Source: Sulfuritalea sp. (GTDB lineage Bacteria; Pseudomonadota; Gammaproteobacteria; Burkholderiales; Rhodocyclaceae). Taken from it: DNA of 64,000 nt. Location of the stretch: the NCBI RefSeq assembly GCF_017302275.1, contig NZ_JAFLDR010000021.1:1-64000 (forward strand), given 5' to 3'. Within the stretch, counting starts at the first letter, position 1. Each line of letters begins with the position of its first letter. The notes beneath the pieces are model-generated. The model did no database searches and had not been told where the DNA came from. It saw only the letters and a list, made by a program, of their open reading frames with translations. This document shows positions 1 to 64,000 of this stretch, one piece after another. The translations under genes and the position numbers were made by a program.

Positions 1-884
1 CAGAGCCTGCCGCGGCCGCCGCCGCACCGGCGCCAGCCCCGGTCGCCGCGCTGCCCACGCTGCGCATGGCAGACGCCTTGGTTGCGCTTCCGGAAACGAA
101 GCCGGAGCCGGTGCGCAAGCAGTCCGAGGTACCCGCCAGGCCTTCGCCGCCGGTGCTTCCCGCGGTCGCCACCGTGTCGCCAGCGACCGAAGGAAGTCCC
201 CGTGGGGCGCCGACTTCCAAGCCACCCATGGCCGAACCGACGCCACGGCCTGCCCCCGTCGTCGCGGCCAAGGCGGCGCCGCCGGCCGAGGTTTTCATCG
301 AAAAGCAGCTGCGCCAACCGAGCGCCGCGGAACGTGCGGAAACCACCTATCGACGGGGCCTCGCGGCAGCCCGCCAGGGACTGACGGAGGATGCGATCGG
401 AATCTATCGCGCGGCTCTCGCCGACCAGGCCGAACATGCCGCGGCGAGGCAGGCGCTGGCGGCGCTGCTGATCGAGGCGCGGCGTTACGACGAGGCGGAG
501 GAGGTGTTGCGCAAGGGGGGCGACATCGCATCGGCGCGCCTTTCCTCGGCGCTGGCGCTGGCCCGCCTGCAGGTCGAACGCAACCAGGCGGCGGCGGCCC
601 TGGAAACCCTGCAGAAACATGCGGCGGCGGGTGATCGCAGCGCGGAGTTCCAGGGTTTTGCCGCGGCGCTGCTGAATCGCGCCGGACGTTCCGCCGAAGC
701 CGTAACGCACTACCAAGCCGCCACCCGGCTGGCTCCCGGCGAAGGTCGTTGGTGGGCGGGGCTGGGGATCGCGCTCGATGCCGCAGGCAAGGGCGCCGAG
801 GCACGCGACGCCTACCAGAAGGCTCGCAGCCTGCCGGGGCTGCCGGCCGACCTGGCGCAGCATGTGGAGCAGCGCTTGCGCTGA
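1..884 (+). CDS. TPR protein, MshN-like (5' end missing)
   Basis: The reading frame is already open at the first bases of the window, so the start lies upstream. The visible N-terminal part is a Pro/Ala-rich, probably disordered linker. The last ~180 residues form tetratricopeptide-type helical repeats (for example AAALLNRAGRSAEAVTHYQA followed by GRWWAGLGIALDAAGKGAEA). A Pro-rich linker followed by TPRs that end in a W-W-G-L-G-I motif and a short VEQRL tail is typical of MSHA pilus biogenesis protein MshN and related GspB/TPR proteins of type II secretion or type IV pilus loci. No other msh or gsp gene is in the window, so the assignment rests on the C-terminal pattern only. It could equally be a generic TPR scaffold protein. 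Confidence 0.6.
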   Translation, partial: EPAAAAAAPAPAPVAALPTLRMADALVALPETKPEPVRKQSEVPARPSPPVLPAVATVSPATEGSPRGAPTSKPPMAEPTPRPAPVVAAKAAPPAEVFIEKQLRQPSAAERAETTYRRGLAAARQGLTEDAIGIYRAALADQAEHAAARQALAALLIEARRYDEAEEVLRKGGDIASARLSSALALARLQVERNQAAAALETLQKHAAAGDRSAEFQGFAAALLNRAGRSAEAVTHYQAATRLAPGEGRWWAGLGIALDAAGKGAEARDAYQKARSLPGLPADLAQHVEQRLR

Positions 885-919
885 GGGGGCAGGTGGCGGC
901 CGCTACGGGCTGCCGCCGC

Positions 920-1309
920 TCATTCGCCCTGCTGCTCCGCCGCGACTAGCTTGCTCTGCGCCCATGTTCGCAGGTGTGCCAACGGTCCGGTCAGGTTGGC
1001 CCAGGCATCCAGCATGGCGCGCCTGAGCTTTTCGCGCTGATTCTCGTCGGCGCGGACATAGTTCTGCAACTGTTCCTGGACCAGTTCCCGCGCCCGGTCC
1101 TCGGCGCGCATCTTCACCACGCGCAGCGCGTCGCGTGCCGTGTCGTCGCCGGAGAGCGAAAAGGGCAGGGTGATCAGGGTGGCCAGCCGCGCGACTTCGC
1201 GCAGGGTGTCGGCGCGCTCGATCAGGGAGACCTGGCCGTCGCAGCGCGTGGCGAAGCGACGCGCTTCCATGCGCAGCATGTTCCTGTCGACCGGATCGCG
1301 GAATGCCAT
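920..1309 (-). CDS. conserved hypothetical protein, 129 aa
   Basis: I do not recognise this family. The protein is soluble, rich in Arg, Glu and Leu, probably all-helical, and has no signal peptide or membrane segment. It starts with ATG 49 bp downstream of the comF stop on the same strand, so it may be co-transcribed with comF. An overlapping plus-strand frame also exists, but the minus-strand product has the more natural amino-acid composition (balanced charges, few Pro/Arg runs). Function unknown. Confidence 0.55.
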   Translation of the reverse strand: MAFRDPVDRNMLRMEARRFATRCDGQVSLIERADTLREVARLATLITLPFSLSGDDTARDALRVVKMRAEDRARELVQEQLQNYVRADENQREKLRRAMLDAWANLTGPLAHLRTWAQSKLVAAEQQGE

Positions 1310-1358
1310 GGGATGCCCCGGATTGGATATGCGCCGATTGTAACGTTGTTGCCGCCGC

Positions 1359-2069
1359 TCAGTCCTTCAGCGCCCGCGCCAGCACGCGATTCTCGACCCG
1401 GTTCGCGCCGTGCGCCTTCAGCGTGCGCGCCAGCTCGTCGAGCGTGGCACCGGTGGTCATGACATCGTCAACCACCAGTACGTTCATTCCGGCGAGGTCG
1501 ATGTCGCATTCGAAGGCGTGGCGGATGTTTTTCGCGCGCTCCTTCCAGGGCAGGCTGGCTTGCGGCGTGGTGTCGCGATGGCGGCGGACGTGGCGAATAT
1601 CCAGCGGAGCGCCGCAGGATCGCGCCAGCGGCCGGGCGAGTTCCAGCGCCTGGTTGAAGCCGCGCTCGGCCAGCCGCGGCGCCGCGAGCGGAACCGGCAG
1701 GATCAGGTCGGGGGCAGGCGAGGGCCGGAGCATGCGGGCGATTTCGCGCCCGAGAAAGTCGGCGCTGGCAAGACGGTGCGCGTACTTCAGCGACTGGACC
1801 AGGCGATCGAGCGGGAACTCGTAGCGGAATACGGCCCGAGTGGCATCGAAGTGCGGCGGGTGCCTGAGGCAGGCGCCGCAGGTTTGCGCACCCGGGGTCG
1901 GCAGCGCGCAGACGGGACAGCATTCGGGCGACAGGCGCGGCAGGGCCTCGGTACATGCGGCGCAGAGCAGGCTGTCGCCGGCGGCGGCGCGGCAAAGCAG
2001 GCAATTCTGCGGGATGACGGCGGCGAAGCCGTGGCGCAGGGCCTTGGCCACACGGGCTGCAATTGACAA
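1359..2069 (-). CDS. comF: ComF family protein (competence-associated phosphoribosyltransferase-like)
   Basis: The 236-residue product has the ComF layout. The N-terminus carries Cys pairs (CLLC, CAAC, CPVC, CGAC) expected to bind zinc. The C-terminal phosphoribosyltransferase-type domain has the PRPP-binding loop [13 protein letters not shown] near residue 200. In naturally transformable bacteria ComF takes part in handling incoming single-stranded DNA; in many others its role is not settled. The gene is divergent from bioB with 56 bp between starts. Positions 1755-1777 carry a copy of the dispersed 23-bp word found across this window, read here as RLASADF, a different frame from most other copies. 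Confidence 0.93.
1755..1777 (+). repeat. dispersed 23-bp word, copy in comF
   Basis: The plus strand reads AAAGTCGGCGCTGGC, then AAG, then ACGGT. The reverse complement shares its first 22 bases with the two copies beside the chemoreceptor genes. comF reads the complementary strand in the frame giving RLASADF. Confidence 0.85.
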
Positions 2070-2125
2070 GCCGGGCTCCTTCCACCAAGATTCGCGCCTC
2101 CCCGCATTCTAGCGAGTCCCCTGCG

Positions 2126-3115
2126 ATGACTGCCACCGCCACTGCCCAACCTGCAGCCCAAGTCCACGCCACGACGCCGCTTCCGGCGCTGCGTTGGAGC
2201 ACTGATGCCCTGGTCGCCCTGTTCGAGCTGCCGTTCAACGACCTGCTGTTCCGCGCGCAGGAAGTGCACCGCGAGCACCACCAGCCCAATGCGGTCCAGT
2301 TGTCGACCCTGTTGTCGATCAAGACCGGCGGCTGTTCCGAGGACTGCGGCTATTGCTCGCAATCGGCGCACCACGGCGAGGCCGAGCGCGAGGCGCTGCT
2401 GGACGTTGACGCGGTGGTCAGCGCGGCCAAGGCTGCCAAGGACAAGGGCGCCACGCGCTTCTGCATGGGCGCGGCCTGGCGCGGTCCCAAAGACAAGGAC
2501 CTTGATCAGGTGGCGGGCATGATAGCCGCGGTCAAGGCGCTGGGCATGGAAACCTGCGTCACGCTGGGCATGCTCAAGCCCGGCCAGGCCGACAAGCTGA
2601 AGGCAGCCGGGCTCGACTATTACAACCACAACCTCGACACCGCGCCGGAGTTCTACGGTCAGGTGATCAGCACGCATAGCCAGCAGGATCGCTTCGATAC
2701 CCTGGATCAGGTGCGCGCCGCCGGCATCAATGTCTGCTGCGGCGGCATCGTCGGCATGGGCGAGACGCGCCGCGCGCGCGCCTCGCTGCTGGCGGAACTG
2801 GCCAACCTGGCGCCGCCGCCTGAATCGGTGCCGATCAACCAGTTGGTGCCGATGCCCGGCACGCCGCTGGAAAATGCGCCGCCGCTGGACCCCTTCGAAT
2901 TCGTGCGCACCATCGCCGTGGCGCGCATCATCATGCCGACTTCATTGGTGCGCCTCTCTGCCGGGCGCCAGGAGATGAGCGACGAACTGCAGGCCCTGTG
3001 CTTTCTCGCCGGCGCCAACTCGATCTTCTACGGCGACAAGCTGCTGACGGCCGACAATCCCGAAGCGGGGCGCGACGAGGCCTTGTTCAAGCGCCTGGGA
3101 CTGCACGCCGCCTGA
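2126..3115 (+). CDS. bioB: biotin synthase BioB
   Basis: This is the radical SAM enzyme that inserts sulfur into dethiobiotin to make biotin. The radical-SAM cluster ligands are visible as Cys70, Cys74 and Cys77 in [12 protein letters not shown]. Further family signatures are [13 protein letters not shown], which contains cysteines expected to bind the [2Fe-2S] cluster, and VRLSAGR near the C-terminus. The product is 329 residues, close to the usual 315-350. ATG 2126 is preferred over an in-frame ATG at 2063 because the 21 extra residues do not resemble BioB and would overlap the start of comF. bioC follows after 146 bp. No bioF, bioA or bioD is nearby. Confidence 0.97.
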
Positions 3116-3261
3116 GAATAAATCTACTGCGCGTGCCGGATCGGGGCTTGGGCGGTGCTCACTATCCTCATGCACGACAAAGTACATTCCGGTAGCTGCG
3201 CTCCGGCCGCACCCCGCTGCGGCCCGCTCGCTACGATTTCTTCACAGGCTCTGGCATCGTA

Positions 3262-4080
3262 ATGCGCGGCGACTTCTCCACGGCCGCCGCGACTTACCAC
3301 TCTGCGGCGGTCCTCGCCCGCGAAGTGGGCGCTCGCATGGCGCAGCGCCTCGACCTGGTAAAGATTGCTCCGCAGCGGGTTGCCGACATCGGCTGCGCCA
3401 CCGGCGACGGCATCCGCGAGCTGCAGCGGCGCTACCCCAAGGCGCAGCCGCTGGCGGTCGATTACGCCTTGCCCATGCTGCACGCCGTGCGCCGCGGCAC
3501 CCCGCGCCTGCAGCGCCTCATGGGGCGCGGCCCGCGGCTGCTGAATGCCGATGTGCGCGCCCTGCCGCTGGCAGCGGGCAGCGTCGGCCTGGTCTGGTCG
3601 AACCTGATGCTGCACTGGCTGGACGAGCCCCTGCCCGCCTTCCGCGAACTGCACCGTGTGCTGGAAGTCGGCGGCCTGCTGTGCTTCGCCACTCTGGGGC
3701 CGGATACGCTCAAGGAATTGCGCGAGGCGGCTGCAAGAGTCGGCGCTGGAGATACGGCGAAGCGCTTCCTCGACATGCATGACCTGGGCGACATGCTGGT
3801 CGGCGCCGGCTTTGGCGACCCGGTGATGGACATGGAAATGATCACCCTGACCTATCCCGGCCCGCGCGCCTTTCTCGCCGACCAGCGCCACCTCGGCGTG
3901 CGCGACGGATTGCTGGGTCGCCAGGGCTGGCGCGACTGGCGCCGCATCTTTGCCGCCTGGAGCCGCGATGCCGACGGGCGCTTGCCGGCGAGCTTCGAGA
4001 TCGTCTTCGGCCATGCCTGGAAACCCGAACCGCGGCAGATCGCCGATGGCCGTGCCGTGATCCGGTTCCAGTCGCGATGA
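3262..4080 (+). CDS. bioC: malonyl-ACP O-methyltransferase BioC
   Basis: This is an SAM-dependent methyltransferase of 272 residues. SAM-binding motif I is VADIGCATGDG (residues 40-50). The N-terminal AAATYHSAAVLAREVGARM is typical of BioC, which methylates malonyl-ACP to start pimelate synthesis for biotin. Its place downstream of bioB supports the assignment. The N-terminus is slightly short: many BioC proteins carry about ten more residues before the AAATY motif. The frame is open upstream of 3262, but no better start codon is seen. The gene contains a copy of the dispersed 23-bp word, encoding RVGAGDTA. Its stop overlaps the ATG of the next small gene. Confidence 0.9.
   Translation: MRGDFSTAAATYHSAAVLAREVGARMAQRLDLVKIAPQRVADIGCATGDGIRELQRRYPKAQPLAVDYALPMLHAVRRGTPRLQRLMGRGPRLLNADVRALPLAAGSVGLVWSNLMLHWLDEPLPAFRELHRVLEVGGLLCFATLGPDTLKELREAAARVGAGDTAKRFLDMHDLGDMLVGAGFGDPVMDMEMITLTYPGPRAFLADQRHLGVRDGLLGRQGWRDWRRIFAAWSRDADGRLPASFEIVFGHAWKPEPRQIADGRAVIRFQSR
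3736..3758 (+). repeat. dispersed 23-bp word, copy in bioC
   Basis: Reads AGAGTCGGCGCTGGA, then GAT, then ACGGC. It is preceded by CTGCA, a longer left flank shared with the copy at 43187 and nearly with the one at 24236 (TTGCA). Translated in frame as RVGAGDTA. Confidence 0.85.
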
Positions 4081-4229
4081 AGCGCGCCAGGCAAAGGCAC
4101 CTGAAGCCGCGCAACCCGGTGGCGATAGCCCCGCTGCTGAAAAAGGGCGGCGCACACCAGCGCAAGGACAAGCGCGCCAGCCGCGCGCGGCAGAAGTCCG
4201 CGTTGCGGCGGCACGACACCGAAGCCTGA
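4077..4229 (+). CDS. small basic protein, 50 aa
   Basis: A short gene coupled to bioC by an ATGA start/stop overlap. The 50-residue product is very basic, with about 18 Lys/Arg. It contains RNPVAIAPLLKKGGAHQRKD followed by an Arg/Lys-rich helix and ends HDTEA. Small proteins with an R-N-P-V-A...K-G-G-x-H core are widespread in proteobacteria as conserved hypotheticals; I know of no established function. The charge suggests nucleic-acid or ribosome binding, which is inference. Coding potential is supported by the overlap with bioC and a TGA stop after a clean basic sequence. Confidence 0.7.
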   Translation: MKRARQRHLKPRNPVAIAPLLKKGGAHQRKDKRASRARQKSALRRHDTEA

Positions 4230-4316
4230 GCTTCTTTCCTCCGGAATCCGACCGTCCCGTGCGGCCCGGCGATGGCGCTCGCGCCTTTGCGCCATTCACC
4301 TACGTGAAATCCACTA

Positions 4317-4351
4317 TTGCGCATTGTGAAGATACATTTTACAATGCGCAA
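4317..4351 (+). promoter_or_regulatory. perfect 11-bp inverted repeat overlapping a likely aceE promoter
   Basis: TTGCGCATTGT (4317-4327) is repeated exactly as its reverse complement ACAATGCGCAA (4341-4351), with 13 bp between. The same bases can serve as a sigma70 promoter: TTGCGC, 17 bp, TACAAT (4340-4345). A regulator bound to the dyad would cover the promoter, so it is probably a repressor site controlling the pyruvate dehydrogenase operon. The regulator gene is not in the window. The arrangement resembles PdhR control, but the sequence is not the enterobacterial PdhR box. Confidence 0.7.
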
Positions 4352-4513
4352 CATTCGCAGCCTGCCCGGGCATCAAACCGGACTATGCTGCGAAAGAAAA
4401 ACGTTGTGGATGCCGCTGTGCAGGCCGATCCCTGCGACGCATCCATGGCGTGACGAGCAGGACGTCGGCGGGACGATCTCCCGCTGGCGCTCACCAACAG
4501 ACGAGGAGATTTC
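4352..4513 (+). other. aceE 5' leader
   Basis: About 160 bp between the predicted promoter/operator and the aceE ATG. It ends with GAGGAG, a good ribosome binding site. A 22-codon frame (4385-4453) lies inside but has no convincing ribosome binding site. No riboswitch fold was recognised. Confidence 0.5.
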
Positions 4514-7189
4514 ATGTCAGCCGCGCCCCAGCTCGCGTCATCCGACGCCGACCCGCAGGAAACCCGTGAGTGGCTCGAAGCACTGCAGGCCATCATTGCG
4601 CACGAAGGCCCCGAGCGCGCGCATTTCATACTCGAGCAGCTGATCGCGCTGGGCCACCAGACGGGCATCAACATGCCCTACAGCGCCAATACCGAATACA
4701 TCAACACCATCCCCGTCGAACAGCAGCCGGTGGCGCCGGGCGACTACGACCTCGAGCACCGCATCCGCGCCTATGCACGCTGGAACGCGCTGGCCATGGT
4801 GCTGCGCGCCAACCGCGACGACTCGGGCCTCGGCGGCCACATCGCCAGCTACGCCTCGGCGGCCACGCTGTATGACATCGGCTACAACCATTTCTGGCAC
4901 GCGCCGTCCGAGAATCACGGCGGCGACCTGGTGTTCTCGCAGGGACATTCCGCGCCCGGCACTTATGCCCGCGCCTTCATGCTCGGGCGGCTTTCCGAAG
5001 AGCAGATGGACAACTTCCGCCGCGAAGTCGACGGCAAGGGCCTCTCCTCCTATCCGCATCCCTGGCTGATGCCCGACTTCTGGCAGTTCCCTACCGTGTC
5101 GATGGGCCTCGGGCCCCTGCAGGCGATCTACCAGGCGCGCTTCATGAAGTACATGCAGCACCGCGAGTTGATCCCCACCGACAACCGCAAGGTCTGGGCC
5201 TTCATGGGCGACGGCGAGATGGACGAACCAGAATCGATGGGCGCCATCGGCATGGCCGGGCGCGAGCGCCTGGACAACCTGGTCTTCGTCATCAACTGCA
5301 ACCTGCAGCGGCTCGACGGTCCGGTGCGCGGCAACGGCAAGATCATCCAGGAACTCGAATCCGATTTCCGCGGCGCCGGCTGGAACGTGATCAAGGTGAT
5401 CTGGGGTTCCTACTGGGATCCGCTACTGGCCCAGGACAAGACGGGCCTCTTGCAGAAGCGCATGATGGAATGCGTCGACGGCGACTACCAGACCTTCAAG
5501 GCGCGCGACGGAGCCTATGTGCGCAAGCATTTCTTCGGCAAGTATCCGGAACTGCTGAAGATGGTCGCCACCTGGTCCGACGACGACATCTGGCGCCTCA
5601 ACCGCGGCGGCCACGACCCGCACAAGGTGTATGCCGCCTACGCGGCCGCCGTGGCGCACAAGGGCCAGCCAACTGTCATTTTGGCGAAGACCATCAAGGG
5701 TTACGGCATGGGCGAAGCCGGCGAAGCGCAGAACATCACCCACCAGCAGAAGAAGATGGGCACGACTTCGATCAAGTCCTTCCGCGACCGCTTCAAGCTG
5801 CCGGTGAAGGACGAGGACCTCGAAAAGCTGCCTTACCTGAAGTTCCCCGAAGGCTCGCCGGAACTCAACTACATGCGCGAACGGCGCATGGCGCTGGGCG
5901 GCTACCTGCCCTCGCGCCGGCCGAAAGCCGAAGCCCTGCCGGTGCCGCCGCTGACCGCCTTCGACGCCCTGCTCAAGGCCGGCGGCGAGGGCCGTGAATT
6001 CTCGACGACGATGTCCTTCGTGCGCGGCCTCAACGTCATGTTGAAAGACAAGGTCATCGGCAAGCGCGTCGTGCCCATCGTGGTCGACGAATCGCGCACC
6101 TTCGGCATGGAAGGCCTGTTCCGCCAGATCGGCATCTGGAACCAGGACGGCCAGAACTACGTGCCGCAGGATGCCGACCAGATGATGTTCTACAAGGAAA
6201 CCAGGAACGGCCAGATCCTGCAGGAGGGCATCAACGAAGCCGGCGCCATGGCCGACTGGATCGCCGCCGGCACCAGCTATTCGACGCACGGCGTGCAGAT
6301 GATCCCGGTCTATGTCTGCTATTCGATGTTCGGCATGCAGCGCACCATGGACCTCGTCTGGGCCGCGGGCGACCAGCGCGCACGCGGTTTCCTGGTCGGC
6401 GGCACCGCCGGGCGCACCACGCTCAACGGTGAAGGCCTGCAGCACGAGGACGGCCATTCGCAGATCCTCGCCGGCGCCGTGCCCAACTGCATCTCCTACG
6501 ATCCGACCTTCGCCTACGAAGTCGCCGTGATTGTGCAGGACGGCCTGCGCCGCATGGTCACCGAGCAGGAGGACGTGTTCTATTACCTGACGGTTATGAA
6601 CGAGAACTACGAGCATCCGGCGATGCCGGAAGGCGCGGCGGAGGGCATCCTCAAGGGCATGTACCAGTTCCGCAAGGGCGCCGCCAGCAACGGCCCGCGC
6701 GTGCAGCTCCTGGGCTCTGGCACGATTTTCATGGAAGCCGTCGCCGCCGCCGCGCTGCTGAAGAAGGACTGGGGTGTCGAAGCCGACCTTTGGTCCTGCC
6801 CCAGCTTCAACGAACTGGCGCGCGAAGGCCAGGACTGCGCGCGCTGGAACCTGCTGCACCCGACCGGGAAGCAGCGCGTCTCCCACGTCGGCGCCTGCCT
6901 GGCCGAGACCCGCGGCCCGGTGATCGCCGCCACCGATTACGTGCGCGCCTTCGCCGAGCAGATCCGGCCCTTCGTGCCGCGCCCCTACACGGTGCTGGGC
7001 ACCGACGGCTTCGGCCGTTCCGACACGCGCGAAAAGCTGCGCCATTTCTTCGAGGTCGATCGCCACTGGATAACCCTGGCGGCGCTCACGGCGCTGGCCG
7101 AAGAGGGCGCGCTGAAGAAGGAGAAGCTCGCCGAGGCGATCAAGAAATACGGCCTCGATCCGAACAAGCCCAATCCGGTGAAGGTGTAA
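4514..7189 (+). CDS. aceE: pyruvate dehydrogenase E1 component, homodimeric type
   Basis: An 891-residue thiamine-diphosphate enzyme that decarboxylates pyruvate and acetylates the lipoyl groups of E2. The length and the sequence NRKVWAFMGDGEMDEPES are those of the homodimeric (E. coli-like) AceE, not the two-subunit E1 alpha/beta type. The ThDP motif starts at GDGE (residues 232-235) and ends near NCNLQRLDGPVRGN. It is the first gene of the operon aceE-aceF-bph-lpdA, with only 3 bp between its stop and the aceF ATG. Expression is probably controlled by the dyad at 4317-4351. Confidence 0.98.
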   Translation: MSAAPQLASSDADPQETREWLEALQAIIAHEGPERAHFILEQLIALGHQTGINMPYSANTEYINTIPVEQQPVAPGDYDLEHRIRAYARWNALAMVLRANRDDSGLGGHIASYASAATLYDIGYNHFWHAPSENHGGDLVFSQGHSAPGTYARAFMLGRLSEEQMDNFRREVDGKGLSSYPHPWLMPDFWQFPTVSMGLGPLQAIYQARFMKYMQHRELIPTDNRKVWAFMGDGEMDEPESMGAIGMAGRERLDNLVFVINCNLQRLDGPVRGNGKIIQELESDFRGAGWNVIKVIWGSYWDPLLAQDKTGLLQKRMMECVDGDYQTFKARDGAYVRKHFFGKYPELLKMVATWSDDDIWRLNRGGHDPHKVYAAYAAAVAHKGQPTVILAKTIKGYGMGEAGEAQNITHQQKKMGTTSIKSFRDRFKLPVKDEDLEKLPYLKFPEGSPELNYMRERRMALGGYLPSRRPKAEALPVPPLTAFDALLKAGGEGREFSTTMSFVRGLNVMLKDKVIGKRVVPIVVDESRTFGMEGLFRQIGIWNQDGQNYVPQDADQMMFYKETRNGQILQEGINEAGAMADWIAAGTSYSTHGVQMIPVYVCYSMFGMQRTMDLVWAAGDQRARGFLVGGTAGRTTLNGEGLQHEDGHSQILAGAVPNCISYDPTFAYEVAVIVQDGLRRMVTEQEDVFYYLTVMNENYEHPAMPEGAAEGILKGMYQFRKGAASNGPRVQLLGSGTIFMEAVAAAALLKKDWGVEADLWSCPSFNELAREGQDCARWNLLHPTGKQRVSHVGACLAETRGPVIAATDYVRAFAEQIRPFVPRPYTVLGTDGFGRSDTREKLRHFFEVDRHWITLAALTALAEEGALKKEKLAEAIKKYGLDPNKPNPVKV

Positions 7190-7192
7190 GCC

Positions 7193-8899
7193 ATGGCCAA
7201 CATAGTCGAAGTGAAAGTCCCGGACATCGGCGACTTCAAGGATGTGCCGGTGATCGAACTGCTGGTCAAGGTCGGCGACACCGTGAAAGCCGAGGATTCG
7301 CTGATCACCCTGGAGTCGGACAAGGCGACCATGGATGTGCCCTCGCCGGTTTCCGGCGTGGTGACCGAGTTGAAGCTGAAGGTCGGCGACAAGGTGGCGG
7401 AAGGCAGTCTGGTCGCACTGATCGACAGCGCCGCCGCGGGTCAGGCGGCCGCTCCCGCTGCGGCCCCGGCTGCGGCCGCGCCTGTAGCGCCGGCCCCGGC
7501 AAGTCCGGCGGCGCCGGCAAGCTCGGCGGCCTCGGTGGTCGAGGTTCGTGTCCCCGACATCGGCGACTTCAAGGACGTGCCGATCATCGGACTGCTGGTC
7601 AAGGTCGGCGATACGGTGAAGGCCGAGGATTCGCTGATGACCCTGGAGTCGGACAAGGCGACCATGGACATTCCCAGCCCGGTCTCCGGTGTCGTCAGCG
7701 AGCTCAAGGTGAAGGTCGGCGACAAGGTGGCCGAGGGCGTGCTGCTGGCACTGGTAAAGGTCAGCGCTGGCGCTACGGCGGTTGCGGCTCCCGTTGCCGC
7801 GGCGCCAGCGGTCGCGGCTGCAGTTACTGCGGCCGCAGCCGTCGCGGCCCCTGCGGCAGCGCCGGCAGCGAGCTCAGGCGCCGGGGCGGATTATCGTCCG
7901 GGCGATAACGAACTGATTTCCTCCCCGCCCCGCGTCACCATGCTGACGCCGGCCGACCGCCTGACCGGCAAGGCGGCCCATGCCAGCCCATCGGTGCGCC
8001 GCTTCGCCCGCGAGCTCGGCGTCGATGTGAGCAAGGTGGCGGGCAGCGGGCCGAAGGGCCGCATCCTGCAAAGCGACATCCAAGCCTACGTCAAGGGTAT
8101 GCTCAGCGCACCGCCGCCGGCAGCACCCGCGGCGGCGGCTTCCGGCGGGGGCCTTGATCTCCTGCCCTGGCCGAAGATCGACTTCAGTAAGTTCGGGCCG
8201 ATCGACGTCCAGCCGCTGTCGCGGATCAAGAAGATTTCCGGCGCCAACCTCTCGCGCAACTGGGTGATGATTCCCGCCGTCACCTACCACGAGGACGCCG
8301 ACATCACCGACCTCGAAGCCTTCCGCGTGCAGATCAACAAGGAAAACGAGAAGGCCGGCCCAGATGGTAAAACCAGCAAGCTGACCATGCTCGCCTTCCT
8401 GATCAAGGCTGTTGTCCGGGCGATGCAGAAGTATCCCGAGTTCAACTCGTCCATCGATGGCGACAATCTGGTGATGAAGAAGTACTTCAACATCGGCTTC
8501 GCCGCCGACACGCCCAACGGCCTGATGGTGCCGGTGATCAAGAACGCCGAGAGCAAGGGTGTCTTCGAGCTGGCGAAGGAAAGCGGCGACCTGGCCAAGC
8601 AGGCGCGCGAGGGCAAGTTGAAGCCTGCCGACATGCAGGGCGCCTGCTTCACCATTTCCAGCCTCGGCGGCATCGGCGGCACCTACTTCGCGCCCATCGT
8701 CAATGCGCCGGAAGTGGCGATCCTCGGCGTCAACAAGTCGGCGATGAAGCCGGTGTGGGACGGCAAGCAATTCGTGCCGCGCCTGACCCTGCCGCTGTCG
8801 CTGACCGCGGACCACCGCGTGATCGACGGCGCGCTGGCTACGCGCTTCAACGTCTATCTGGCGCAACTCTTGGCCGACATGCGGAGAAGCATGCTGTGA
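7193..8899 (+). CDS. aceF: dihydrolipoamide acetyltransferase (E2 of pyruvate dehydrogenase)
   Basis: A 568-residue protein with two N-terminal lipoyl domains (about 1-78 and 115-190), each with the lipoylation site ESDKATMD. The lipoyl lysines are K44 and K154. Ala/Pro-rich swinging linkers follow. The peripheral subunit-binding domain is at about 264-300 (ASPSVRRFARELGVDVSKVA), and the acyltransferase domain ends with the catalytic DHRVIDG (His about 541). E. coli AceF has three lipoyl domains; here the third copy is on Lpd. The linker after the second domain contains a diverged copy of the dispersed 23-bp word (KVSAGATA). Its stop overlaps the GTG start of bph (GTGA). Confidence 0.97.
   Translation: MANIVEVKVPDIGDFKDVPVIELLVKVGDTVKAEDSLITLESDKATMDVPSPVSGVVTELKLKVGDKVAEGSLVALIDSAAAGQAAAPAAAPAAAAPVAPAPASPAAPASSAASVVEVRVPDIGDFKDVPIIGLLVKVGDTVKAEDSLMTLESDKATMDIPSPVSGVVSELKVKVGDKVAEGVLLALVKVSAGATAVAAPVAAAPAVAAAVTAAAAVAAPAAAPAASSGAGADYRPGDNELISSPPRVTMLTPADRLTGKAAHASPSVRRFARELGVDVSKVAGSGPKGRILQSDIQAYVKGMLSAPPPAAPAAAASGGGLDLLPWPKIDFSKFGPIDVQPLSRIKKISGANLSRNWVMIPAVTYHEDADITDLEAFRVQINKENEKAGPDGKTSKLTMLAFLIKAVVRAMQKYPEFNSSIDGDNLVMKKYFNIGFAADTPNGLMVPVIKNAESKGVFELAKESGDLAKQAREGKLKPADMQGACFTISSLGGIGGTYFAPIVNAPEVAILGVNKSAMKPVWDGKQFVPRLTLPLSLTADHRVIDGALATRFNVYLAQLLADMRRSML
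7758..7779 (+). repeat. dispersed 23-bp word, diverged copy in aceF
   Basis: Reads AGGTCAGCGCTGGC, then GCT, then ACGGC. It differs from the consensus mainly by one base (GTCAGCGC for GTCGGCGC). It lies at the end of the second lipoyl domain and is read as KVSAGATA. Confidence 0.7.
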
Positions 8900-9477
8900 C
8901 CACGCTCACCGTGGTCAAGAAGGGGGAGGCCGTCGCCATCGCGGCGGACGGTCTCACCACCTTCGGCGACACGCGCCTGGCCCGCAGTTACAAGGGCGAG
9001 CACGACAAGATCCTCGACATCGCCGGTTCGAAGATCGGCATCTGCGGATCATCGGCGCACCATCTGGTTTTGCTGAGTGCGTTCTCGAAGCTGGAAAACA
9101 TCAGTCTCGGCTCGCGCATGGAGGTGTACGAGACATTCCGCCGCCTGCATCCCATCCTCAAGGAACACGCCTTCCTCAATACCAAGGAAGACGAGGACGA
9201 TCCCTACGAGAGCTCGCAGATCACCGCGCTGATCGCCAATCCCAGTGGCATCTACGGCGTCTATTCGTATCGCGAAGTGTTCGAGTTCGACCGGGTCTGG
9301 GCTGCCGGTTCCGGCCGCAGCTTCGCCCTCGGTGCGATGCACGCGCTGTACGACGGAGCAATGTCGGCTGCCGAAATTGCACGGGCCGGCGTCGCCGCGG
9401 GCATCGAATTCGATACTTCATCCGGACCGCCGATCGTGGTCCATGAGTTCAAACTGGAAGGAAAGCCAAATGAGTGA
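8896..9477 (+). CDS. bph: betaproteobacterial proteasome homologue (BPH), HslV/proteasome-fold peptidase
   Basis: The 193-residue product is related to HslV and belongs, by its sequence, to the BPH group of proteasome-like peptidases described from Betaproteobacteria. After Met removal the chain begins TTLTVVKKG, exposing the catalytic Thr1. Asp17 lies in [12 protein letters not shown], and Lys37 (EHDKILDI) aligns by eye with the HslV active-site lysine after a four-residue insertion. [16 protein letters not shown] corresponds to the HslV segment around GFAGGTADAF. Start GTG 8896 overlaps the aceF stop, and the last 8 bp overlap the lpdA start, so it is translationally embedded in the pyruvate dehydrogenase operon. 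No unfoldase partner gene is adjacent. Confidence 0.88.
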
Positions 9478-11269
9478 CGTCGTTGAAGTGAAGGTACCCG
9501 ACATCGGCGACTTCAAGGATGTGCCGGTCATCGAAGTCCTGGTCAAGGTCGGCGACACGGTCAAGGCCGAGGATTCGCTGATCACCCTGGAATCGGACAA
9601 GGCCACCATGGATGTGCCTTCGCCGGTATCCGGCGTGGTGACGGAGCTGAAGATGAAGGTCGGCGACAAGGTCGCAGAGGGAACACTGGTGGCATTGGTG
9701 AAAGTCGGCGCTGGCGCCACGGCGGGGGCGCCCGCTCAGGCGGCACCAGCACCGGCCGTCGCCCCTGCAGCTCCGGCCGCACCGGTTGCGGCTCCGATTG
9801 CCGCCAGCGCGACTGGCAAATTCGCCGGCAAGGCCGACCTCGAATGCGAAATGCTGGTGCTGGGCGCCGGTCCCGGCGGTTATTCCGCCGCTTTCCGTGC
9901 TGCCGACCTCGGCATGAAGACGGTCATCGTCGAACGCTATGCGACGCTGGGCGGCGTCTGCCTCAATGTCGGCTGCATTCCCTCGAAGGCGCTGCTGCAC
10001 GTCGCAGCGGTGATGGAAGAGGCAGAACACGCGAGCGACCTCGGCATCAGCTTCGCCGCACCCAAGGTTGACATCGACAAGTTGCGCGCGCACAAGGAGA
10101 AGGTGGTCGGCAAGCTGACCGGCGGGCTGGCCGGCATGGCCAAGGCGCGCAAGGTCGAGACCGTGCGCGGCTATGGCCACTTCCTCGACGCCAACCATCT
10201 CGAAGTCGAGGAGACCACTGGCGCCTCACAAGAAAAGACCGGCGCCAGGAAGGTGATCCGCTTCCAGAAATGCATCATCGCCGCCGGCTCGGCGGCTTTC
10301 CACCTGCCGTTCATTCCCAGGGATCCGCGTATTGTCGATTCCACCGGTGCTCTGGAACTGCGCTTCGTGCCCAAGCGCATGCTGGTCATCGGTGGTGGCA
10401 TCATCGGCCTCGAAATGGCGACGGTGTATTCGACGCTGGGCACGAAGGTCGATGTGGTCGAGATGCTCGACGGCCTGATGCAGGGGCCGGATCGCGACTT
10501 GGTCAAAGTCTGGGAAAAGCAGAACGCCAAGCGTTTCGACAAGGTCATGCTGAAAACCAAGACCGTCGCTGTCGACGCCAAGCCGGACGGCCTCTGGGTC
10601 AAGTTCGAGGGCGAACAGGCGCCGGCGGAGGCGCAGTGCTACGACATGATCCTGCAATCGGCCGGACGCGCGCCGAACGGCAAGAAAATCGGCGCAGAGA
10701 AGGCAGGTGTGGTGGTGAACGAGCGAGGCTTCATCCCGGTCGACAGCCAGATGCGCACCGGCGTGCCCCACATCTTCGCCATCGGCGACATCGTCGGCAA
10801 CCCCATGCTGGCGCACAAGGCGGTGCATGAGGCCCACGTCGCGGCCGAAGCCGCGGCGGGGCAAAAGGCCCACTTCGACGCCACCGTGATTCCCGGCGTG
10901 GCCTACACCCATCCGGAGGTGGCCTGGGTCGGCGTCGGCGAGGACGAGGCGAAGAAAGCCGGGCGCAAGGTCAGCGTCGCCAAGTTCCCATGGGCGGCCT
11001 CCGGCCGGGCGATCGCCAACGGCGCCGACTATGGCTTCACCAAGCTGGTGTTCGATGAAGAAAGTCACCGCGTGATCGGCGGCAGCATCGTCGGCCCCAA
11101 CGCCGGCGACATGATCGGCGAAGTCGCCCTGGCGATCGAGATGGGCGCCGATGCGGTGGATATCGGCAAGACCATCCATCCGCATCCGACCCTGGGCGAA
11201 ACCATAGGCATGGCGGCCGAAGTCGCGCATGGCTCTTGCACCGACCTGCCGCCGATGCGCAAAAAATGA
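9470..11269 (+). CDS. lpdA: dihydrolipoamide dehydrogenase (E3) with an N-terminal lipoyl domain
   Basis: A 599-residue flavoenzyme that re-oxidises dihydrolipoyl groups with NAD+. Residues 1-78 are a lipoyl domain (K44 in ESDKATMD) nearly identical to those of AceF. An Ala/Pro linker follows, then the FAD motif [14 protein letters not shown] (131-144), the redox-active disulfide Cys164/Cys169 ([13 protein letters not shown]), the NAD domain ([12 protein letters not shown]) and the C-terminal active-site base in HPHPTLGE (570-577). ATG 9470 is chosen because it begins the lipoyl domain; the longer frame upstream is the shadow of bph. The linker carries a copy of the dispersed word (KVGAGATA). 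Confidence 0.97.
9701..9723 (+). repeat. dispersed 23-bp word, copy in lpdA
   Basis: Reads AAAGTCGGCGCTGGC, then GCC, then ACGGC, a full consensus copy. It lies at the junction of the lipoyl domain and the linker and is read as KVGAGATA. Confidence 0.85.
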
Positions 11270-11298
11270 GCTGATCATCGGGTAGACTCCCTGGTACT

Positions 11299-13002
11299 GT
11301 GTTCGACAAGCTGATTTCACGGTTCCACGGAAACAAGGTGCCCGACCATCCACTGGCGTCGGACGCGGGCCTTGATGCCCTGCTCGCGGTGCTTCCCGAG
11401 TCCGATCCGGGGCGCCTGCTGTTCGAGATCGACGGGCGCCTGGCGGACATGGAGCCGACCGTGCGCGAGATCGGTCCGACGCTGGCGTTGCGTGCCCTCG
11501 ACCGGCTGGACCAGTTTTCACATTCCGCCGCGCGGTATTTGCTGACCCGCTACCTCTCTCCCTCGGAACGCGAGTACCTGGCGGATTCCGTCTGGTCTGC
11601 GCTGGAGTCGCATGCAGCGCACCTGTTTCGCAGCTATCGCCTGTTCCTGACCCCCGCCCTCGAACTGTCGACCGACGACGAAAAACTGCGCGTGGCGCGC
11701 TGCGCCGCGAGGGCGATGATGGCCTGGGCCTTGCGCAAGAAACTGCAACACTTCCGCTATCGCGCCCCGGGCGCCGAGCTTTGGCAGGATGCCCATGATC
11801 TGGCCCAGGTGCTGGCCCGCCTTTCGCTGCTGAAGACGAAGGTCACGCCCTATCGCAACGAAGTGGAAACGACGCCCCTGGGCGAGTACCTGATCGGCCT
11901 CTACCTCGAATTTGTTCCGATCAGCAACCTGGTTCCGCAGCAACTGGAATTCGTCGAGGCCTTCCTGCGGTCCTGTGACTCGCTCGACCTCAGCAACGAG
12001 CCCCACAACCAGAGCACGCATCGCATCGACCTGGCGCGGGGCGCGGGGCCGCAACGCCTGACGAGCGACGACACGGGCGGTGACAAGCTGCGCTACTGCT
12101 CGGTGCCGAAACTGCGTGGCGCCCTGATCAATCTGGCGAAACAGATCAAGGGCAAGGAGGGTGCACCCGTCTGGATGGGACTGACCCCCGCCAGCGCGGA
12201 GCAGGTCGAGAGCGCCATCGGAATCCTGCTGACCCATTGGGCGTCGAAGCCGCCCAAGCGTGGCGGCGATCGGGTCAGCGGGCGCGGTGGCTTGCGCGTG
12301 ATGTTCGGCTTCGACCACGCGCGACGCATGGTTGCCGCCGCCCAGTTCGCCCGCAAGGGACGTTCCATGAAGTACGAGGGGAACGACTTTGCCAGGATGA
12401 TTCGGCAGTTCGAGGAGACGCGCTTCGGCAGGGTTGCCGCGCCGGAATCCGCCGCATCGGAGAAAGCCGCGCCGCCGGATGCCGAGGAAGTCGTCAGCCC
12501 GATGGACATCCTGCTCAAGCTCGAAATCGCGGGCGCCCAGGCGCAGATGGAGCAATGGATATTGGTCGACCAAAGTGCCACCGGCATCGGTGCCATCGCG
12601 CCGGCCGTGTTGTCTCGTCACCGCATCGGTGTCCTGGTCTGCGTGCGCGAGTCGGACGGAACCGACTGGCGGCTCGGCTTGATCCGCCGCATCGGCCGCG
12701 ACAGCGCGAATCGGCCCAGCTTCGGCCTCGAAGCCCTGGCGTGGCCGTCGATCTGCGCCATGGCCAAGCCGGTCGGCGAGGAAAGCGCATGGGCCCGCAT
12801 CGTCGATGGCGGCGGCGATGGCTGGTACGATGCGATCATCGTCAGCCTCGACGGCAACCAGATCGTCCTGCCCGCCGGGACCTTCGTCGATCGGATGCAG
12901 GTCGATGTGCGCAGCGAAGTCGGACGCTGGCGGGTGCGGCTCGACACCCTGCTCGACCGCGGTGCGGATTACGACCGCATGGAATTCACCCGCATTTCCT
13001 GA
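11299..13002 (+). CDS. uncharacterised 567-aa protein, possible PilZ-like C-terminus
   Basis: Not recognised with confidence. It starts with GTG 11299, and no membrane segment or signal peptide is visible. Residues 1-370 are mostly helical, with many Arg/Leu/Ala segments. A Pro/Ala/Glu linker at about 375-395 leads to a C-terminal part of about 170 residues with alternating strands ([36 protein letters not shown]). It ends in a segment that resembles a PilZ or YcgR-type beta barrel, but the RxxxR signature is not clear. It lies alone between lpdA (29 bp upstream) and rpiA (7 bp downstream), so it may be co-transcribed with either. A role in cyclic-di-GMP sensing would be a guess. Confidence 0.75.
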
Positions 13003-13009
13003 GGCTCCA

Positions 13010-13681
13010 ATGACGCAAGACGAACTCAAGCAGGCCGTCGCGCGAGTGGCGCGCGACTACGTGGCGGACCGGTTGCCGGTCGGGGGCATCCTCGGCGTCG
13101 GCACCGGCAGCACCGCGAACTTCTTCATCGACGAGATCGCCAAGATCAGGGACCGCATCGGCGGCACCGTGGCGAGCTCGGAGGCCACGGCGCGGCGGCT
13201 GCAAGGGCACGGCATCCGAGTGCTCGACCTCAACGACGTCGATGCCATGGGTATTTATGTCGATGGCGCCGACGAGATCGATGCCAGCATGGCGATGATC
13301 AAGGGCGGCGGCGGCGCATTGACGCGCGAGAAAATCGTCGCGGCGGTGGCGGAAACCTTCGTCTGCATTTGCGATGCGTCCAAGCGCGTGCCGGTGATGG
13401 GCCGCTTTCCGTTGCCGGTCGAGGTGATCCCGATGTCCCGCGCCCATGTCGGTCGGGAACTGGAGAAACTCGGCGGTACGCCCAAGCTGCGCGAGGGTTT
13501 CGTCACCGACAACGGCAACCTGATCCTCGACGTGCATGGCCTGTCGATCATCGACCCGGTCGGGCTGGAGGATCACATCAACCAGATTGTTGGCGTGGTC
13601 ACCAACGGACTGTTCGCTCGACGTGGCGCGGACGTTTTGTTGCTGGCGGCGCCGCAAGGAGTGGAAACTTATACGCGCTGA
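13010..13681 (+). CDS. rpiA: ribose-5-phosphate isomerase A
   Basis: It interconverts ribose 5-phosphate and ribulose 5-phosphate. That links the pentose phosphate pathway to the Calvin cycle genes of this window, because ribulose 5-phosphate is the substrate of Prk. The 223-residue product has the RpiA signatures [20 protein letters not shown] and [14 protein letters not shown] 13010 is used because the longer frame is only the upstream gene read out of frame. phoU follows after 70 bp. Confidence 0.97.
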
Positions 13682-13691
13682 ATCCAGCGCG

Positions 13692-13725
13692 CTGAAACAT
13701 TTCCGTCACACGCGACGGCTATAGT
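13692..13725 (+). promoter_or_regulatory. probable Pho box and -10 element upstream of phoU
   Basis: CTGAAACATTTCCGTCACA (13692-13710) resembles the 18-19-bp PhoB box built from two TGTCA-type repeats. It ends about 9 bp before a good -10 element, TATAGT (13720-13725), which is the spacing seen at PhoB-activated promoters where the box replaces the -35. The match of the first repeat is imperfect. Confidence 0.5.
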
Positions 13726-13751
13726 CGCGAAATCGTAACCGGGACCGCACC

Positions 13752-14456
13752 ATGAACCAGGAACACATCAGCCGACAATTCGATGCCGACCTAGAAGGCT
13801 TGCGCACGCGCGTGCTGGCGATGGGCGGTCTGGTCGAGCAGCAATTGATTCGCGCCATGGATGGCCTGGAATCGGGCGAACTGGCCCTGATCGAGCAGGT
13901 GATCGCCAACGATCGCCAGGTCAACCGGCACGAGGTCGAACTCGACGAAGCCTGCAATAACGTCATCGCCCGACGCCAACCGGCCGCGATCGACCTGCGC
14001 ATGATCATGACGGTGGTCAAAACCATCACCGACCTCGAACGCATTGGCGACGAGGCGAAGAAGATCGCCAAGATGGCGCGCGACATCCACGGCAGCGATA
14101 CCCGCTTCGTTCCCCGCGTCGACCTGCGGCCGCCGGCGGATATCGCGGTGGCCATGCTGCGCAAGGCGCTCGATGCCTTCGCCCGGCTCGACGTCAATGC
14201 CTCGGCCGAGGTGGTGCGTCAGGATCGCGACGTGGATGCCGGGTTCAAGGCGGCGATGCGCCAGCTGATCACCTTCATGATGGAAGATCCGCGCACGATT
14301 TCCAGCTCGCTCGACCTGCTGTTCGTCGCCCGCTCGATCGAGCGCATCGGCGACCATGCGAAGAACATCTCCGAGTATGTCGTCTACCTGGTGCGCGGCC
14401 GCGACGTGCGCCACATCGGACTTGAAGCGATGGAGAAGGAAGTCGCTTCCGGCTGA
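13752..14456 (+). CDS. phoU: phosphate transport system regulator PhoU
   Basis: A 234-residue helical protein with the duplicated PhoU fold. It has the repeated metal-binding motifs (DLERIGDEAKKIAKM in the first half, SIERIGDHAKNISEYVVYLV in the second). PhoU links the Pst phosphate transporter to the PhoR kinase and keeps the Pho regulon off when phosphate is plentiful. Here it is separated from pst genes, which are not in the window. A probable Pho box precedes it. Confidence 0.97.
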   Translation: MNQEHISRQFDADLEGLRTRVLAMGGLVEQQLIRAMDGLESGELALIEQVIANDRQVNRHEVELDEACNNVIARRQPAAIDLRMIMTVVKTITDLERIGDEAKKIAKMARDIHGSDTRFVPRVDLRPPADIAVAMLRKALDAFARLDVNASAEVVRQDRDVDAGFKAAMRQLITFMMEDPRTISSSLDLLFVARSIERIGDHAKNISEYVVYLVRGRDVRHIGLEAMEKEVASG

Positions 14457-14521
14457 CGGACGGCTTTGGGCGGCTTCCGCCAGCAGCGCCGGCATGCCCA
14501 TCCGCCGCCCTTGGGATGCGC

Positions 14522-14791
14522 TTACTTCGGCGGAACGTAGCCGCCGACCTGGTCGGCGCCGTCGCCGAAGAAATGCTTCGTCACCTGCTCCGCGAGGTAT
14601 TTTCGATGCTGGGCATCGGCGAGGCTGAGGCGGTTCTCGTTGATGATCATCGTCTGCAGCTTGATCCACTGCTGCCACGCTTCCTTGGAAACGTTTTCGT
14701 AGAGCTTCTTGCCCATTTCGCCGGGCATGGGGGGCAGATCGAGGCCTTCGGCCTCGCGTCCGAGCTTGATGCAATTGACCATGCGTGCCAC
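14522..14791 (-). CDS. yggX: probable Fe(2+)-trafficking protein YggX
   Basis: An 89-residue protein (the family is about 90) beginning [18 protein letters not shown], with the conserved Cys near residue 7 and the core [17 protein letters not shown]. YggX protects iron-sulfur enzymes from oxidative damage and is linked to iron trafficking. Single gene, convergent with phoU. 125 bp of unassigned sequence separates it from cheB. Confidence 0.96.
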
Positions 14792-14916
14792 GGTGTTTCC
14801 TTTCGCTAAGGCTGCAACAGAAGGCGCACAGTTTACTTGAGTTCCCTATCCGTGCGTCGCCCGCCAAGCATTGCTTCCTGCGCTGTCGGCAGGGGCTGTG
14901 AGGGCAGCGCCCGGAA

Positions 14917-15987
14917 TCAGCTTCTCGCCGCGGTGTTTTCCAGGGCGCGCAGCCTGGAAAGTATCCTGTCGGGAATCGATTGCAGGCTGGCGATTTCGTC
15001 GAGGGCGCCGATTGCGGCCGCTTCGCGCGGCATTCCATAGACGACGCAGGAGGCCTGGTCCTGGCCGATATTCCATGCCCCTGCCTCGCGCATGGCAAGC
15101 AGCCCCTTGGCGCCGTCCTTGCCCATCCCGGTAAGGATCACTCCCAGGGAGCTTTTCCGCACCAGTTCGGCGATTGACCAGAACAACACGTCGGCCGAGG
15201 GCCGATGGCGATTCACCGGTTCGTCCCGGGAGAGCTCCAGCACCAGGCCGCGGGCACTTTTCTTCACCCGCATGTGGGAATGGCCCGGCGCCAGATAGGC
15301 CATGCCGGGTTGCAGGCGCTCGCCGCCCTGGGCTTCGATGACCGTCAGCAAGGACAGGCTGTCGAGTCGGCGCGCAAAGGAAGGGGTGAAGGTTTCCGGC
15401 ATGTGCTGGACCATGATGATGGGTGGCATTTCCCCGGGCAGGGCGCTCAGGACGTCCTTGATGGCCTCCGTGCCGCCCGTCGAGGCGCCAATGGCGATCA
15501 CCGTTTCCGTAAGCAGGCGTGGCGAAAATGCGACCTTGGGCGGGACCGCGGCCGGTGCCGCCTGGCGCGCCACACGCGGCGCCGATTTCACCTGCGCGCC
15601 GCTCGCGCCCCGAATCTTGTCGCGGATTTCCAGGCCATAGCTTTGCATCGAGATTCTGTCGGCGCTCGGCTTGGGCAGAAAGTCGACAGCGCCGAGCTCC
15701 AGGGCCTTCAGGGTGACTTCGGAGCCGGCTGCGGTCAGCGACGAAATCATGATTACCGGCATGGGCCGCAGGCGCATCAGGCGATCCAGGAACTCGAGGC
15801 CATCCATGCGCGGCATCTCCACGTCCAGTGTCAGGACGTCGGGGTTCAGCGCCTTGATCATCTCGCGCGCGACCATGGGGTCAGGCGCCGTGCCGACCAC
15901 TTCGAGATCCGGCGCGCCGTTGATGATTTCGGTCAGCAACGCACGCATCAGCGCGGAGTCATCAACCACAAGAACCTTGATGGGCAT
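14917..15987 (-). CDS. cheB: chemotaxis protein-glutamate methylesterase CheB
   Basis: It removes methyl groups from chemoreceptors and deamidates glutamines. The 356-residue protein has an N-terminal receiver domain (phosphorylatable Asp55 in LTLDVEMPRMDG) and a C-terminal methylesterase with catalytic Ser169 (GASTGGT), His195 (QHMPETF) and Asp291 (GMGKDGAKGL). It is the last gene of the chemotaxis operon, 8 bp after cheD. Confidence 0.98.
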   Translation of the reverse strand: MPIKVLVVDDSALMRALLTEIINGAPDLEVVGTAPDPMVAREMIKALNPDVLTLDVEMPRMDGLEFLDRLMRLRPMPVIMISSLTAAGSEVTLKALELGAVDFLPKPSADRISMQSYGLEIRDKIRGASGAQVKSAPRVARQAAPAAVPPKVAFSPRLLTETVIAIGASTGGTEAIKDVLSALPGEMPPIIMVQHMPETFTPSFARRLDSLSLLTVIEAQGGERLQPGMAYLAPGHSHMRVKKSARGLVLELSRDEPVNRHRPSADVLFWSIAELVRKSSLGVILTGMGKDGAKGLLAMREAGAWNIGQDQASCVVYGMPREAAAIGALDEIASLQSIPDRILSRLRALENTAARS

Positions 15988-15995
15988 GGCTGGCT

Positions 15996-16598
15996 CTAGA
16001 ACAACTCGACGTCGCCCGATATCGGCGCTTGTGTCAGCCGGGCGGCGTATTCCGATTCGCGGCGCAGCAGGGTGTCGTTGTGCAGGCGCGTCAGCTTTTT
16101 GACCAGCACGCGGCCGGTCGCCGGGAAGAAATACACTTTGCGGGGATGAATGTCGAGCAGGTCCCTGGCTGAAACCGGAATGCCTTCGGTGCGCAGGAAC
16201 TCAAGCACGAAGCTGCAATTGCGCTCACCGACGTTCGCGCTGGCGAGCGCAGACATCACCCGGCCGCCGCCAAATACCTTTGCCTCGAGGTTGGATCGCC
16301 GGGCCCCGAGCTTGAGCAGGTGGTTGATAAGTATCTCCATGGCATAGGTGCCGTAGCGCGCCGAGGACGAGTTGGGCCCGGCCTCGCCCGAGTCGGCGAG
16401 CATGAAGTGGTTCATGCCGCCGATGCCCTTGGCCTTGTCGCGAATGCAGGCCGAGACGCAGGAGCCGAGCACGGTCACCAGCAGCATGTCGGTGGTGGTG
16501 ACGAAGTATTCGCCCGGCAGCACCTTGACCGCCTCGGCGCCGAAGGTCGGGTCGAAGTAGCGGTTGCCGGCCAGGTGTTCGATGAATCCGGCATCCAT
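15996..16598 (-). CDS. cheD: chemoreceptor glutamine deamidase CheD
   Basis: A 200-residue protein with the CheD catalytic signature LGSCVSACIRDKAKGIGGMN followed by H-F-M-L (catalytic Cys and His) and the YGTYAMEILINHLLKLGARR segment. It deamidates receptor glutamines and, in other species, interacts with CheC. It ends in GDVELF, a short tail that is also present, as GEVELF, on the receptor-like protein at 25604-26827 of this operon. It sits 2 bp after cheR. Confidence 0.96.
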   Translation of the reverse strand: MDAGFIEHLAGNRYFDPTFGAEAVKVLPGEYFVTTTDMLLVTVLGSCVSACIRDKAKGIGGMNHFMLADSGEAGPNSSSARYGTYAMEILINHLLKLGARRSNLEAKVFGGGRVMSALASANVGERNCSFVLEFLRTEGIPVSARDLLDIHPRKVYFFPATGRVLVKKLTRLHNDTLLRRESEYAARLTQAPISGDVELF

Positions 16599-16600
16599 GC

Positions 16601-17464
16601 TCAGAGCCTCGGCCGATGGCCGTGCGCGGCCCGGTCGGCGCGCTCATACACGGTGCGGCCGAGTGAATGGAACAGATCGGCGGCATGGAGAAAGCTTTCC
16701 GAATGGCCGGCGAAGAGCAGGCCGTCCTCGCGCAGCAGCGGCACGAATTTCTTCAGGATCGCGTACTGCGTCGGCTTGTCGAAATAGATCATCACGTTGC
16801 GGCAGAACATCACGTCGAAGGGCCCCTGCAGCGGCAGCCGGGCATCGAGCAGGTTGATGCGCGTGAAGTTCAGCAGCTTTTGCAGTTCCGGGCGCACCCG
16901 CGCCTGGCCGGCGTTGGGTCCGGCGCCCTTGAGGAAGAAGCGGCGCAGGCGCTCGCGGCTCAGCTTTTCCACCCGCTCCATCGGGTACACGCCGCGCTCG
17001 GCGGTCGCCAGTACATTGGTGTCGATGTCGCTGGCGACGATGGCGACCGGCGGCGCCAGCGTGTCGAAGGCTTCGCAGGCGGTCATCGCCAGCGTGTAGG
17101 GCTCTTCGCCGGTCGAGGCCGCCGAGCACCAGATGCGGATCGGCCGGTGCATCACGGTTTGCAGGTGGCGCAGCAGGATGTCGAAGTGATGCGCCTCGCG
17201 GAAAAAGGAGGTAAGGTTGGTGGTCAGCGAGTTGACGAAGGTTTCGCGCTCGGTGTCGTCGTTGGCCTCGAGGTGGGCCAGGTACTCGCCGAAGCTGGCA
17301 ATGCCCAGCGCGCGCAGGCGCCGCGCCAGGCGGCTGTAGACCATGTCGCGCTTGATCGGCGCCAACGATATGCCGGCGTGCTTGTAGATCAGCTTGCGGA
17401 CGCGCTCGAAATCGGCGTCGGTGAAATGGAACTCGCGTTCCCGTGTTTCGACTGCGTTCGCCAT
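16601..17464 (-). CDS. cheR: chemoreceptor methyltransferase CheR
   Basis: An SAM-dependent methyltransferase that methylates receptor glutamates. The 287-residue product has the N-terminal helical domain, the TNLTSFFREAHHFD segment, the SAM motif IWCSAASTGEEPYTLAM and CRNVMIYFDKPTQ. The two receptors upstream end in QWEEF, a tail of the xWxxF type used in other bacteria to tether CheR or CheB. Confidence 0.98.
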   Translation of the reverse strand: MANAVETREREFHFTDADFERVRKLIYKHAGISLAPIKRDMVYSRLARRLRALGIASFGEYLAHLEANDDTERETFVNSLTTNLTSFFREAHHFDILLRHLQTVMHRPIRIWCSAASTGEEPYTLAMTACEAFDTLAPPVAIVASDIDTNVLATAERGVYPMERVEKLSRERLRRFFLKGAGPNAGQARVRPELQKLLNFTRINLLDARLPLQGPFDVMFCRNVMIYFDKPTQYAILKKFVPLLREDGLLFAGHSESFLHAADLFHSLGRTVYERADRAAHGHRPRL

Positions 17465-17515
17465 GGGCTTGGGTCTTTGACACCTGCTGCGGCGGGCGAT
17501 GGCGCCTGCGCCATC

Positions 17516-17538
17516 GCCGTCTTGCCAGCGCCGACTTT
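17516..17538 (-). repeat. dispersed 23-bp word, copy downstream of mcp (intergenic)
   Basis: The plus strand reads GCCGT, CTT, GCCAGCGCCGACTTT; the minus strand is the full consensus with central AAG. It lies between the cheR start and the stop of the receptor gene at 17558, at the very edge of the 1.03-kb direct repeat. Confidence 0.85.
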
Positions 17539-18542
17539 CAGGAATTGGATGAAGTGATCAGAACTCTTCCCACTGTTCGGTGGAATCGGCGAGATGGGGA
17601 GGGGGCGTCTTGCGGCCGGCGGAAGGGCGTTGCGCCGGGCGGGAAGCCGGCGGCAACTGGCGCGGCGTCGCATCGCGCAGCACCGGAGCCGGCAGCGTGG
17701 AACGGTGGGAGGACGAAGCGCCCTCGGCCAGCTTGAACATGCTCACCGTCTGCACCAGACCGCGCGCCTGCTCTTCCAGGCTCTCGGCGGCGGCGGCGGC
17801 TTCTTCCACCAGCGCCGCGTTCTGCTGCGTCACCTCGTCCATCTGGCCCACCGCCTGGGTGGTCTGCTCGATGCCGGAGGATTGTTCCTTCGAGGCCGAG
17901 GCGATTTCGGTCACCAGCCCAGCCACCTGCTGGAAGCTCGCCACCACCCCGTCCATCGTCGTCCCGGCTTCCTGCACCAGCTTGGCGCCGGACTCGACCT
18001 TGTCCACCGACTCGGCGATCAGGGTCTTGATCTCCTTGGCCGCCGTGGCACTGCGCTGCGCCAGGTTGCGCACTTCGCTGGCCACCACGGCAAAGCCGCG
18101 GCCCTGCTCCCCGGCACGGGCGGCTTCCACCGCCGCGTTGAGCGCCAGGATGTTGGTCTGGAAAGCGATCGAATCGATCACGCCGATGATGTCCGAGATC
18201 TTCTTCGAGCTGGCCTGGATCTCGCCCATGGTCACCACCACTTCCTTCACCACCCGGCCGCCCTTGACCACCCCGGCGTTCGAGGTCTTGGCCAGGTCAT
18301 TGGCCTGGCGCGCGTTCTCGGCGTTCTGGCGCACCGTGGCGTTGAGCTCTTCCATGGCCGACGAGGTTTCCTCCAGGCTGGAGGCCTGCTCTTCGGTGCG
18401 GCTGGACAGATCGGAATTGCCGGCGGCGATTTCCTGCGAGGCGATGTTGATCGCTTCGGTCGCGTCCTTGATGCGGCCCACCACTTCGCGCAGCCGTTCG
18501 ATGGTGGTGTTGGTGTCGTCCTTCAACTGGCCGAAGATGCCT
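17516..18542 (-). repeat. 1.03-kb near-identical direct repeat, copy 1 (receptor 3' end)
   Basis: It covers the signalling half of the receptor gene at 17558 plus about 40 bp beyond its stop. It is nearly identical in nucleotides to 19964-20993. The left edge is GCCGTCTTGCC (preceded by different bases in each copy) and the right edge is GAAGATGCCT. Differences are scattered single bases plus small indels in the Pro-rich tail. Confidence 0.9.
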
Positions 18543-19930
18543 GAGAAGTCGCCCTCCATGGTTTGCGTCAGATCGCCGTGGGCTACCCGCGAGAGTATTT
18601 CAGAGGTGGATTTCAGCGACTTCTCGGTCGCTTCCAGCATGCCGTTGATGCCTTCGGAGAGCGTGGCAAAAAAGCCATTCTTTCCCGAGAGCGCAATGCG
18701 GCAATCGAGCTTGCCAAGGCTGGCGCCATCAACGATGGTGGAGATTTCGCGTTCGATGGCAATTTCATCAGTACGATCCAGCCACTCCCCGACCGAGCCC
18801 AGCCTTTCATTATTGGCGGTAAACACCGGGTTCGTGATGACGCGATAGGTGCGTCCACCAATGTCCATCTCGGTTTGCACGGTCGTTTCAAGCGCCGACA
18901 GCCGTTTCAATGCCGCGTCCGGATCGGCATACAGCGTGCCGATGCTGCTGCCGACGAATCCGTCGACGCTGAAATTGGCGTTCTGGGCCTTGAGTTGCGG
19001 TTCGATGCGCCGCAGGGTCTCCAGAAGCTTTCTGTTGGCGTAAATGACGCGACCTTCCGGATTGGCGATGCGGACCGGAGTGCTGACATTGTCCAACGCA
19101 ATCTTTACCCTAAGGGTTTCGTCGGCCTGGCGCTTGGTTTCGGCGACTTCGAAGCCCATGCGCGTCTGGAGAACTTGCAGGCCTTGCATGGCCTTGCCGA
19201 TCTCGTCGTTGCGTGCAATGTCGATTACGTTGGAGTAGTTGCCGCGGACGATGTTGGCAAACGTGTCGGTAATTTCGGCGATCGGTTGGCGGATGGCGCG
19301 CTCGATGCCGACGACCGTGAGTGCTGCCAGCGCAAGCGTCGACATGCCGGCGAGCCAGGCCACCAAGGGCAGCCCGAGCAATACGCCGGCGAGGGTTCCG
19401 CCGCCCGCGACCAGGATCGCCAGCATGCCCGCCCAAAGCTTCATGCCAATGTTCCAGTCCTGAATCCGGATGCCACCGGGCTTGACGGCCTTGCCGAAGC
19501 GGATGACGAGTTGCCCCTGGCGCTTTTCACGGAACAGTCGATAAGCCGCCTCGTGGGCCTCTATGGCTTCCCTGGCAGCCTTGCGACGCACCGAGATGTA
19601 GCCGGCGACCTGGCCGTTTTCGACAATCGGCGCCGCGTTGGCCAGCACCCAGTAGTAGTCGCCATTTTTGCAACGGTTCTTGACGTAACCGGTCCATGGC
19701 CGCCCCGCCTTGAGCGTATCCCACAGGTCCTGGAAGGCCTCCACCGGCATGTCGGGATGGCGCACGAGGTTGTGTGGTTCGCCGATCAGCTCGGCCTCGG
19801 TGAAGCCGCTGATGTCGAGGAAGTCCTTGTTGATGTAGGTCATGCGTCCCTTGAGATCGGTCTTGGAAACGATCAAGGTCGCGTCCGTGAGCTGGACCTC
19901 ATTGGTGGTGACCGGCAGATTGGTACGCAT
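17558..19930 (-). CDS. methyl-accepting chemotaxis protein with N-terminal PAS domain (Aer-like)
   Basis: 790 residues. Residues 1-115 form a PAS domain ([24 protein letters not shown]) like that of the redox sensor Aer. A hydrophobic hairpin at about 165-210 is the membrane anchor, with no periplasmic domain. HAMP and a second PAS-like region (about 280-390) follow, then the methylation and signalling helices with the hairpin tip EVRNLAQ region. The tail ends DSTEQWEEF, an xWxxF-type tether. This layout predicts an internal redox or energy sensor; FAD binding would need testing. The last ~330 residues are almost the same as in the next receptor. Confidence 0.95.
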
Positions 19931-19963
19931 GGCAAAACTCCTTGGCTACTGTGCGTTGCTGGC

Positions 19964-19986
19964 GCCGTCTTGCCAGCGCCGACTTT
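19964..19986 (-). repeat. dispersed 23-bp word, copy between the two mcp genes
   Basis: Same sequence as the copy at 17516-17538 and part of the duplicated kilobase. It lies 20 bp past the stop of the receptor at 20006 and 34 bp before the start of the receptor at 17558-19930. Confidence 0.85.
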
Positions 19987-20993
19987 CAGGAATTGGATGA
20001 AGTGATCAGAACTCTTCCCACTGCTCGGTGGAATCGGCGAGATGGGGCGGGGGCGCCTTGCGGCCGGCGGAAGGGCGGGCAGCCGGACGTGAACCGGCCG
20101 GCGGCAACTGGCGCGGCGTCGCATCGCGCAGCACCGGAGCCGGCAGCGTGGAACGGTGGGAGGACGAAGCGCCCTCGGCCAGCTTGAACATGCTCACCGT
20201 CTGCACCAGACCGCGCGCCTGTTCTTCCAGGCTCTCGGCCGCCGCCGCGGCTTCTTCCACCAGCGCCGCGTTCTGCTGCGTCACCTCGTCCATCTGGCCC
20301 ACCGCCTGGGTGGTCTGCTCGATGCCGGAGGACTGTTCCTTCGAGGCCGAGGCGATCTCGGTCACCAGCCCCGCCACCTGCTGGAAGCTTGCCACCACCT
20401 CGTCCATCGTCGTCCCGGCTTCCTGCACCAGCTTGGCCCCGGACTCGACCTTGTCCACCGACTCGGCGATCAGGGTCTTGATCTCCTTGGCCGCCGTGGC
20501 CGAACGCTGCGCCAGGTTGCGCACTTCGCTGGCCACCACGGCAAAGCCGCGGCCCTGCTCTCCGGCACGGGCGGCTTCCACCGCCGCGTTGAGCGCCAGG
20601 ATGTTGGTCTGGAAAGCGATCGAATCGATCACGCCGATGATGTCCGAGATCTTCTTCGAGCTGGCCTGGATCTCGCCCATGGTCACCACCACTTCCTTCA
20701 CCACCCGGCCGCCCTTGACCACCCCGGCGTTCGAGGTCTTGGCCAGGTCATTGGCCTGGCGCGCGTTCTCGGCGTTCTGGCGCACCGTGGCGTTGAGCTC
20801 TTCCATGGCCGACGAGGTTTCCTCCAGGCTGGAGGCCTGCTCTTCGGTGCGGCTGGACAGATCGGAATTGCCGGCGGCGATTTCCTGCGAGGCGATGTTG
20901 ATCGCTTCGGTCGCGTCCTTGATGCGGCCCACCACTTCGCGCAAGCGCTCGATGGTGGTGTTGGTGTCGTCCTTCAACTGGCCGAAGATGCCT
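19964..20993 (-). repeat. 1.03-kb near-identical direct repeat, copy 2 (receptor 3' end)
   Basis: Partner of 17516-18542. The 3 bp of extra length correspond to an added residue in the Pro/Arg-rich tail ([14 protein letters not shown] here, [13 protein letters not shown] in copy 1). It begins and ends abruptly, which suggests recent duplication or gene conversion. Confidence 0.9.
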
Positions 20994-22405
20994 TCGTACT
21001 CGGCGTCGATCTTATGCGTCAGGTCGCCGGCGGATACGCGCTGCAGCACGCTGGCGACATCCGTGAGGCCGCTCTGCGTTACCTCCGACAGGCGGTTGAG
21101 GCCTTCCGACAACTGCCTGAAGAAGCCTTCCTTGCCTTCCAGCGGCAGCCGGGTTTCGAAGTCGCCGCGCAAGGCGCCATCGACCATGCCGGCGACTTCC
21201 TTTTCGATGCGCACTTCGTCGGTGCGGTCGAGCCACTCGGCGACGGCGCCCAGGCGCTCGCCCTTGTCGTTGATCACCGGACTGGCGGTAACGCGCAGGA
21301 AGCGGTCGCTGATTTCCAGGTTGGCGACGTAGGTGTTGGTGAAGCTCCCCAGCAGTTTTGCCTGGTGCGCCGGGTTCTTGTGGAAGGTGTCGATGTTCGC
21401 GCCGATCATCCTGTCGGCGTCGAAGTTGGGCAACTGCTTGCGGATCGCGGCTTCGGCGCCCTTGAGGATCTTCTTCACCGAGTTGTTGGCGTAGATGATC
21501 GTGCGTTCGGTGTTGGCGATCATCACCCCGGTCGACACATTGTCCAGCGCGATCTTGATGCGCAGGGTTTCGGCGGCTTGTTGGCGCTCGGTTTCAATGC
21601 TGTCGAGCAGGCGACCCTGCATCGACTTGAGTGCGCAAAGCAGCGATACCATCTCGTTGCGGCCATCGATCTCGATGTCGTTGTCGAGCTTGCCCTCGGC
21701 GATCGCGTTCGCCACCTCGACCGAACGCCGCAGCGGCAGGGTGATGCCGCGCGCCACCAGATAGCCGAAGCCGGCCATGAGAACCAGCGCCAACAGGCCG
21801 ATGCCGACGATCAGCTTGCGTTCCAGGGCGTAGTCGCGCAGCCCGGTCTCGAAATTGCTCTTGCCTTCGTCGGCGATGAATCGGGTATAGGCGTCGGCAG
21901 CGCGCGTGGCCTCGGTGTAGAGCGGGTTGATCTTGCTCAGCAGAATGTGGTTGGCGCCGTCGAAATCCTTGGCCAGGATGGCTTCGCGTGCCGGGTTGAG
22001 GCCTTCCGCGACGTAGCGCCCCCGGGCTGCCGCATAGGCATCGAAGGGCTTCTTCTCGTCCGGGTCCATTGAATGCTTCTGTATCTCGGCGACGACGGCG
22101 CTGATTTCGTCGCGGTTCTTGACCATCTGGTCGAGATGCCTGCCAACCGGATGGTCGTGCAACTTCGCATACTTGCCCGCCGGATCGTGTTGCAGCGCCA
22201 GCATGATCTGGGCCCGATTGTCGCCCATCAGCCACTGGATCCGGCCAATCTGCTCGGTCCGCCGCAGATTGTGGGAATACAGCTCCTCGACCGAGCTCAG
22301 CATGGTCGAGATGCCCGAGATGCCGATGGCCGCGATGCCGGCAAGCGCCACCACGCCAAAGGTGATGAGGATCAGCAGGCGTTGTCCTACGTTCAGATTC
22401 TTCAT
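20006..22405 (-). CDS. methyl-accepting chemotaxis protein with periplasmic four-helix bundle
   Basis: 799 residues. TM1 is at about 8-32 and a periplasmic four-helix-bundle sensor at about 33-188 ([20 protein letters not shown] is typical of the 4HB_MCP family). TM2 is at about 190-212, followed by HAMP, a PAS-like region (about 285-400), a second HAMP-like segment and the signalling domain. It ends DSTEQWEEF, a probable CheR/CheB tether. The sensor half is unrelated to that of the receptor at 17558, while the signalling half is nearly identical, so the two receptors differ in input and share output. The ligand is unknown. Confidence 0.95.
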
Positions 22406-22418
22406 GATTCGTCTTTCT

Positions 22419-22928
22419 TCAAGCCAGGGTTTCGTCGACCAGCGCCATTTCGGACGAGAGCATCAGGCGCTCGATATCGACCACGATCAGCATGCGCTCG
22501 TCGAGGGAGCACAGGCCCTTGATGTAGCGGGTGTCGACGCTGGCCGAGAACTCGGGTGCCGGGCGGATGTTGTCCTGGCGCAGCATGGTCACGTCGGAGA
22601 CGCTGTCGACCACCATGCCGACCACGCGCGTGCCCAGGTTGAGGATGATGACCACGGTGAAGGGCGTGTATTCCGCGGTGCCGACGCCAAACTTGATGCG
22701 CAGATCGACGATGGGCACGATGGTGCCGCGCAGGTTGATCACGCCCTTGAGAAAGGGCGGCGCGTTGGCGATCGTGGTCGGCGCTTCGTAGCCGCGGATC
22801 TCCTGCACCTTGAGGATGTCGATCGCGTATTCCTCGGTGCCGAGGGTGTAGGTCAGGTATTCGTCGGCCTGACCGCCTTCGCCCGCCATGTCCTTGCGCG
22901 TCGTTGCCAGTTCCTGTGCCATCATCAT
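22419..22928 (-). CDS. cheW: chemotaxis coupling protein CheW
   Basis: 169 residues. A single CheW domain with [37 protein letters not shown] and the C-terminal IVVDIERLM. It couples receptors to CheA. The first residues are Met-Met-Met, so the exact start (22928, 22925 or 22922) is uncertain. It lies between cheA and the receptors, 13 bp before the next gene. Confidence 0.97.
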
Positions 22929-22950
22929 TTTTGCTTTCCTAGGGTCGTAC

Positions 22951-25173
22951 TCAGGCCGCGGCCGGCAGGCTGGCCCTGGCCATCTGCGCCAGCGCCGCGA
23001 TGTCGAGGATCAGGGCGACGTGGCCGTCGCCCATGATGGTGGCTCCGGAGACGCCGGCCACCTTGCGGTAATTGGTTTCCAGGCTCTTGATCACCACCTG
23101 GTGCTGCCCGAGCAGGGCGTCGATGAACAGTGCGGCCTTGATGCCGTCGGCTTCGACCACCACCATGATTCCGTGCTCAAGGCGCGTCTCGGCGCCGGGA
23201 ATGCCGAAGATTTCGTGCAAGGCCACAACCGGGAGGAATTCGCCGCGCACCTGGATCAGGCGCTCGACGCCGGCGATGCCGCGCACCATGTTGCGCTCGA
23301 CCTGCAGCGATTCGACCACGTAGCCCAGCGGGATGATGTAGGTTTCCTTGCCGGCGGCCACCGACATGCCGTCGAGGATGGCCAGGGTCAGCGGCAGGCG
23401 CACCGTCATGCGCGTGCCGATGCCGCGCATGGATTCGATGTCGACACGGCCGCCCATGGCCCCGATGTTGCGCTTGACCACGTCCATGCCGACCCCACGA
23501 CCGGAGACTTCGGTCACCTGCTCGGCGGTGGAGAAGCCGGGTTCGAAGATCAACTGCCAGACTTCGCCGTCGCTCATCTGCTCATTGACGTTGAAGCCGC
23601 GTTCGCGCGCCTTCGACAGGATGCGCGGGCGGTCGAGGCCGGCGCCGTCGTCGGCGACCTCGATGACGATGTTGCCGCCCTGATGGTAGGCCTTGAGCGT
23701 GATATTGCCGACCGGCGATTTGCCCTTGGCAATGCGCTCGTCGGGCATTTCGATGCCGTGATCGAGGCTGTTGCGCACCAGGTGCGTCAGCGGGTCGGCG
23801 ATGCGTTCGATCAGACCCTTGTCGAGTTCCGTGCCCTCGCCGATGGTCTTGAGCTCGATCTGCTTGTTCAGCTTTTGCGCCAGGTCGCGCACCACGCGCG
23901 GGAAGCGCGAGAACACCACCGAGATCGGCATCATGCGGATCGACATCACCGATTCCTGCATGTCGCGGGTGTTGCGTTCGAGTTGCGCCAGCCCGTTGTG
24001 CAGGCGTTCGAATTGCACCGGGTCGAGCACCGAGGCGGATTGCGCCAGCATGGCCTGGGTGATCACCAGTTCGCCGACCAGGTTGATCAGCTTGTCCACC
24101 TTGGGAATGTCGACGCGAATCGAGGACTCGGTGGCGCCGCCGCGCGGTGCGGCGCGGCGGTCGCCGCGCTCACGGTCGCGCCGCTCGACGGCGGGCGGCG
24201 CGACGGCGAGCGCGGGGGCCGGGCCATCGGTTGCAAGAGTCGGCGCTGGCGCTACGGCGGCGTTGGCCGGTGGCGTCGGAAGGTCGACAAAAAAGCCGTG
24301 GGAGTCGTCCGTCGCCACGGTGGGTTGCGGCGTGCCGGCGGGCGCGTCATCGAACAGGCCCCAGGCGGCGTCGGCAGCGGGTACCGGTGTAGACGATCCG
24401 GTGGGTGCGTCGTCGAAGAGACCCCAGGCATCGCCATTCTTTGGTTCGGCGGCAGGGGCATCATCAAAGAAGCCGTAACTGTCGTCGCCGGTCGCGTCGT
24501 CGCCGATCCGTATGCTGTCGCTGCGGGCGACGAACTCGACCATGCCGCGCAGCACCGCCGGGTCGGCCTCGGTGGAGACTTCGATGCGCCAGGCGCCGGA
24601 AGCGTCGCCGGGCCTTGCCACCACGCGCGCCGGCCACTGGGTCGAAATCTCGTCGACCAGGTTTCGTACCGCGGATGCGGCGGCGTCGGCGTCGCCTTCG
24701 TCAAGGGCGAAGCTGACCGCGACATTTGTGCTGACGGTGGCGTCGGGCGTCGGTTCGCCGTTCTCCGCCGCGGAATCGCGCGGTGCATCGTCGGCCAGGG
24801 CGGCCAGGCGCGTGCAGGTGTTGCCGACCCGTGCCGGATCGGCGGCCTCGCCTCCGCGATGGGCCGCCAGCAGGTCCTTGAGCAGGTCGCCGGCATCGAG
24901 GAAGGCATCGATCATGGCGGCGCGCAAGGCCAGTTCGCCCTTGCGGATGCGATCGAGAAGGTTTTCCAGCACATGCGTGACTTCGGCCAGGTCGGTGAAA
25001 CCGAAGGTTCCCGCTGAGCCCTTGATCGAATGCGCCGCGCGGAAGATGGCGTTGAGTTGTTCCGGGTCCGGGTCCTCGATATCGAGATCCAGCAGCAGCG
25101 CTTCCATGCCGGCGAGGTGCTCCTGGGCTTCCTCGAAGAAGATCTGATAGAACTGGCTGAGATCGACTGACAT
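22951..25173 (-). CDS. cheA: chemotaxis sensor histidine kinase CheA
   Basis: 740 residues. P1 HPt domain with phospho-accepting His48 ([15 protein letters not shown]); a variable region (about 130-345); P3 dimerisation; P4 ATPase with N box [12 protein letters not shown] and G1 box [10 protein letters not shown]5 CheW-like regulatory domain. The variable region contains four copies of a short motif of the form GxFDDAP (about 232-299) separated by 10-14 residues, and a copy of the dispersed 23-bp word read in reverse as AVAPAPTL. It phosphorylates CheY and CheB. Confidence 0.98.
24236..24258 (+). repeat. dispersed 23-bp word, copy in cheA
   Basis: The plus strand reads AGAGTCGGCGCTGGC, then GCT, then ACGGC, with TTGCA before it. 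cheA lies on the other strand and translates it as AVAPAPTL, inside the flexible linker. Confidence 0.85.
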
Positions 25174-25203
25174 TGCGGCTTATGCCTGGGTCTGATGGAC
25201 GTG

Positions 25204-25569
25204 TCAGCCGATGACCTTCTTGACCACATCGAGCAGCTTTTGCGGGTCGAAGGGTTTGACCAGCCAGCCGGTTGCGCCGGCGGCCTTGCCCTGGGCTTTC
25301 ATCGCGTCCGATGATTCGGTGGTCAGCATCAGGATCGGCGTGCCGCGGTATTGGGTGACGCCGCGCAGGTTCCTGACCAGGGTCAGCCCGTCCATGCGCG
25401 GCATGTTCTGGTCTGTGAGGACCAGGTCGAATCCGCGTGCCTTGGCTTTGGCCAGACCGTCCACGCCGTCGGCGGCTTCCACCACGTCATAGCCGGCGTT
25501 CTTCAAGGTAAACGCCACCATCTGGCGAATGGAGGGTGAATCGTCCACTGCAAGTACGGCTTTGACCAT
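25204..25569 (-). CDS. cheY: chemotaxis response regulator CheY
   Basis: A 121-residue single receiver domain with Asp9/Asp10 (acidic pocket), phospho-acceptor Asp53 (VLTDQNMPRMDG), Thr83 and Lys105 (WLVKPFDP). It carries the signal from CheA to the flagellar motor or to another output. 30 bp upstream of cheA. No cheZ is present in the cluster, so CheY dephosphorylation must rely on something else. Confidence 0.95.
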   Translation of the reverse strand: MVKAVLAVDDSPSIRQMVAFTLKNAGYDVVEAADGVDGLAKAKARGFDLVLTDQNMPRMDGLTLVRNLRGVTQYRGTPILMLTTESSDAMKAQGKAAGATGWLVKPFDPQKLLDVVKKVIG

Positions 25570-25603
25570 TTTCTGCTCCCTCAGGGTTTGCTGAGCCTAT
25601 CGT

Positions 25604-26827
25604 TCAAAACAGTTCGACTTCGCCGCGCTTCATCTCGGTCTGGCTCACGGGGCAGTTCGCGGTGCCCAGCGCCATCTGCTGCAGTCTCTCGGATATGCGG
25701 CGGGTTTCGGATTTCAGTGCGTCAAGGGCATGCGGGGCGTCGGGTATCGCCGCCTTGTCGTGGAGGGATTGCGCGAGCGCGCCGAGGTGTCTCGACACGT
25801 CATCAATGGCATCCGCGCGGCGGCCGACATGGCCTAGGAGTTGCGAAACTATGTCCTGGAACTGCAGCGCGGTGACCGCTCGTCCGACCTGGACATCGAC
25901 CTGATCGGCAATCGCACCGAGTTCTTCGATGGCGACTCCGCGTTTCTGGTTCTGCGTCTCCATAATGGTGATCACCCGCTCTACGTTAGCCTTCGATTCG
26001 AGCGCGAATGTCATGTCGTGACTGGCCAATTGCTGGATTGCCGCTTCGGTCTGCTTCACCGTGACCTGCATGCTCTGGATCACCATGTTGATCTGCTGGC
26101 TGAACTGGGCGGTTCGCCCGGAAAGATCGCGAACTTCATCGGCAACCACCGCGAAGCCGCGTCCGGCTTCGCCGGCACGGGCCGCCTCGATCGCGGCATT
26201 GAGCGCCAGCAGGTTGGTCTGCTTCGCAATCGAGCCGATCTCGGAAAGGAATGACTGCACGTCCTTGGTGCGCGCCACGATGTTGTCGGTCAGATCGACA
26301 AGTTCCATGCCGATTTTGCTGCTCTCGACGATGCTGTCGACCACGCGTTGCATCACCGACGAAGTGCCCTTGACGAAGTTATCGAACTTGTGGCGCTCGA
26401 CGCCGTCGTCGTCGCCATCCTGGGTGACGGAAATGGACACATCGCGCTGGTGCCGGGTATGTTCCTGCATGGTGGTGAAGCTGCCGGTCAGACCGACGAT
26501 CGCCTCCGACAACAGGCTCTGCACCTGCCCGAGTTCGCCGCGCAGGGAGCCCAACTGCGCGGAGAACTGGTTCGAACATTCGCTCAGCAGGCGGTGGAAC
26601 TCCTCCAGCAAGTCTTGCTGTTCCTGTTTCGGATTTTTCCGGCCTTCGGCATCGCGCATTGTCTTCCTTGCGACCAGGACGGCAATGGCCTGCCATCCGA
26701 TTGCCGCCGGGATCAGGGCAAGCCACACCGATGGACTGTGCCCGGCGCTGGCTGCCATCGAGGTGCCGGCACCGATCAGCAAGACCCAGCCAAATCCGAG
26801 CATTGAGCTCTTGTCGAGGAATTTCAT
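25604..26827 (-). CDS. membrane-anchored methyl-accepting chemotaxis-type protein with VELF tail
   Basis: 407 residues from ATG 26827, chosen because [20 protein letters not shown] begins directly with the membrane hairpin; a longer frame from 26962 adds 45 atypical residues. Two membrane segments (about 8-25 and 32-52) leave almost no periplasmic part. The signalling tip region ([20 protein letters not shown]) is clear. A C-terminal helical part with [14 protein letters not shown] ends MKRGEVELF. Without an input domain it may act as an adaptor receptor or sense through the cytoplasmic helices. It is the first gene of the chemotaxis operon. Confidence 0.88.
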
Positions 26828-27182
26828 GACGTGTGCGACCTGCCGGGGAGATCTCGCATGCGTTCCAACAGGCACGGCACGAGCGTCCAATGCGGTCGGT
26901 CCGCGAATGTCGATCGACAACCGCCGCGAAGCTTGCTTGCATAGTCGAGTGCCAGCCGGCATGTGCCCATGAAAATCCCCACGATCTGTAAATGATTGGG
27001 TTCCAGTCCGCCCCGTGGCTGGAAAGGAAATGTCTCCGCATCCCGGGAACGCATCGTCTCAAATCGCCGGGAAATTGTTTATCCGTGAAATACGCGACAA
27101 ACTGCGGAATCTACGTAGATCGACATATATGCGCCTCAATTTGTTGCATCATTCGCGCAGGACACATTAGGGAGGTTTCGCC
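26828..27182 (+). other. 355-bp divergent intergenic region between the chemotaxis operon and the STAS gene
   Basis: It must hold the promoters of the minus-strand chemotaxis operon and the plus-strand STAS gene. The 27060-27160 part is locally AT-rich, unlike the rest of the window. I see no convincing sigma28 or sigma70 pair. Only the ribosome binding site GGGAGG before the STAS ATG (about 27170) is clear. Confidence 0.5.
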
Positions 27183-27488
27183 ATGCAGATCACACTGAAG
27201 ACGGAGAGAAATCGCGCGACCGTTCGCCTGGTCGGACGATTCGAATTCAGCATGCATAGGGAGTTTCGCGAAGCGGTGGACACGGCGCTGCAGAACAAGG
27301 ACGTTGATGCGCTGGTGATCGACCTCGCGGGAGTGGAGTACCTTGATAGTTCGGCGCTGGGAATGCTCCTGATGTTGCGTGATCGGGCCAACACCTCCAA
27401 AAAGGTTGTGTCCCTGGCCAACCCGCGGGGAATGGTCAAGCAGGCGCTGGATATCGCCAAGTTTGACAAATTGTTCCCGATCGTCTGA
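27183..27488 (+). CDS. STAS-domain anti-sigma-factor-antagonist-like protein
   Basis: A 101-residue single STAS domain. The conserved loop EYLDSSALGML contains the serine that is phosphorylated in SpoIIAA-type proteins (Ser56). Such proteins are switched by a partner kinase (HATPase domain) and a PP2C phosphatase. Both activities are encoded in the next two genes, so this is probably the output switch of a local partner-switching system. No sigma factor gene is adjacent, so the final target is unknown. Confidence 0.93.
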   Translation: MQITLKTERNRATVRLVGRFEFSMHREFREAVDTALQNKDVDALVIDLAGVEYLDSSALGMLLMLRDRANTSKKVVSLANPRGMVKQALDIAKFDKLFPIV

Positions 27489-27502
27489 TCCCGGCAGGGG
27501 TT

Positions 27503-29209
27503 ATGCATATGGCAACGCCCGCTGATACACCGATCAAGGTACTTGTCGCGGACGACCAGAAGTCGAACCGGCACATCCTGGAAGTGTTCCTGCGCCAGGA
27601 AGGGCATACGGTGATCGTCGCCAGCGATGGCCGGGAAGCGGTGGAGTTGCATCGCAGGGAACAGCCGGACCTCGTGCTGCTCGATGTCGTGATGCCGGTC
27701 ATGGATGGCCTCGAGGCGGCGCGCCTGATCAACGCCGAGTCCGGCGAGGTACATACCCCGATACTGTTCCTTTCCATGGCAAAGGATCAGCGGACGGTGC
27801 TCGACGGCCTCGAATTGGCGGACGACTTCATCTCCAAGCCGATCAACTTCGGCTTGCTGCGAGCCAAGTTGCGTGCCTTCATCCGCCTGGTAAGGACGCA
27901 GCGCACACTGCGGGTGCAGCAGCGGCGGATCGAATCGTTCAACGACGAAATGCGCCGTGAGAGCGAGGTGGCGTCGTTCATCCTGAATCGGGTGCTGGCG
28001 CACACCGAGCAACCTGATGGGCATTCCCTGCAATACAGGGTGGTCCCCGCAGCCCTGTTCAGCGGTGACGTGGTCTTTGCCCGGCGCACACCCAGCGGAC
28101 GCTTGCATGTGCTGCTGGCGGACGCCGTTGGCCATGGCTTGCCGGCGGCCATCAATATCCTGCCCCTGTACTTCCCGTTCGAAGCCATGTCGCGCAAGGG
28201 CTACCCGATATCCACACTGGCACGGGAACTCAATCGGCGGGTGCGCGATCTGTTTCCCCGCGATCGCTTCGTCGCGGCGATCCTGGCCAGCATTGATGCC
28301 GAGGCGGGGGTCGTCGAGGTCTGGAACGGGGGGAGTCCGCCCGCCCTGATGGTTCGGCCGGACGGACGGATCGCGGAGCGTGTCGACTCGATGCAGATGG
28401 CGTTGGGTATCAACGACGACGACCCGAAGTTGTTCGAGACGCGGCGGGTGGATTTTTCGGTGGGCGACCAGTTGATCCTGTTTTCTGATGGCATATGGGA
28501 AAGTCCGACCTTTGCCGGCGACGATCCAACGCTTCCGGTTGAAGCGTTGCTCAGGGCTACGCCTCCCCCGACCAGGATGGACGCCCTGGTCGAGAGGGCG
28601 CTCGCCGCGGGGCAGTTCGATGACCTATCGGTAATGGTGCTGACCCAGCGCGAAACGGTAACCAGGGAGGCACGGCCACGCGCGGCCCAGGTCGGCGTGG
28701 CGACCGACCGTCTTGCCTTGCAACTCGGTGCCGAGGCGCTGCGCAATCCGGGCGTCATCGATGACGTGCTTTCCATGGCCGGCGCGCTTGGCTTCGTCGG
28801 CCACTTTCCCAAGCTCCCGGCCATATTTTTCGAGCTGTTCGCCAATGCGCTCGAACATGGCGTATTGAACCTGGCATCCGGGAACAAGTACCTGTCGAGC
28901 GAGGGCTACCTGGAATATTTCGCGGAAAAGCAGCGTCGCCTGGACGTTCTGGCCGACGGCTTCATAGCGGTCGAAATGGCGCTGGATTCCATTGCCGGCA
29001 AGCAGGTATTGCGACTCATGGTGTCCGACAGCGGCAGAGGTTTCAGGGTATTCGACTTCGCCCCGGAGGGACCGGCGGACGATTGCGTCTCCGCCGGACA
29101 TGGTCTGGCACTGGTGCGTGGCATGGCGTTGCACCTGACGCACAACAAACAGGGCAACGAGGCAATCGCCCTCATAGGCCATGTGGACGGCGGCGTGCCG
29201 GAACGATGA
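27503..29209 (+). CDS. response regulator with PP2C (SpoIIE-type) phosphatase and C-terminal ATPase domain
   Basis: 568 residues. Receiver domain 10-130 with Asp17/Asp18 and phospho-acceptor Asp61; a coiled linker; PP2C phosphatase at about 170-385 (LLADAVGHGLPAAINILPLY, FDDLSVMVL); C-terminal HATPase_c-like domain at about 410-560 (IFFELFANALEHGVL as N box, VSDSGRGFRVFD as G1 box). Phosphatase and kinase-like domains in one chain suggest that it can both dephosphorylate and phosphorylate the STAS protein, as HsbR does to HsbA in Pseudomonas. Start 27503 or 27509. Confidence 0.92.
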   Translation: MHMATPADTPIKVLVADDQKSNRHILEVFLRQEGHTVIVASDGREAVELHRREQPDLVLLDVVMPVMDGLEAARLINAESGEVHTPILFLSMAKDQRTVLDGLELADDFISKPINFGLLRAKLRAFIRLVRTQRTLRVQQRRIESFNDEMRRESEVASFILNRVLAHTEQPDGHSLQYRVVPAALFSGDVVFARRTPSGRLHVLLADAVGHGLPAAINILPLYFPFEAMSRKGYPISTLARELNRRVRDLFPRDRFVAAILASIDAEAGVVEVWNGGSPPALMVRPDGRIAERVDSMQMALGINDDDPKLFETRRVDFSVGDQLILFSDGIWESPTFAGDDPTLPVEALLRATPPPTRMDALVERALAAGQFDDLSVMVLTQRETVTREARPRAAQVGVATDRLALQLGAEALRNPGVIDDVLSMAGALGFVGHFPKLPAIFFELFANALEHGVLNLASGNKYLSSEGYLEYFAEKQRRLDVLADGFIAVEMALDSIAGKQVLRLMVSDSGRGFRVFDFAPEGPADDCVSAGHGLALVRGMALHLTHNKQGNEAIALIGHVDGGVPER

Positions 29210-29316
29210 TTGATATTGATGAAGCACGATCCGAGCTCGTGCATCGAGTCATCCCGCCCGGCAGGGGATGCCATGCCGCCGGTTCGCTGGAACCGGGATC
29301 GGGCTGAATCGGAGCA

Positions 29317-30246
29317 ATGGAAATGACGGCGAGTTTGTTGATTGTTGATGACGATCCGTTGATCCGCATGGTGACGCTGGAGCTGTTGGAGTCCTCCGGT
29401 TACGTGCTTGACGCCGTACCGGATGGCATGGCAGCGTGGGAGAAGCTCGATCTCGCCCCCAACCGATTCGACCTGGTTTTGCTGGACAAGCAGATGCCGC
29501 GACTGGACGGCATTTCCCTGCTGAAGCGGCTCAAGTCCGATGCTCGCTTCAAGGACCTGCCGGTGATCATGCTGACCAGCGATGACCGTCAGGAGGACAT
29601 CATCGAAGGCCTTGCCGCGGGAGCCCATTACTACCTGACCAAGCCGTCGACCGAGGATGTGCTGAAAGCCGTCATTGGCAGCGCGTTGGAGGGATTGCAC
29701 CAGAAACGCGAGTTGCGCGAACTGGTTGGCCGCCAGGCAAGCAACCTGACGCTGTTGCGCCGGGCGGAGTTCTGTTGCCGAACGCTGTCCGAGGCGCGCG
29801 ACCTTGCGCTGTTGCTGGCCGACGCCAGCATGTACCCCGAGCGAACGGTCAGCGGGTACTCGGAACTCCTGATCAATGCGATCGAGCACGGCAACCTTGG
29901 CATTTCATACGCGGAAAAGAGCGTGTTGCTGACCGAGGGCCGTTGGCTGGAGGAGGTCGAATCGCGCCTGCGGAGCCCCGACTACTCGCGTCTTCTGGTC
30001 AATGTGACCCTCGAGAAGACGGCTGATTCATGCCGCGTGACCATCGCCGATCAGGGCAAGGGCTTCGATTGGCAACTCTACGTCGAATTCAGGCCGGAAC
30101 GGGTTTTCGACCTTCATGGCAGGGGTATCGCGATGTCGAGGGCCATCAGTTTTGACAGCCTTGAATACCTCGGCAATGGCAGCCGCGTGGTAGCCACTGT
30201 TCTCTTGCCCGGGGCGAAGCAGGGAGCGCAGCCGGCGGGTGCCTGA
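29317..30246 (+). CDS. response regulator with C-terminal ATPase domain
   Basis: 309 residues. Receiver domain with Asp11-13 and phospho-acceptor Asp57 (DLVLLDKQMPRLDG); C-terminal HATPase_c-like domain (YSELLINAIEHGNLG, TIADQGKGFDW, HGRGIAMSRA). It lacks a histidine-phosphotransfer region, so it is more likely a serine kinase or anti-sigma type than a histidine kinase. It follows the phosphatase gene after 107 bp and is probably part of the same switch. Confidence 0.9.
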   Translation: MEMTASLLIVDDDPLIRMVTLELLESSGYVLDAVPDGMAAWEKLDLAPNRFDLVLLDKQMPRLDGISLLKRLKSDARFKDLPVIMLTSDDRQEDIIEGLAAGAHYYLTKPSTEDVLKAVIGSALEGLHQKRELRELVGRQASNLTLLRRAEFCCRTLSEARDLALLLADASMYPERTVSGYSELLINAIEHGNLGISYAEKSVLLTEGRWLEEVESRLRSPDYSRLLVNVTLEKTADSCRVTIADQGKGFDWQLYVEFRPERVFDLHGRGIAMSRAISFDSLEYLGNGSRVVATVLLPGAKQGAQPAGA

Positions 30247-30286
30247 TCGGGCGTCGAGCGCCTTCCGGGTAGCTCCGCGTGGCTCG

Positions 30287-31630
30287 TTAAAGCGCCTTCA
30301 CCAGCACCTTCGAGCGCCGCTGCAGGTTGTACAGCTCGCGCCGCGCGGCCGGCAGTTCGTCGACGCCGGCTTCGGCAAAGCCGCGCTCGATGAACCAGTG
30401 CGCGGTGCGGGTAGTCAGGACGAACAGGCGCTTGAGCTTGAGCTTCCTGGCGCGGGCCTCGATATGGTTGCACAACTGTTCGCCGTAGCCGCTGCGGCGA
30501 AAATCCGGCATCACGGCGAGGCAGGCGAGTTCGGCGGCCTTCTCGGTCGAAAACGGATAGAGCGCGGCGCAACCGACGATGACGCCATCGTGTTCGACCA
30601 CCGAAAAGCGCGGGATCTCCATTTCCAGCCGCTCGCGGCCGCGTTTGACCAGGGTGCCGTCGGCCTCCAACGGCTCGATCAGGCCCAGTATCGCCCCGAC
30701 GTCGTCGATGGTGGCGTCACGCAGCCGCGCCAGCGGGGCGCTGGTCATCACGGTGCCGACGCCGTCGCGCGTAAAAAATTCCATTAGCATGGCGCCGTCG
30801 GCGCGGGCGTCAAGAAAATGCACGCGGCCGATGCCGGCGCGGCAGGCGCGCACGGCGCTGGGCAGCACGCGCGCGATTTCCGGCGCCTGCGCCGCGAGGT
30901 GGCGGCTGGCCAGTTTTTGCGCTTCGTCGGCGGTGAGCGCGTCGAGCAGGGCGCCCTTGGCATTCACCAGTCCGGGGGCGTCGCACAGGTAGATCAGCTT
31001 GTCGGCCTTGACCGCCACGGCAACGGCTTCCGCCACTTCTTCCCAGGCGAGATTGAAGATCTCGCCGGTGGGCGAGGCGCCGATCGGGGTGATCAACACG
31101 ACGTTCTCCTGCGTCAGGTCAGCCTGGATCTCCTCGGCGATCACCTTGCGCACGGCGCCGGTGTATTGGAAATCGATGCCATCGACCACGCCTACCGGGC
31201 GCGCGGTGATGAAGTTGCCGCCGGTGACGCGCAGGAAGGCGCCGGCCATCGGCGTGTTGGGCAGGCCCTGCGAGAGCAGCGCCTCGATCTCGATGCGGGT
31301 CACGCCCATCGCCCGCTTGACGCATTCGAGCGCCCCCGCATCGGTGATGCGCAAGCCCTTGTGGAATCTCGGCGTCAGTCCGCGCGAAAGCATCTCGGCA
31401 TCGATCTGAGGCCGCGCGCCATGCACCAGCACCAGGCGGATGCCCATGCTGTCGAGCAGTGCAATGTCATGGATCAGCGCCTGCGCCGCGCCGGCCTGCA
31501 ATACCTCGCCGCCAAAGGCGATCACGAAGGTACGGCCGCGAAAGGCGTGGATATAAGGGGCGGCCTGGCGTACCCAGGCAACCAGGCGGGCGTCGGTATC
31601 GGGCTGGCTGCTGCGGGTCTCCAGGGTCAT
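30287..31630 (-). CDS. argA: amino-acid N-acetyltransferase (N-acetylglutamate synthase)
   Basis: First step of arginine synthesis: acetyl-CoA plus glutamate gives N-acetylglutamate. 447 residues, as in the classical ArgA. The N-terminal amino-acid-kinase-like domain (TFVIAFGGEVLQAG) binds arginine for feedback control. The C-terminal GNAT domain has VMPDFRRSGYGEQLCNHIEA. The ATG overlaps the stop of pap (ATGA), so the two are translationally coupled. Confidence 0.96.
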   Translation of the reverse strand: MTLETRSSQPDTDARLVAWVRQAAPYIHAFRGRTFVIAFGGEVLQAGAAQALIHDIALLDSMGIRLVLVHGARPQIDAEMLSRGLTPRFHKGLRITDAGALECVKRAMGVTRIEIEALLSQGLPNTPMAGAFLRVTGGNFITARPVGVVDGIDFQYTGAVRKVIAEEIQADLTQENVVLITPIGASPTGEIFNLAWEEVAEAVAVAVKADKLIYLCDAPGLVNAKGALLDALTADEAQKLASRHLAAQAPEIARVLPSAVRACRAGIGRVHFLDARADGAMLMEFFTRDGVGTVMTSAPLARLRDATIDDVGAILGLIEPLEADGTLVKRGRERLEMEIPRFSVVEHDGVIVGCAALYPFSTEKAAELACLAVMPDFRRSGYGEQLCNHIEARARKLKLKRLFVLTTRTAHWFIERGFAEAGVDELPAARRELYNLQRRSKVLVKAL

Positions 31631-33336
31631 TGGGCAGGTTTGCCTTTCTTCGGTGGGGCCTTCGGGATCGGTACCCGCTTCACCGGAGCGGACGGTCGGG
31701 GCGGGCGCCGGGAGGCGGCGGACTTTGCCGCCGGTTTAGGCGCGGGCGCGCCCGCCTTGCCTTCCTTGCCAGTCGCGGCGACCTTGCCCGGCTTGGGGGA
31801 CTTTTTGGTCCTTGAATCCTTGGCAGGTTTTTCGGGTTTGGCGCGCGGCACCGCCTTGCCTTCCAGTTCCGCTTCGAGACGTTCGCATATCGTGCGCAGC
31901 ACCTTGACCCGGGCGTATCCCTTGTCATTGGCTTCGACCAGGGTCCACGGCGCGATGCCGGTGCTGGTGCGGTCGACCATGTCGCAGATCGCTTCCTGGT
32001 AGGCGTCCCACTTCTCGCGGTTGCGCCAGTCTTCCTCGGTGATCTTGAAGCGCTTGAACTCGATCTTCTCCCGTTCCTTGAATCGCTTCAGCTGCTCTTC
32101 CTGGCTGATCTGCAGCCAGAATTTGACGACGATGACGCCGGCATCGGATATGTCGTGCTCGAAATCGTTGATCTCGGAATAGGCACGCAGCCAGTCGGCT
32201 TCGGCGCAAAAGCCTTCGACGCGCTCCACCAGCACGCGGCCGTACCAGGTACGATCGAAGATCGCCACCCGGCCCTTGCGCGGGATGTGCCGCCAGAAGC
32301 GCCACAGGTAGGGCTGTGCGCGCTCTTCCTCGGTCGGCGCCGCCACCGGGATGATCTGGTAGTCACGCGCATCCATGCTGGCGGCGATGCGGCGAATGGC
32401 GCCACCCTTGCCGGCGGCATCGGCCCCCTCGAAGGCGCACAGGAGGGCGCGTCCCTTGAAGCGCGGGTCGCGCACCAGTTCGGACAGGCGGCCCTGCCAT
32501 TTTGCAAGCTGCTCCTCGTAATCCTTTTCACTCATCGCGTGTTTCAGGTTGAGCTCGGAAAGCACGTTGCGCCCGTCGATATTCACCCGCATGGGAGGCG
32601 CCACTGGAGTCGTGTGCTTGTCGAAATTGCCCAGGCGCTGGCGAATCGATTCGAGCAGGATCTTGCCGGTCGTCATCGAGCGGTAGCGGTCGTCCTCGCC
32701 CTCGATGATGGTCCACGGCGCCCACGGCGTGTTGGTCATGCGCAGCACATGGCCGACCACGTCCTGCAGCTTGTCGTAGGTCTTGAGCCGGTCCCAGTTC
32801 CACTTGGTGACGCGCCAGGCGGTCTTCGGATCCTTCTCCAACGCCTTCAGGCGACGTTTCTGGCCGTCCTTGGTGAGGTGGAACCAGAACTTCAGCACCA
32901 GCGCGCCTTCATTGACCAGCATGGCCTCGAAGCGGTTGATCTGGTCGATGCGCGCGTCCATGTCGGCCTTGCTCATGGTGCCGTCGAGACGGTCGTGGAT
33001 CGGGCTGGAATACCAGGAACCGGCGAAGATGCCGACCCGTCCCTTGGGCGGCAGGGCGCGCCAGTAGCGCCACATGAAAGGCCGCGCGCTTTCCTCGTCG
33101 GTTGGCGCCGAGAAGGCCAGGGTGGAAATGAAGCGCGGGTCCATCCACTCGTAAAGGATGTTGATGGTCTCGCCCTTGCCGGCGCCGTCCTGGCCGCTGA
33201 CCAGCACGATGACCGGGATCTTGCCGTTTTCCTTCAGGTCGTACTGCGCATCCTGGAGGGCGGCGCGCAGCGCCGGCAATTCCTTCTTGTAGGTTCCCTT
33301 GTCGATCTTGTGACCGATTTCCGCAGATTCGAACAT
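31627..33336 (-). CDS. pap: polyphosphate:AMP phosphotransferase (two-domain PPK2)
   Basis: Transfers phosphate from polyphosphate to AMP, giving ADP. Two tandem PPK2 domains, each with a Walker A loop (SGQDGAGKGE and EGADAAGKGG) and the lid region FDRTWYGRV in the second, are the class II PPK2 (PAP) layout. ATG 33336 is chosen over 33351 because it makes an ATGA overlap with the rsmE stop and begins MFESAEIGHKIDK, the usual N-terminus. About 75 residues of Lys/Pro/Ala-rich tail extend beyond the usual ~495, an oddity discussed in the findings. Confidence 0.94.
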   Translation of the reverse strand: MFESAEIGHKIDKGTYKKELPALRAALQDAQYDLKENGKIPVIVLVSGQDGAGKGETINILYEWMDPRFISTLAFSAPTDEESARPFMWRYWRALPPKGRVGIFAGSWYSSPIHDRLDGTMSKADMDARIDQINRFEAMLVNEGALVLKFWFHLTKDGQKRRLKALEKDPKTAWRVTKWNWDRLKTYDKLQDVVGHVLRMTNTPWAPWTIIEGEDDRYRSMTTGKILLESIRQRLGNFDKHTTPVAPPMRVNIDGRNVLSELNLKHAMSEKDYEEQLAKWQGRLSELVRDPRFKGRALLCAFEGADAAGKGGAIRRIAASMDARDYQIIPVAAPTEEERAQPYLWRFWRHIPRKGRVAIFDRTWYGRVLVERVEGFCAEADWLRAYSEINDFEHDISDAGVIVVKFWLQISQEEQLKRFKEREKIEFKRFKITEEDWRNREKWDAYQEAICDMVDRTSTGIAPWTLVEANDKGYARVKVLRTICERLEAELEGKAVPRAKPEKPAKDSRTKKSPKPGKVAATGKEGKAGAPAPKPAAKSAASRRPPRPSAPVKRVPIPKAPPKKGKPAQ

Positions 33337-34064
33337 CACCAATCTCCCCAAAGTGCCATCATTGCCGCCACCGCGCCGGGTCCGGCGGTCTCGGTGCGCA
33401 GCACCCGCGGTCCCAGCCTAATCGCATGGAAGCCGGCGGCATGCGCAGCGAGCAACTCGCTTTCCTCGAAGCCGCCCTCCGGGCCAACCAGCAGGCTGAT
33501 CGGCGCATCCGGCGCGGCGACATCGCGCAGAAAGCCGCCGGCGCCCGGCGCACAAATGAACCGCAGCCCATTCTCCCGCGCCGCGATGCCGAGGTATTGC
33601 GGCAGATCAAGGATAGGCGCCACGGCCGGAATGCGGTTGCGCCCGGACTGCTCGCAGGCGGCGATGGCGATGTTGCGCCAGTGTTCGACGCGACGCTCGG
33701 CGCGCTCGCCGGAAAGCCGGATGACGCTGCGTCTTGCCGCCACCGGCTGGATGCGCGCGATGCCGAGCTCGACGGCCTTCTGCACCACGAAATCCATCTT
33801 GTCGCCGGCGGGCAGGGCCTGCACCAGCGTCAGCACCAGCGGCGGCTCGCATTCCGCATCGTCGAACTCGACCAGGTTGGCGCGCAGGGCCTTGCCCGCC
33901 GGATGCAGGGTCGCGCGCCATTGGCCGCCTCGACCGTCGAACAGGATTGCCGTGTCGCCGGCGCCGACTCTGAGGACTTTCAGGGCATGATGTGCCGCCA
34001 CGGCCGCCAGTTCGACCGTGGCGCCGGGGTGGAGCGGAAAGGGGCAGAAGAATCTCGGTATCAT
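33336..34064 (-). CDS. rsmE: 16S rRNA (uracil1498-N3)-methyltransferase
   Basis: 242 residues from ATG 34064, the usual RsmE length (243 in E. coli). The SPOUT-fold signatures are LLVGPEGGFEESEL and LGPRVLRTETAGPGAV. A much longer upstream frame is ignored because its extra part has no family match. The gene contains a dispersed-word copy, read as RVGAGDTA, at a place where E. coli RsmE has RMGPGQAL: the alignment shows no length change, so the word replaced sequence rather than being inserted. First gene of rsmE-pap-argA. Confidence 0.96.
   Translation of the reverse strand: MIPRFFCPFPLHPGATVELAAVAAHHALKVLRVGAGDTAILFDGRGGQWRATLHPAGKALRANLVEFDDAECEPPLVLTLVQALPAGDKMDFVVQKAVELGIARIQPVAARRSVIRLSGERAERRVEHWRNIAIAACEQSGRNRIPAVAPILDLPQYLGIAARENGLRFICAPGAGGFLRDVAAPDAPISLLVGPEGGFEESELLAAHAAGFHAIRLGPRVLRTETAGPGAVAAMMALWGDW
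33949..33971 (-). repeat. dispersed 23-bp word, copy in rsmE
   Basis: The plus strand reads GCCGT, GTC, GCCGGCGCCGACTCT. rsmE, on the minus strand, reads it as RVGAGDTA. Confidence 0.8.
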
Positions 34065-34212
34065 TGGCGGATTATCGCCAAAACAGGGTTTTGGTGCTGC
34101 CCGGAATGCACACGCGAATCCTTGCGGAACCCGGGCCCCGGTTTCGACGCCGGCCGAGCCGAAAGCCGTCGGCGGTGCGGCGAGCGGCCGGAACCACGAT
34201 CGGAGACAAATC

Positions 34213-34770
34213 ATGGTCAGTATTTCCCCGCCCGTATGCGACTTCGGCCGCCCGGCGATCGATTTCGACCTTCCCGGCGTCGACGGCAGGCGGCACACCC
34301 TGGGCAGTACACGCGGCCCCCAAGGATTGCTGGTGATGTTCATCTGCAACCACTGCCCCTACGTCAAGGCCGTGATCCATCGCATCCAGCGCGACGCGCG
34401 GGAGCTCGCCACGCTGGGAGTGGGCTGCATTGCGATCATGAGCAACGACCCGACGGACTATCCCGAGGACTCGTGGGAGAACATGCAGCGGCTGGCGCTC
34501 GACCTGGCGTTCCCCTTTCCCTATGTGCTGGATGCCACGCAGGAGGTGGCGAAGGCCTACGGCGCGGTATGCACGCCGGATTTCTTCGGCTACAACGCCC
34601 GCCTCGAACTCCAGTACCGCGGCAGGCTCGACGAGTCGCGCAAGGAAACCGCGCCCGAAGACGTCCATCGTGACTTGTTCGAGGCGATGCGGCAGGTGGC
34701 CTTGACCGGGCAGGGGCCAGCGCGACAGACGCCGGGCATCGGCTGTTCGATCAAGTGGAAGACGGCATGA
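34213..34770 (+). CDS. thioredoxin-like AhpC/TSA-family protein
   Basis: 185 residues with the motif ICNHCPYVKA, a CxxC pair at the start of the first helix of a thioredoxin fold, and no signal peptide, so cytoplasmic. The segment VCTPDFFGY is typical of this thioredoxin-family subgroup. Probable thiol-disulfide reductase or peroxidase; substrate unknown. ATG 34213 is used because the fold begins there. The stop overlaps the next ATG (ATGA). Confidence 0.9.
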   Translation: MVSISPPVCDFGRPAIDFDLPGVDGRRHTLGSTRGPQGLLVMFICNHCPYVKAVIHRIQRDARELATLGVGCIAIMSNDPTDYPEDSWENMQRLALDLAFPFPYVLDATQEVAKAYGAVCTPDFFGYNARLELQYRGRLDESRKETAPEDVHRDLFEAMRQVALTGQGPARQTPGIGCSIKWKTA

Positions 34771-35330
34771 AAGCCTTTCGCGGCCGGTTTGCGGCAGGCC
34801 TCCTGCTGGTCCTTTTGATGGGGTCGGCCGTGGCCCAGAACGACAACCTGCTGATACAGATGCTGCCGGCGGGAGGGTTCCGGGTCTGGCACGGCGACGG
34901 GTCGTCCGTGCTGAGTGACGACGAAGTGATGCTGCTTGATTCCCTGGCCGAACCGCAGGGCAGCGCGCCGATCACTACATCGCTCGGCGCGGCGCGTGCG
35001 CGCAGCACCGAACAGGGAGTGGTCATCGAGCTCGCAGACGCAACTGCGGACAAGGCGCTGCTGGTCGATCGAGACGCCTGCGGTCATCTCAAGACCTGGC
35101 ATTCCGAGGGCAGGATGCAGATCAGCGAGAATCAGGCAATCGACCTGGTGATGGCGGCGGTGCCCGGCGGTGGTCCGCGCATGGTGCTGGACGAGCAGCA
35201 CCATGCCAAGAGTTTTCTGACCAACCTCGGCGTCATGGTCGCAATCTGGCGTCCGCGGAGCGCCGCGAGCCGGGCGCAGGATGTGCCGGCGGCTATCGAT
35301 CCACCTGCGGGCCGACTTGCGCCGCAATAA
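34767..35330 (+). CDS. small exported protein of unknown function
   Basis: 187 residues starting MKAFRGRFAAGLLLVLLMGS, a clear signal peptide with a likely cleavage after AVAQ. The mature part is soluble with no cysteine pair except one Cys in RDACGH. I recognise no domain. It is coupled to the thioredoxin-like gene by an ATGA overlap, and its 3' end overlaps the 3' end of cbbR on the other strand by 38 bp. Confidence 0.7.
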   Translation: MKAFRGRFAAGLLLVLLMGSAVAQNDNLLIQMLPAGGFRVWHGDGSSVLSDDEVMLLDSLAEPQGSAPITTSLGAARARSTEQGVVIELADATADKALLVDRDACGHLKTWHSEGRMQISENQAIDLVMAAVPGGGPRMVLDEQHHAKSFLTNLGVMVAIWRPRSAASRAQDVPAAIDPPAGRLAPQ

Positions 35331-36222
35331 GGCGCGAGCCCTCGCTGTCCATGAACTCGACGAAGGCGGTGGCCGCCGGCATAAGCCGCTTGTCGGTGCG
35401 ATAGACCAGGCGCCACTGTCGCTTGACCGGCGTGTCCCGAACATTGAGTACGACAAGGCGACCGACCGAACGTTCGAGGCCGATGGTGTGCTCCGAAATG
35501 AAGGACAGGCCCAGCCCGGCCATCACGGCCTGCTTGATGGTCTCGTTGCTGCCCAGTTCCATGAACGCCGCGGGCGCCACCTTGTGTTCGTCGAGGAAGC
35601 GCTCCAGCGCAACGCGCGTGCCGGACCCGGGTTCGCGGATCAGCAGGGCTTCTTCTGCAAGCAGCTTCGGGTCGATGCGGCGCCTGTCGGCAAGCCGGTG
35701 GTCCCGCGCCGCGATGAAAACCAGCGGATGCTCGGCGAATATCTTGGCGACGGTTTCGAAATCTCCCGGAGGCGTACCCATGATCGCCAGGTCGATGTCG
35801 TTCTCCGCCAGATGACGGACGACGGTGCCGCGATTGCTCACGGTCAGGCTCAGCTCGACCCCTGGGTGGCGGCGGCGGAATTCGGCCAGCAGCGAAGGTG
35901 CGAAATACTTGGCGGTGCTGACCACGCCGATCTTCAGGCGTCCGGCTTCGACGCCCTTGAGCGCCGCCATGGCTTCGCCGGCTTCGCGCAACTGCTCGGC
36001 GATGCGCCGCGCCTGGCGGGCGATCTCCTCGCCGGCAGCGGTCAGGCGCACCTTCTTTCCCGCCTGCTCGGTCAGTGGCAGGCCGGCCAGGTCTTCCAGT
36101 GCCTGCACCTGCATCGATACCGCCGGCTGCGTCAGGTGCAGTTCTTCGGCGGCGCGCGAGAACGAGAGGTTGCGGGCAACCGCCTCGAATATTTTCAGCT
36201 GGCGCAGGGTGACGTTTTTCAT
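35293..36222 (-). CDS. cbbR: LysR-type transcriptional regulator CbbR
   Basis: 309 residues from ATG 36222, starting MKNVTLRQLKIFEAVARNLS. Winged helix-turn-helix at 1-60 (SFSRAAEELHLTQPAVSMQV) and a LysR substrate-binding domain. It is divergent from cbbY and directly upstream of the RuBisCO genes, as CbbR normally is. CbbR activates Calvin genes in response to metabolites such as NADPH, RuBP or phosphoenolpyruvate, depending on species. The matching operator is seen at three promoters in this window. The 3' end overlaps the exported-protein gene. Confidence 0.95.
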   Translation of the reverse strand: MKNVTLRQLKIFEAVARNLSFSRAAEELHLTQPAVSMQVQALEDLAGLPLTEQAGKKVRLTAAGEEIARQARRIAEQLREAGEAMAALKGVEAGRLKIGVVSTAKYFAPSLLAEFRRRHPGVELSLTVSNRGTVVRHLAENDIDLAIMGTPPGDFETVAKIFAEHPLVFIAARDHRLADRRRIDPKLLAEEALLIREPGSGTRVALERFLDEHKVAPAAFMELGSNETIKQAVMAGLGLSFISEHTIGLERSVGRLVVLNVRDTPVKRQWRLVYRTDKRLMPAATAFVEFMDSEGSRLIAAQVGPQVDR

Positions 36223-36273
36223 GCTGAGAGGGCTCCCGGGAAACGGATGGGCGGCTTCGCAAACTTGCCTCAT

Positions 36274-36310
36274 CTTATCATCGCCATAAGAAACCATGAC
36301 TGGCGCTTAT
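36274..36310 (+). promoter_or_regulatory. CbbR-type operator between cbbR and cbbY
   Basis: CTTAT, 7 bp, ATAAG (36274-36290) is a perfect inverted repeat holding the LysR T-N11-A core. A further CTTAT lies at 36306-36310, exactly 32 bp from the first. The same layout recurs at 37045 and 43220. Confidence 0.8.
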
Positions 36311-36337
36311 GGGTTACCGGCAGCTATGCTGTCGTCC

Positions 36338-37057
36338 ATGCTTGAAGCCCTGATCTTCGATGTCGATGGCACGCTGGCCGATACCGAGCGCGACGGCCAT
36401 CGTCCGGCTTTCAACGCCGCCTTTGCCGAGATGGGGCTGGATTGGCACTGGGACGCGGCCCTCTACGGCGAACTGCTGGAAGTGACCGGAGGCAAGGAGC
36501 GCATCCGCTTCTTCTGCGAACGGCATGAGCCGGAGTTTCTGCAGCAGGCGGATGCAGAGGTCCGCATCAGGGAGCTGCATGCCGCCAAGACGCGGCATTA
36601 TGTGGAACTTTGCGCGCAGGGCATTCCGCTGCGCCCCGGGGTCGAACGCCTGTTGCGCGAAGCGAGGGCAGCCGGCCTGCGTTTGGCCATTGCCACCACC
36701 ACCACGCCGGAAAACATCAGCGCCTTGCTGGCCCCGGACTTGCTGGCGCTGTTCGAAAAAGTCGGCGCCGGCGATACGGTGCCGAACAAGAAGCCGGCGC
36801 CGGACATCTACCAGTGGGTGCTGGCCCAACTGGGCCTGCCGGCTGCGGCCTGCCTCGCCATCGAGGATTCCGCGAACGGCCTCAGGGCCAGTCGCGGCGC
36901 CGGCCTGGCGACCGTGATCACGCGCACGGCCTACACCGATGACCACGATTTTTCCGGCGCCTTGGCGATACTGCCCGACCTCGACGGGGTGACGCTGGAG
37001 ACCCTGCGCCGGATCCACGGCAATGGAATTGATATAAGTGCAAACTTATCATCGTAA
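36338..37057 (+). CDS. cbbY: xylulose-1,5-bisphosphate phosphatase CbbY (HAD superfamily)
   Basis: 239 residues from ATG 36338. HAD motif I is ALIFDVDGTLADTE, with two catalytic Asp; the conserved CbbY segment GDTVPNKKPAPDIYQWVL is present, with later motifs AIEDSANGL. CbbY destroys xylulose-1,5-bisphosphate, a misfire product of RuBisCO that blocks the enzyme. It is the first gene downstream of the CbbR operator and ends inside the next operator, in front of cbbL. A dispersed-word copy encodes EKVGAGDTV. Confidence 0.93.
   Translation: MLEALIFDVDGTLADTERDGHRPAFNAAFAEMGLDWHWDAALYGELLEVTGGKERIRFFCERHEPEFLQQADAEVRIRELHAAKTRHYVELCAQGIPLRPGVERLLREARAAGLRLAIATTTTPENISALLAPDLLALFEKVGAGDTVPNKKPAPDIYQWVLAQLGLPAAACLAIEDSANGLRASRGAGLATVITRTAYTDDHDFSGALAILPDLDGVTLETLRRIHGNGIDISANLSS
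36758..36780 (+). repeat. dispersed 23-bp word, copy in cbbY
   Basis: Reads AAAGTCGGCGCCGGC, then GAT, then ACGGT. It coincides with a conserved CbbY segment, so this copy may be partly fortuitous. Confidence 0.6.
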
Positions 37058-37081
37058 TCAGAATTAGTGAATTGTATTTAT
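37045..37081 (+). promoter_or_regulatory. CbbR-type operator upstream of cbbL
   Basis: CTTAT, 7 bp, ATCAG (37045-37061) is one base from the perfect repeat, with TTTAT at 37077-37081, again 32 bp from the first arm. An extra ATAAG lies just upstream (37034-37038) and forms ATAAG-N6-CTTAT with the first arm. Confidence 0.75.
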
Positions 37082-37176
37082 GATCTGTTTTCTTCATCAT
37101 TCACCGATATCAGGCATTTCGAACCCGACAGCACCCTTTTTCTAGTCAAACCATTCCCACCGCATTGGAGGACCAC

Positions 37177-38598
37177 ATGGCCGCAAAGACTTACAACGCT
37201 GGCGTCAAGGAATATCGCCAAACCTACTGGACACCGGAATACACCCCGAAGGACACCGACCTGCTGGCCTGCTTCAAGGTCACCCCGCAGCCGGGCGTGG
37301 CGCGCGAGGAAGTCGCCGCCGCCGTGGCCGCCGAGTCGTCGACCGGCACCTGGACCACGGTGTGGACCGATCTCCTGACCGACCTGGACTACTACAAGGG
37401 CCGCGCCTACAAGATCGAGGACGTGCCCGGCGACGACACCTGCTTCTACGCCTTCGTCGCCTACCCGATCGACCTGTTCGAGGAAGGTTCCATCGTCAAT
37501 GTGCTGACCTCGCTGGTCGGCAACGTGTTCGGCTTCAAGGCCCTGCGCGCCCTGCGTCTGGAAGACGTGCGTTTCCCGATCGCCTACGTCAAGACCTGCG
37601 GCGGCCCGCCCCACGGCATCCAGGTCGAGCGCGACATCATGAACAAGTATGGTCGTCCGCTGCTGGGCTGCACCATCAAGCCGAAACTGGGCCTGTCGGC
37701 CAAGAACTACGGCCGCGCCGTGTATGAGTGCCTGCGCGGCGGCCTCGACTTCACCAAGGACGACGAGAACGTCAACAGCCAGCCCTTCATGCGCTGGAAG
37801 CAGCGCTTCGATTTCGTCCAGGAAGCGACCGAGAAGGCGCAGCGCGAAACCGGCGAACGCAAGGGCCACTACCTGAACGTGACCGCGCCGACCCCGGAAG
37901 AGATGTACAAGCGCGCCGAGTACGCCAGGTCGATCGGCGCCCCGATCATCATGCACGACTACCTGACCGGCGGCTTCTGCGCCAACACCGGCCTGGCCAA
38001 CTGGTGCCGCGACAACGGCATGCTGCTGCACATCCACCGCGCCATGCACGCCGTGCTTGACCGCAACCCGCACCACGGCATCCACTTCCGCGTGCTGACC
38101 AAGTGCCTGCGCCTGTCCGGCGGCGACCACCTGCACTCGGGCACCGTCGTCGGCAAGCTGGAAGGCGATCGTGACGCGACCCTGGGCTGGATCGACCTCA
38201 TGCGCGACGACTTCATCAAGGAAGACCGCAGCCGCGGCATCATGTTCGACCAGGATTTCGGCTCCATGCCCGGCCTGCTGCCGGTCGCCTCGGGAGGCAT
38301 CCACGTCTGGCACATGCCCGCGCTGGTCACCATCTTCGGTGACGACTCGGTGCTGCAGTTCGGTGGCGGCACGCTCGGCCACCCCTGGGGCAATGCCGCC
38401 GGCGCCGCCGCCAACCGCGTCGCGCTGGAAGCCTGCGTCGAGGCACGCAACAAGGGCGTCGCCGTCGAGAAGGAAGGCAAGACCGTCCTGACCGAAGCCG
38501 CGAAGAACTCGCCCGAACTGAAGATCGCCATGGAAACCTGGAAAGAGATCAAGTTCGAGTTCGACACCGTCGACAAGCTGGACGTCGCCCACAAGTGA
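37177..38598 (+). CDS. cbbL: RuBisCO large subunit, form I (green-type, IA)
   Basis: The carboxylase of the Calvin cycle. 473 residues. Catalytic segments: [18 protein letters not shown] (Lys), [18 protein letters not shown] with the Lys that is carbamylated, HIHRAMHAV, and [12 protein letters not shown] (loop 6 Lys). The nearby cbbQ and cbbO place it in the form IAq type. ATG 37177 follows a GGAGG ribosome binding site; an in-frame TTG at 37165 would sit on that site and is rejected. Two tandem hairpins follow, before cbbS. Confidence 0.99.
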
Positions 38599-38643
38599 GC
38601 TTGCGACAAGGTCGCAAGCTCATCCCGGACTGCGATCCGGGAT
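38597..38643 (+). other. two tandem hairpins between cbbL and cbbS
   Basis: Hairpin 1 is GAGCTTGCGAC (38597-38607), loop of 3, GTCGCAAGCTC; it begins inside the cbbL stop codon. Hairpin 2 is ATCCCGGA (38622-38629), loop of 6, TCCGGGAT. There is no T-run, so these are more likely mRNA-processing or stability elements than terminators. Confidence 0.8.
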
Positions 38644-38671
38644 CTAGTTAGCCAAATCGAAAGGAATTCAA

Positions 38672-39028
38672 ATGTCTGACGTAATGGATTACAACTCCCG
38701 CCTTTCCGACCCCGCCAGCCGGAAATTCGAAACCTTCTCCTACCTGCCCGCGATGGATGCGGCCAGCATCAAGAAGCAGGTCGAGTACCTGGTGAAGAAG
38801 GGCTGGAATCCGGCCATCGAGCACATCGAGCCCGAGTACCTGATGGACTCCTACTGGTACATGTGGAAGCTGCCGATGTTCGGCGAGACCGACGTGGATC
38901 GCGTGCTGGCCGAGGCCGAAGCCTGCCACAAGGCCAATCCCAACAACCACGTGAGGCTGGTCGGCTACGACAACTTCAAGCAGTCGCAAGGCGCCGCCAT
39001 GGTGGTTTATCGCGGCAAGACGGTTTAA
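38672..39028 (+). CDS. cbbS: RuBisCO small subunit
   Basis: 118 residues: [20 protein letters not shown] at the start, ending VVYRGKTV. It contains the small-subunit pattern [21 protein letters not shown] and [13 protein letters not shown]. It caps the L8 core to give the L8S8 enzyme. It is followed by a strong terminator-like hairpin. Confidence 0.99.
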
Positions 39029-39052
39029 GTCGCACGGCGGTTGGCAGTATCC

Positions 39053-39096
39053 GGCCCCCCGCTGCGCGGCAAGCGCAGTAGGGGGCCTTTTGTTTT
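39053..39096 (+). terminator. rho-independent terminator after cbbS
   Basis: GGCCCCCCGCTGCGC, loop GGCAA, GCGCAGTAGGGGGCC, then TTTTGTTTT. It probably separates high-level cbbLS transcript from lower-level cbbQO read-through. Confidence 0.85.
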
Positions 39097-39178
39097 CCGG
39101 GAATTCGCCGATGCACGGTACGCCAGGTTTCAGCGTGCCGTCAGCGGTCCGGCCGAGTACTTGTCAAGGAGCACCGAG

Positions 39179-39982
39179 ATGAGCAAGATCATCGAGCAGT
39201 ACCGCATCACCCAGCAGCCTTACTATCGCGCCGTCGCCGACGAGGTGGAATTGTTCGAGGCCGCCTACTCCGTGCGCATGCCGATGATGCTCAAGGGCCC
39301 GACCGGCTGCGGCAAGACGCGCTTCGTCGAATACATGGCGCACAAACTGAACAAGCCGCTGATCACCGTGGCCTGCAACGAGGACATGACCGCCTCCGAC
39401 CTGGTCGGCCGCTTCCTGCTTTCCGCCTCAGGTACCGAGTGGCAGGATGGCCCGCTGGCCATCGCCGCAAGGCATGGCGCGATCTGCTATCTCGACGAAG
39501 TGGTCGAGGCGCGACAGGACACCACCGTGGTGATCCATCCGCTGACCGACAACCGTCGCGTTCTGCCGCTTGAAAAGAAGGGCGAACTGGTCAAGGCCCA
39601 TCCCGATTTCCAGATCGTGATTTCCTACAACCCGGGCTACCAGTCGCTGATGAAGGACCTCAAGCAGTCGACCAAGCAGCGTTTCGGCGGCCTCGACTTC
39701 ACCCATCCCGAACACGCCATCGAAGCCGAGATCGTCGCGCACGAATCCGGGGCCAGCCCGGAAATGGCCGACAAGCTGGTGTCGATCGCCGAGCGCTCGC
39801 GCAACCTCAAGGGCCACGGCCTCGACGAAGGCTTGTCCACCCGCATGCTGATCTACGCCGGTTCGCTGATCGCCAAGGGCGTGAATCCGCAGGCGGCCTG
39901 CCGGGTGGCGCTGGTGCGCCCGATTACCGATGATCCTGACATGCGCGACGCGCTGGATGCCGCAGTAACCACCTTTTTCTGA
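39179..39982 (+). CDS. cbbQ: RuBisCO activase ATPase CbbQ (MoxR AAA+)
   Basis: 267 residues. An AAA+ MoxR-type ATPase with Walker [11 protein letters not shown] (about 40-49), Walker B AICYLDEV and sensor region. With CbbO it remodels inhibited RuBisCO. Start [16 protein letters not shown] follows AAGGAG (39166-39171); the longer frame upstream is ignored. Confidence 0.97.
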
Positions 39983-40003
39983 TCCCGCCGGAAGCCGTCT
40001 GCC

Positions 40004-42373
40004 ATGTCCTTCAACCTCGCCGACTACGCCGAGCTTCTGGAAGACCTGTCGCCGCACAGCCAGGAGGCGTTGCGCGCCAACTGGCACGAAGCGACCAAGG
40101 TGTTCTCGCCGCGCGGCCTGGACAACTACCTGAAGGGTGCGGCCGCCATTCGCGGACTCGGCAAGGGCGATTCGCTGGTGGAAACCTGGATCGAGGAGGC
40201 GCCGATGGTCGCCAAGGAGGTCGGTGAGGATGTCGTCGGCGACCTGGCCACCGCTTCCCTCGAACTGGCCTCGCGTACCTCGGGAACGGTGATCGAGCTG
40301 CTGCTAGCCACCTCGGCCACGGCCGCCAACCGGCTGGGCGATGCCGAACTTTTCGTCAAGTACCTGCGCTTCATCAACACCCTGATCGCGCAGGCGCCGC
40401 GCGGCGTGCGGCCGATGCTGGACAAGATTGAAGTGCTGTTCCAGCACCTCACCCTCGGCGGCCTGCGCCGCTGGGCGCTGTGGGGCGCCCATGCCCACCG
40501 CACCAACTACGAGGAGCAGATCAGGTATTTCAGCCTAGATTCCAAAGAGTCGCTGGCGATGCTGCAGAAGGAACGCAAGGGCACCTTGCTGGTCGACGTG
40601 CAGCGCCGCATCAACATGTACCTGCGCGCCTTGTGGGCTCGCGACTTCTTCATGCGCCCCACGTCGGGCGACTTCGAAAGTCGCGAAGGCTACCGCCCTT
40701 ACATCGAGGACTACCTGCTGCACGTGCCGGATGCCTTCGACGATTTCACGCCGGAAGGCCGCGAGCCGGTATCCGGCCTCGAGCTGTATCGCGCCACGGC
40801 CGCGCATTGCGCCGCGCACGTGGTCGAAACGAAGCTGCCGATTTCCGCCGAGGCACTGAATCCCATGCAGATGGCGGTGATCAGCGTGATCGAGGATGCG
40901 CGGGTGGAAACCCTGTCCATCCGGCGCTTTCCCGGCCTCAAGCAACTCTGGAGCAAGCTGCACACGGCCACGCCCGGGATGAAGGACAGCATGGGCGATT
41001 ATTTGAATCGTCTGGCCCGCGCCCTGCTCGACGACGGTTATCAGGACGACGATCAGTGGATCGCCGAGGCCCGTGCGCTGTTCGCGCTGGCGCAGACGCA
41101 GGATAGGCTCGACAGCAACCAGACCTCCTGGGAAATCGGCGTCCAGCTCGCCCACAGCTTCGGCCAGAAACGGATTCCGTTCAATCCGCGTACCGATCTG
41201 CTCACCGCCCCCTATCGCGACGACAACCGCTACTTCTGGGAGTTCGAGGAATTCGACTTCGACAAGGCCGCCGGCGCCGGCTACGAGACCGTCAAGCAGG
41301 TGCGCAAGTACGTCAACGTGATGGAGATGGCCAACGAGATCGACGTCGAGACGGCCGGCGACGATGCCGAGGAAATCTGGGTGCTCGGCACCGAGCTCTT
41401 CCCCTATGAAAACATCGGTGACCAATACCCCGGTGGCGGCAAGAGCTTCAACGAGCTGGAAGGCAAGGAACCGGTCTCCGACCCCTTCCATTATTCGGAA
41501 TGGGACTACCAGATCCAGCTCGAACGTCCGGCCTGGGCCACCGTGCTGGAAAAGCGTGCCAAGTCGGGCGACCTGCAGATCATCGAGGCCATCACCGCGC
41601 AGTACAAGCGCGAGATCCATCGCATGAAGTTCCTGCTCGACGCCATGCAGCCGCAGGGCGTGCAGCGCATCCGCCGGCTCGAGGACGGCGACGAGATCGA
41701 CATCAATGCGGCGATTGCCAGCCTCACCGACATCCGGCTCGGCAACCAGCCCAACCCGCGCATCATGATGCGCAGCGTGCGCAAGACGCGCGACTTCTCG
41801 ATCCTGGTGCTGCTCGACCTGTCGGAATCGACCAATGAAAAAGTGCAGGACCAGGAATACTCGGTGCGCGAACTCACCCAGCAGGCCTGCGTGCTGCTGG
41901 CCGACGCGATCAACAAGGTCGGCGACCCGTTCGCCATCCATGGCTTCTGCTCGGACGGCCGCCACGATGTCGAGTACTACCGCTTCAAGGACTTCGACCA
42001 GCACTGGGATGAAGTACCCAAGGCCAAACTCGCCGGCATGACGGGACAGTTGTCCACCCGGATGGGCGCGGCGATCCGGCATGCCGGCCACCACCTGCAC
42101 CTGCAGCGCTCTGCCAAGAAGTTGCTGATCGTTATCACCGATGGCGAGCCGGCCGACGTGGATGTGCGCGATCCGCAATACCTGCGTTACGACACCAAGA
42201 AGGCGGTGGAAGAAGTGGCGAAGTTCGGCGTCACCACTTACTGCATGAGCCTGGACCCGCGCGCGGACAACTACGTCTCGCGGATTTTCGGCCAGAAGAA
42301 TTACATGGTGGTGGATCATGTGCAGCGCCTGCCGGAGAAGCTGCCTCTCCTATATGCTGGTCTGACGCGATAG
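40004..42373 (+). CDS. cbbO: RuBisCO activation protein CbbO (von Willebrand factor A domain)
   Basis: 789 residues with the C-terminal vWA domain and an intact MIDAS motif DLSES (Asp605) plus downstream TDGEP. The vWA domain contacts RuBisCO, while the CbbQ hexamer supplies ATP hydrolysis. The N-terminal two-thirds are helical and specific to CbbO. It follows cbbQ by 21 bp. Confidence 0.97.
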   Translation: MSFNLADYAELLEDLSPHSQEALRANWHEATKVFSPRGLDNYLKGAAAIRGLGKGDSLVETWIEEAPMVAKEVGEDVVGDLATASLELASRTSGTVIELLLATSATAANRLGDAELFVKYLRFINTLIAQAPRGVRPMLDKIEVLFQHLTLGGLRRWALWGAHAHRTNYEEQIRYFSLDSKESLAMLQKERKGTLLVDVQRRINMYLRALWARDFFMRPTSGDFESREGYRPYIEDYLLHVPDAFDDFTPEGREPVSGLELYRATAAHCAAHVVETKLPISAEALNPMQMAVISVIEDARVETLSIRRFPGLKQLWSKLHTATPGMKDSMGDYLNRLARALLDDGYQDDDQWIAEARALFALAQTQDRLDSNQTSWEIGVQLAHSFGQKRIPFNPRTDLLTAPYRDDNRYFWEFEEFDFDKAAGAGYETVKQVRKYVNVMEMANEIDVETAGDDAEEIWVLGTELFPYENIGDQYPGGGKSFNELEGKEPVSDPFHYSEWDYQIQLERPAWATVLEKRAKSGDLQIIEAITAQYKREIHRMKFLLDAMQPQGVQRIRRLEDGDEIDINAAIASLTDIRLGNQPNPRIMMRSVRKTRDFSILVLLDLSESTNEKVQDQEYSVRELTQQACVLLADAINKVGDPFAIHGFCSDGRHDVEYYRFKDFDQHWDEVPKAKLAGMTGQLSTRMGAAIRHAGHHLHLQRSAKKLLIVITDGEPADVDVRDPQYLRYDTKKAVEEVAKFGVTTYCMSLDPRADNYVSRIFGQKNYMVVDHVQRLPEKLPLLYAGLTR

Positions 42374-42383
42374 GAGAGACGCC

Positions 42384-42680
42384 ATGAATGATGCTTACCC
42401 CGGCCTCAACAATGACAAGCACGGACTCACACAACTGGGCCGCATCGTGCTCGACGGCTGGCTGTTTCGCCTGATCCCCGAAACCGAGGACTGCACGGGC
42501 TGGAGCGGTGGCCGTATGCAGGCCCTGATGGAACAGGTACAGACCGAATGGGACAAGTACGCCAACCTGCCCAGCCGCCTGCCGCCGGATCTGCTCAAGC
42601 GCCACGGCGAACTCTACGATCAGGCGATCCGGACGGCACGCGCCAAGGGCTGGGACCCGGAACTCGGCGAAGACGAGTGA
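42384..42680 (+). CDS. hypothetical protein downstream of cbbO, 98 aa
   Basis: 98 residues, soluble, mildly acidic, helical (GRMQALMEQVQTEWDKYANL). It begins 10 bp after cbbO and is clearly in the same operon. I do not recognise the family. A role in RuBisCO assembly or activation is suggested only by position. Confidence 0.75.
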   Translation: MNDAYPGLNNDKHGLTQLGRIVLDGWLFRLIPETEDCTGWSGGRMQALMEQVQTEWDKYANLPSRLPPDLLKRHGELYDQAIRTARAKGWDPELGEDE

Positions 42681-42722
42681 TCGCCTTGCGGCCGGCACCC
42701 GAATGAGAATCTGCACCGGGGT

Positions 42723-43136
42723 CTAGCCGGTCCTTTCCTTGCGTTCGAAGAACAGCACCCGCGCCGGGCCGGCGACGCGGTCCCTGGCCGCCAGTCCCTG
42801 CATGGCCTTGAACAGTTCCGGTTGCAGCCTCGCCATGAGTTCGCGCGCGTCCTCCCGGTAGTACAAGGCTTCGTAGGCGACGGGCTGGTCGAGCCCTGTC
42901 CGTTGCTGCGGCCGGAAGCCGCGCCAGGCGAGTACCGCCAGCTGCTTCTCATGGGCATCGAGGAAGACGAACTCCTCGGCGTCGAGGATCCCCAGCATCT
43001 GCATGCTGCGTATGGGGACGAAGGCGACGCCGCGCGGGCTGCGCGCCTGCAAGCCGCGCGCGAGGTTGTAGTGTTCCGCGGGCAGGGCGCGCTGCTCGCT
43101 GGCGAGCGGCGGGTTGCGATAGACGATGATCTCCAT
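42723..43136 (-). CDS. hypothetical protein between cbbO-linked gene and fbp, 137 aa
   Basis: 137 residues from ATG 43136, starting MEIIVYRNPPLASEQRALPA; a longer frame from 43211 adds 25 implausible residues. Soluble, no known motif. It is on the opposite strand to the Calvin genes, with 215 bp before fbp that hold a CbbR-type operator and a dispersed-word copy. Function unknown. Confidence 0.65.
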   Translation of the reverse strand: MEIIVYRNPPLASEQRALPAEHYNLARGLQARSPRGVAFVPIRSMQMLGILDAEEFVFLDAHEKQLAVLAWRGFRPQQRTGLDQPVAYEALYYREDARELMARLQPELFKAMQGLAARDRVAGPARVLFFERKERTG

Positions 43137-43186
43137 GGTGTTCCTGAAACAATATATTGCCACCATACGCAACCGCCGATACTGCA

Positions 43187-43209
43187 AGAGTCGGCGCTGG
43201 CGGGACGGC
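43187..43209 (+). repeat. dispersed 23-bp word, intergenic copy upstream of fbp
   Basis: Reads AGAGTCGGCGCTGGC, then GGG, then ACGGC, preceded by CTGCA as in bioC. It lies 10 bp before the CbbR operator of fbp. Confidence 0.85.
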
Positions 43210-43219
43210 AAAGAGCCAC

Positions 43220-43256
43220 CTTATCGATGAAATAAGAAAAAGTGAATGGTACTTAT
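43220..43256 (+). promoter_or_regulatory. CbbR-type operator upstream of fbp
   Basis: CTTAT, 7 bp, ATAAG (43220-43236) is a perfect inverted repeat, with CTTAT at 43252-43256. The 32-bp spacing is the same as at cbbY and cbbL. Between the arms AGTGAAT is shared with the cbbL site. Confidence 0.8.
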
Positions 43257-43351
43257 AGGTTGATCCGATTACATTGTCCGTCAGGCCAACGGGGTCATCC
43301 GGGCGGACTATTCGCGGCGGATGATCCGGCATAAATCAGGGAGCAGGATCC

Positions 43352-44443
43352 ATGCACTTCGGACGCAAGACGCTGACGCGTTACACCATCGAGCAGGAAC
43401 ACCGGCACCCTGGCGTTTCGGGCGAGTTTTCCAGCCTGCTCAACTCGCTGGCGACGGCGATCAAGATCATCTCCAACCAGGTGAACAAGGGTGCGCTGAT
43501 CGGTGCGTTGGGCAATGCCGGCACCGATTCGGCGTCGGTCAATGTTCAGGGCGAGGTCCAGAAGAAGCTTGACGTCATGAGCAACGACGTCATGCTCCAG
43601 GAAAACGAGTGGTCCGGCAACCTTTCCGGCATGGCCTCGGAGGAAATGGAAGACGTGTATGTGCTTCCCACCCATTGCCGGCGCGGCAAGTACCTGCTGG
43701 TCTTCGATCCGCTGGACGGCAGTTCCAACATCGACGTCAACCTGACGGTGGGAACCATCTTCTCGATCCTGCGCGCGCCGAACCCAGGCAAGGACGCCAC
43801 GCTCGAGGACTTCCTGCAGCCCGGCACGCAGCAGGTCTGCGCGGGCCTTGCGCTCTACGGGCCGTCGACCATGCTGGTGCTGACCACCGGCGACGGCGTC
43901 GACGGCTTTACCCTGGATCGCGACATCGGTGCCTTCATCCTGACGCATCCGCAGATGAGGATTCCCGACGATACCCACGAGTTCGCCATCAATTCCTCCA
44001 ACTCGCGCTTCTGGGAGCCGCCGGTGCAGCGCTATGTCACCGAGTGCCTGGCCGGCCAGACGGGTCCGCGCGGCAGGGATTTCAACATGCGCTGGGTTGC
44101 CTCGCTGGTCGCCGAAGCCTTCCGCATCCTGACCCGCGGCGGCATCTTCATGTACCCGAAGGACAGCAAGGACGCCACCAAGCCGGGCCGCTTGCGGCTG
44201 CTCTACGAGGCCAATCCGATCTCCTTCATCATCGAGCAGGCGGGCGGCAAATCGACCACCGGACGTGAGCGCGTGATGGAGATGTCGCCGACGGAGCTTC
44301 ACCAGCGGGTGCCGCTGATCTTCGGTTCGAAGAACGAAGTGGAGCGCGTCGCCGGCTACCATGCCGAGTATGCCAGCGGCAAGGAACCGGATACGTTCAA
44401 TTCGCCCTTGTTTTCTACCCGTTCGCTGTTCCGGACCCAATAA
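43352..44443 (+). CDS. fbp: fructose-1,6-bisphosphatase class 1
   Basis: 363 residues. Metal/substrate motif [13 protein letters not shown]; substrate segment near [20 protein letters not shown]. It hydrolyses fructose-1,6-bisphosphate in the regenerative part of the Calvin cycle and in gluconeogenesis. First gene of the second cbb transcription unit, downstream of a CbbR operator. Confidence 0.98.
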
Positions 44444-44510
44444 ACGCTAACTTTCATGACAGTGATTTCACCCGCCGATGATGAAACACGTTAAAGGCGA
44501 ATTGAAGGCC

Positions 44511-44580
44511 CGCCCCCCCATCCCCCCTCACGGGGGGCTACTGATCAGCTCGCTTCGCTCGACTGTCATCAGTCGCTTCG
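44511..44580 (+). repeat. C-rich/G-rich intergenic element before prk
   Basis: CCCCCC, TCAC, GGGGGG (44522-44537) hairpin, followed by CTCGCTTCGCTCG. The second part is shared with the gap-pgk intergenic (48721-48736). No T-run. Confidence 0.6.
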
Positions 44581-44614
44581 AACGAGTTATTTCACGTTAA
44601 GCCAGGAGACCACC

Positions 44615-45487
44615 ATGTCGGTCAAGCATCCCGTCGTCGCCATCACCGGATCTTCCGGTGCCGGCACATCCACGGTCACCAAGTCCTTCGACCTGGTTTT
44701 CCGCCGCGAAAAGCTGAAGGCGGCCATCGTCGAAGGCGATTCCTTCCACCGCTACGACCGCAAGGCGATGAAAGCCGCGGCGGAAGAGGCGCGGCTCGCG
44801 GGCAACAACCACTTCAGCCACTTCGGTCCCGAAGCCAACCTGCTCGAGGAACTGTCCGACCTGTTCAAGACCTACGGCGAGACCGGCAAGGGCAAGCTCA
44901 GGAAGTATCTGCACAATGCCGACGAGGCGGCGCCCTACGGCCAGCAGTCGGGCGAGTTCACGCCCTGGGAAGACATCCCGGCCGGAACCGATCTGATGTT
45001 CTACGAAGGCCTGCACGGCGCGGTCGTCACCGACAAGGTGAATGTCGCGCAGCACGCCGACCTGCTGGTCGGCGTGGTGCCGACCGTCAACCTGGAATGG
45101 ATCCAGAAGCTGATCCGCGACAAGTCGGCGCGCGGCTATTCGACCGAAGCGGTGGTGGATACCATCCTGCGCCGCATGCCGGACTACATCAACTACATCA
45201 CGCCGCAGTTCTCGCGCACCCACATCAATTTCCAGCGCGTGCCGACGGTCGATACCTCGAACCCGTTCATCGCCCGCGACATCCCGACGGCGGACGAGAG
45301 TTTCGTCGTGATCCGCTTCGCCAATCCCAAGGGCATCGACTTTCCCTATCTGCTGTCGATGATCCACGATTCCTTCATGTCGCGGCCGAACGTCATCGTG
45401 GTGCCGGGCGGGAAGATGGAGCTGGCCATGCAGTTGATCTTCACGCCGCTGATCCTGCGCATGATGGAAAACCGCAAACGGGCCTGA
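44615..45487 (+). CDS. prk: phosphoribulokinase
   Basis: 290 residues. P-loop ITGSSGAGTSTV (about 10-21). Proteobacterial class I type, with FYEGLHGAVV and the C-terminal PGGKMELAMQLIFTPL. It makes ribulose 1,5-bisphosphate, the RuBisCO substrate. Ribosome binding site CAGGAG precedes the start. Confidence 0.98.
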   Translation: MSVKHPVVAITGSSGAGTSTVTKSFDLVFRREKLKAAIVEGDSFHRYDRKAMKAAAEEARLAGNNHFSHFGPEANLLEELSDLFKTYGETGKGKLRKYLHNADEAAPYGQQSGEFTPWEDIPAGTDLMFYEGLHGAVVTDKVNVAQHADLLVGVVPTVNLEWIQKLIRDKSARGYSTEAVVDTILRRMPDYINYITPQFSRTHINFQRVPTVDTSNPFIARDIPTADESFVVIRFANPKGIDFPYLLSMIHDSFMSRPNVIVVPGGKMELAMQLIFTPLILRMMENRKRA

Positions 45488-45599
45488 CCCCAAGCGAATC
45501 AAGTACCTGGCTAGCCTGCTAGCGCGATTCGCCCGGTTTCGCCGATAATACCGGGCTACCCGGACGGAACCCGTTCCGTCCCTTCAAATCAGAGCCGCC

Positions 45600-47624
45600 A
45601 TGACCAATCTGTCCTCCGTTGCACCCGCCTCCGTGGGCTCCAATCTTTCCAACGCCATTCGTGCCCTTGCCATGGACGGGGTGCAAAAGGCCAATTCCGG
45701 CCATCCGGGCGCGCCGATGGGCATGGCCGAAATCGCCGAGGTACTGTGGAACCGCCACCTGCGCCACAATCCGGCCAATCCCAAGTGGGCCGACCGCGAC
45801 CGCTTCGTGCTGTCCAACGGCCACGGCTCGATGCTGATCTATGCCCTGTTGCACCTCACGGGTTACGATCTTTCGATCGACGACCTGAAGAACTTCCGCC
45901 AGTTGCACAGCAAGACGCCGGGCCACCCGGAGTACGGCTACACCGCCGGCGTCGAGACCACTACCGGTCCGCTCGGCCAGGGCATCACCAACGCCGTCGG
46001 CATGGCCATGGCCGAAAAGCTGCTCGCCGCGGAATTCAACCGTCCCGGCCACGAGATCGTCGATCACCGTACCTATGTCTTCCTCGGCGATGGCTGCCTG
46101 ATGGAAGGCATCTCGCACGAAGCCTGTTCGCTGGCCGGCACCTGGGGCCTGGGCAAGCTGACCGCCTTCTGGGACGACAACGGGATCTCCATCGACGGCC
46201 ACGTCGAAGGCTGGTTCACCGACAATACCCCGGAGCGCTTCCACGCCTATGGCTGGCAGGTGATCCGCAACGTCGATGGGCACAACCCGGCCGCCGTCGA
46301 TGCCGCGATTCGCGAAGCCAAGGGCGATCCGCGGCCGACGCTGATCTGCTGCAAGACGGTGATCGGCATGGGCGCGCCGAACAAGCAGGGCACCCATGAC
46401 GTGCATGGAGCGCCGCTGGGCGACGCCGAAATCGCCGCCGCGCGCGCGCATATCGGCTGGTCGCACGGCCCCTTCGAGATTCCGCAAGAGGTGTATGCCG
46501 GCTGGGATGCAAAAAAGAAGGGCGCGGAACTCGAGTCCGGTTGGCAGCGGAAGTTCGCCGCCTATGCCCAGGCCTTCCCGGCAGAGGGTGCCGAGTTCAA
46601 GCGTCGCATGGCCAACGAACTGCCGGCCAACTGGGCCGAGCACGCAAGGAAGGCCGTCGAGGCAGTCAACGCCAAGGCCGAGACCGTCGCCACGCGCAAG
46701 GCTTCGCAGATCGCCATCAACGCCCTCGCGCCGGCCCTGCCCGAGTTCCTCGGCGGTTCTGCCGACCTGACCGGCTCCAACCTGACCAACTGGTCGGGTT
46801 GCAAGCACGTTTCAGGCAAGAGCACGGGCAACTACATTTCCTACGGCGTGCGCGAGTTCGGCATGGCGGCGATCATGAACGGCATGGCGCTTCATGGCGG
46901 CGTCCTGCCCTTCGGCGGCACTTTCCTGATGTTCTCCGAATACGCCCGCAACGCCCTGCGCATGGCCGCACTGATGAAGCAGCGCGTGATATTCGTGTTC
47001 ACCCATGATTCGATCGGCCTCGGCGAAGACGGACCGACCCACCAGCCGGTCGAGCAGACCGCCACACTGCGCATGATTCCGAACATGGACGTATGGCGTC
47101 CCTGTGACACGGTGGAAACCATGGTGGCGTGGACCTCGGCCGTGGAGAAGTTCACCGGCCCGACCTCGCTGTGCCTGTCGCGGCAGAACCTGCCCTTCGT
47201 GCCGCGCGACGCGGCGGCGCTTGCCAATATTGCGAAGGGCGGCTACGTCATTTCCGAGGCGAAGAACGGCAAGCCCAAGGCGGTCATCATCGCCACCGGA
47301 TCCGAGGTCGATCTTGCCCTCAAGGCGCAGGCGGCGATGGAAGCCGAGATTCCGGTGCGCGTGGTGTCGATGCCCTGCACCAACGCTTTCGATCGCCAGG
47401 ACGCCGCTTACCGCGAGTCCGTGCTGCCCAAAGGCGTGCCGCGCGTCGCCATCGAAGCCGGCGTCAGCGACGGCTGGCACAAGTATGTCGGCGCAGCGGA
47501 TGGCGGCCAGGGTGCGGTCATTGGTCTGAACCGTTATGGCGAGTCGGCTCCGGCCGGGGCCTTGTTCAAGGAATTCGGCTTCACCGTGGCGAACCTCGTG
47601 AAGACCGTCGAGCAATTCATTTAA
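45600..47624 (+). CDS. tkt: transketolase
   Basis: 674 residues. N-terminal [11 protein letters not shown] with a catalytic His, ThDP motif [14 protein letters not shown], pyrimidine domain [19 protein letters not shown]. It transfers two-carbon units in the Calvin and pentose phosphate cycles. A GATAAT -10-like element within an inverted repeat (GCCCGGT ... ACCGGGC, 45531-45557) lies upstream, so it may have its own promoter. Confidence 0.98.
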
Positions 47625-48661
<1,037 letters not shown>

Positions 48662-48685
48662 GGCGCCCACACTTTTTTGCCCCCC

Positions 48686-48740
48686 ACCCCCAACCCCCGC
48701 CCCGGGGCGGGGGCCTGTGGTCGCTCGCTTCGCTCGAAAT
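48686..48740 (+). repeat. GC-rich palindrome and CTCGCTTCGCTCG element before pgk
   Basis: CCCCCGCCCC followed directly by GGGGCGGGGG (48694-48713), a perfect 20-bp palindrome. Then CGCTCGCTTCGCTCG at about 48722-48736, shared with the element before prk. Confidence 0.65.
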
Positions 48741-48779
48741 GGTAGGGGGTCCATTGTCACTGCTTCCAAGGATCATGTC

Positions 48780-49961
48780 ATGACGTTCAAGCGCCTTACT
48801 GATTTCGACCTCGCGGGCAAGCGCGTCTTCATCCGCGCCGACCTCAACGTTCCGGTCAAGGACGGCAAGGTCACCTCGGATGCCCGCATCACGGCATCGA
48901 TGCCGACCATCGAGCTCTGCCTCAAGGCCGGCGCCAGGGTGATGGTGACCTCGCATCTCGGGCGCCCGGAAGAGGGCGTGTATGCCGAGGAAAACTCGCT
49001 GAAACCCGTCGCCGACGTGATGTCGGCCAAGCTGGGCAAGCCGGTACGCGTGGTCCGGGACTGGGTCGATGGTGGATTCGAAGTGGCGGCCGGCGAGTTG
49101 GTGCTGCTGGAAAACTGCCGCTTCAACAAGGGCGAGAAGAAGAATGTCGAAGGCACGGCGAGAAAATACGCCGCGCTGTGCGACCTCTTCGTCATGGATG
49201 CCTTCGGTACGGCGCATCGTGCCGAAGCCTCCACTTACGGTGTCGCCCAGTATGCTCCGGCCGCCTGCGCTGGCCTGCTGGTGGCCGAGGAACTCGAAGC
49301 GCTGACCAAGGCGCTGGCGACCCCGGCGCGGCCGATGGTGGCCATCGTCGGCGGCTCCAAGGTGTCCACCAAGCTAACCGTACTGGAGGCCCTGTCGGAA
49401 AAGGTCGACCAGATGGTGGTCGGCGGCGGCATCGCCAACACATTCCTCAAGGCTTCCGGCAAAAACGTCGGCAAGTCGCTGTGCGAGGACGATCTTGTTC
49501 CCACCGCCCAGGCGCTGATGAAGAAGATGACGGCGCGCGGCGCGACGATCCCGATCGCCGTGGACGTGGTCTGCGGCAAGAAATTCGACGCCGCCGAGCC
49601 GGCGGTGGCGAAGGACGCAGGTGCGGTTGCCGATGACGACATGATTTTCGACATCGGACCGAAGTCGGCGCAGGAACTGGTCGACATCATCATGAAGGCC
49701 GGCACCGTGGTCTGGAACGGCCCGGTCGGCGTGTTCGAATTCGACCAGTTCGGCGAGGGCACCAGGGCGGTCGCCATGGCCATCGCCAAGACCAAGGCCT
49801 TCACGCTGGCGGGCGGCGGTGACACCATCGCGGCGATCCAGAAGTACGACATCTACGACAAGGTGTCCTACATTTCGACCGCGGGCGGAGCATTCCTCGA
49901 GTTCCTCGAAGGCAAGAAACTGCCGGCCGTGGAGATGCTCGAACAGCGGGCGGCTGGATGA
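48780..49961 (+). CDS. pgk: phosphoglycerate kinase
   Basis: 393 residues. Signature [15 protein letters not shown] near the N-terminus, [15 protein letters not shown], and the C-terminal nucleotide loop [12 protein letters not shown] 48780 is chosen because the family begins there. Its stop overlaps the pyk start (ATGA). Confidence 0.97.
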
Positions 49962-51406
49962 CCGTTTCGCGCCAGCGCTCGACCAAGATCGTCGCCACGC
50001 TGGGCCCCGCGTCCAGCAGCCCCGAGCGCATGCAGGAGCTGGTCGCTGCCGGGGTGGATGTGGTTCGCATCAACTTTTCCCACGGCACGGCCGATGATCA
50101 TCGCCAGCGCGTCGAAGCGCTGCGTGTCGCGGCACACGATGCCGGGCGGACCGTTGGCGTCATGGCGGACCTTCAGGGCCCCAAGATACGCATCGGCAAG
50201 TTCGCGGACGGTCCGGTGCAGATCAAGGCCGGGCAGGACTTCGTCCTCGATGCCGCCTGCGCCCTGGGCGACGAGGGGCGGGTCGGCCTCGACTATCCCG
50301 ATCTGGTCAAGGATGTGCAGGCCGGCGACGTGCTGCTGCTCGACGACGGGCGCACTGTGTTCGACGTGTTGCGGATCCACGGCACGGAGATTCTGTGCCG
50401 CAACCGCCACGACGGCGAACTGTCGAACAACAAGGGCATCAACAAGCAGGGCGGCGGACTCACGGCGCCGGCACTGACCGCCAAGGACATGGAGGACATC
50501 CGCACCGCCGCCAGCCTCGGCATCGATTATGTTGCGGTGTCATTCCCCAAGTCGGGCGACGACATGCGCCTGGCGCGGGCTCTGCTGCAGGCGGCGGGAT
50601 CGAACGCGCTGCTGGTGGCCAAGATCGAACGTGTCGAGGCGATCGAGAACCTGAACAACATCCTCGAGGCCACCGATGGCGTCATGGTCGCGCGCGGCGA
50701 CCTCGCGGTAGAGGTCGGCGATGCCGCGGTGCCCGCGCTGCAAAAACGCATCATCCGCACCGCGCGCGACTTCAACAAGTTTTCGATCACGGCGACGCAG
50801 ATGATGGAGTCGATGATCCACAGCCCGGTGCCGACCCGCGCCGAGGTGTCGGACGTCGCCAATGCGGTGCTCGACGGCACCGATGCGGTCATGCTCTCGG
50901 CGGAGACGGCAACCGGCGACTACCCGATACCAGCTGTGGAAGCCATGGTGCGCATCTGCGTCGAGGCCGAGAAGTCGTCCGATTTCCCGCTCGACACGCA
51001 TTTCCTCAATCGCGTATTCACGCGCATCGACCAGTCGATCGCCATGGCCGCGCTGTTCGCCGCGCATCACCTCAAGGTCAAGGCGATTGCTTCGCTGACC
51101 GAGTCGGGTTCCACCGCATTGTGGATGTCTCGGGTCAACACCGGCATTCCGATTTACGCCCTGACCCAGGAAGTGCGGACGCGCTACAAGGTCAGCATTT
51201 TCAAGGGCGTGTTTCCGCTCATGTTGCCGCAAAGCGGCCACGATCGGGATCGGATACTCTTTGATGCCGAGGAAGCGCTGATTGCCGCCGGGGCGGTGGC
51301 GATCGGCGACCTGATCGTGCTGACCATCGGCGAGCCCATCGGCAAGTCAGGCGGCACCAACACCATGAAAATCGTCAAGGTCGGCGAGCACCGTTCCAAT
51401 CATTAA
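49958..51406 (+). CDS. pyk: pyruvate kinase
   Basis: 482 residues. Signatures [33 protein letters not shown] (active-site region) and [12 protein letters not shown]. It converts phosphoenolpyruvate to pyruvate, so this operon mixes Calvin regeneration with lower glycolysis. It overlaps pgk by 4 bp. Confidence 0.97.
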
Positions 51407-51453
51407 ACCCAGCAAACCAGTCACAGCGAATCCATTTTTTCCAGGAGATTGCC

Positions 51454-52518
51454 ATGCCCCTAGTATCCATGCGCCAACTGCTCGACCACGCCGCCGAAAA
51501 CGGCTACGGCCTGCCAGCCTTCAACGTCAATAACCTGGAACAGATCCAGGCCATCATGGAAGCCGCCCAGGAAACCAACAGCCCTGTGATCATGCAGGGC
51601 TCGGCCGGCGCCCGCAAATACGCCGGCGAGCCCTACCTGCGTCACCTGATCGAAGCGGCGATCGAGACCCATCCCGACATCCCGATCGTGATGCACCAGG
51701 ACCACGGTGCCAGCCCGTCGATCTGCATCCAGTCGATGCGCTCTGGTTTCTCCAGCGTGATGATGGATGGTTCGCTGATGGAGGATGCCAAGACCCCGGC
51801 GACATTCGAGTACAACAGCAAGGTGACCCGCCACGTGGTGGACATCGCCCACGCCATCGGCGTGTCCGTCGAAGGCGAGCTCGGTTGCCTCGGTTCGCTC
51901 GAATCCGGCATGGGAGAGAAGGAAGACGGCCACGGTGCCGAGGGCGTCCTGTCGCACGACCAGCTGCTGACCGATGTCAACGAAGCCGCCGAATTCGTCA
52001 AGGCCACCGGCGTCGACGCGCTGGCGATCGCCATCGGTACCAGCCACGGCGCCTACAAGTTCACCCGGCCGCCTACCGGGGCCGTGCTGCGCATCGACCG
52101 CATCAAGGAAATCCACGCACGCATCCCCAACACCCACCTGGTGATGCACGGATCGTCGTCGGTGCCGCAGGACTGGCTCAAGATCATCAACGAGAACGGC
52201 GGCGACATGGGTGCGACCTACGGTGTGCCGGTCGAGGAAATCGTCGAAGGCATCAAGAACGGGGTACGCAAGATCAACATAGACACCGACCTGCGCATGG
52301 CATCGACCGGATCGATTCGCCAGTACTTCAACAAGGATCGCAAGAACTTCGATCCGCGCAAGTATCTGGCCGAGGCGCGCAAGGCCATGAAGGAAATCTG
52401 CAAGGCACGCTACGAGGCCTTCGGCTGTGCCGGCCAGGCGGCGAAGATCAAGCCGGTCTCGCTGGAGAAGATGGCCGAGCGCTACAAGAAGGGTGAGCTC
52501 AACGCCATCGTGAAGTAA
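51454..52518 (+). CDS. fba: fructose-bisphosphate aldolase class II
   Basis: 354 residues. Zinc-site His segment [13 protein letters not shown], then [16 protein letters not shown] and [12 protein letters not shown]. The Calvin (CbbA) subtype of class II aldolase, which can also make sedoheptulose-1,7-bisphosphate. Last gene of the unit; a strong terminator follows. Confidence 0.98.
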
Positions 52519-52542
52519 CAAGCGTTTTGGAGTAAAGTTTCT

Positions 52543-52571
52543 GGCCGCCGGAACAACCGGCGGCCTTTTTT
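52543..52571 (+). terminator. rho-independent terminator after fba
   Basis: GGCCGCCGG, loop AACAA, CCGGCGGCC, then six Ts. A perfect 9-bp stem ending the fbp-fba unit. Confidence 0.95.
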
Positions 52572-52584
52572 CATCTGGTCTCCC

Positions 52585-53031
52585 ATGGATATCAAGTCCC
52601 ACGCTTTCGATCGCCTGCGCAAGGTTTTCAGCGGCAGCCTCGATGTCGTCGAGTACGCCGGCCTGATGGTGATCGCCATCGCCACCACGATCGCCATGTA
52701 CCAGGAGGCGATGGTCATGGTCGAGGCCAGGCGCGTGACGCTGGCCGACCTGCTGCTGATGTTCCTTTACCTCGAGGTGTTGGCGATGATCGGCCAGTAC
52801 TTCAAGTCCGGCCAGTTGCCGGTGCGCTTTCCGCTGTACATCGGCATGGTGGCGCTGGCGCGTTACCTGATCCTCGACATCAAGGACATGAGCGAGTTGC
52901 GCATGCTGGCGGTCTCCGCCGCAATCTTCCTGCTCACCGTGGCCGTGCTGGTGATCCGCTACGGCCACGTGCGCTACCCTTACCGCGAAGACGCCGAAAA
53001 AGAACCCGGCAAAGCCTACGTCCGCGAATAA
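52585..53031 (+). CDS. psiE: PsiE-like inner membrane protein
   Basis: 148 residues with four hydrophobic segments and the PsiE pattern [19 protein letters not shown], then [20 protein letters not shown]. PsiE is phosphate-starvation-induced in E. coli and its biochemical role is unknown. It begins 14 bp after the terminator, so its promoter must lie upstream of, or within, the terminator region, or it depends on read-through. Confidence 0.88.
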
Positions 53032-53051
53032 ATCTTTTCCAGAGCACCGCC

Positions 53052-53960
53052 ATGCCCCTTGTCGTCACGCCCCCCCTGTTCGAATCGACCATCAAGAGCC
53101 TTCCGCTGCTTGGACGCGGCAAGGTGCGCGACATCTACGCGGTGGGCGACGACAAGCTGCTGATCGTCACCACCGACCGGCTGTCGGCCTTCGACGTGGT
53201 CCTGCCCGATCCGATTCCCGGCAAGGGCGCGGTGCTGACGGCGGTGGCGAATTTCTGGTTCGGCAAGCTGGCCCATGTCATCCCCAACCAGCTGACCGGC
53301 ATCGATCCGGAAGCCGTCGTTGCCGACGCGCAGGAGAAGGCCCAGGTGCGCGGCCGGTCCCTGGTGGTGAAGCGCCTCAAGCCCCTGCCGATCGAGGCGG
53401 TGGCGCGCGGTTACCTGATCGGATCGGGCTGGAAGGACTACCAGGCCACGGGTTCGGTTTGCGGCATCGCCCTGCCCGCCGGACTAAGCATGGCGCAACA
53501 GTTGCCGGAGCCGATCTTCACCCCGGCGACCAAGGCCGAGATGGGTGATCATGATGAGAACATCGACCACGCGACGGTGGAAAGGATGCTCGGCGCGGAG
53601 CTGGCGAAGACGGTACGCGACACCACGTTGCGCCTGTATCGCGAGGCCGCGGCCTTCGCCCGCGTGCGCGGCATCATCATCGCCGACACCAAGTTCGAGT
53701 TCGGTCGTGACGACGAGGGGCGCCTGCACCTGATCGACGAAGTGCTGACGCCGGATTCCTCGCGCTTCTGGCCGGCCGATCGCTACAAGGTCGGCATCAG
53801 TCCGCCCAGCTTCGACAAGCAGTTCGTGCGCGACTACCTGGAAACCCTGGACTGGAACAAGAAGGCGCCCGGACCCAAGCTGCCGCAGGACATCATCGAC
53901 AAGACCACCGCCAACTACCTGGAGGCGCTGACCCGCCTTACGGGCATTGCGGCGACGTGA
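53052..53960 (+). CDS. purC: SAICAR synthase
   Basis: 302 residues, the longer form of PurC (about 240 in E. coli). [20 protein letters not shown] near the N-terminus, [18 protein letters not shown], and ADTKFEFG. Step of purine synthesis that adds aspartate to CAIR. 20 bp after the psiE-like gene. Confidence 0.96.
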
Positions 53961-53982
53961 TCGCGGCCTGGGCCCGGGTCCG

Positions 53983-54768
53983 ATGAGCGATTCCTTCGCC
54001 GTGCCGCCAGCGCCGACTTCCGGTGGCACGTCCTTGCCGGTTGTGCGCCGGATCGGATTTGCCGCGCCCCTGCGCTGGCTGGGGCTCGGTTGGCGGGATC
54101 TCTGGCGGCAGCCGGCGGCGAGCCTGTTCTACGGCATTGCGATCATGGTGGCCGGAGTCGTGATACTCGGTGTCACCGCCAGCCTGCCCTATCTGTTCGC
54201 CGCCGCCGTAACGGGCTTCCTGCTGGTGGCGCCGATGCTCGCGGCGGGACTTTACGAACTTTCCCGACGCTACCTGGCCGGCGAACCTGCAGCGCTGACG
54301 GATTCCATGCTGGCTTGGCGGCGCAATCCCTCGGCCCTGGTCGGCTTTGGCCTGCTCTCGATCCTGGCCGGCACCGCCTGGCAGGTGGCTTCCGTGGTCA
54401 TCGTCGCCTTGTTCTACCAAGGCCCGGCGCTGGCACCGCAGGCGATGATCATCGAGGTCCTGGTCAATCCGCGGCATTACCTGATGTTCTTCATCTACAT
54501 GTGCAGCGGCGGTTTGCTCGCGGCGGTGGTGTTTGCGCTAAGCGTGGTATCGATGCCGATGCTGGTCGATCGCCGCGGCGACCTGCTGGCCGCCTTGTCC
54601 ACCAGTCTCAATGCGGTGGCGGAGAATCCCTTGCCGCTGGCCTTCTGGGCTGCGCTGCTGATGCTGCTGACCGGCATCGGATTCGCCACTGCGCTTCTGG
54701 GACTGATCGTGATCATGCCCTGGCTCGGCCATGCCAGCTTCCACGCCTACAAGGAACTGGTCGAGTAG
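53983..54768 (+). CDS. DUF2189-type multi-pass membrane protein
   Basis: 261 residues from ATG 53983 with about six membrane helices and the conserved N-terminal RRIGFAAPLRWLGLGWRDLW. The family is annotated DUF2189 in proteobacteria; function unknown. A copy of the dispersed word, read in reverse as AVPPAPTS, lies in the N-terminal tail just before the first conserved segment. Confidence 0.85.
   Translation: MSDSFAVPPAPTSGGTSLPVVRRIGFAAPLRWLGLGWRDLWRQPAASLFYGIAIMVAGVVILGVTASLPYLFAAAVTGFLLVAPMLAAGLYELSRRYLAGEPAALTDSMLAWRRNPSALVGFGLLSILAGTAWQVASVVIVALFYQGPALAPQAMIIEVLVNPRHYLMFFIYMCSGGLLAAVVFALSVVSMPMLVDRRGDLLAALSTSLNAVAENPLPLAFWAALLMLLTGIGFATALLGLIVIMPWLGHASFHAYKELVE
53999..54021 (-). repeat. 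dispersed 23-bp word, copy in the DUF2189 gene
   Basis: The plus strand reads GCCGT, GCC, GCCAGCGCCGACTTC. The gene on the plus strand reads it as AVPPAPTS. Confidence 0.85.
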
Positions 54769-54867
54769 GCTGCAAAGGCAGCAACGCCGGGAGGCGCGCG
54801 AAGGGCGCTCTTGCGTTTTCCGGGGACCGCCCCAACCTGTCTTCCGATTCCCCACCTCAGGACCGAC

Positions 54868-56925
54868 ATGAATCCATTGCTCGATTTCTCCGGACTGCCG
54901 CGTTTCGACGCCGTGACCCCGGACCACGTGGCGCCCGCGATTCGCCAGCTCGTTGCCGAGAATCGCCACCTGATCGAGCATCTGATCGCAGCGGAAACTC
55001 CCGCGACATGGGATGGCTTCGTACAGCCCATGCTGGATGCCGGCGAGCGCCTGTCGCGTGCCTGGGGCATCGTCGGCCACCTGCACTCGGTCAATGACGT
55101 ACCGCCCTGGCGCGACGCGTACAACGCGCTCTTGCCCGATGTTTCCAGCTTCTACGCCGACCTCGGACAGAACCTTGCGCTGTTCGCCAAGTACAAGGCA
55201 CTTGCGGCGGGGACGGAATATCCCGCGCTCGCACCGGCGCGTCGTCGCATCATCGATAACGAATTGCGGGATTTCCGCCTCTCGGGTGCCGAGCTGCCCG
55301 AGGACAGGAAGCCGCGCTTCAAGGAAATCCAGGAAGAGCTGTCGGCGCTGGGTGCGAAGTTTTCGGAGAACGTGCTCGATGCCACCAACGCACATGCCGA
55401 GTGGATAGACAGCGAAGCCGACCTTGCCGGCCTGCCCGAGGATGCGAAAGTCGCGGCGAAAGTGGCGGCGGAGAAAGACGGGCGGCAGGGATGGAAGATT
55501 ACCCTGCACGCACCGTCCTACCTTCCGGTCCTGCAGTTCTGCGACAACCGCGGCCTGCGCGAGCGCCTGTATCGGGCCTATGCGACGCGCGCGTCCGAGT
55601 TCGGCCCCGCGGAACGCGACAACGGTCCCTTGATCGAGCGCCTGCTGGCCCTGCGCCACGAAGAAGCGCAAATGCTCGGTTACGCCAGTTTCGCCGAGGT
55701 GTCGCTGGCGACCAAGATGGCCGACACACCGGCCCAGGTCGCTGCCTTCCAGCGCGACATGGCCGCCAAGGCCCGTCCTTTTGCGATCCGCGACGTCGCC
55801 GAGCTGCGCGATTTCGCCCGCCAGGAACTGGGCCTGGAAACGCTGGAAAGTTGGGACCTGGCCTGGGCCTCGGAAAAGCTCAAGCAGCAGCGCTACAGCT
55901 TTTCCGATGACGAAGTGAAGCAGTACTTTCCCGAACCCCAGGTGCTGGCCGGACTGTTTCGGGTCATCGAATCGCTGTTCGCGGTCCGCGTCATGCCCGA
56001 TACCGCGCCGGTCTGGCATCCGGCCGTGCGCTTCTTCCGAATCGAGCGCGCGGGCAAGCTCATCGGCCAGTTCTACCTCGACCTGTACGCTCGCGAAACC
56101 AAGCGCGGCGGGGCGTGGATGGACGAGGCGATCACCCGTCGCCGCGTCCAGGCCGGGGTGCAGACGCCGGTGGCCTACCTCAACTGCAACTTCCCGGCCC
56201 CGGTCGGCGAGGGTAGCCAGGCGCGGCCCGCCACCTTCAGTCACGACGATGTCATTACGCTGTTCCACGAGTGCGGCCACGGCCTGCACCATCTGCTGAC
56301 CCAGGTCGATGAACTGCCGGTATCGGGCATCCACGGTGTCGAATGGGATGCCGTGGAACTGCCCAGCCAGTTCATGGAGAACTTCTGCTGGGAATGGGAT
56401 GTGCTCACCGGCATGACGGCCCACGTCGACACCGGTAGCCCGCTGCCGCGTGCCTTGTATGACAAGATGATCGCCGCGAAGAATTTCCAGAGCGGCCTGC
56501 AGATTCTGCGCCAGATCGAGTTCGGCCTGTTCGACCTGCTGCTGCACAGCGAGTTCGTGCCCGGTGCCGGGCGCGGGTTCCTCGACCTGCTGGGCGACGT
56601 GCGCCGCGAAGTCGCGGTACTGGTGCCCCCCGAATGGAACCGCTTCCCGCAAAGCTTTTCGCATATCTTCGGTGGCGGCTACGCGGCCGGCTATTACAGC
56701 TACAAGTGGGCGGAAGTCCTCTCGGCCGACGCCTACGAGGCCTTCGAGGAAGCCGCGAAGACCTCCGGCAGCACGCTCGATGAGCAGATCGGCGAACGCT
56801 TCTGGCGCGAAATCCTGTCCGTCGGCGGTTCGCGCCCGGCACTGGAGTCCTTCAGGGCCTTCCGCGGCCGCGACCCGCAACCGGACGCCCTGCTGCGGCA
56901 TAACGGGATGGTTGCTACGACCTGA
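54868..56925 (+). CDS. prlC: oligopeptidase A (M3 family)
   Basis: 685 residues from ATG 54868 (E. coli PrlC is 680). Zinc-binding HECGH in LFHECGHGLHHLLTQVDE. A cytoplasmic metallopeptidase that degrades oligopeptides. The start is chosen because MNPLLDFSGLPRFDAVTPDH matches the family N-terminus. Confidence 0.97.
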   Translation: MNPLLDFSGLPRFDAVTPDHVAPAIRQLVAENRHLIEHLIAAETPATWDGFVQPMLDAGERLSRAWGIVGHLHSVNDVPPWRDAYNALLPDVSSFYADLGQNLALFAKYKALAAGTEYPALAPARRRIIDNELRDFRLSGAELPEDRKPRFKEIQEELSALGAKFSENVLDATNAHAEWIDSEADLAGLPEDAKVAAKVAAEKDGRQGWKITLHAPSYLPVLQFCDNRGLRERLYRAYATRASEFGPAERDNGPLIERLLALRHEEAQMLGYASFAEVSLATKMADTPAQVAAFQRDMAAKARPFAIRDVAELRDFARQELGLETLESWDLAWASEKLKQQRYSFSDDEVKQYFPEPQVLAGLFRVIESLFAVRVMPDTAPVWHPAVRFFRIERAGKLIGQFYLDLYARETKRGGAWMDEAITRRRVQAGVQTPVAYLNCNFPAPVGEGSQARPATFSHDDVITLFHECGHGLHHLLTQVDELPVSGIHGVEWDAVELPSQFMENFCWEWDVLTGMTAHVDTGSPLPRALYDKMIAAKNFQSGLQILRQIEFGLFDLLLHSEFVPGAGRGFLDLLGDVRREVAVLVPPEWNRFPQSFSHIFGGGYAAGYYSYKWAEVLSADAYEAFEEAAKTSGSTLDEQIGERFWREILSVGGSRPALESFRAFRGRDPQPDALLRHNGMVATT

Positions 56926-56998
56926 ATCGCCGTTCCGGCAGCGCCGCTGGCAGGGAATACCGCCCTCGGCCTTGCCGTCGGCAATGCTTTCGCGGCGG

Positions 56999-57367
56999 TT
57001 AGGCTGCCCGGATCAGGGCGGCGAATTCACGGTCGAGCAACGCCGCGTCGCCACTGTTGAGCTCCACCAGGCGGCGCAGGTGGGTGATGCTATCCACGTC
57101 GATAGTCCGGCAGCGCAGGCCAAGTTGCCGCCCCTCGACATGCATCACCTCGGCATCCATGGCGATCACCGTGCCGGGCGCGAGTTCCAGCGAAAGGCGG
57201 CATTCCTCGCCCGGGCTGCCCTGCCAGGCACTATGGGTCTCGAGCAGGGCGCCTTTCAGGGAAATGTCCAGTAGTTGCGCCGAAAAAGTACCACGCTCCG
57301 TTGTCAGTCGCACCGGGGAATGAAACGCGGCGCGCCAGAAATTCCGGCGCTCAGTAGCCTTTGTCAC
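56999..57367 (-). CDS. PilZ domain protein
   Basis: 122 residues from GTG 57367, starting VTKATERRNFWRAAFHSPVR. The RRxxxR-type cluster (ERRNFWR) and DISLKG (equivalent to D/N-x-S-x-x-G) are the c-di-GMP-binding signatures of PilZ. The start overlaps the 3' end of the small Cys-rich gene by 17 bp; a longer frame from 57454 would run through that gene. Confidence 0.85.
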   Translation of the reverse strand: MTKATERRNFWRAAFHSPVRLTTERGTFSAQLLDISLKGALLETHSAWQGSPGEECRLSLELAPGTVIAMDAEVMHVEGRQLGLRCRTIDVDSITHLRRLVELNSGDAALLDREFAALIRAA

Positions 57368-57539
57368 GAAGTTTCTCCTTTGGCTGCTCGATGCTGAAGT
57401 CGATTCCGGTAAAAAAGTCCTCCAACGGGCACGGTGAACTTGTGCTGCAATCATGTTCCCGCGCGCATTCCGCCTGCGTCTGGTCGAGCACTACGTACTG
57501 ACCGCAAATCCTGCATTGTGCTATCGGCGAATCGAACAT
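57351..57539 (-). CDS. small Cys-rich protein, 62 aa
   Basis: 62 residues with Cys9, Cys12 (CRICG), Cys25, His29, Cys31 and Cys37, suggesting a zinc site. I do not know the family. It is upstream of, and overlaps, the PilZ gene by 17 bp in a different frame, so the two are probably coupled. Confidence 0.75.
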   Translation of the reverse strand: MFDSPIAQCRICGQYVVLDQTQAECAREHDCSTSSPCPLEDFFTGIDFSIEQPKEKLRDKGY

Positions 57540-57617
57540 GATCGACCTCCCGTTTCGTAATGGTCGGCCTCCCTGTCTTGATTATAGACGGTGGCCTTGC
57601 TCAGGTATCATCGGCGC

Positions 57618-58391
57618 ATGAAGATCGCCACCTGGAACGTGAATTCCCTCAAGGTGCGCCTGCCCCATGTACTCGACTGGCTGGCGACGACGCAGGCGGA
57701 CGTGCTGTGCCTGCAGGAAACCAAGATGGAGGAAAAGGCCTTCCCCCATGGCGAGCTCGAGGCCGCCGGCTATCGCGCCGTGCATAACGGGCAGAAGACC
57801 TACAATGGCGTCGCCATCCTCGCTCGCACCGCCTTGGACGAGGTGGCTTGCGACATCCCGGGTTTCGCCGACGAACAGAAGCGCGTGCTGGCCGCCACGG
57901 TCGAAGGCGTCCGCGTGGTCTGTGCCTACATGCCCAACGGCCAAGCCGTCGGAGCCGACAAGTACGGGTACAAGCTGCGCTGGCTGGCGGCGCTGGCCGA
58001 CCATTTGCGCGACGAACTGCAGCGCTTCCCGAAGCTGGTCCTGCTCGGCGATTTCAACATCGCGCCGGACGATCGCGACGTGCATGATCCGGAGGCGTGG
58101 AAGGACCAGATCCTGTGCAGCGAACCCGAGCGTGCCGCGTTCCGGCGCTTCGTCGACCTCGGCCTGGCCGACGCCTTCCGCCTCTTCGAGCAGCCGCCGA
58201 AGCTATACTCTTGGTGGGATTACCGGCAGATGGGTTTCCGCCTCAATCGCGGCCTGCGCATCGACCACATCCTGCTGTCCGTGCCGCTCGCCGCCGCGTG
58301 TACCGCCTGCAGCATCGACAAGGCGCCGCGCAAGCTGGAGCGTCCGTCCGACCACGCGCCCGTGATTGCCACGCTGGATGCCGCGCCGTGA
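57618..58391 (+). CDS. xthA: exodeoxyribonuclease III
   Basis: 257 residues. Signatures MKIATWNVNSLKVRL, CLQETKM (catalytic Glu), LLGDFNIAPDD and RPSDHAPVI. An AP endonuclease and 3'-exonuclease of base excision repair. Start MKIATW. The stop overlaps the GTG of the next gene. Confidence 0.97.
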   Translation: MKIATWNVNSLKVRLPHVLDWLATTQADVLCLQETKMEEKAFPHGELEAAGYRAVHNGQKTYNGVAILARTALDEVACDIPGFADEQKRVLAATVEGVRVVCAYMPNGQAVGADKYGYKLRWLAALADHLRDELQRFPKLVLLGDFNIAPDDRDVHDPEAWKDQILCSEPERAAFRRFVDLGLADAFRLFEQPPKLYSWWDYRQMGFRLNRGLRIDHILLSVPLAAACTACSIDKAPRKLERPSDHAPVIATLDAAP

Positions 58392-59041
58392 GCGCGGACG
58401 CGCTGCTGGGGCTCTACCCGGTGCTGGCGCGACTGCCGGTGGGATTGCTGCAACGCATCCGCGAAGCGCTGCAGCCGCTGTCGATCGCACCGGGCACGGT
58501 GGTGTTCGACGAGCGCCAGCCCTGCCTCGGCTTTCCCTTCGTCCTCGAAGGCTCGATCCGCGTCGCCAAGATCAGCGGCAATGGCCGCGAACTGCCGCTG
58601 TACCGCGTGCTGGCCGGCGAAAGCTGCATCATTACCTCGAGCTGCCTGCTCGGCCACGCCGACTACAACGCGCGCGGCACCAGCGAGGGGCCGACCACGC
58701 TGGCCCTGCTGCCGCGTCCGCTGTTCGACGAAATGCTGGGCGAACCGGCCTTCCGCGATTTCGTCTTTGCGCTGTTCTCCGAGCGCATGGCGGAGCTGAT
58801 GCAACTGGTCGAGGAGGTCGCCTTCCGCAAGCTCGACCAGCGCCTTGCCGCCCTGCTGCTGGGCAAGGGGCGGGTGGTGCATGCCACGCACCAGCAACTG
58901 GCCGACGAACTGGGCAGCGTGAGGGAGATGGTCAGCCGCCTGCTGAAGGGATTCGCCGAGCAGGGGCTTGTGCGCCTCGGCCGCGAGCAGGTGGAGGTGC
59001 TGGACGCCGCGGGTTTGCGCAAATTGGCCTCTGTGACTTAG
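58388..59041 (+). CDS. Crp/Fnr-family transcriptional regulator
   Basis: 217 residues from GTG 58388, coupled to xthA by GTGA. Cyclic-nucleotide-binding fold (PGTVVFDERQPCLGFPFVLE) and C-terminal winged helix (THQQLADELGSVREMVSRLL). It lacks the N-terminal Cys cluster of FNR but has Cys in QPCLG and in GESCIITSSC, so a thiol-based signal is possible. The DUF2892 gene downstream is a likely target. Confidence 0.9.
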   Translation: MSADALLGLYPVLARLPVGLLQRIREALQPLSIAPGTVVFDERQPCLGFPFVLEGSIRVAKISGNGRELPLYRVLAGESCIITSSCLLGHADYNARGTSEGPTTLALLPRPLFDEMLGEPAFRDFVFALFSERMAELMQLVEEVAFRKLDQRLAALLLGKGRVVHATHQQLADELGSVREMVSRLLKGFAEQGLVRLGREQVEVLDAAGLRKLASVT

Positions 59042-59110
59042 GTTACAGTCAGGCGCCTAGGGAACGGGTCTAATGCACCCACTGTTGCACAACCCCTCAA
59101 GGAGAAAACC

Positions 59111-59305
59111 ATGAAACTGAACGTCGGCGGAATCGATCGTGTATTGCGTATTGGCGCGGGTCTAGGACTGGTTGCCTGGGCCGCCATGGGTGGTCCGGTG
59201 TGGGCCTGGATCGGCATCGTGCCCCTGGCCACCGGTGCCATCGGCTGGTGCCCGGCGTATCCCCTGCTCGGCTTCAGCACCTGCTCGATGAAGAAGTCGA
59301 CCTGA
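59111..59305 (+). CDS. DUF2892 (YgaP-like) small membrane protein
   Basis: 64 residues: MKLNVGGIDRVLRIGAGLGL and two hydrophobic helices, then GWCPAYPLLGFSTCS with two Cys. DUF2892 is the membrane part of YgaP-type proteins, often fused or linked to rhodanese sulfurtransferases. RBS AAGGAG lies just before the start. A terminator follows. Confidence 0.9.
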   Translation: MKLNVGGIDRVLRIGAGLGLVAWAAMGGPVWAWIGIVPLATGAIGWCPAYPLLGFSTCSMKKST

Positions 59306-59318
59306 GGAGTCATCGCAC

Positions 59319-59362
59319 AAAGCCCGCAACCGCTTGAATGCGATGCGGGCTTTGCGCTTTTT
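59319..59362 (+). terminator. rho-independent terminator after the DUF2892 gene
   Basis: AAAGCCCGCA (59319-59328) pairs with TGCGGGCTTT (59344-59353), followed by GCGCTTTTT. Confidence 0.8.
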
Positions 59363-59385
59363 GCGAGGAGCAAACTCGGGGGCCG

Positions 59386-60387
59386 TCAGAACTCCATTCC
59401 CAGGTTGATCGAATCAAAGGTCTGGCGCCCGCCGTTGCCGTTGGCGGTGAAGAACTCCTCGCTGCGGCGCACCCGCGTCAGCGAGAACCGCAGCGCATCG
59501 ATGCGCACGCTGACGCCCGCGGTGAGGTCGTACACGTGCGGCCGTCGTTGCACGGAGGGACTGTCCCGAAACACTGTCCCGTCGAGGAAGATGTTGTGGG
59601 CAACGACCCGATGGTCGAGGCCGGCGAAAATCCACCACTCGATGCCCTGGGCGCGCGCCGGCTCGATGTCGCGGCGTATGTTCTTCAGCATCGCGCCGCC
59701 GGGCTCGATGGTGTCGGTGCCGAAGCCCGTCATGTTGCGGCCCAGTCGCAGCATGCCGCCGGCGCGGGCCAGGGTCAGGGTGGTGCCGACTGTGGCGCCG
59801 CCATGCGGAATCAGTTCCAGGTCCAGGCCATGCATGTCGCCGACCTTGTGCTTGCCCTTGGCGAGCCAGGAGACGAGGAAGGCCGGCTCGTTCGGAATCT
59901 GGTTGTGCCAGCCCATGGGTTTCGGCGAATCGATCAGCTTGTGCCAGCCGGACTGGATCTCCCGCCCCAGCGCGGCGGGGCCGACCACGCCGAGGTCGAT
60001 CTCAACCGTGTCGAGGCGGTTCTGCGTGGCCCGCTGCGCCACGCCGCCGAGGTAGAGCCAGGCGGCCCATGGCCGGTCGAATGGCTGCGCGGCGCTGACC
60101 GTGATCGCCCTCGGCGTGTATAGGTTCTGGCCGAGGAAGAGGCCGAAGCGGACTTCGCTGCTGGCCTTGGGCGCGATGGCCTCGAGGATTTCGTTCGCCG
60201 GAAACTGCAGCAGGTCAAAGGAAGCGCCGCCGCCGAACTTGATGCCGTTGGTGTAGTAGCGGTCGGTGCGCGCCAGCAGGTCGTTTTCGATGAACAACTG
60301 CAATTCGCTGCCCTCGGGCGGACGCGCCTGGGCCGCGCCGATGGCGAGCGAGGCGAGAGTCGCGATGACGGCAATGGCGCGAAGCAT
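59386..60387 (-). CDS. LpxR-like outer membrane lipid A deacylase family protein (DUF2219)
   Basis: 333 residues from ATG 60387 with a signal peptide (MLRAIAVIATLASLAIGAA) and the family start FIENDLLARTDRYYTNGIKF, including the Asn-Asp pair used by LpxR. It ends in Phe, as outer-membrane barrels do. In Salmonella, LpxR removes the 3'-acyloxyacyl group of lipid A. Actual activity here is not shown. Confidence 0.85.
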   Translation of the reverse strand: MLRAIAVIATLASLAIGAAQARPPEGSELQLFIENDLLARTDRYYTNGIKFGGGASFDLLQFPANEILEAIAPKASSEVRFGLFLGQNLYTPRAITVSAAQPFDRPWAAWLYLGGVAQRATQNRLDTVEIDLGVVGPAALGREIQSGWHKLIDSPKPMGWHNQIPNEPAFLVSWLAKGKHKVGDMHGLDLELIPHGGATVGTTLTLARAGGMLRLGRNMTGFGTDTIEPGGAMLKNIRRDIEPARAQGIEWWIFAGLDHRVVAHNIFLDGTVFRDSPSVQRRPHVYDLTAGVSVRIDALRFSLTRVRRSEEFFTANGNGGRQTFDSINLGMEF

Positions 60388-60431
60388 CGGGTGGCGAGTG
60401 GCGGAGTGGCGGAGTGTCGTTGGCCCGCGCA

Positions 60432-61700
60432 TTATCGTCCTGGCGCGGCGGCGCTGGAGGCCAGCCAGCGCAGCGCGCCGTGACCGGCGGCACGCCCGCT
60501 GGCAAGGCAGGCGGTGAGCAGGTAGCCGCCGGTGGGCGCTTCCCAGTCCAGCATTTCGCCGGCGCAGAAGGTGCCGGGCAGATCACGCAGCATCAGGTTT
60601 TGATCGACCGCGGTGAACTCGATGCCTCCCGCGCTGCTGATCGCCTCGTCGAGCGGGCGTGGCGCAAGCACCGGGATCGGCAAGGCCTTGATCAGCGCAG
60701 CGAGGGTTTCGTTGCCGGCGAGCTGCTCCGGTGTGGCGAACTCGCGCAGCAGAGCCGCCTTGACGCCATCGATGCCGGCGCGGCGGCGCAGGTGGTTGGC
60801 CAGTGAATCGTGCCCGCGCGGGTGGCTGAGATCTTCAGCCAGCCGCCGCGGGGTGCGCCCCGGCGCGAGGTCGACCTGCAGCAGGGCGCTGCCGGTGGCT
60901 TCGATGCAGTCGCGCAAGGGCGCCGACAGTGAGTAGATCAGGCTGCCCTCGATGCCGTGGCGGGTGATGACGAACTCGCCTTCGCGCCGCGACGGCGATC
61001 CGTCGGAAGCAACGAAACTTATGGCGACGGACTTCACCGGCGTGCCGGCAAAGCGACTGCACAGGTGTTCGCTCCAGGCCACGTCGAAACCGCAGTTGGC
61101 CGGCCGCAGCGGCGCCACGCCTACGCCGCGCTGGCGCAGCAGGGTAACCCAGGCGCCGTCCGAGCCCAGCCGCGCCCAACTGCCGCCACCGAGGGCCAGC
61201 ACCGTGGCGCCAGCGCCGACTTTTGTTTCGCCGGCAGGTGTCGCAAAGCGCAGTGCGCCAGTGGCATCCCAGCCCAGCCAGCGATGCCGCGCACGGACCG
61301 TAACGCCGGCGGCGCGCAGCCGATGCAGCCAGGCGCGCAGCAGCGGCGCGGCCTTCATTTCGCGCGGGAAGACCCGTCCCGAACTGCCAACGAAGGTTTC
61401 GATGCCGAGCTCGCCAGCCCAGCGGCGCAGCTGCTCCGGGCCGAAGCCCTCCAGCCATTTCCCGACCTGCTCGCGGCGGGTGCCATAGCGAGAAAGAAAC
61501 CGGTCGCCCGGTTCCGAGTGCGTCAGGTTTAGGCCGCCGCGACCGGCCAGCAGGAATTTGCGACCGACCGAGGGCATGGCGTCGAACAGGTCGACAGGCC
61601 AGCCCGCGCCGCTGATGATTTCCGCCGCCATGAGGCCGGCTGGTCCGCCGCCGATCACGGCGACGCCGCGCCCGTAGATGGCCGATTCAGCGTCGTCCAA
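60432..61700 (-). CDS. HI0933-family NAD(P)/FAD-dependent flavoprotein
   Basis: About 422 residues. FAD motif [17 protein letters not shown] at the N-terminus and [20 protein letters not shown] at the C-terminus, typical of the HI0933/BaiN-type family, whose substrates are mostly unknown. No ATG is available before the FAD motif; TTG 61700, overlapping the ksgA stop region by 14 bp, is the most likely start. A dispersed-word copy encodes KVGAGATV in the middle. Confidence 0.85.
61202..61224 (-). repeat. dispersed 23-bp word, copy in the flavoprotein gene
   Basis: The plus strand reads ACCGT, GGC, GCCAGCGCCGACTTT. The gene reads it as KVGAGATV. Confidence 0.85.
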
Positions 61701-62496
61701 GGTCGGCCAGCGAATTGGCGAGGCGCACGTAGTCCGCCACCGGGATGTCCTCGGCGCGCGCCGTCGGGGGAATGCCCAGCGCCGCCAGCGCGGCCTCGTC
61801 AAGATAGCCGCGCAGGGTGTTACGCAGCATCTTGCGGCGCTGGGAGAACGCCGCCGTCACCACCCTGGCGAACAACTCGGAGTCGCTTGCCGTTCCGCCA
61901 GCGCCGACTCCTGAGAAATCGACCGGAATCATGCGCACGATGGCCGAGTCGACCCTGGGCGGCGGATTGAAGGCGCCCGGCGGCACGACGAACATGCGCT
62001 CCATGTGGAAGCGGTACTGCAGCATCACCGAGAGTCGGCCGAAATCCTTGCTGCCGGGTTCGGCCACCATGCGGTCGACCACCTCCTTCTGCAGCATGAA
62101 GTGCATGTCATACACCAGCGGCGCGAACCGGACCAGGTGGAACAGCAGCGGGCTGGATATGTTGTAGGGCAGGTTGCCGACGATCTTGAGCCGCCCTTCG
62201 TCCTTGAGCCTGGCGAAGTCGAATACCAGCGCGTCGCCCTCGTGGATCGTCAGCCGTTCGGGCGGAAAGCGTTGTTGCAGGCGCGCGATCAGGTCGCGAT
62301 CGATCTCGATCACGTGCAGGTGGTCGCAGCGCTCCAGCAGCGGTTCGGTGAGGGCGCCGAGGCCGGGGCCGATCTCGACCACGGTGTCGCCGGCGCGCGG
62401 TGCGATCGCGTCGACGATCCTGCGGATCACGCCGTCAGAGACCAGGAAGTTCTGCCCAAACCGCTTCCGGGCGACGTGCCCGGCGACGGACTTCAT
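61687..62496 (-). CDS. ksgA: 16S rRNA dimethyladenosine transferase
   Basis: 269 residues from ATG 62496. Starts [23 protein letters not shown] motif [14 protein letters not shown]; catalytic [10 protein letters not shown]. It dimethylates two adenines near the 3' end of 16S rRNA. A dispersed-word copy encodes GVGAGGTA in a loop about four residues longer than in E. coli KsgA. The ATG overlaps the stop of the upstream gene (ATGA). Confidence 0.97.
61889..61911 (-). repeat. dispersed 23-bp word, copy in ksgA
   Basis: The plus strand reads GCCGT, TCC, GCCAGCGCCGACTCC. ksgA reads it as GVGAGGTA. Confidence 0.85.
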
Positions 62497-63275
62497 GCGG
62501 TGCGCGCCTCGGCCGCCGGCATGCCGTCCTTGAACACCATCAGGGTGCCGGGTTCCATCGTGATCCACGGTTCGTTGTCGGTCAGCGGCAGCGTGGCTAT
62601 GACGGCGACTCGGTCGGACGGATTGGTCACTTCGCTGAAGTCGATGCTGATGTCCTGGTCCTTGAGGTGGGCGACGGCGAACGGGGCCTGGCGCAGGATG
62701 TAGGCGAGCTTTGTGGCGCAGTGCGCGTACAGGCAGTTGCCGTTGCTGAGCAGGAAATTGAACTCGCCGTGCGCGGCGATTTCACGCGTGATGCCGGCGA
62801 GGAAATCGAACATCGGCTGCCTGAGCGGCATTGCCTCGCCGAACTCCGCGCGCAGGCGTTGCAGCAGGAAGCAGAAGGCCAGCTCGGAATCGGTGTCGCC
62901 GACGGGGACGAAACTGCCGTCGAGCGTGGGTGCGAATTCCTTCAGGTTGCCGTTGTGGGCGAAGATCCAGTAGCGACCCCAAAGTTCGCGCTGAAAGGGG
63001 TGGGTATTCTCCAGCGCGATGCGCCCCTGGGTCGCCTTGCGGATGTGGGCGATGACGTTCGTCGAATGGATCGGGTAATGGCGCACCAGTTCGGCTACGG
63101 GGGACTGTGCCGATGGCTCGACATCGATGAAGACGCGGCAACCCGGCCCTTCGAAGAAGGCGATGCCCCAGCCGTCCTTGTGCACGTCGGTCAGCCCGCC
63201 GCGCGTGCGGAAGCCCTCGAAGGAAAAACAGATGTCGGTGGGCGTGTTGCCGTTCATGCCCAATAACTGGCACAT
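62493..63275 (-). CDS. class II glutamine amidotransferase (YafJ-like)
   Basis: 260 residues from ATG 63275, chosen because the chain then begins MCQLLGMN, so Met removal exposes the N-terminal nucleophile Cys2. Further family segments are [21 protein letters not shown] and WIFAHNGNL. The family is YafJ/GATase_4. The physiological acceptor is not known. It sits between pdxA (1 bp away) and ksgA (4-bp overlap). Confidence 0.92.
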
Positions 63276-63276
63276 T

Positions 63277-64000
63277 TCAGCGATTCCGGCGCGCGGCCAT
63301 GTCGATCGCGGCATCGATCGCGGCGAACAGGCTGGTCGGCGAGGCCTTGCCGGTGCCGGCGAGATCGAGTGCGGTGCCGTGGTCGACCGAAGTGCGGATG
63401 ACCGGCAGGCCGAGCGTGACGTTGATGCCTTCGTCGAAGGCTGCGTACTTGAGCACCGCCAGGCCCTGGTCGTGGTACATGGCCACTTGGGCATCGGAGC
63501 CGGCGAGGACACTTTTCGTGAAAAGCGTATCCGCGGGCAGGGGGCCGACCAGATCCATTCCCTCGTTGCGCAGCTTGTCCACTACCGGGCCAATGACCTC
63601 GATCTCCTCGCGCCCCATGTGGCCGCCTTCGCCGGCATGGGGATTGAGTCCGGCCACCAGGATGCGCGGCGCGGCGATGCCGAACTTGGTTTGCATATCG
63701 GCATGGAGGATGCGCAGGTTGGTCTCCAGGTCGTCGCGCGTGATCGCGGCGGGAACGTCCTTGAGCGCCAGGTGGGTGGTCGCCAGCGCCACGCGCAATC
63801 CCGCGCCGGCCAGCATCATCACCACCCGCGGCGTGGCGGTGCGTTGCGCAAGGTATTCGGTATGGCCGCTGAAGGTGATGCCGGCATCATTGATGACGCC
63901 CTTGTGCACCGGCGCGGTGACCATCGCCGCGTAGTCGCCGGCGACGCATCCGTCGAGCGCGGTGTCGAGCATGTCGAGTACGTAGCCGGAATTGGCGGCG
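63277..64000 (-). CDS. pdxA: 4-hydroxythreonine-4-phosphate dehydrogenase (5' end beyond the window)
   Basis: The C-terminal ~240 residues are visible and the frame is open to the window edge. Signatures [39 protein letters not shown] and [12 protein letters not shown]. It oxidises 4-phosphohydroxythreonine in pyridoxal phosphate synthesis. pdxA next to ksgA is a common arrangement, here with an amidotransferase in between. Confidence 0.96.

Follow-up and report, generated by a model that had tools for sequence, protein, structure and literature searches.

A bipartite word dispersed through genomes of Sulfuritalea and neighbouring genera: a probable DNA uptake sequence of Rhodocyclaceae

Sequence-specific DNA uptake is named for two bacterial families, the Pasteurellaceae and the Neisseriaceae, in PMC5031613. 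As described in PMC3630211, the uptake word of the Neisseriaceae (DUS) is present as hundreds to thousands of non-palindromic copies, with dialects that follow clades and some relatives that lack it. That of the Pasteurellaceae (USS) is outlined in PMC12616744 as a discontinuous motif with core AAGTGCGGT or ACAAGCGGT and a second conserved part downstream, the downstream parts being AT-rich; it has dialects, a density of 200-800 per Mb and a candidate receptor, PpdA/ComN. For FimT, a conserved GRxR is given in PMC8897410. We describe here a word first seen in a window of Sulfuritalea sp. DNA (the whole stretch analysed, 64,000 nt), which probably serves Rhodocyclaceae as a DNA uptake sequence, most likely in Sulfuritalea and neighbouring genera. 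No description of it was found in the open literature searched.

Copies of the word in the window and the genome

The initial annotation had reported at least 13 copies, 13 of them listed, of a 23-base pattern in the window, seven on one strand and six on the other, and all were located, 7 on the + and 6 on the - strand, by a search allowing up to three mismatches; 100 dinucleotide shuffles gave a mean of 0.08 copies and at most 2. Ten of its coordinates stand and three were one base too high, the true starts being 7757, 53998 and 61201, while the pattern as quoted fits only six copies without mismatch (1755, 9701, 17516, 19964, 36758 and 61201) and the other seven with mismatches. The word itself extends slightly further on both sides, to about 24 letters in a bipartite arrangement, RRRAGTCGGCGCYGGCGNNACGGCG, with a purine-rich 5' side and a 3' side reading ...GNNACGGCG. 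About 18 positions are fixed, 37 of 93 aligned places have C at Y, the bases of the NN gap vary, and the flanks of aligned copies are not common beyond the word.

By our gene calls nine copies lie in genes and four between them, and not ten and three as first proposed. The genic copies on the + strand are those at 1755..1777 (no mismatch), antisense within a ComF-family gene (1359-2069, - strand; Pfam DZR_2 and Pribosyltran above cut-offs, NCBIfam GntX and comF matched below NCBI's cut-offs); at 3736..3758 (two mismatches), within a methyltransferase-domain gene; at 7757..7779 (two), within the pyruvate dehydrogenase E2 gene, between domains; at 9701..9723 (none), past the lipoyl domain of dihydrolipoamide dehydrogenase (E3); at 24236..24258 (one), antisense within a CheA-like gene; and at 36758..36780 (none), within a CbbY-like HAD hydrolase gene. 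On the - strand, copies lie within rsmE (33949..33971, one mismatch), a gene for an HI0933-like flavoprotein (61201..61223, none) and rsmA (61889..61911, two). Of the intergenic copies, those at 17516..17538 and 19964..19986 (both -, no mismatch) each lie about 20 bp past the stop codon of one of two neighbouring chemoreceptor genes, that at 53998..54020 (-, one mismatch) lies 38 bp past the SAICAR synthetase stop codon, and that at 43187..43209 (+, one mismatch) lies upstream of fructose-1,6-bisphosphatase.

A count over the whole 4.41 Mb genome, a check proposed by the initial annotation, gave 716 copies, 357 and 359 on the two strands (about 162 per Mb, at most one mismatch), against a single copy of the reversed pattern. 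The annotation had accepted that a count no higher than in codon-preserving randomisations would tell against it; across 464 kb sampled, roughly one tenth of the genome, 23 exact copies lay in genes, whereas the mean of 50 such shuffles was 0.20 and none gave more than 1. The excess over codon-preserving expectation, with copies on both strands, is a feature looked for in uptake sequences. Copies in this sample were denser outside genes, where 91 kb had 27 (2 of them spanning a gene end), than in the 373 kb of genes, which had 43.

Spread, dialects and origin of copies

Comparison with related genomes, also proposed at the outset, found the word in all 30 sampled congeners (37 to 715 copies each), whereas 30 genomes of other genera had at most 5 each, both counts allowing one mismatch. 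Exact copies were dense in six genera among 395 genomes surveyed, and besides Sulfuritalea five other genera of Rhodocyclaceae had the word in most of the genomes sampled. The form AGTTGG is the main one in three congeners, G001, G016 and G027 (the T-dialect), and de novo searches returned ACTCGG...GCGGCG in G305 (genus g43) and AAAAGTCAGTCCC...ACGGCG in G063 of another genus, the latter still having AGTC and ACGGCG, in register with the canonical word. These variants are dialects of one word, and they follow lineages. In the congener G017 the word is nearly lost, with 37 copies genome-wide (at most one mismatch), none in a 140 kb sample and five mismatches at the RsmE site. What looked like a new word in this genome, its top 12-mer, was discarded as a coding repeat in one stretch. 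De novo search gave no clear word in G071, G034, G095, G032, G066 and G293, in samples of about 90-100 kb each from which a rare word could escape.

The rsmE copy was compared across 30 genomes, in which the site shows no indels; 20 carry the canonical word and three the T-dialect, here a synonymous change, without mismatch. With two decayed genomes left out, mean third-position entropy was 0.39 for the eight codons in the word and 0.93 for 100 codons outside it, so that at this one site synonymous positions are conserved within the word. RsmE and CbbY align with solved homologues with no gap needed at the word, and RsmA differs from its homologues in loop length at the word site. Copies arise in place by substitution, as seen in cross-species alignments at two sites of the window. 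The rsmA site was readable in 29 of the 30 genomes, several of which have a split word, a copy with a palindromic mini-element inserted inside it. Split words are rarer than, and separate from, ordinary copies.

Uptake and alternative explanations

Presence throughout the genus, the dialects, the decay and the lack of copies in sampled conjugative DNA together fit an uptake-type word, the reading that the initial annotation had favoured. The last of these comes from a region with TraI, TraC, TraG-like and TrfA genes, in which 60 sampled kb held no copies; together with the next sampled stretch there was one copy in 80 kb. The word is scarce in foreign mobile DNA as judged from this one region, where low G+C partly confounds the comparison, although a stretch of equally low G+C (L155, 0.583) held two copies. 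A scan of viral contigs returned at least 120 stretches with the word, a figure that needs the hosts to be interpreted. We propose that the type IV pilus may carry a sequence-specific receptor for double-stranded DNA fragments; binding would be through AAAGTCGGCGCYGGC and ACGGCG, two half-sites that occupy about two helical turns. Fragments bearing the word would then be taken up and recombined more often, and by molecular drive chance near-matches would drift towards the word wherever coding allows; a change in receptor specificity could shift the word genome-wide to give a dialect, and loss of the bias would lead to decay.

The word could instead be bound by an abundant protein of the nucleoid or of chromosome segregation, in which case selection for chromosome organisation would have spread it. 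The equal numbers on the two strands suit this view, and a changing DNA-binding protein could likewise account for dialects and decay. We consider this unlikely: sites of such proteins are usually shorter than about 18 fixed positions, selection would have to outweigh coding constraint at every one of some 700 sites in unrelated genes, and the sampled conjugative DNA is empty of copies. Moreover, no replichore bias was seen among the copies listed for the dnaA-started genome G002, one arm having 42 + copies in 717 kb and the other 23 in 389 kb. The same equality of arms and strands, among those copies and in the 357 and 359 of the source genome, makes a recombination or restriction-linked signal very improbable in spite of the genome-wide overrepresentation, since Chi sites are short and strand-biased with replication and this word is far longer; we know of no methyltransferase with such a site.

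Slightly less probable still is a miniature mobile repeat of REP or MITE type, or a remnant of one. The palindromic mini-elements do establish a link with mobile repeats, but a search of the word-rich genera g32, g43 and g62 yielded no split words, and the split form therefore looks secondary. Ordinary copies have no common length beyond the core and do not behave as insertions: orthologous sites are filled by substitution, and neither the RsmE and CbbY alignments nor the 30 genomes at RsmE call for an indel, RsmA alone showing its loop-length difference. Confinement to a single mobile element family, which the initial annotation had named as fatal to its reading, was looked for and not found. 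An origin of the word in protein or codon usage (KVGAGDT-like peptides, preferred codons) is scarcely credible, for although 23 of 43 in-gene copies read K/R-V-G-A-G-x-T in frame, in-gene copies occupy four frames over both strands, 27 of the 70 copies lie at least partly outside genes, and synonymous shuffling removes the signal.

Candidate receptors and described uptake systems

If the word is an uptake sequence, a receptor may be sought among the pilins. ComEC was set aside as a discriminator, as all 39 genomes tested carry it, equally in word-less genera. The source genome has pilin genes; a cluster of them, identified by reading of the sequences as pilE-fimT-pilW, encodes a FimT/GspH-like minor pilin. 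PilE is 40-65% identical among word-rich species with a long match, only partly matched (33-44%) in word-rich G008, G091, G177, G271 and G350; genomes that are word-less or word-poor (G017, G293 and G071) have it too. The FimT-like protein diverges strongly between species with a common word. Searched with phmmer against the PDB, the PilE- and FimT-like proteins matched pilins and no chain named ComP. All N-methyl pilins of nine genomes, including G017 and the dialect genome G027, were clustered and four families examined more closely. One pilin family, that of the 'ALPGDD' pilin, has matches in 47 of 51 genomes searched. On its tree (52 rows) word state is more clustered than by chance, the 'canonical' state requiring nine changes, a number as low in 4 of 500 shuffles; such clustering also results from near-copies and from paralogous rows. 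G016 and G027, both T-dialect congeners, fall with word-poor G025 in a supported group, and canonical congeners group, with support, with canonical genomes of other genera; word-less G066, G089, G071, G034 and G036 lie near canonical groups, and canonical G218, G020, G271 and G350 outside them. A receptor was not established by these comparisons (the PilE-FimT-PilW cluster, the N-methyl pilins of nine genomes and the 'ALPGDD' pilin in 51), and the 'ALPGDD' pilin is the best lead, a weak one, as a candidate receptor.

An uptake sequence here would bring a self-recognition tag for DNA, known until now chiefly from two other families, to a third that is free-living and environmental and has a word and dialects of its own. 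The old question of why self DNA is preferred by some bacteria would become testable by comparison outside pathogens and hosts, and the word-rich, dialect, decaying and word-less sister species would provide a natural series for receptor mapping. This reading also predicts natural competence in freshwater and groundwater bacteria; the open literature searched contained no report of competence there or of natural transformation in Sulfuritalea. A bolder version, which we offer tentatively and with some doubt, is of a third, independently evolved self-DNA recognition system in Rhodocyclaceae, having a bipartite word of about 24 bp and at least four dialects. Its receptor would be related neither to ComP nor to PpdA/ComN, and palindromic mini-elements would exploit the system by inserting specifically inside words.

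The initial annotation knew of no uptake word to match this one, and its letters fit neither the DUS nor the USS family. Like the DUS, which is read by the minor pilin ComP, it has hundreds of copies, dialects and relatives without it; it differs in its unrelated letters, bipartite form, length (about 24 bp against 10-13 bp) and lower density. The consensus is not of the ATGCCGTCTGAA family with its invariant CTG core, and a core position (Y) varies here. With FimT-mediated uptake in Gammaproteobacteria the genome shares a FimT/GspH-like minor pilin, that of its pilE-fimT-pilW cluster, but the GRxR of PMC8897410 reads GIAR in this genome. The USS resembles the word in being discontinuous, with a second conserved part downstream, and in having dialects; neither form of its core occurs in the consensus, the density of about 162 per Mb (at most one mismatch) falls below the range given in PMC12616744, and the second part is ACGGCG where those of the USS are AT-rich.

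Abundance, form and gene context of the word

The initial annotation had reported 13 dispersed copies of the word in the window; their existence was confirmed (13 matches with up to three mismatches, against a mean of 0.08 in shuffles), as were their places, apart from three that start one base lower. Across the whole genome (4,409,354 bases, 88 contigs), AGTCGGCGCYGGCNNNACGG with at most one mismatch was counted 357 times on the forward and 359 times on the reverse strand, while the same word read backwards gave a single match. A sample of 464 kb (the window plus 20 stretches) yielded 93 places with up to three mismatches and the refined consensus RRRAGTCGGCGCYGGCGNNACGGCG, where T fills position Y 56 times and C 37 times, and the two gap bases are free. 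With the window left out (400 kb), matches with 0 to 4 mismatches numbered 33, 20, 4, 20 and 142, which sets about 57 real copies apart from a tail of chance matches.

Using our own gene calls (coding fraction 0.80), 70 copies with up to two mismatches in the 464 kb were divided into 43 inside genes, 25 between genes and two across a gene end; counting these last two as outside, there were 27 copies in 91 kb outside genes versus 43 in 373 kb inside. Of the in-gene copies, 23 encode KVGAGxT in sense orientation and four use a different sense frame; the other 16 are antisense and use two frames. Codon use as the source of the word was ruled out by the codon-preserving randomisation that the initial annotation had proposed: in 50 shuffles of the 464 kb that kept every protein and the codon make-up of each gene, exact in-gene copies averaged 0.20 (maximum 1) against 23 observed, and those with up to one mismatch averaged 1.90 (maximum 4) against 39. 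At 17516-19986 of the window, two adjoining chemoreceptor genes have nearly identical final 40 bp followed by one word each, and diverge directly past the word.

No copy was present at 80-100, 120-140 and 160-180 kb of contig C1 of this genome and one was present at 200-220 kb; the density in its other stretches was 0.5 to 3.5 words per 10 kb. The copy-free stretches have a lower G+C (0.57-0.585), and a scan of ten of their proteins identified TraI, TraC/TraG, a coupling protein, TrfA, HipA and an N6-methylase, as well as glutamate dehydrogenase, SHMT and a benzoate transporter. The region C1:80001-180000, sampled as three stretches (L143, L144 and L145), resembles a conjugative plasmid or integrated element that is free of words in those stretches. 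Low G+C does not by itself remove words, as stretch L155 has a G+C of 0.583 yet holds two. On the same contig, a single open reading frame of over 6,600 codons, encoding a giant protein, spans all 20 kb of C1:40001-60000 (L142). In the complete congeneric genome G002, which begins at dnaA, plus-strand copies among the matches listed were equally dense on both arms (42 between 12 and 728 kb, 23 between 3,017 and 3,406 kb).

Substitution in place, distribution and dialects

The window RsmE (word at 33949..33971, minus strand) and CbbY-like protein (36758..36780, plus strand) align without gaps to solved homologues at the word, and residues were therefore substituted in place; in RsmA (61889..61911, minus strand) the word sits at a loop about four residues longer than in solved homologues. 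The RsmE site had no indel across this genome and 29 congeners. It carried a mismatch-free canonical word in 20 of the 30 and a mismatch-free T-dialect word (AGTTGG for AGTCGG) in three, the remaining seven having one (G025, G026, G028), two (G020, G003), three (G021) or five (G017) mismatches. With G017 and G021 left out, mean third-codon-position entropy in rsmE was 0.39 within the word (8 codons) versus 0.93 outside it (100 codons). The RsmA site, readable in 29 of the 30 genomes, held eight mismatch-free words and nine with inserts in or beside the word, the rest being near-words or decayed.

With up to one mismatch, all 30 sampled congeners carried the word (37 to 715 copies each), and 30 genomes of other genera had 0 to 5 copies. 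Among 395 family genomes, exact copies were dense in six genera: the host genus g1 (10 to 451 in 23 genomes), g32 and g62 (165 and 357, a single genome each), g43 (at least 85 in 17 of 19 genomes; 0 in G293 and 5 in G305), g70 (54 to 300, 4/4 genomes) and g88 (70 to 211, 9/9 genomes). The highest exact count elsewhere was 12. Word-bearing database records, among the matches listed, were mostly Sulfuritalea, Rugosibacter, Sulfurisoma and other Rhodocyclaceae, with single matches under other names. Small exact-word clusters in G135 (C1:1461267-1502264) and G109 (contig C104), whose genera otherwise have few or none, are possibly segments acquired from word-bearing donors. A viral contig (IMGVR_UViG_3300009945_000063, L538) holds five exact words, four of them at 316 bp spacing.

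Three congeners use mainly AGTTGG, as judged from sample counts and logos: G001 (12 exact against one canonical, 127 kb), G016 (5 against 1, 84 kb) and G027 (8 against 0, 120 kb), and all three show the identical, synonymous change at the RsmE site. A reference-free k-mer search recovered the word in the host genome and the T-form in both G001 and G027, and it revealed two further forms, AAACTCGGCGCYGGCGNGGCGGCG in G305 (18 seed matches) and AAAAGTCAGTCCCSGCRRNACGGCG in G063 of another genus (12 seed matches), the seeds fixing their own letters; G063 keeps the canonical spacing of AGTC and ACGGCG exactly. The congener G017 had 37 copies genome-wide and none in a 140 kb sample (up to one mismatch), and the k-mer search found no replacement word there. 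One of its stretches (L457, C51:40001-60000) contains a long lysine/alanine-rich coding repeat which we read as histone H1-like in composition. G025 and G021 were intermediate in word state, in assemblies with 10% and 4% contamination respectively.

Words split by palindromic inserts

In several congeners the RsmA word is broken by a palindromic insert, which either separates AGT from CGG or lies within the gap (L320 in G028, L315 in G002, L309 in G016, L316 in G027, L330 in G007). Such inserts, about 24-45 bp long, occupy the same two positions, AGT/CGG or the NN gap, at further composite loci (L365-L391). Searching for the insert core without the word gave 59 matches in four genomes (G000, the host, G002, G005 and G022); a word part (up to two mismatches) lay in the surrounding 150 bases at 21 of 30 loci versus 53 of 300 random 150-base segments from the same loci, so that the insert-word link is strong and the word-part flag unspecific. 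The composite pattern, which itself contains the word's AGT and CGG, was found in 30 of the 395 genomes (g1 20/23, g70 3/4, g88 6/9, and a g47 genome with 12 words and a single composite copy) and was absent from g32, g43, g62 and every other genus sampled. Among readable fetched composites, 40 of 46 ran on into the remaining word (up to three mismatches over 11 fixed letters), and in many insert copies, judged by eye only, hairpin letters vary with pairing preserved. It is likely that a small palindromic element lands in the word, which serves as its landing site; split words that function in their own right are the rarer alternative.

Candidate receptors and interpretation

All 39 genomes tested have ComEC, irrespective of how rich they are in words, and the window contains a ComF-family gene with a word inside it. 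The host genome gave 17 N-methyl matches (15 above the cut-off), and from their sequences we recognised short PilA-like pilins, a pilE-fimT-pilW cluster, an msh-type cluster and type II secretion pseudopilins. Two adjoining very short type IV pilins at C12:132942-133679 (L009, L010; 57 residues each counted from the motif) resemble Geobacter-type short PilA in length and N-terminus. G017, in which the word is nearly lost, retains every larger pilin family shared by the nine genomes with pilins compared. The best lead is the 'ALPGDD' pilin, a candidate receptor on the strength of its sequence tree (52 rows). Word states clustered more than when shuffled (canonical as low in 4 of 500 shuffles; all five states in 0 of 200) in a tree that includes near-copies and paralogues. 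T-dialect species were separate from canonical congeners, word-less genera fell inside canonical groups and four canonical genomes lay outside. As near-copies and paralogues can produce such clustering, no receptor is claimed.

We propose that the word is most probably a DNA uptake sequence because it is enriched beyond coding needs, was substituted in place, forms dialects, has been lost in individual lineages and is scarce in conjugative DNA. Features of this kind are the traces of biased DNA uptake. The dialect letters of one species are common to its unrelated genes. DNA carrying the word would then be bound by a receptor and taken up preferentially. In the open-licence papers searched, none mentioned both 'DNA uptake sequence' and 'Rhodocyclaceae', the Sulfuritalea papers among the matches listed did not mention 'DNA uptake sequence', and the papers listed as matching six 12-letter word forms were unrelated, judged by title. 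Sequence-specific uptake is named in two families (PMC5031613), USS types are described (PMC12616744) and the Neisseriaceae have eight DUS dialects (PMC3630211).
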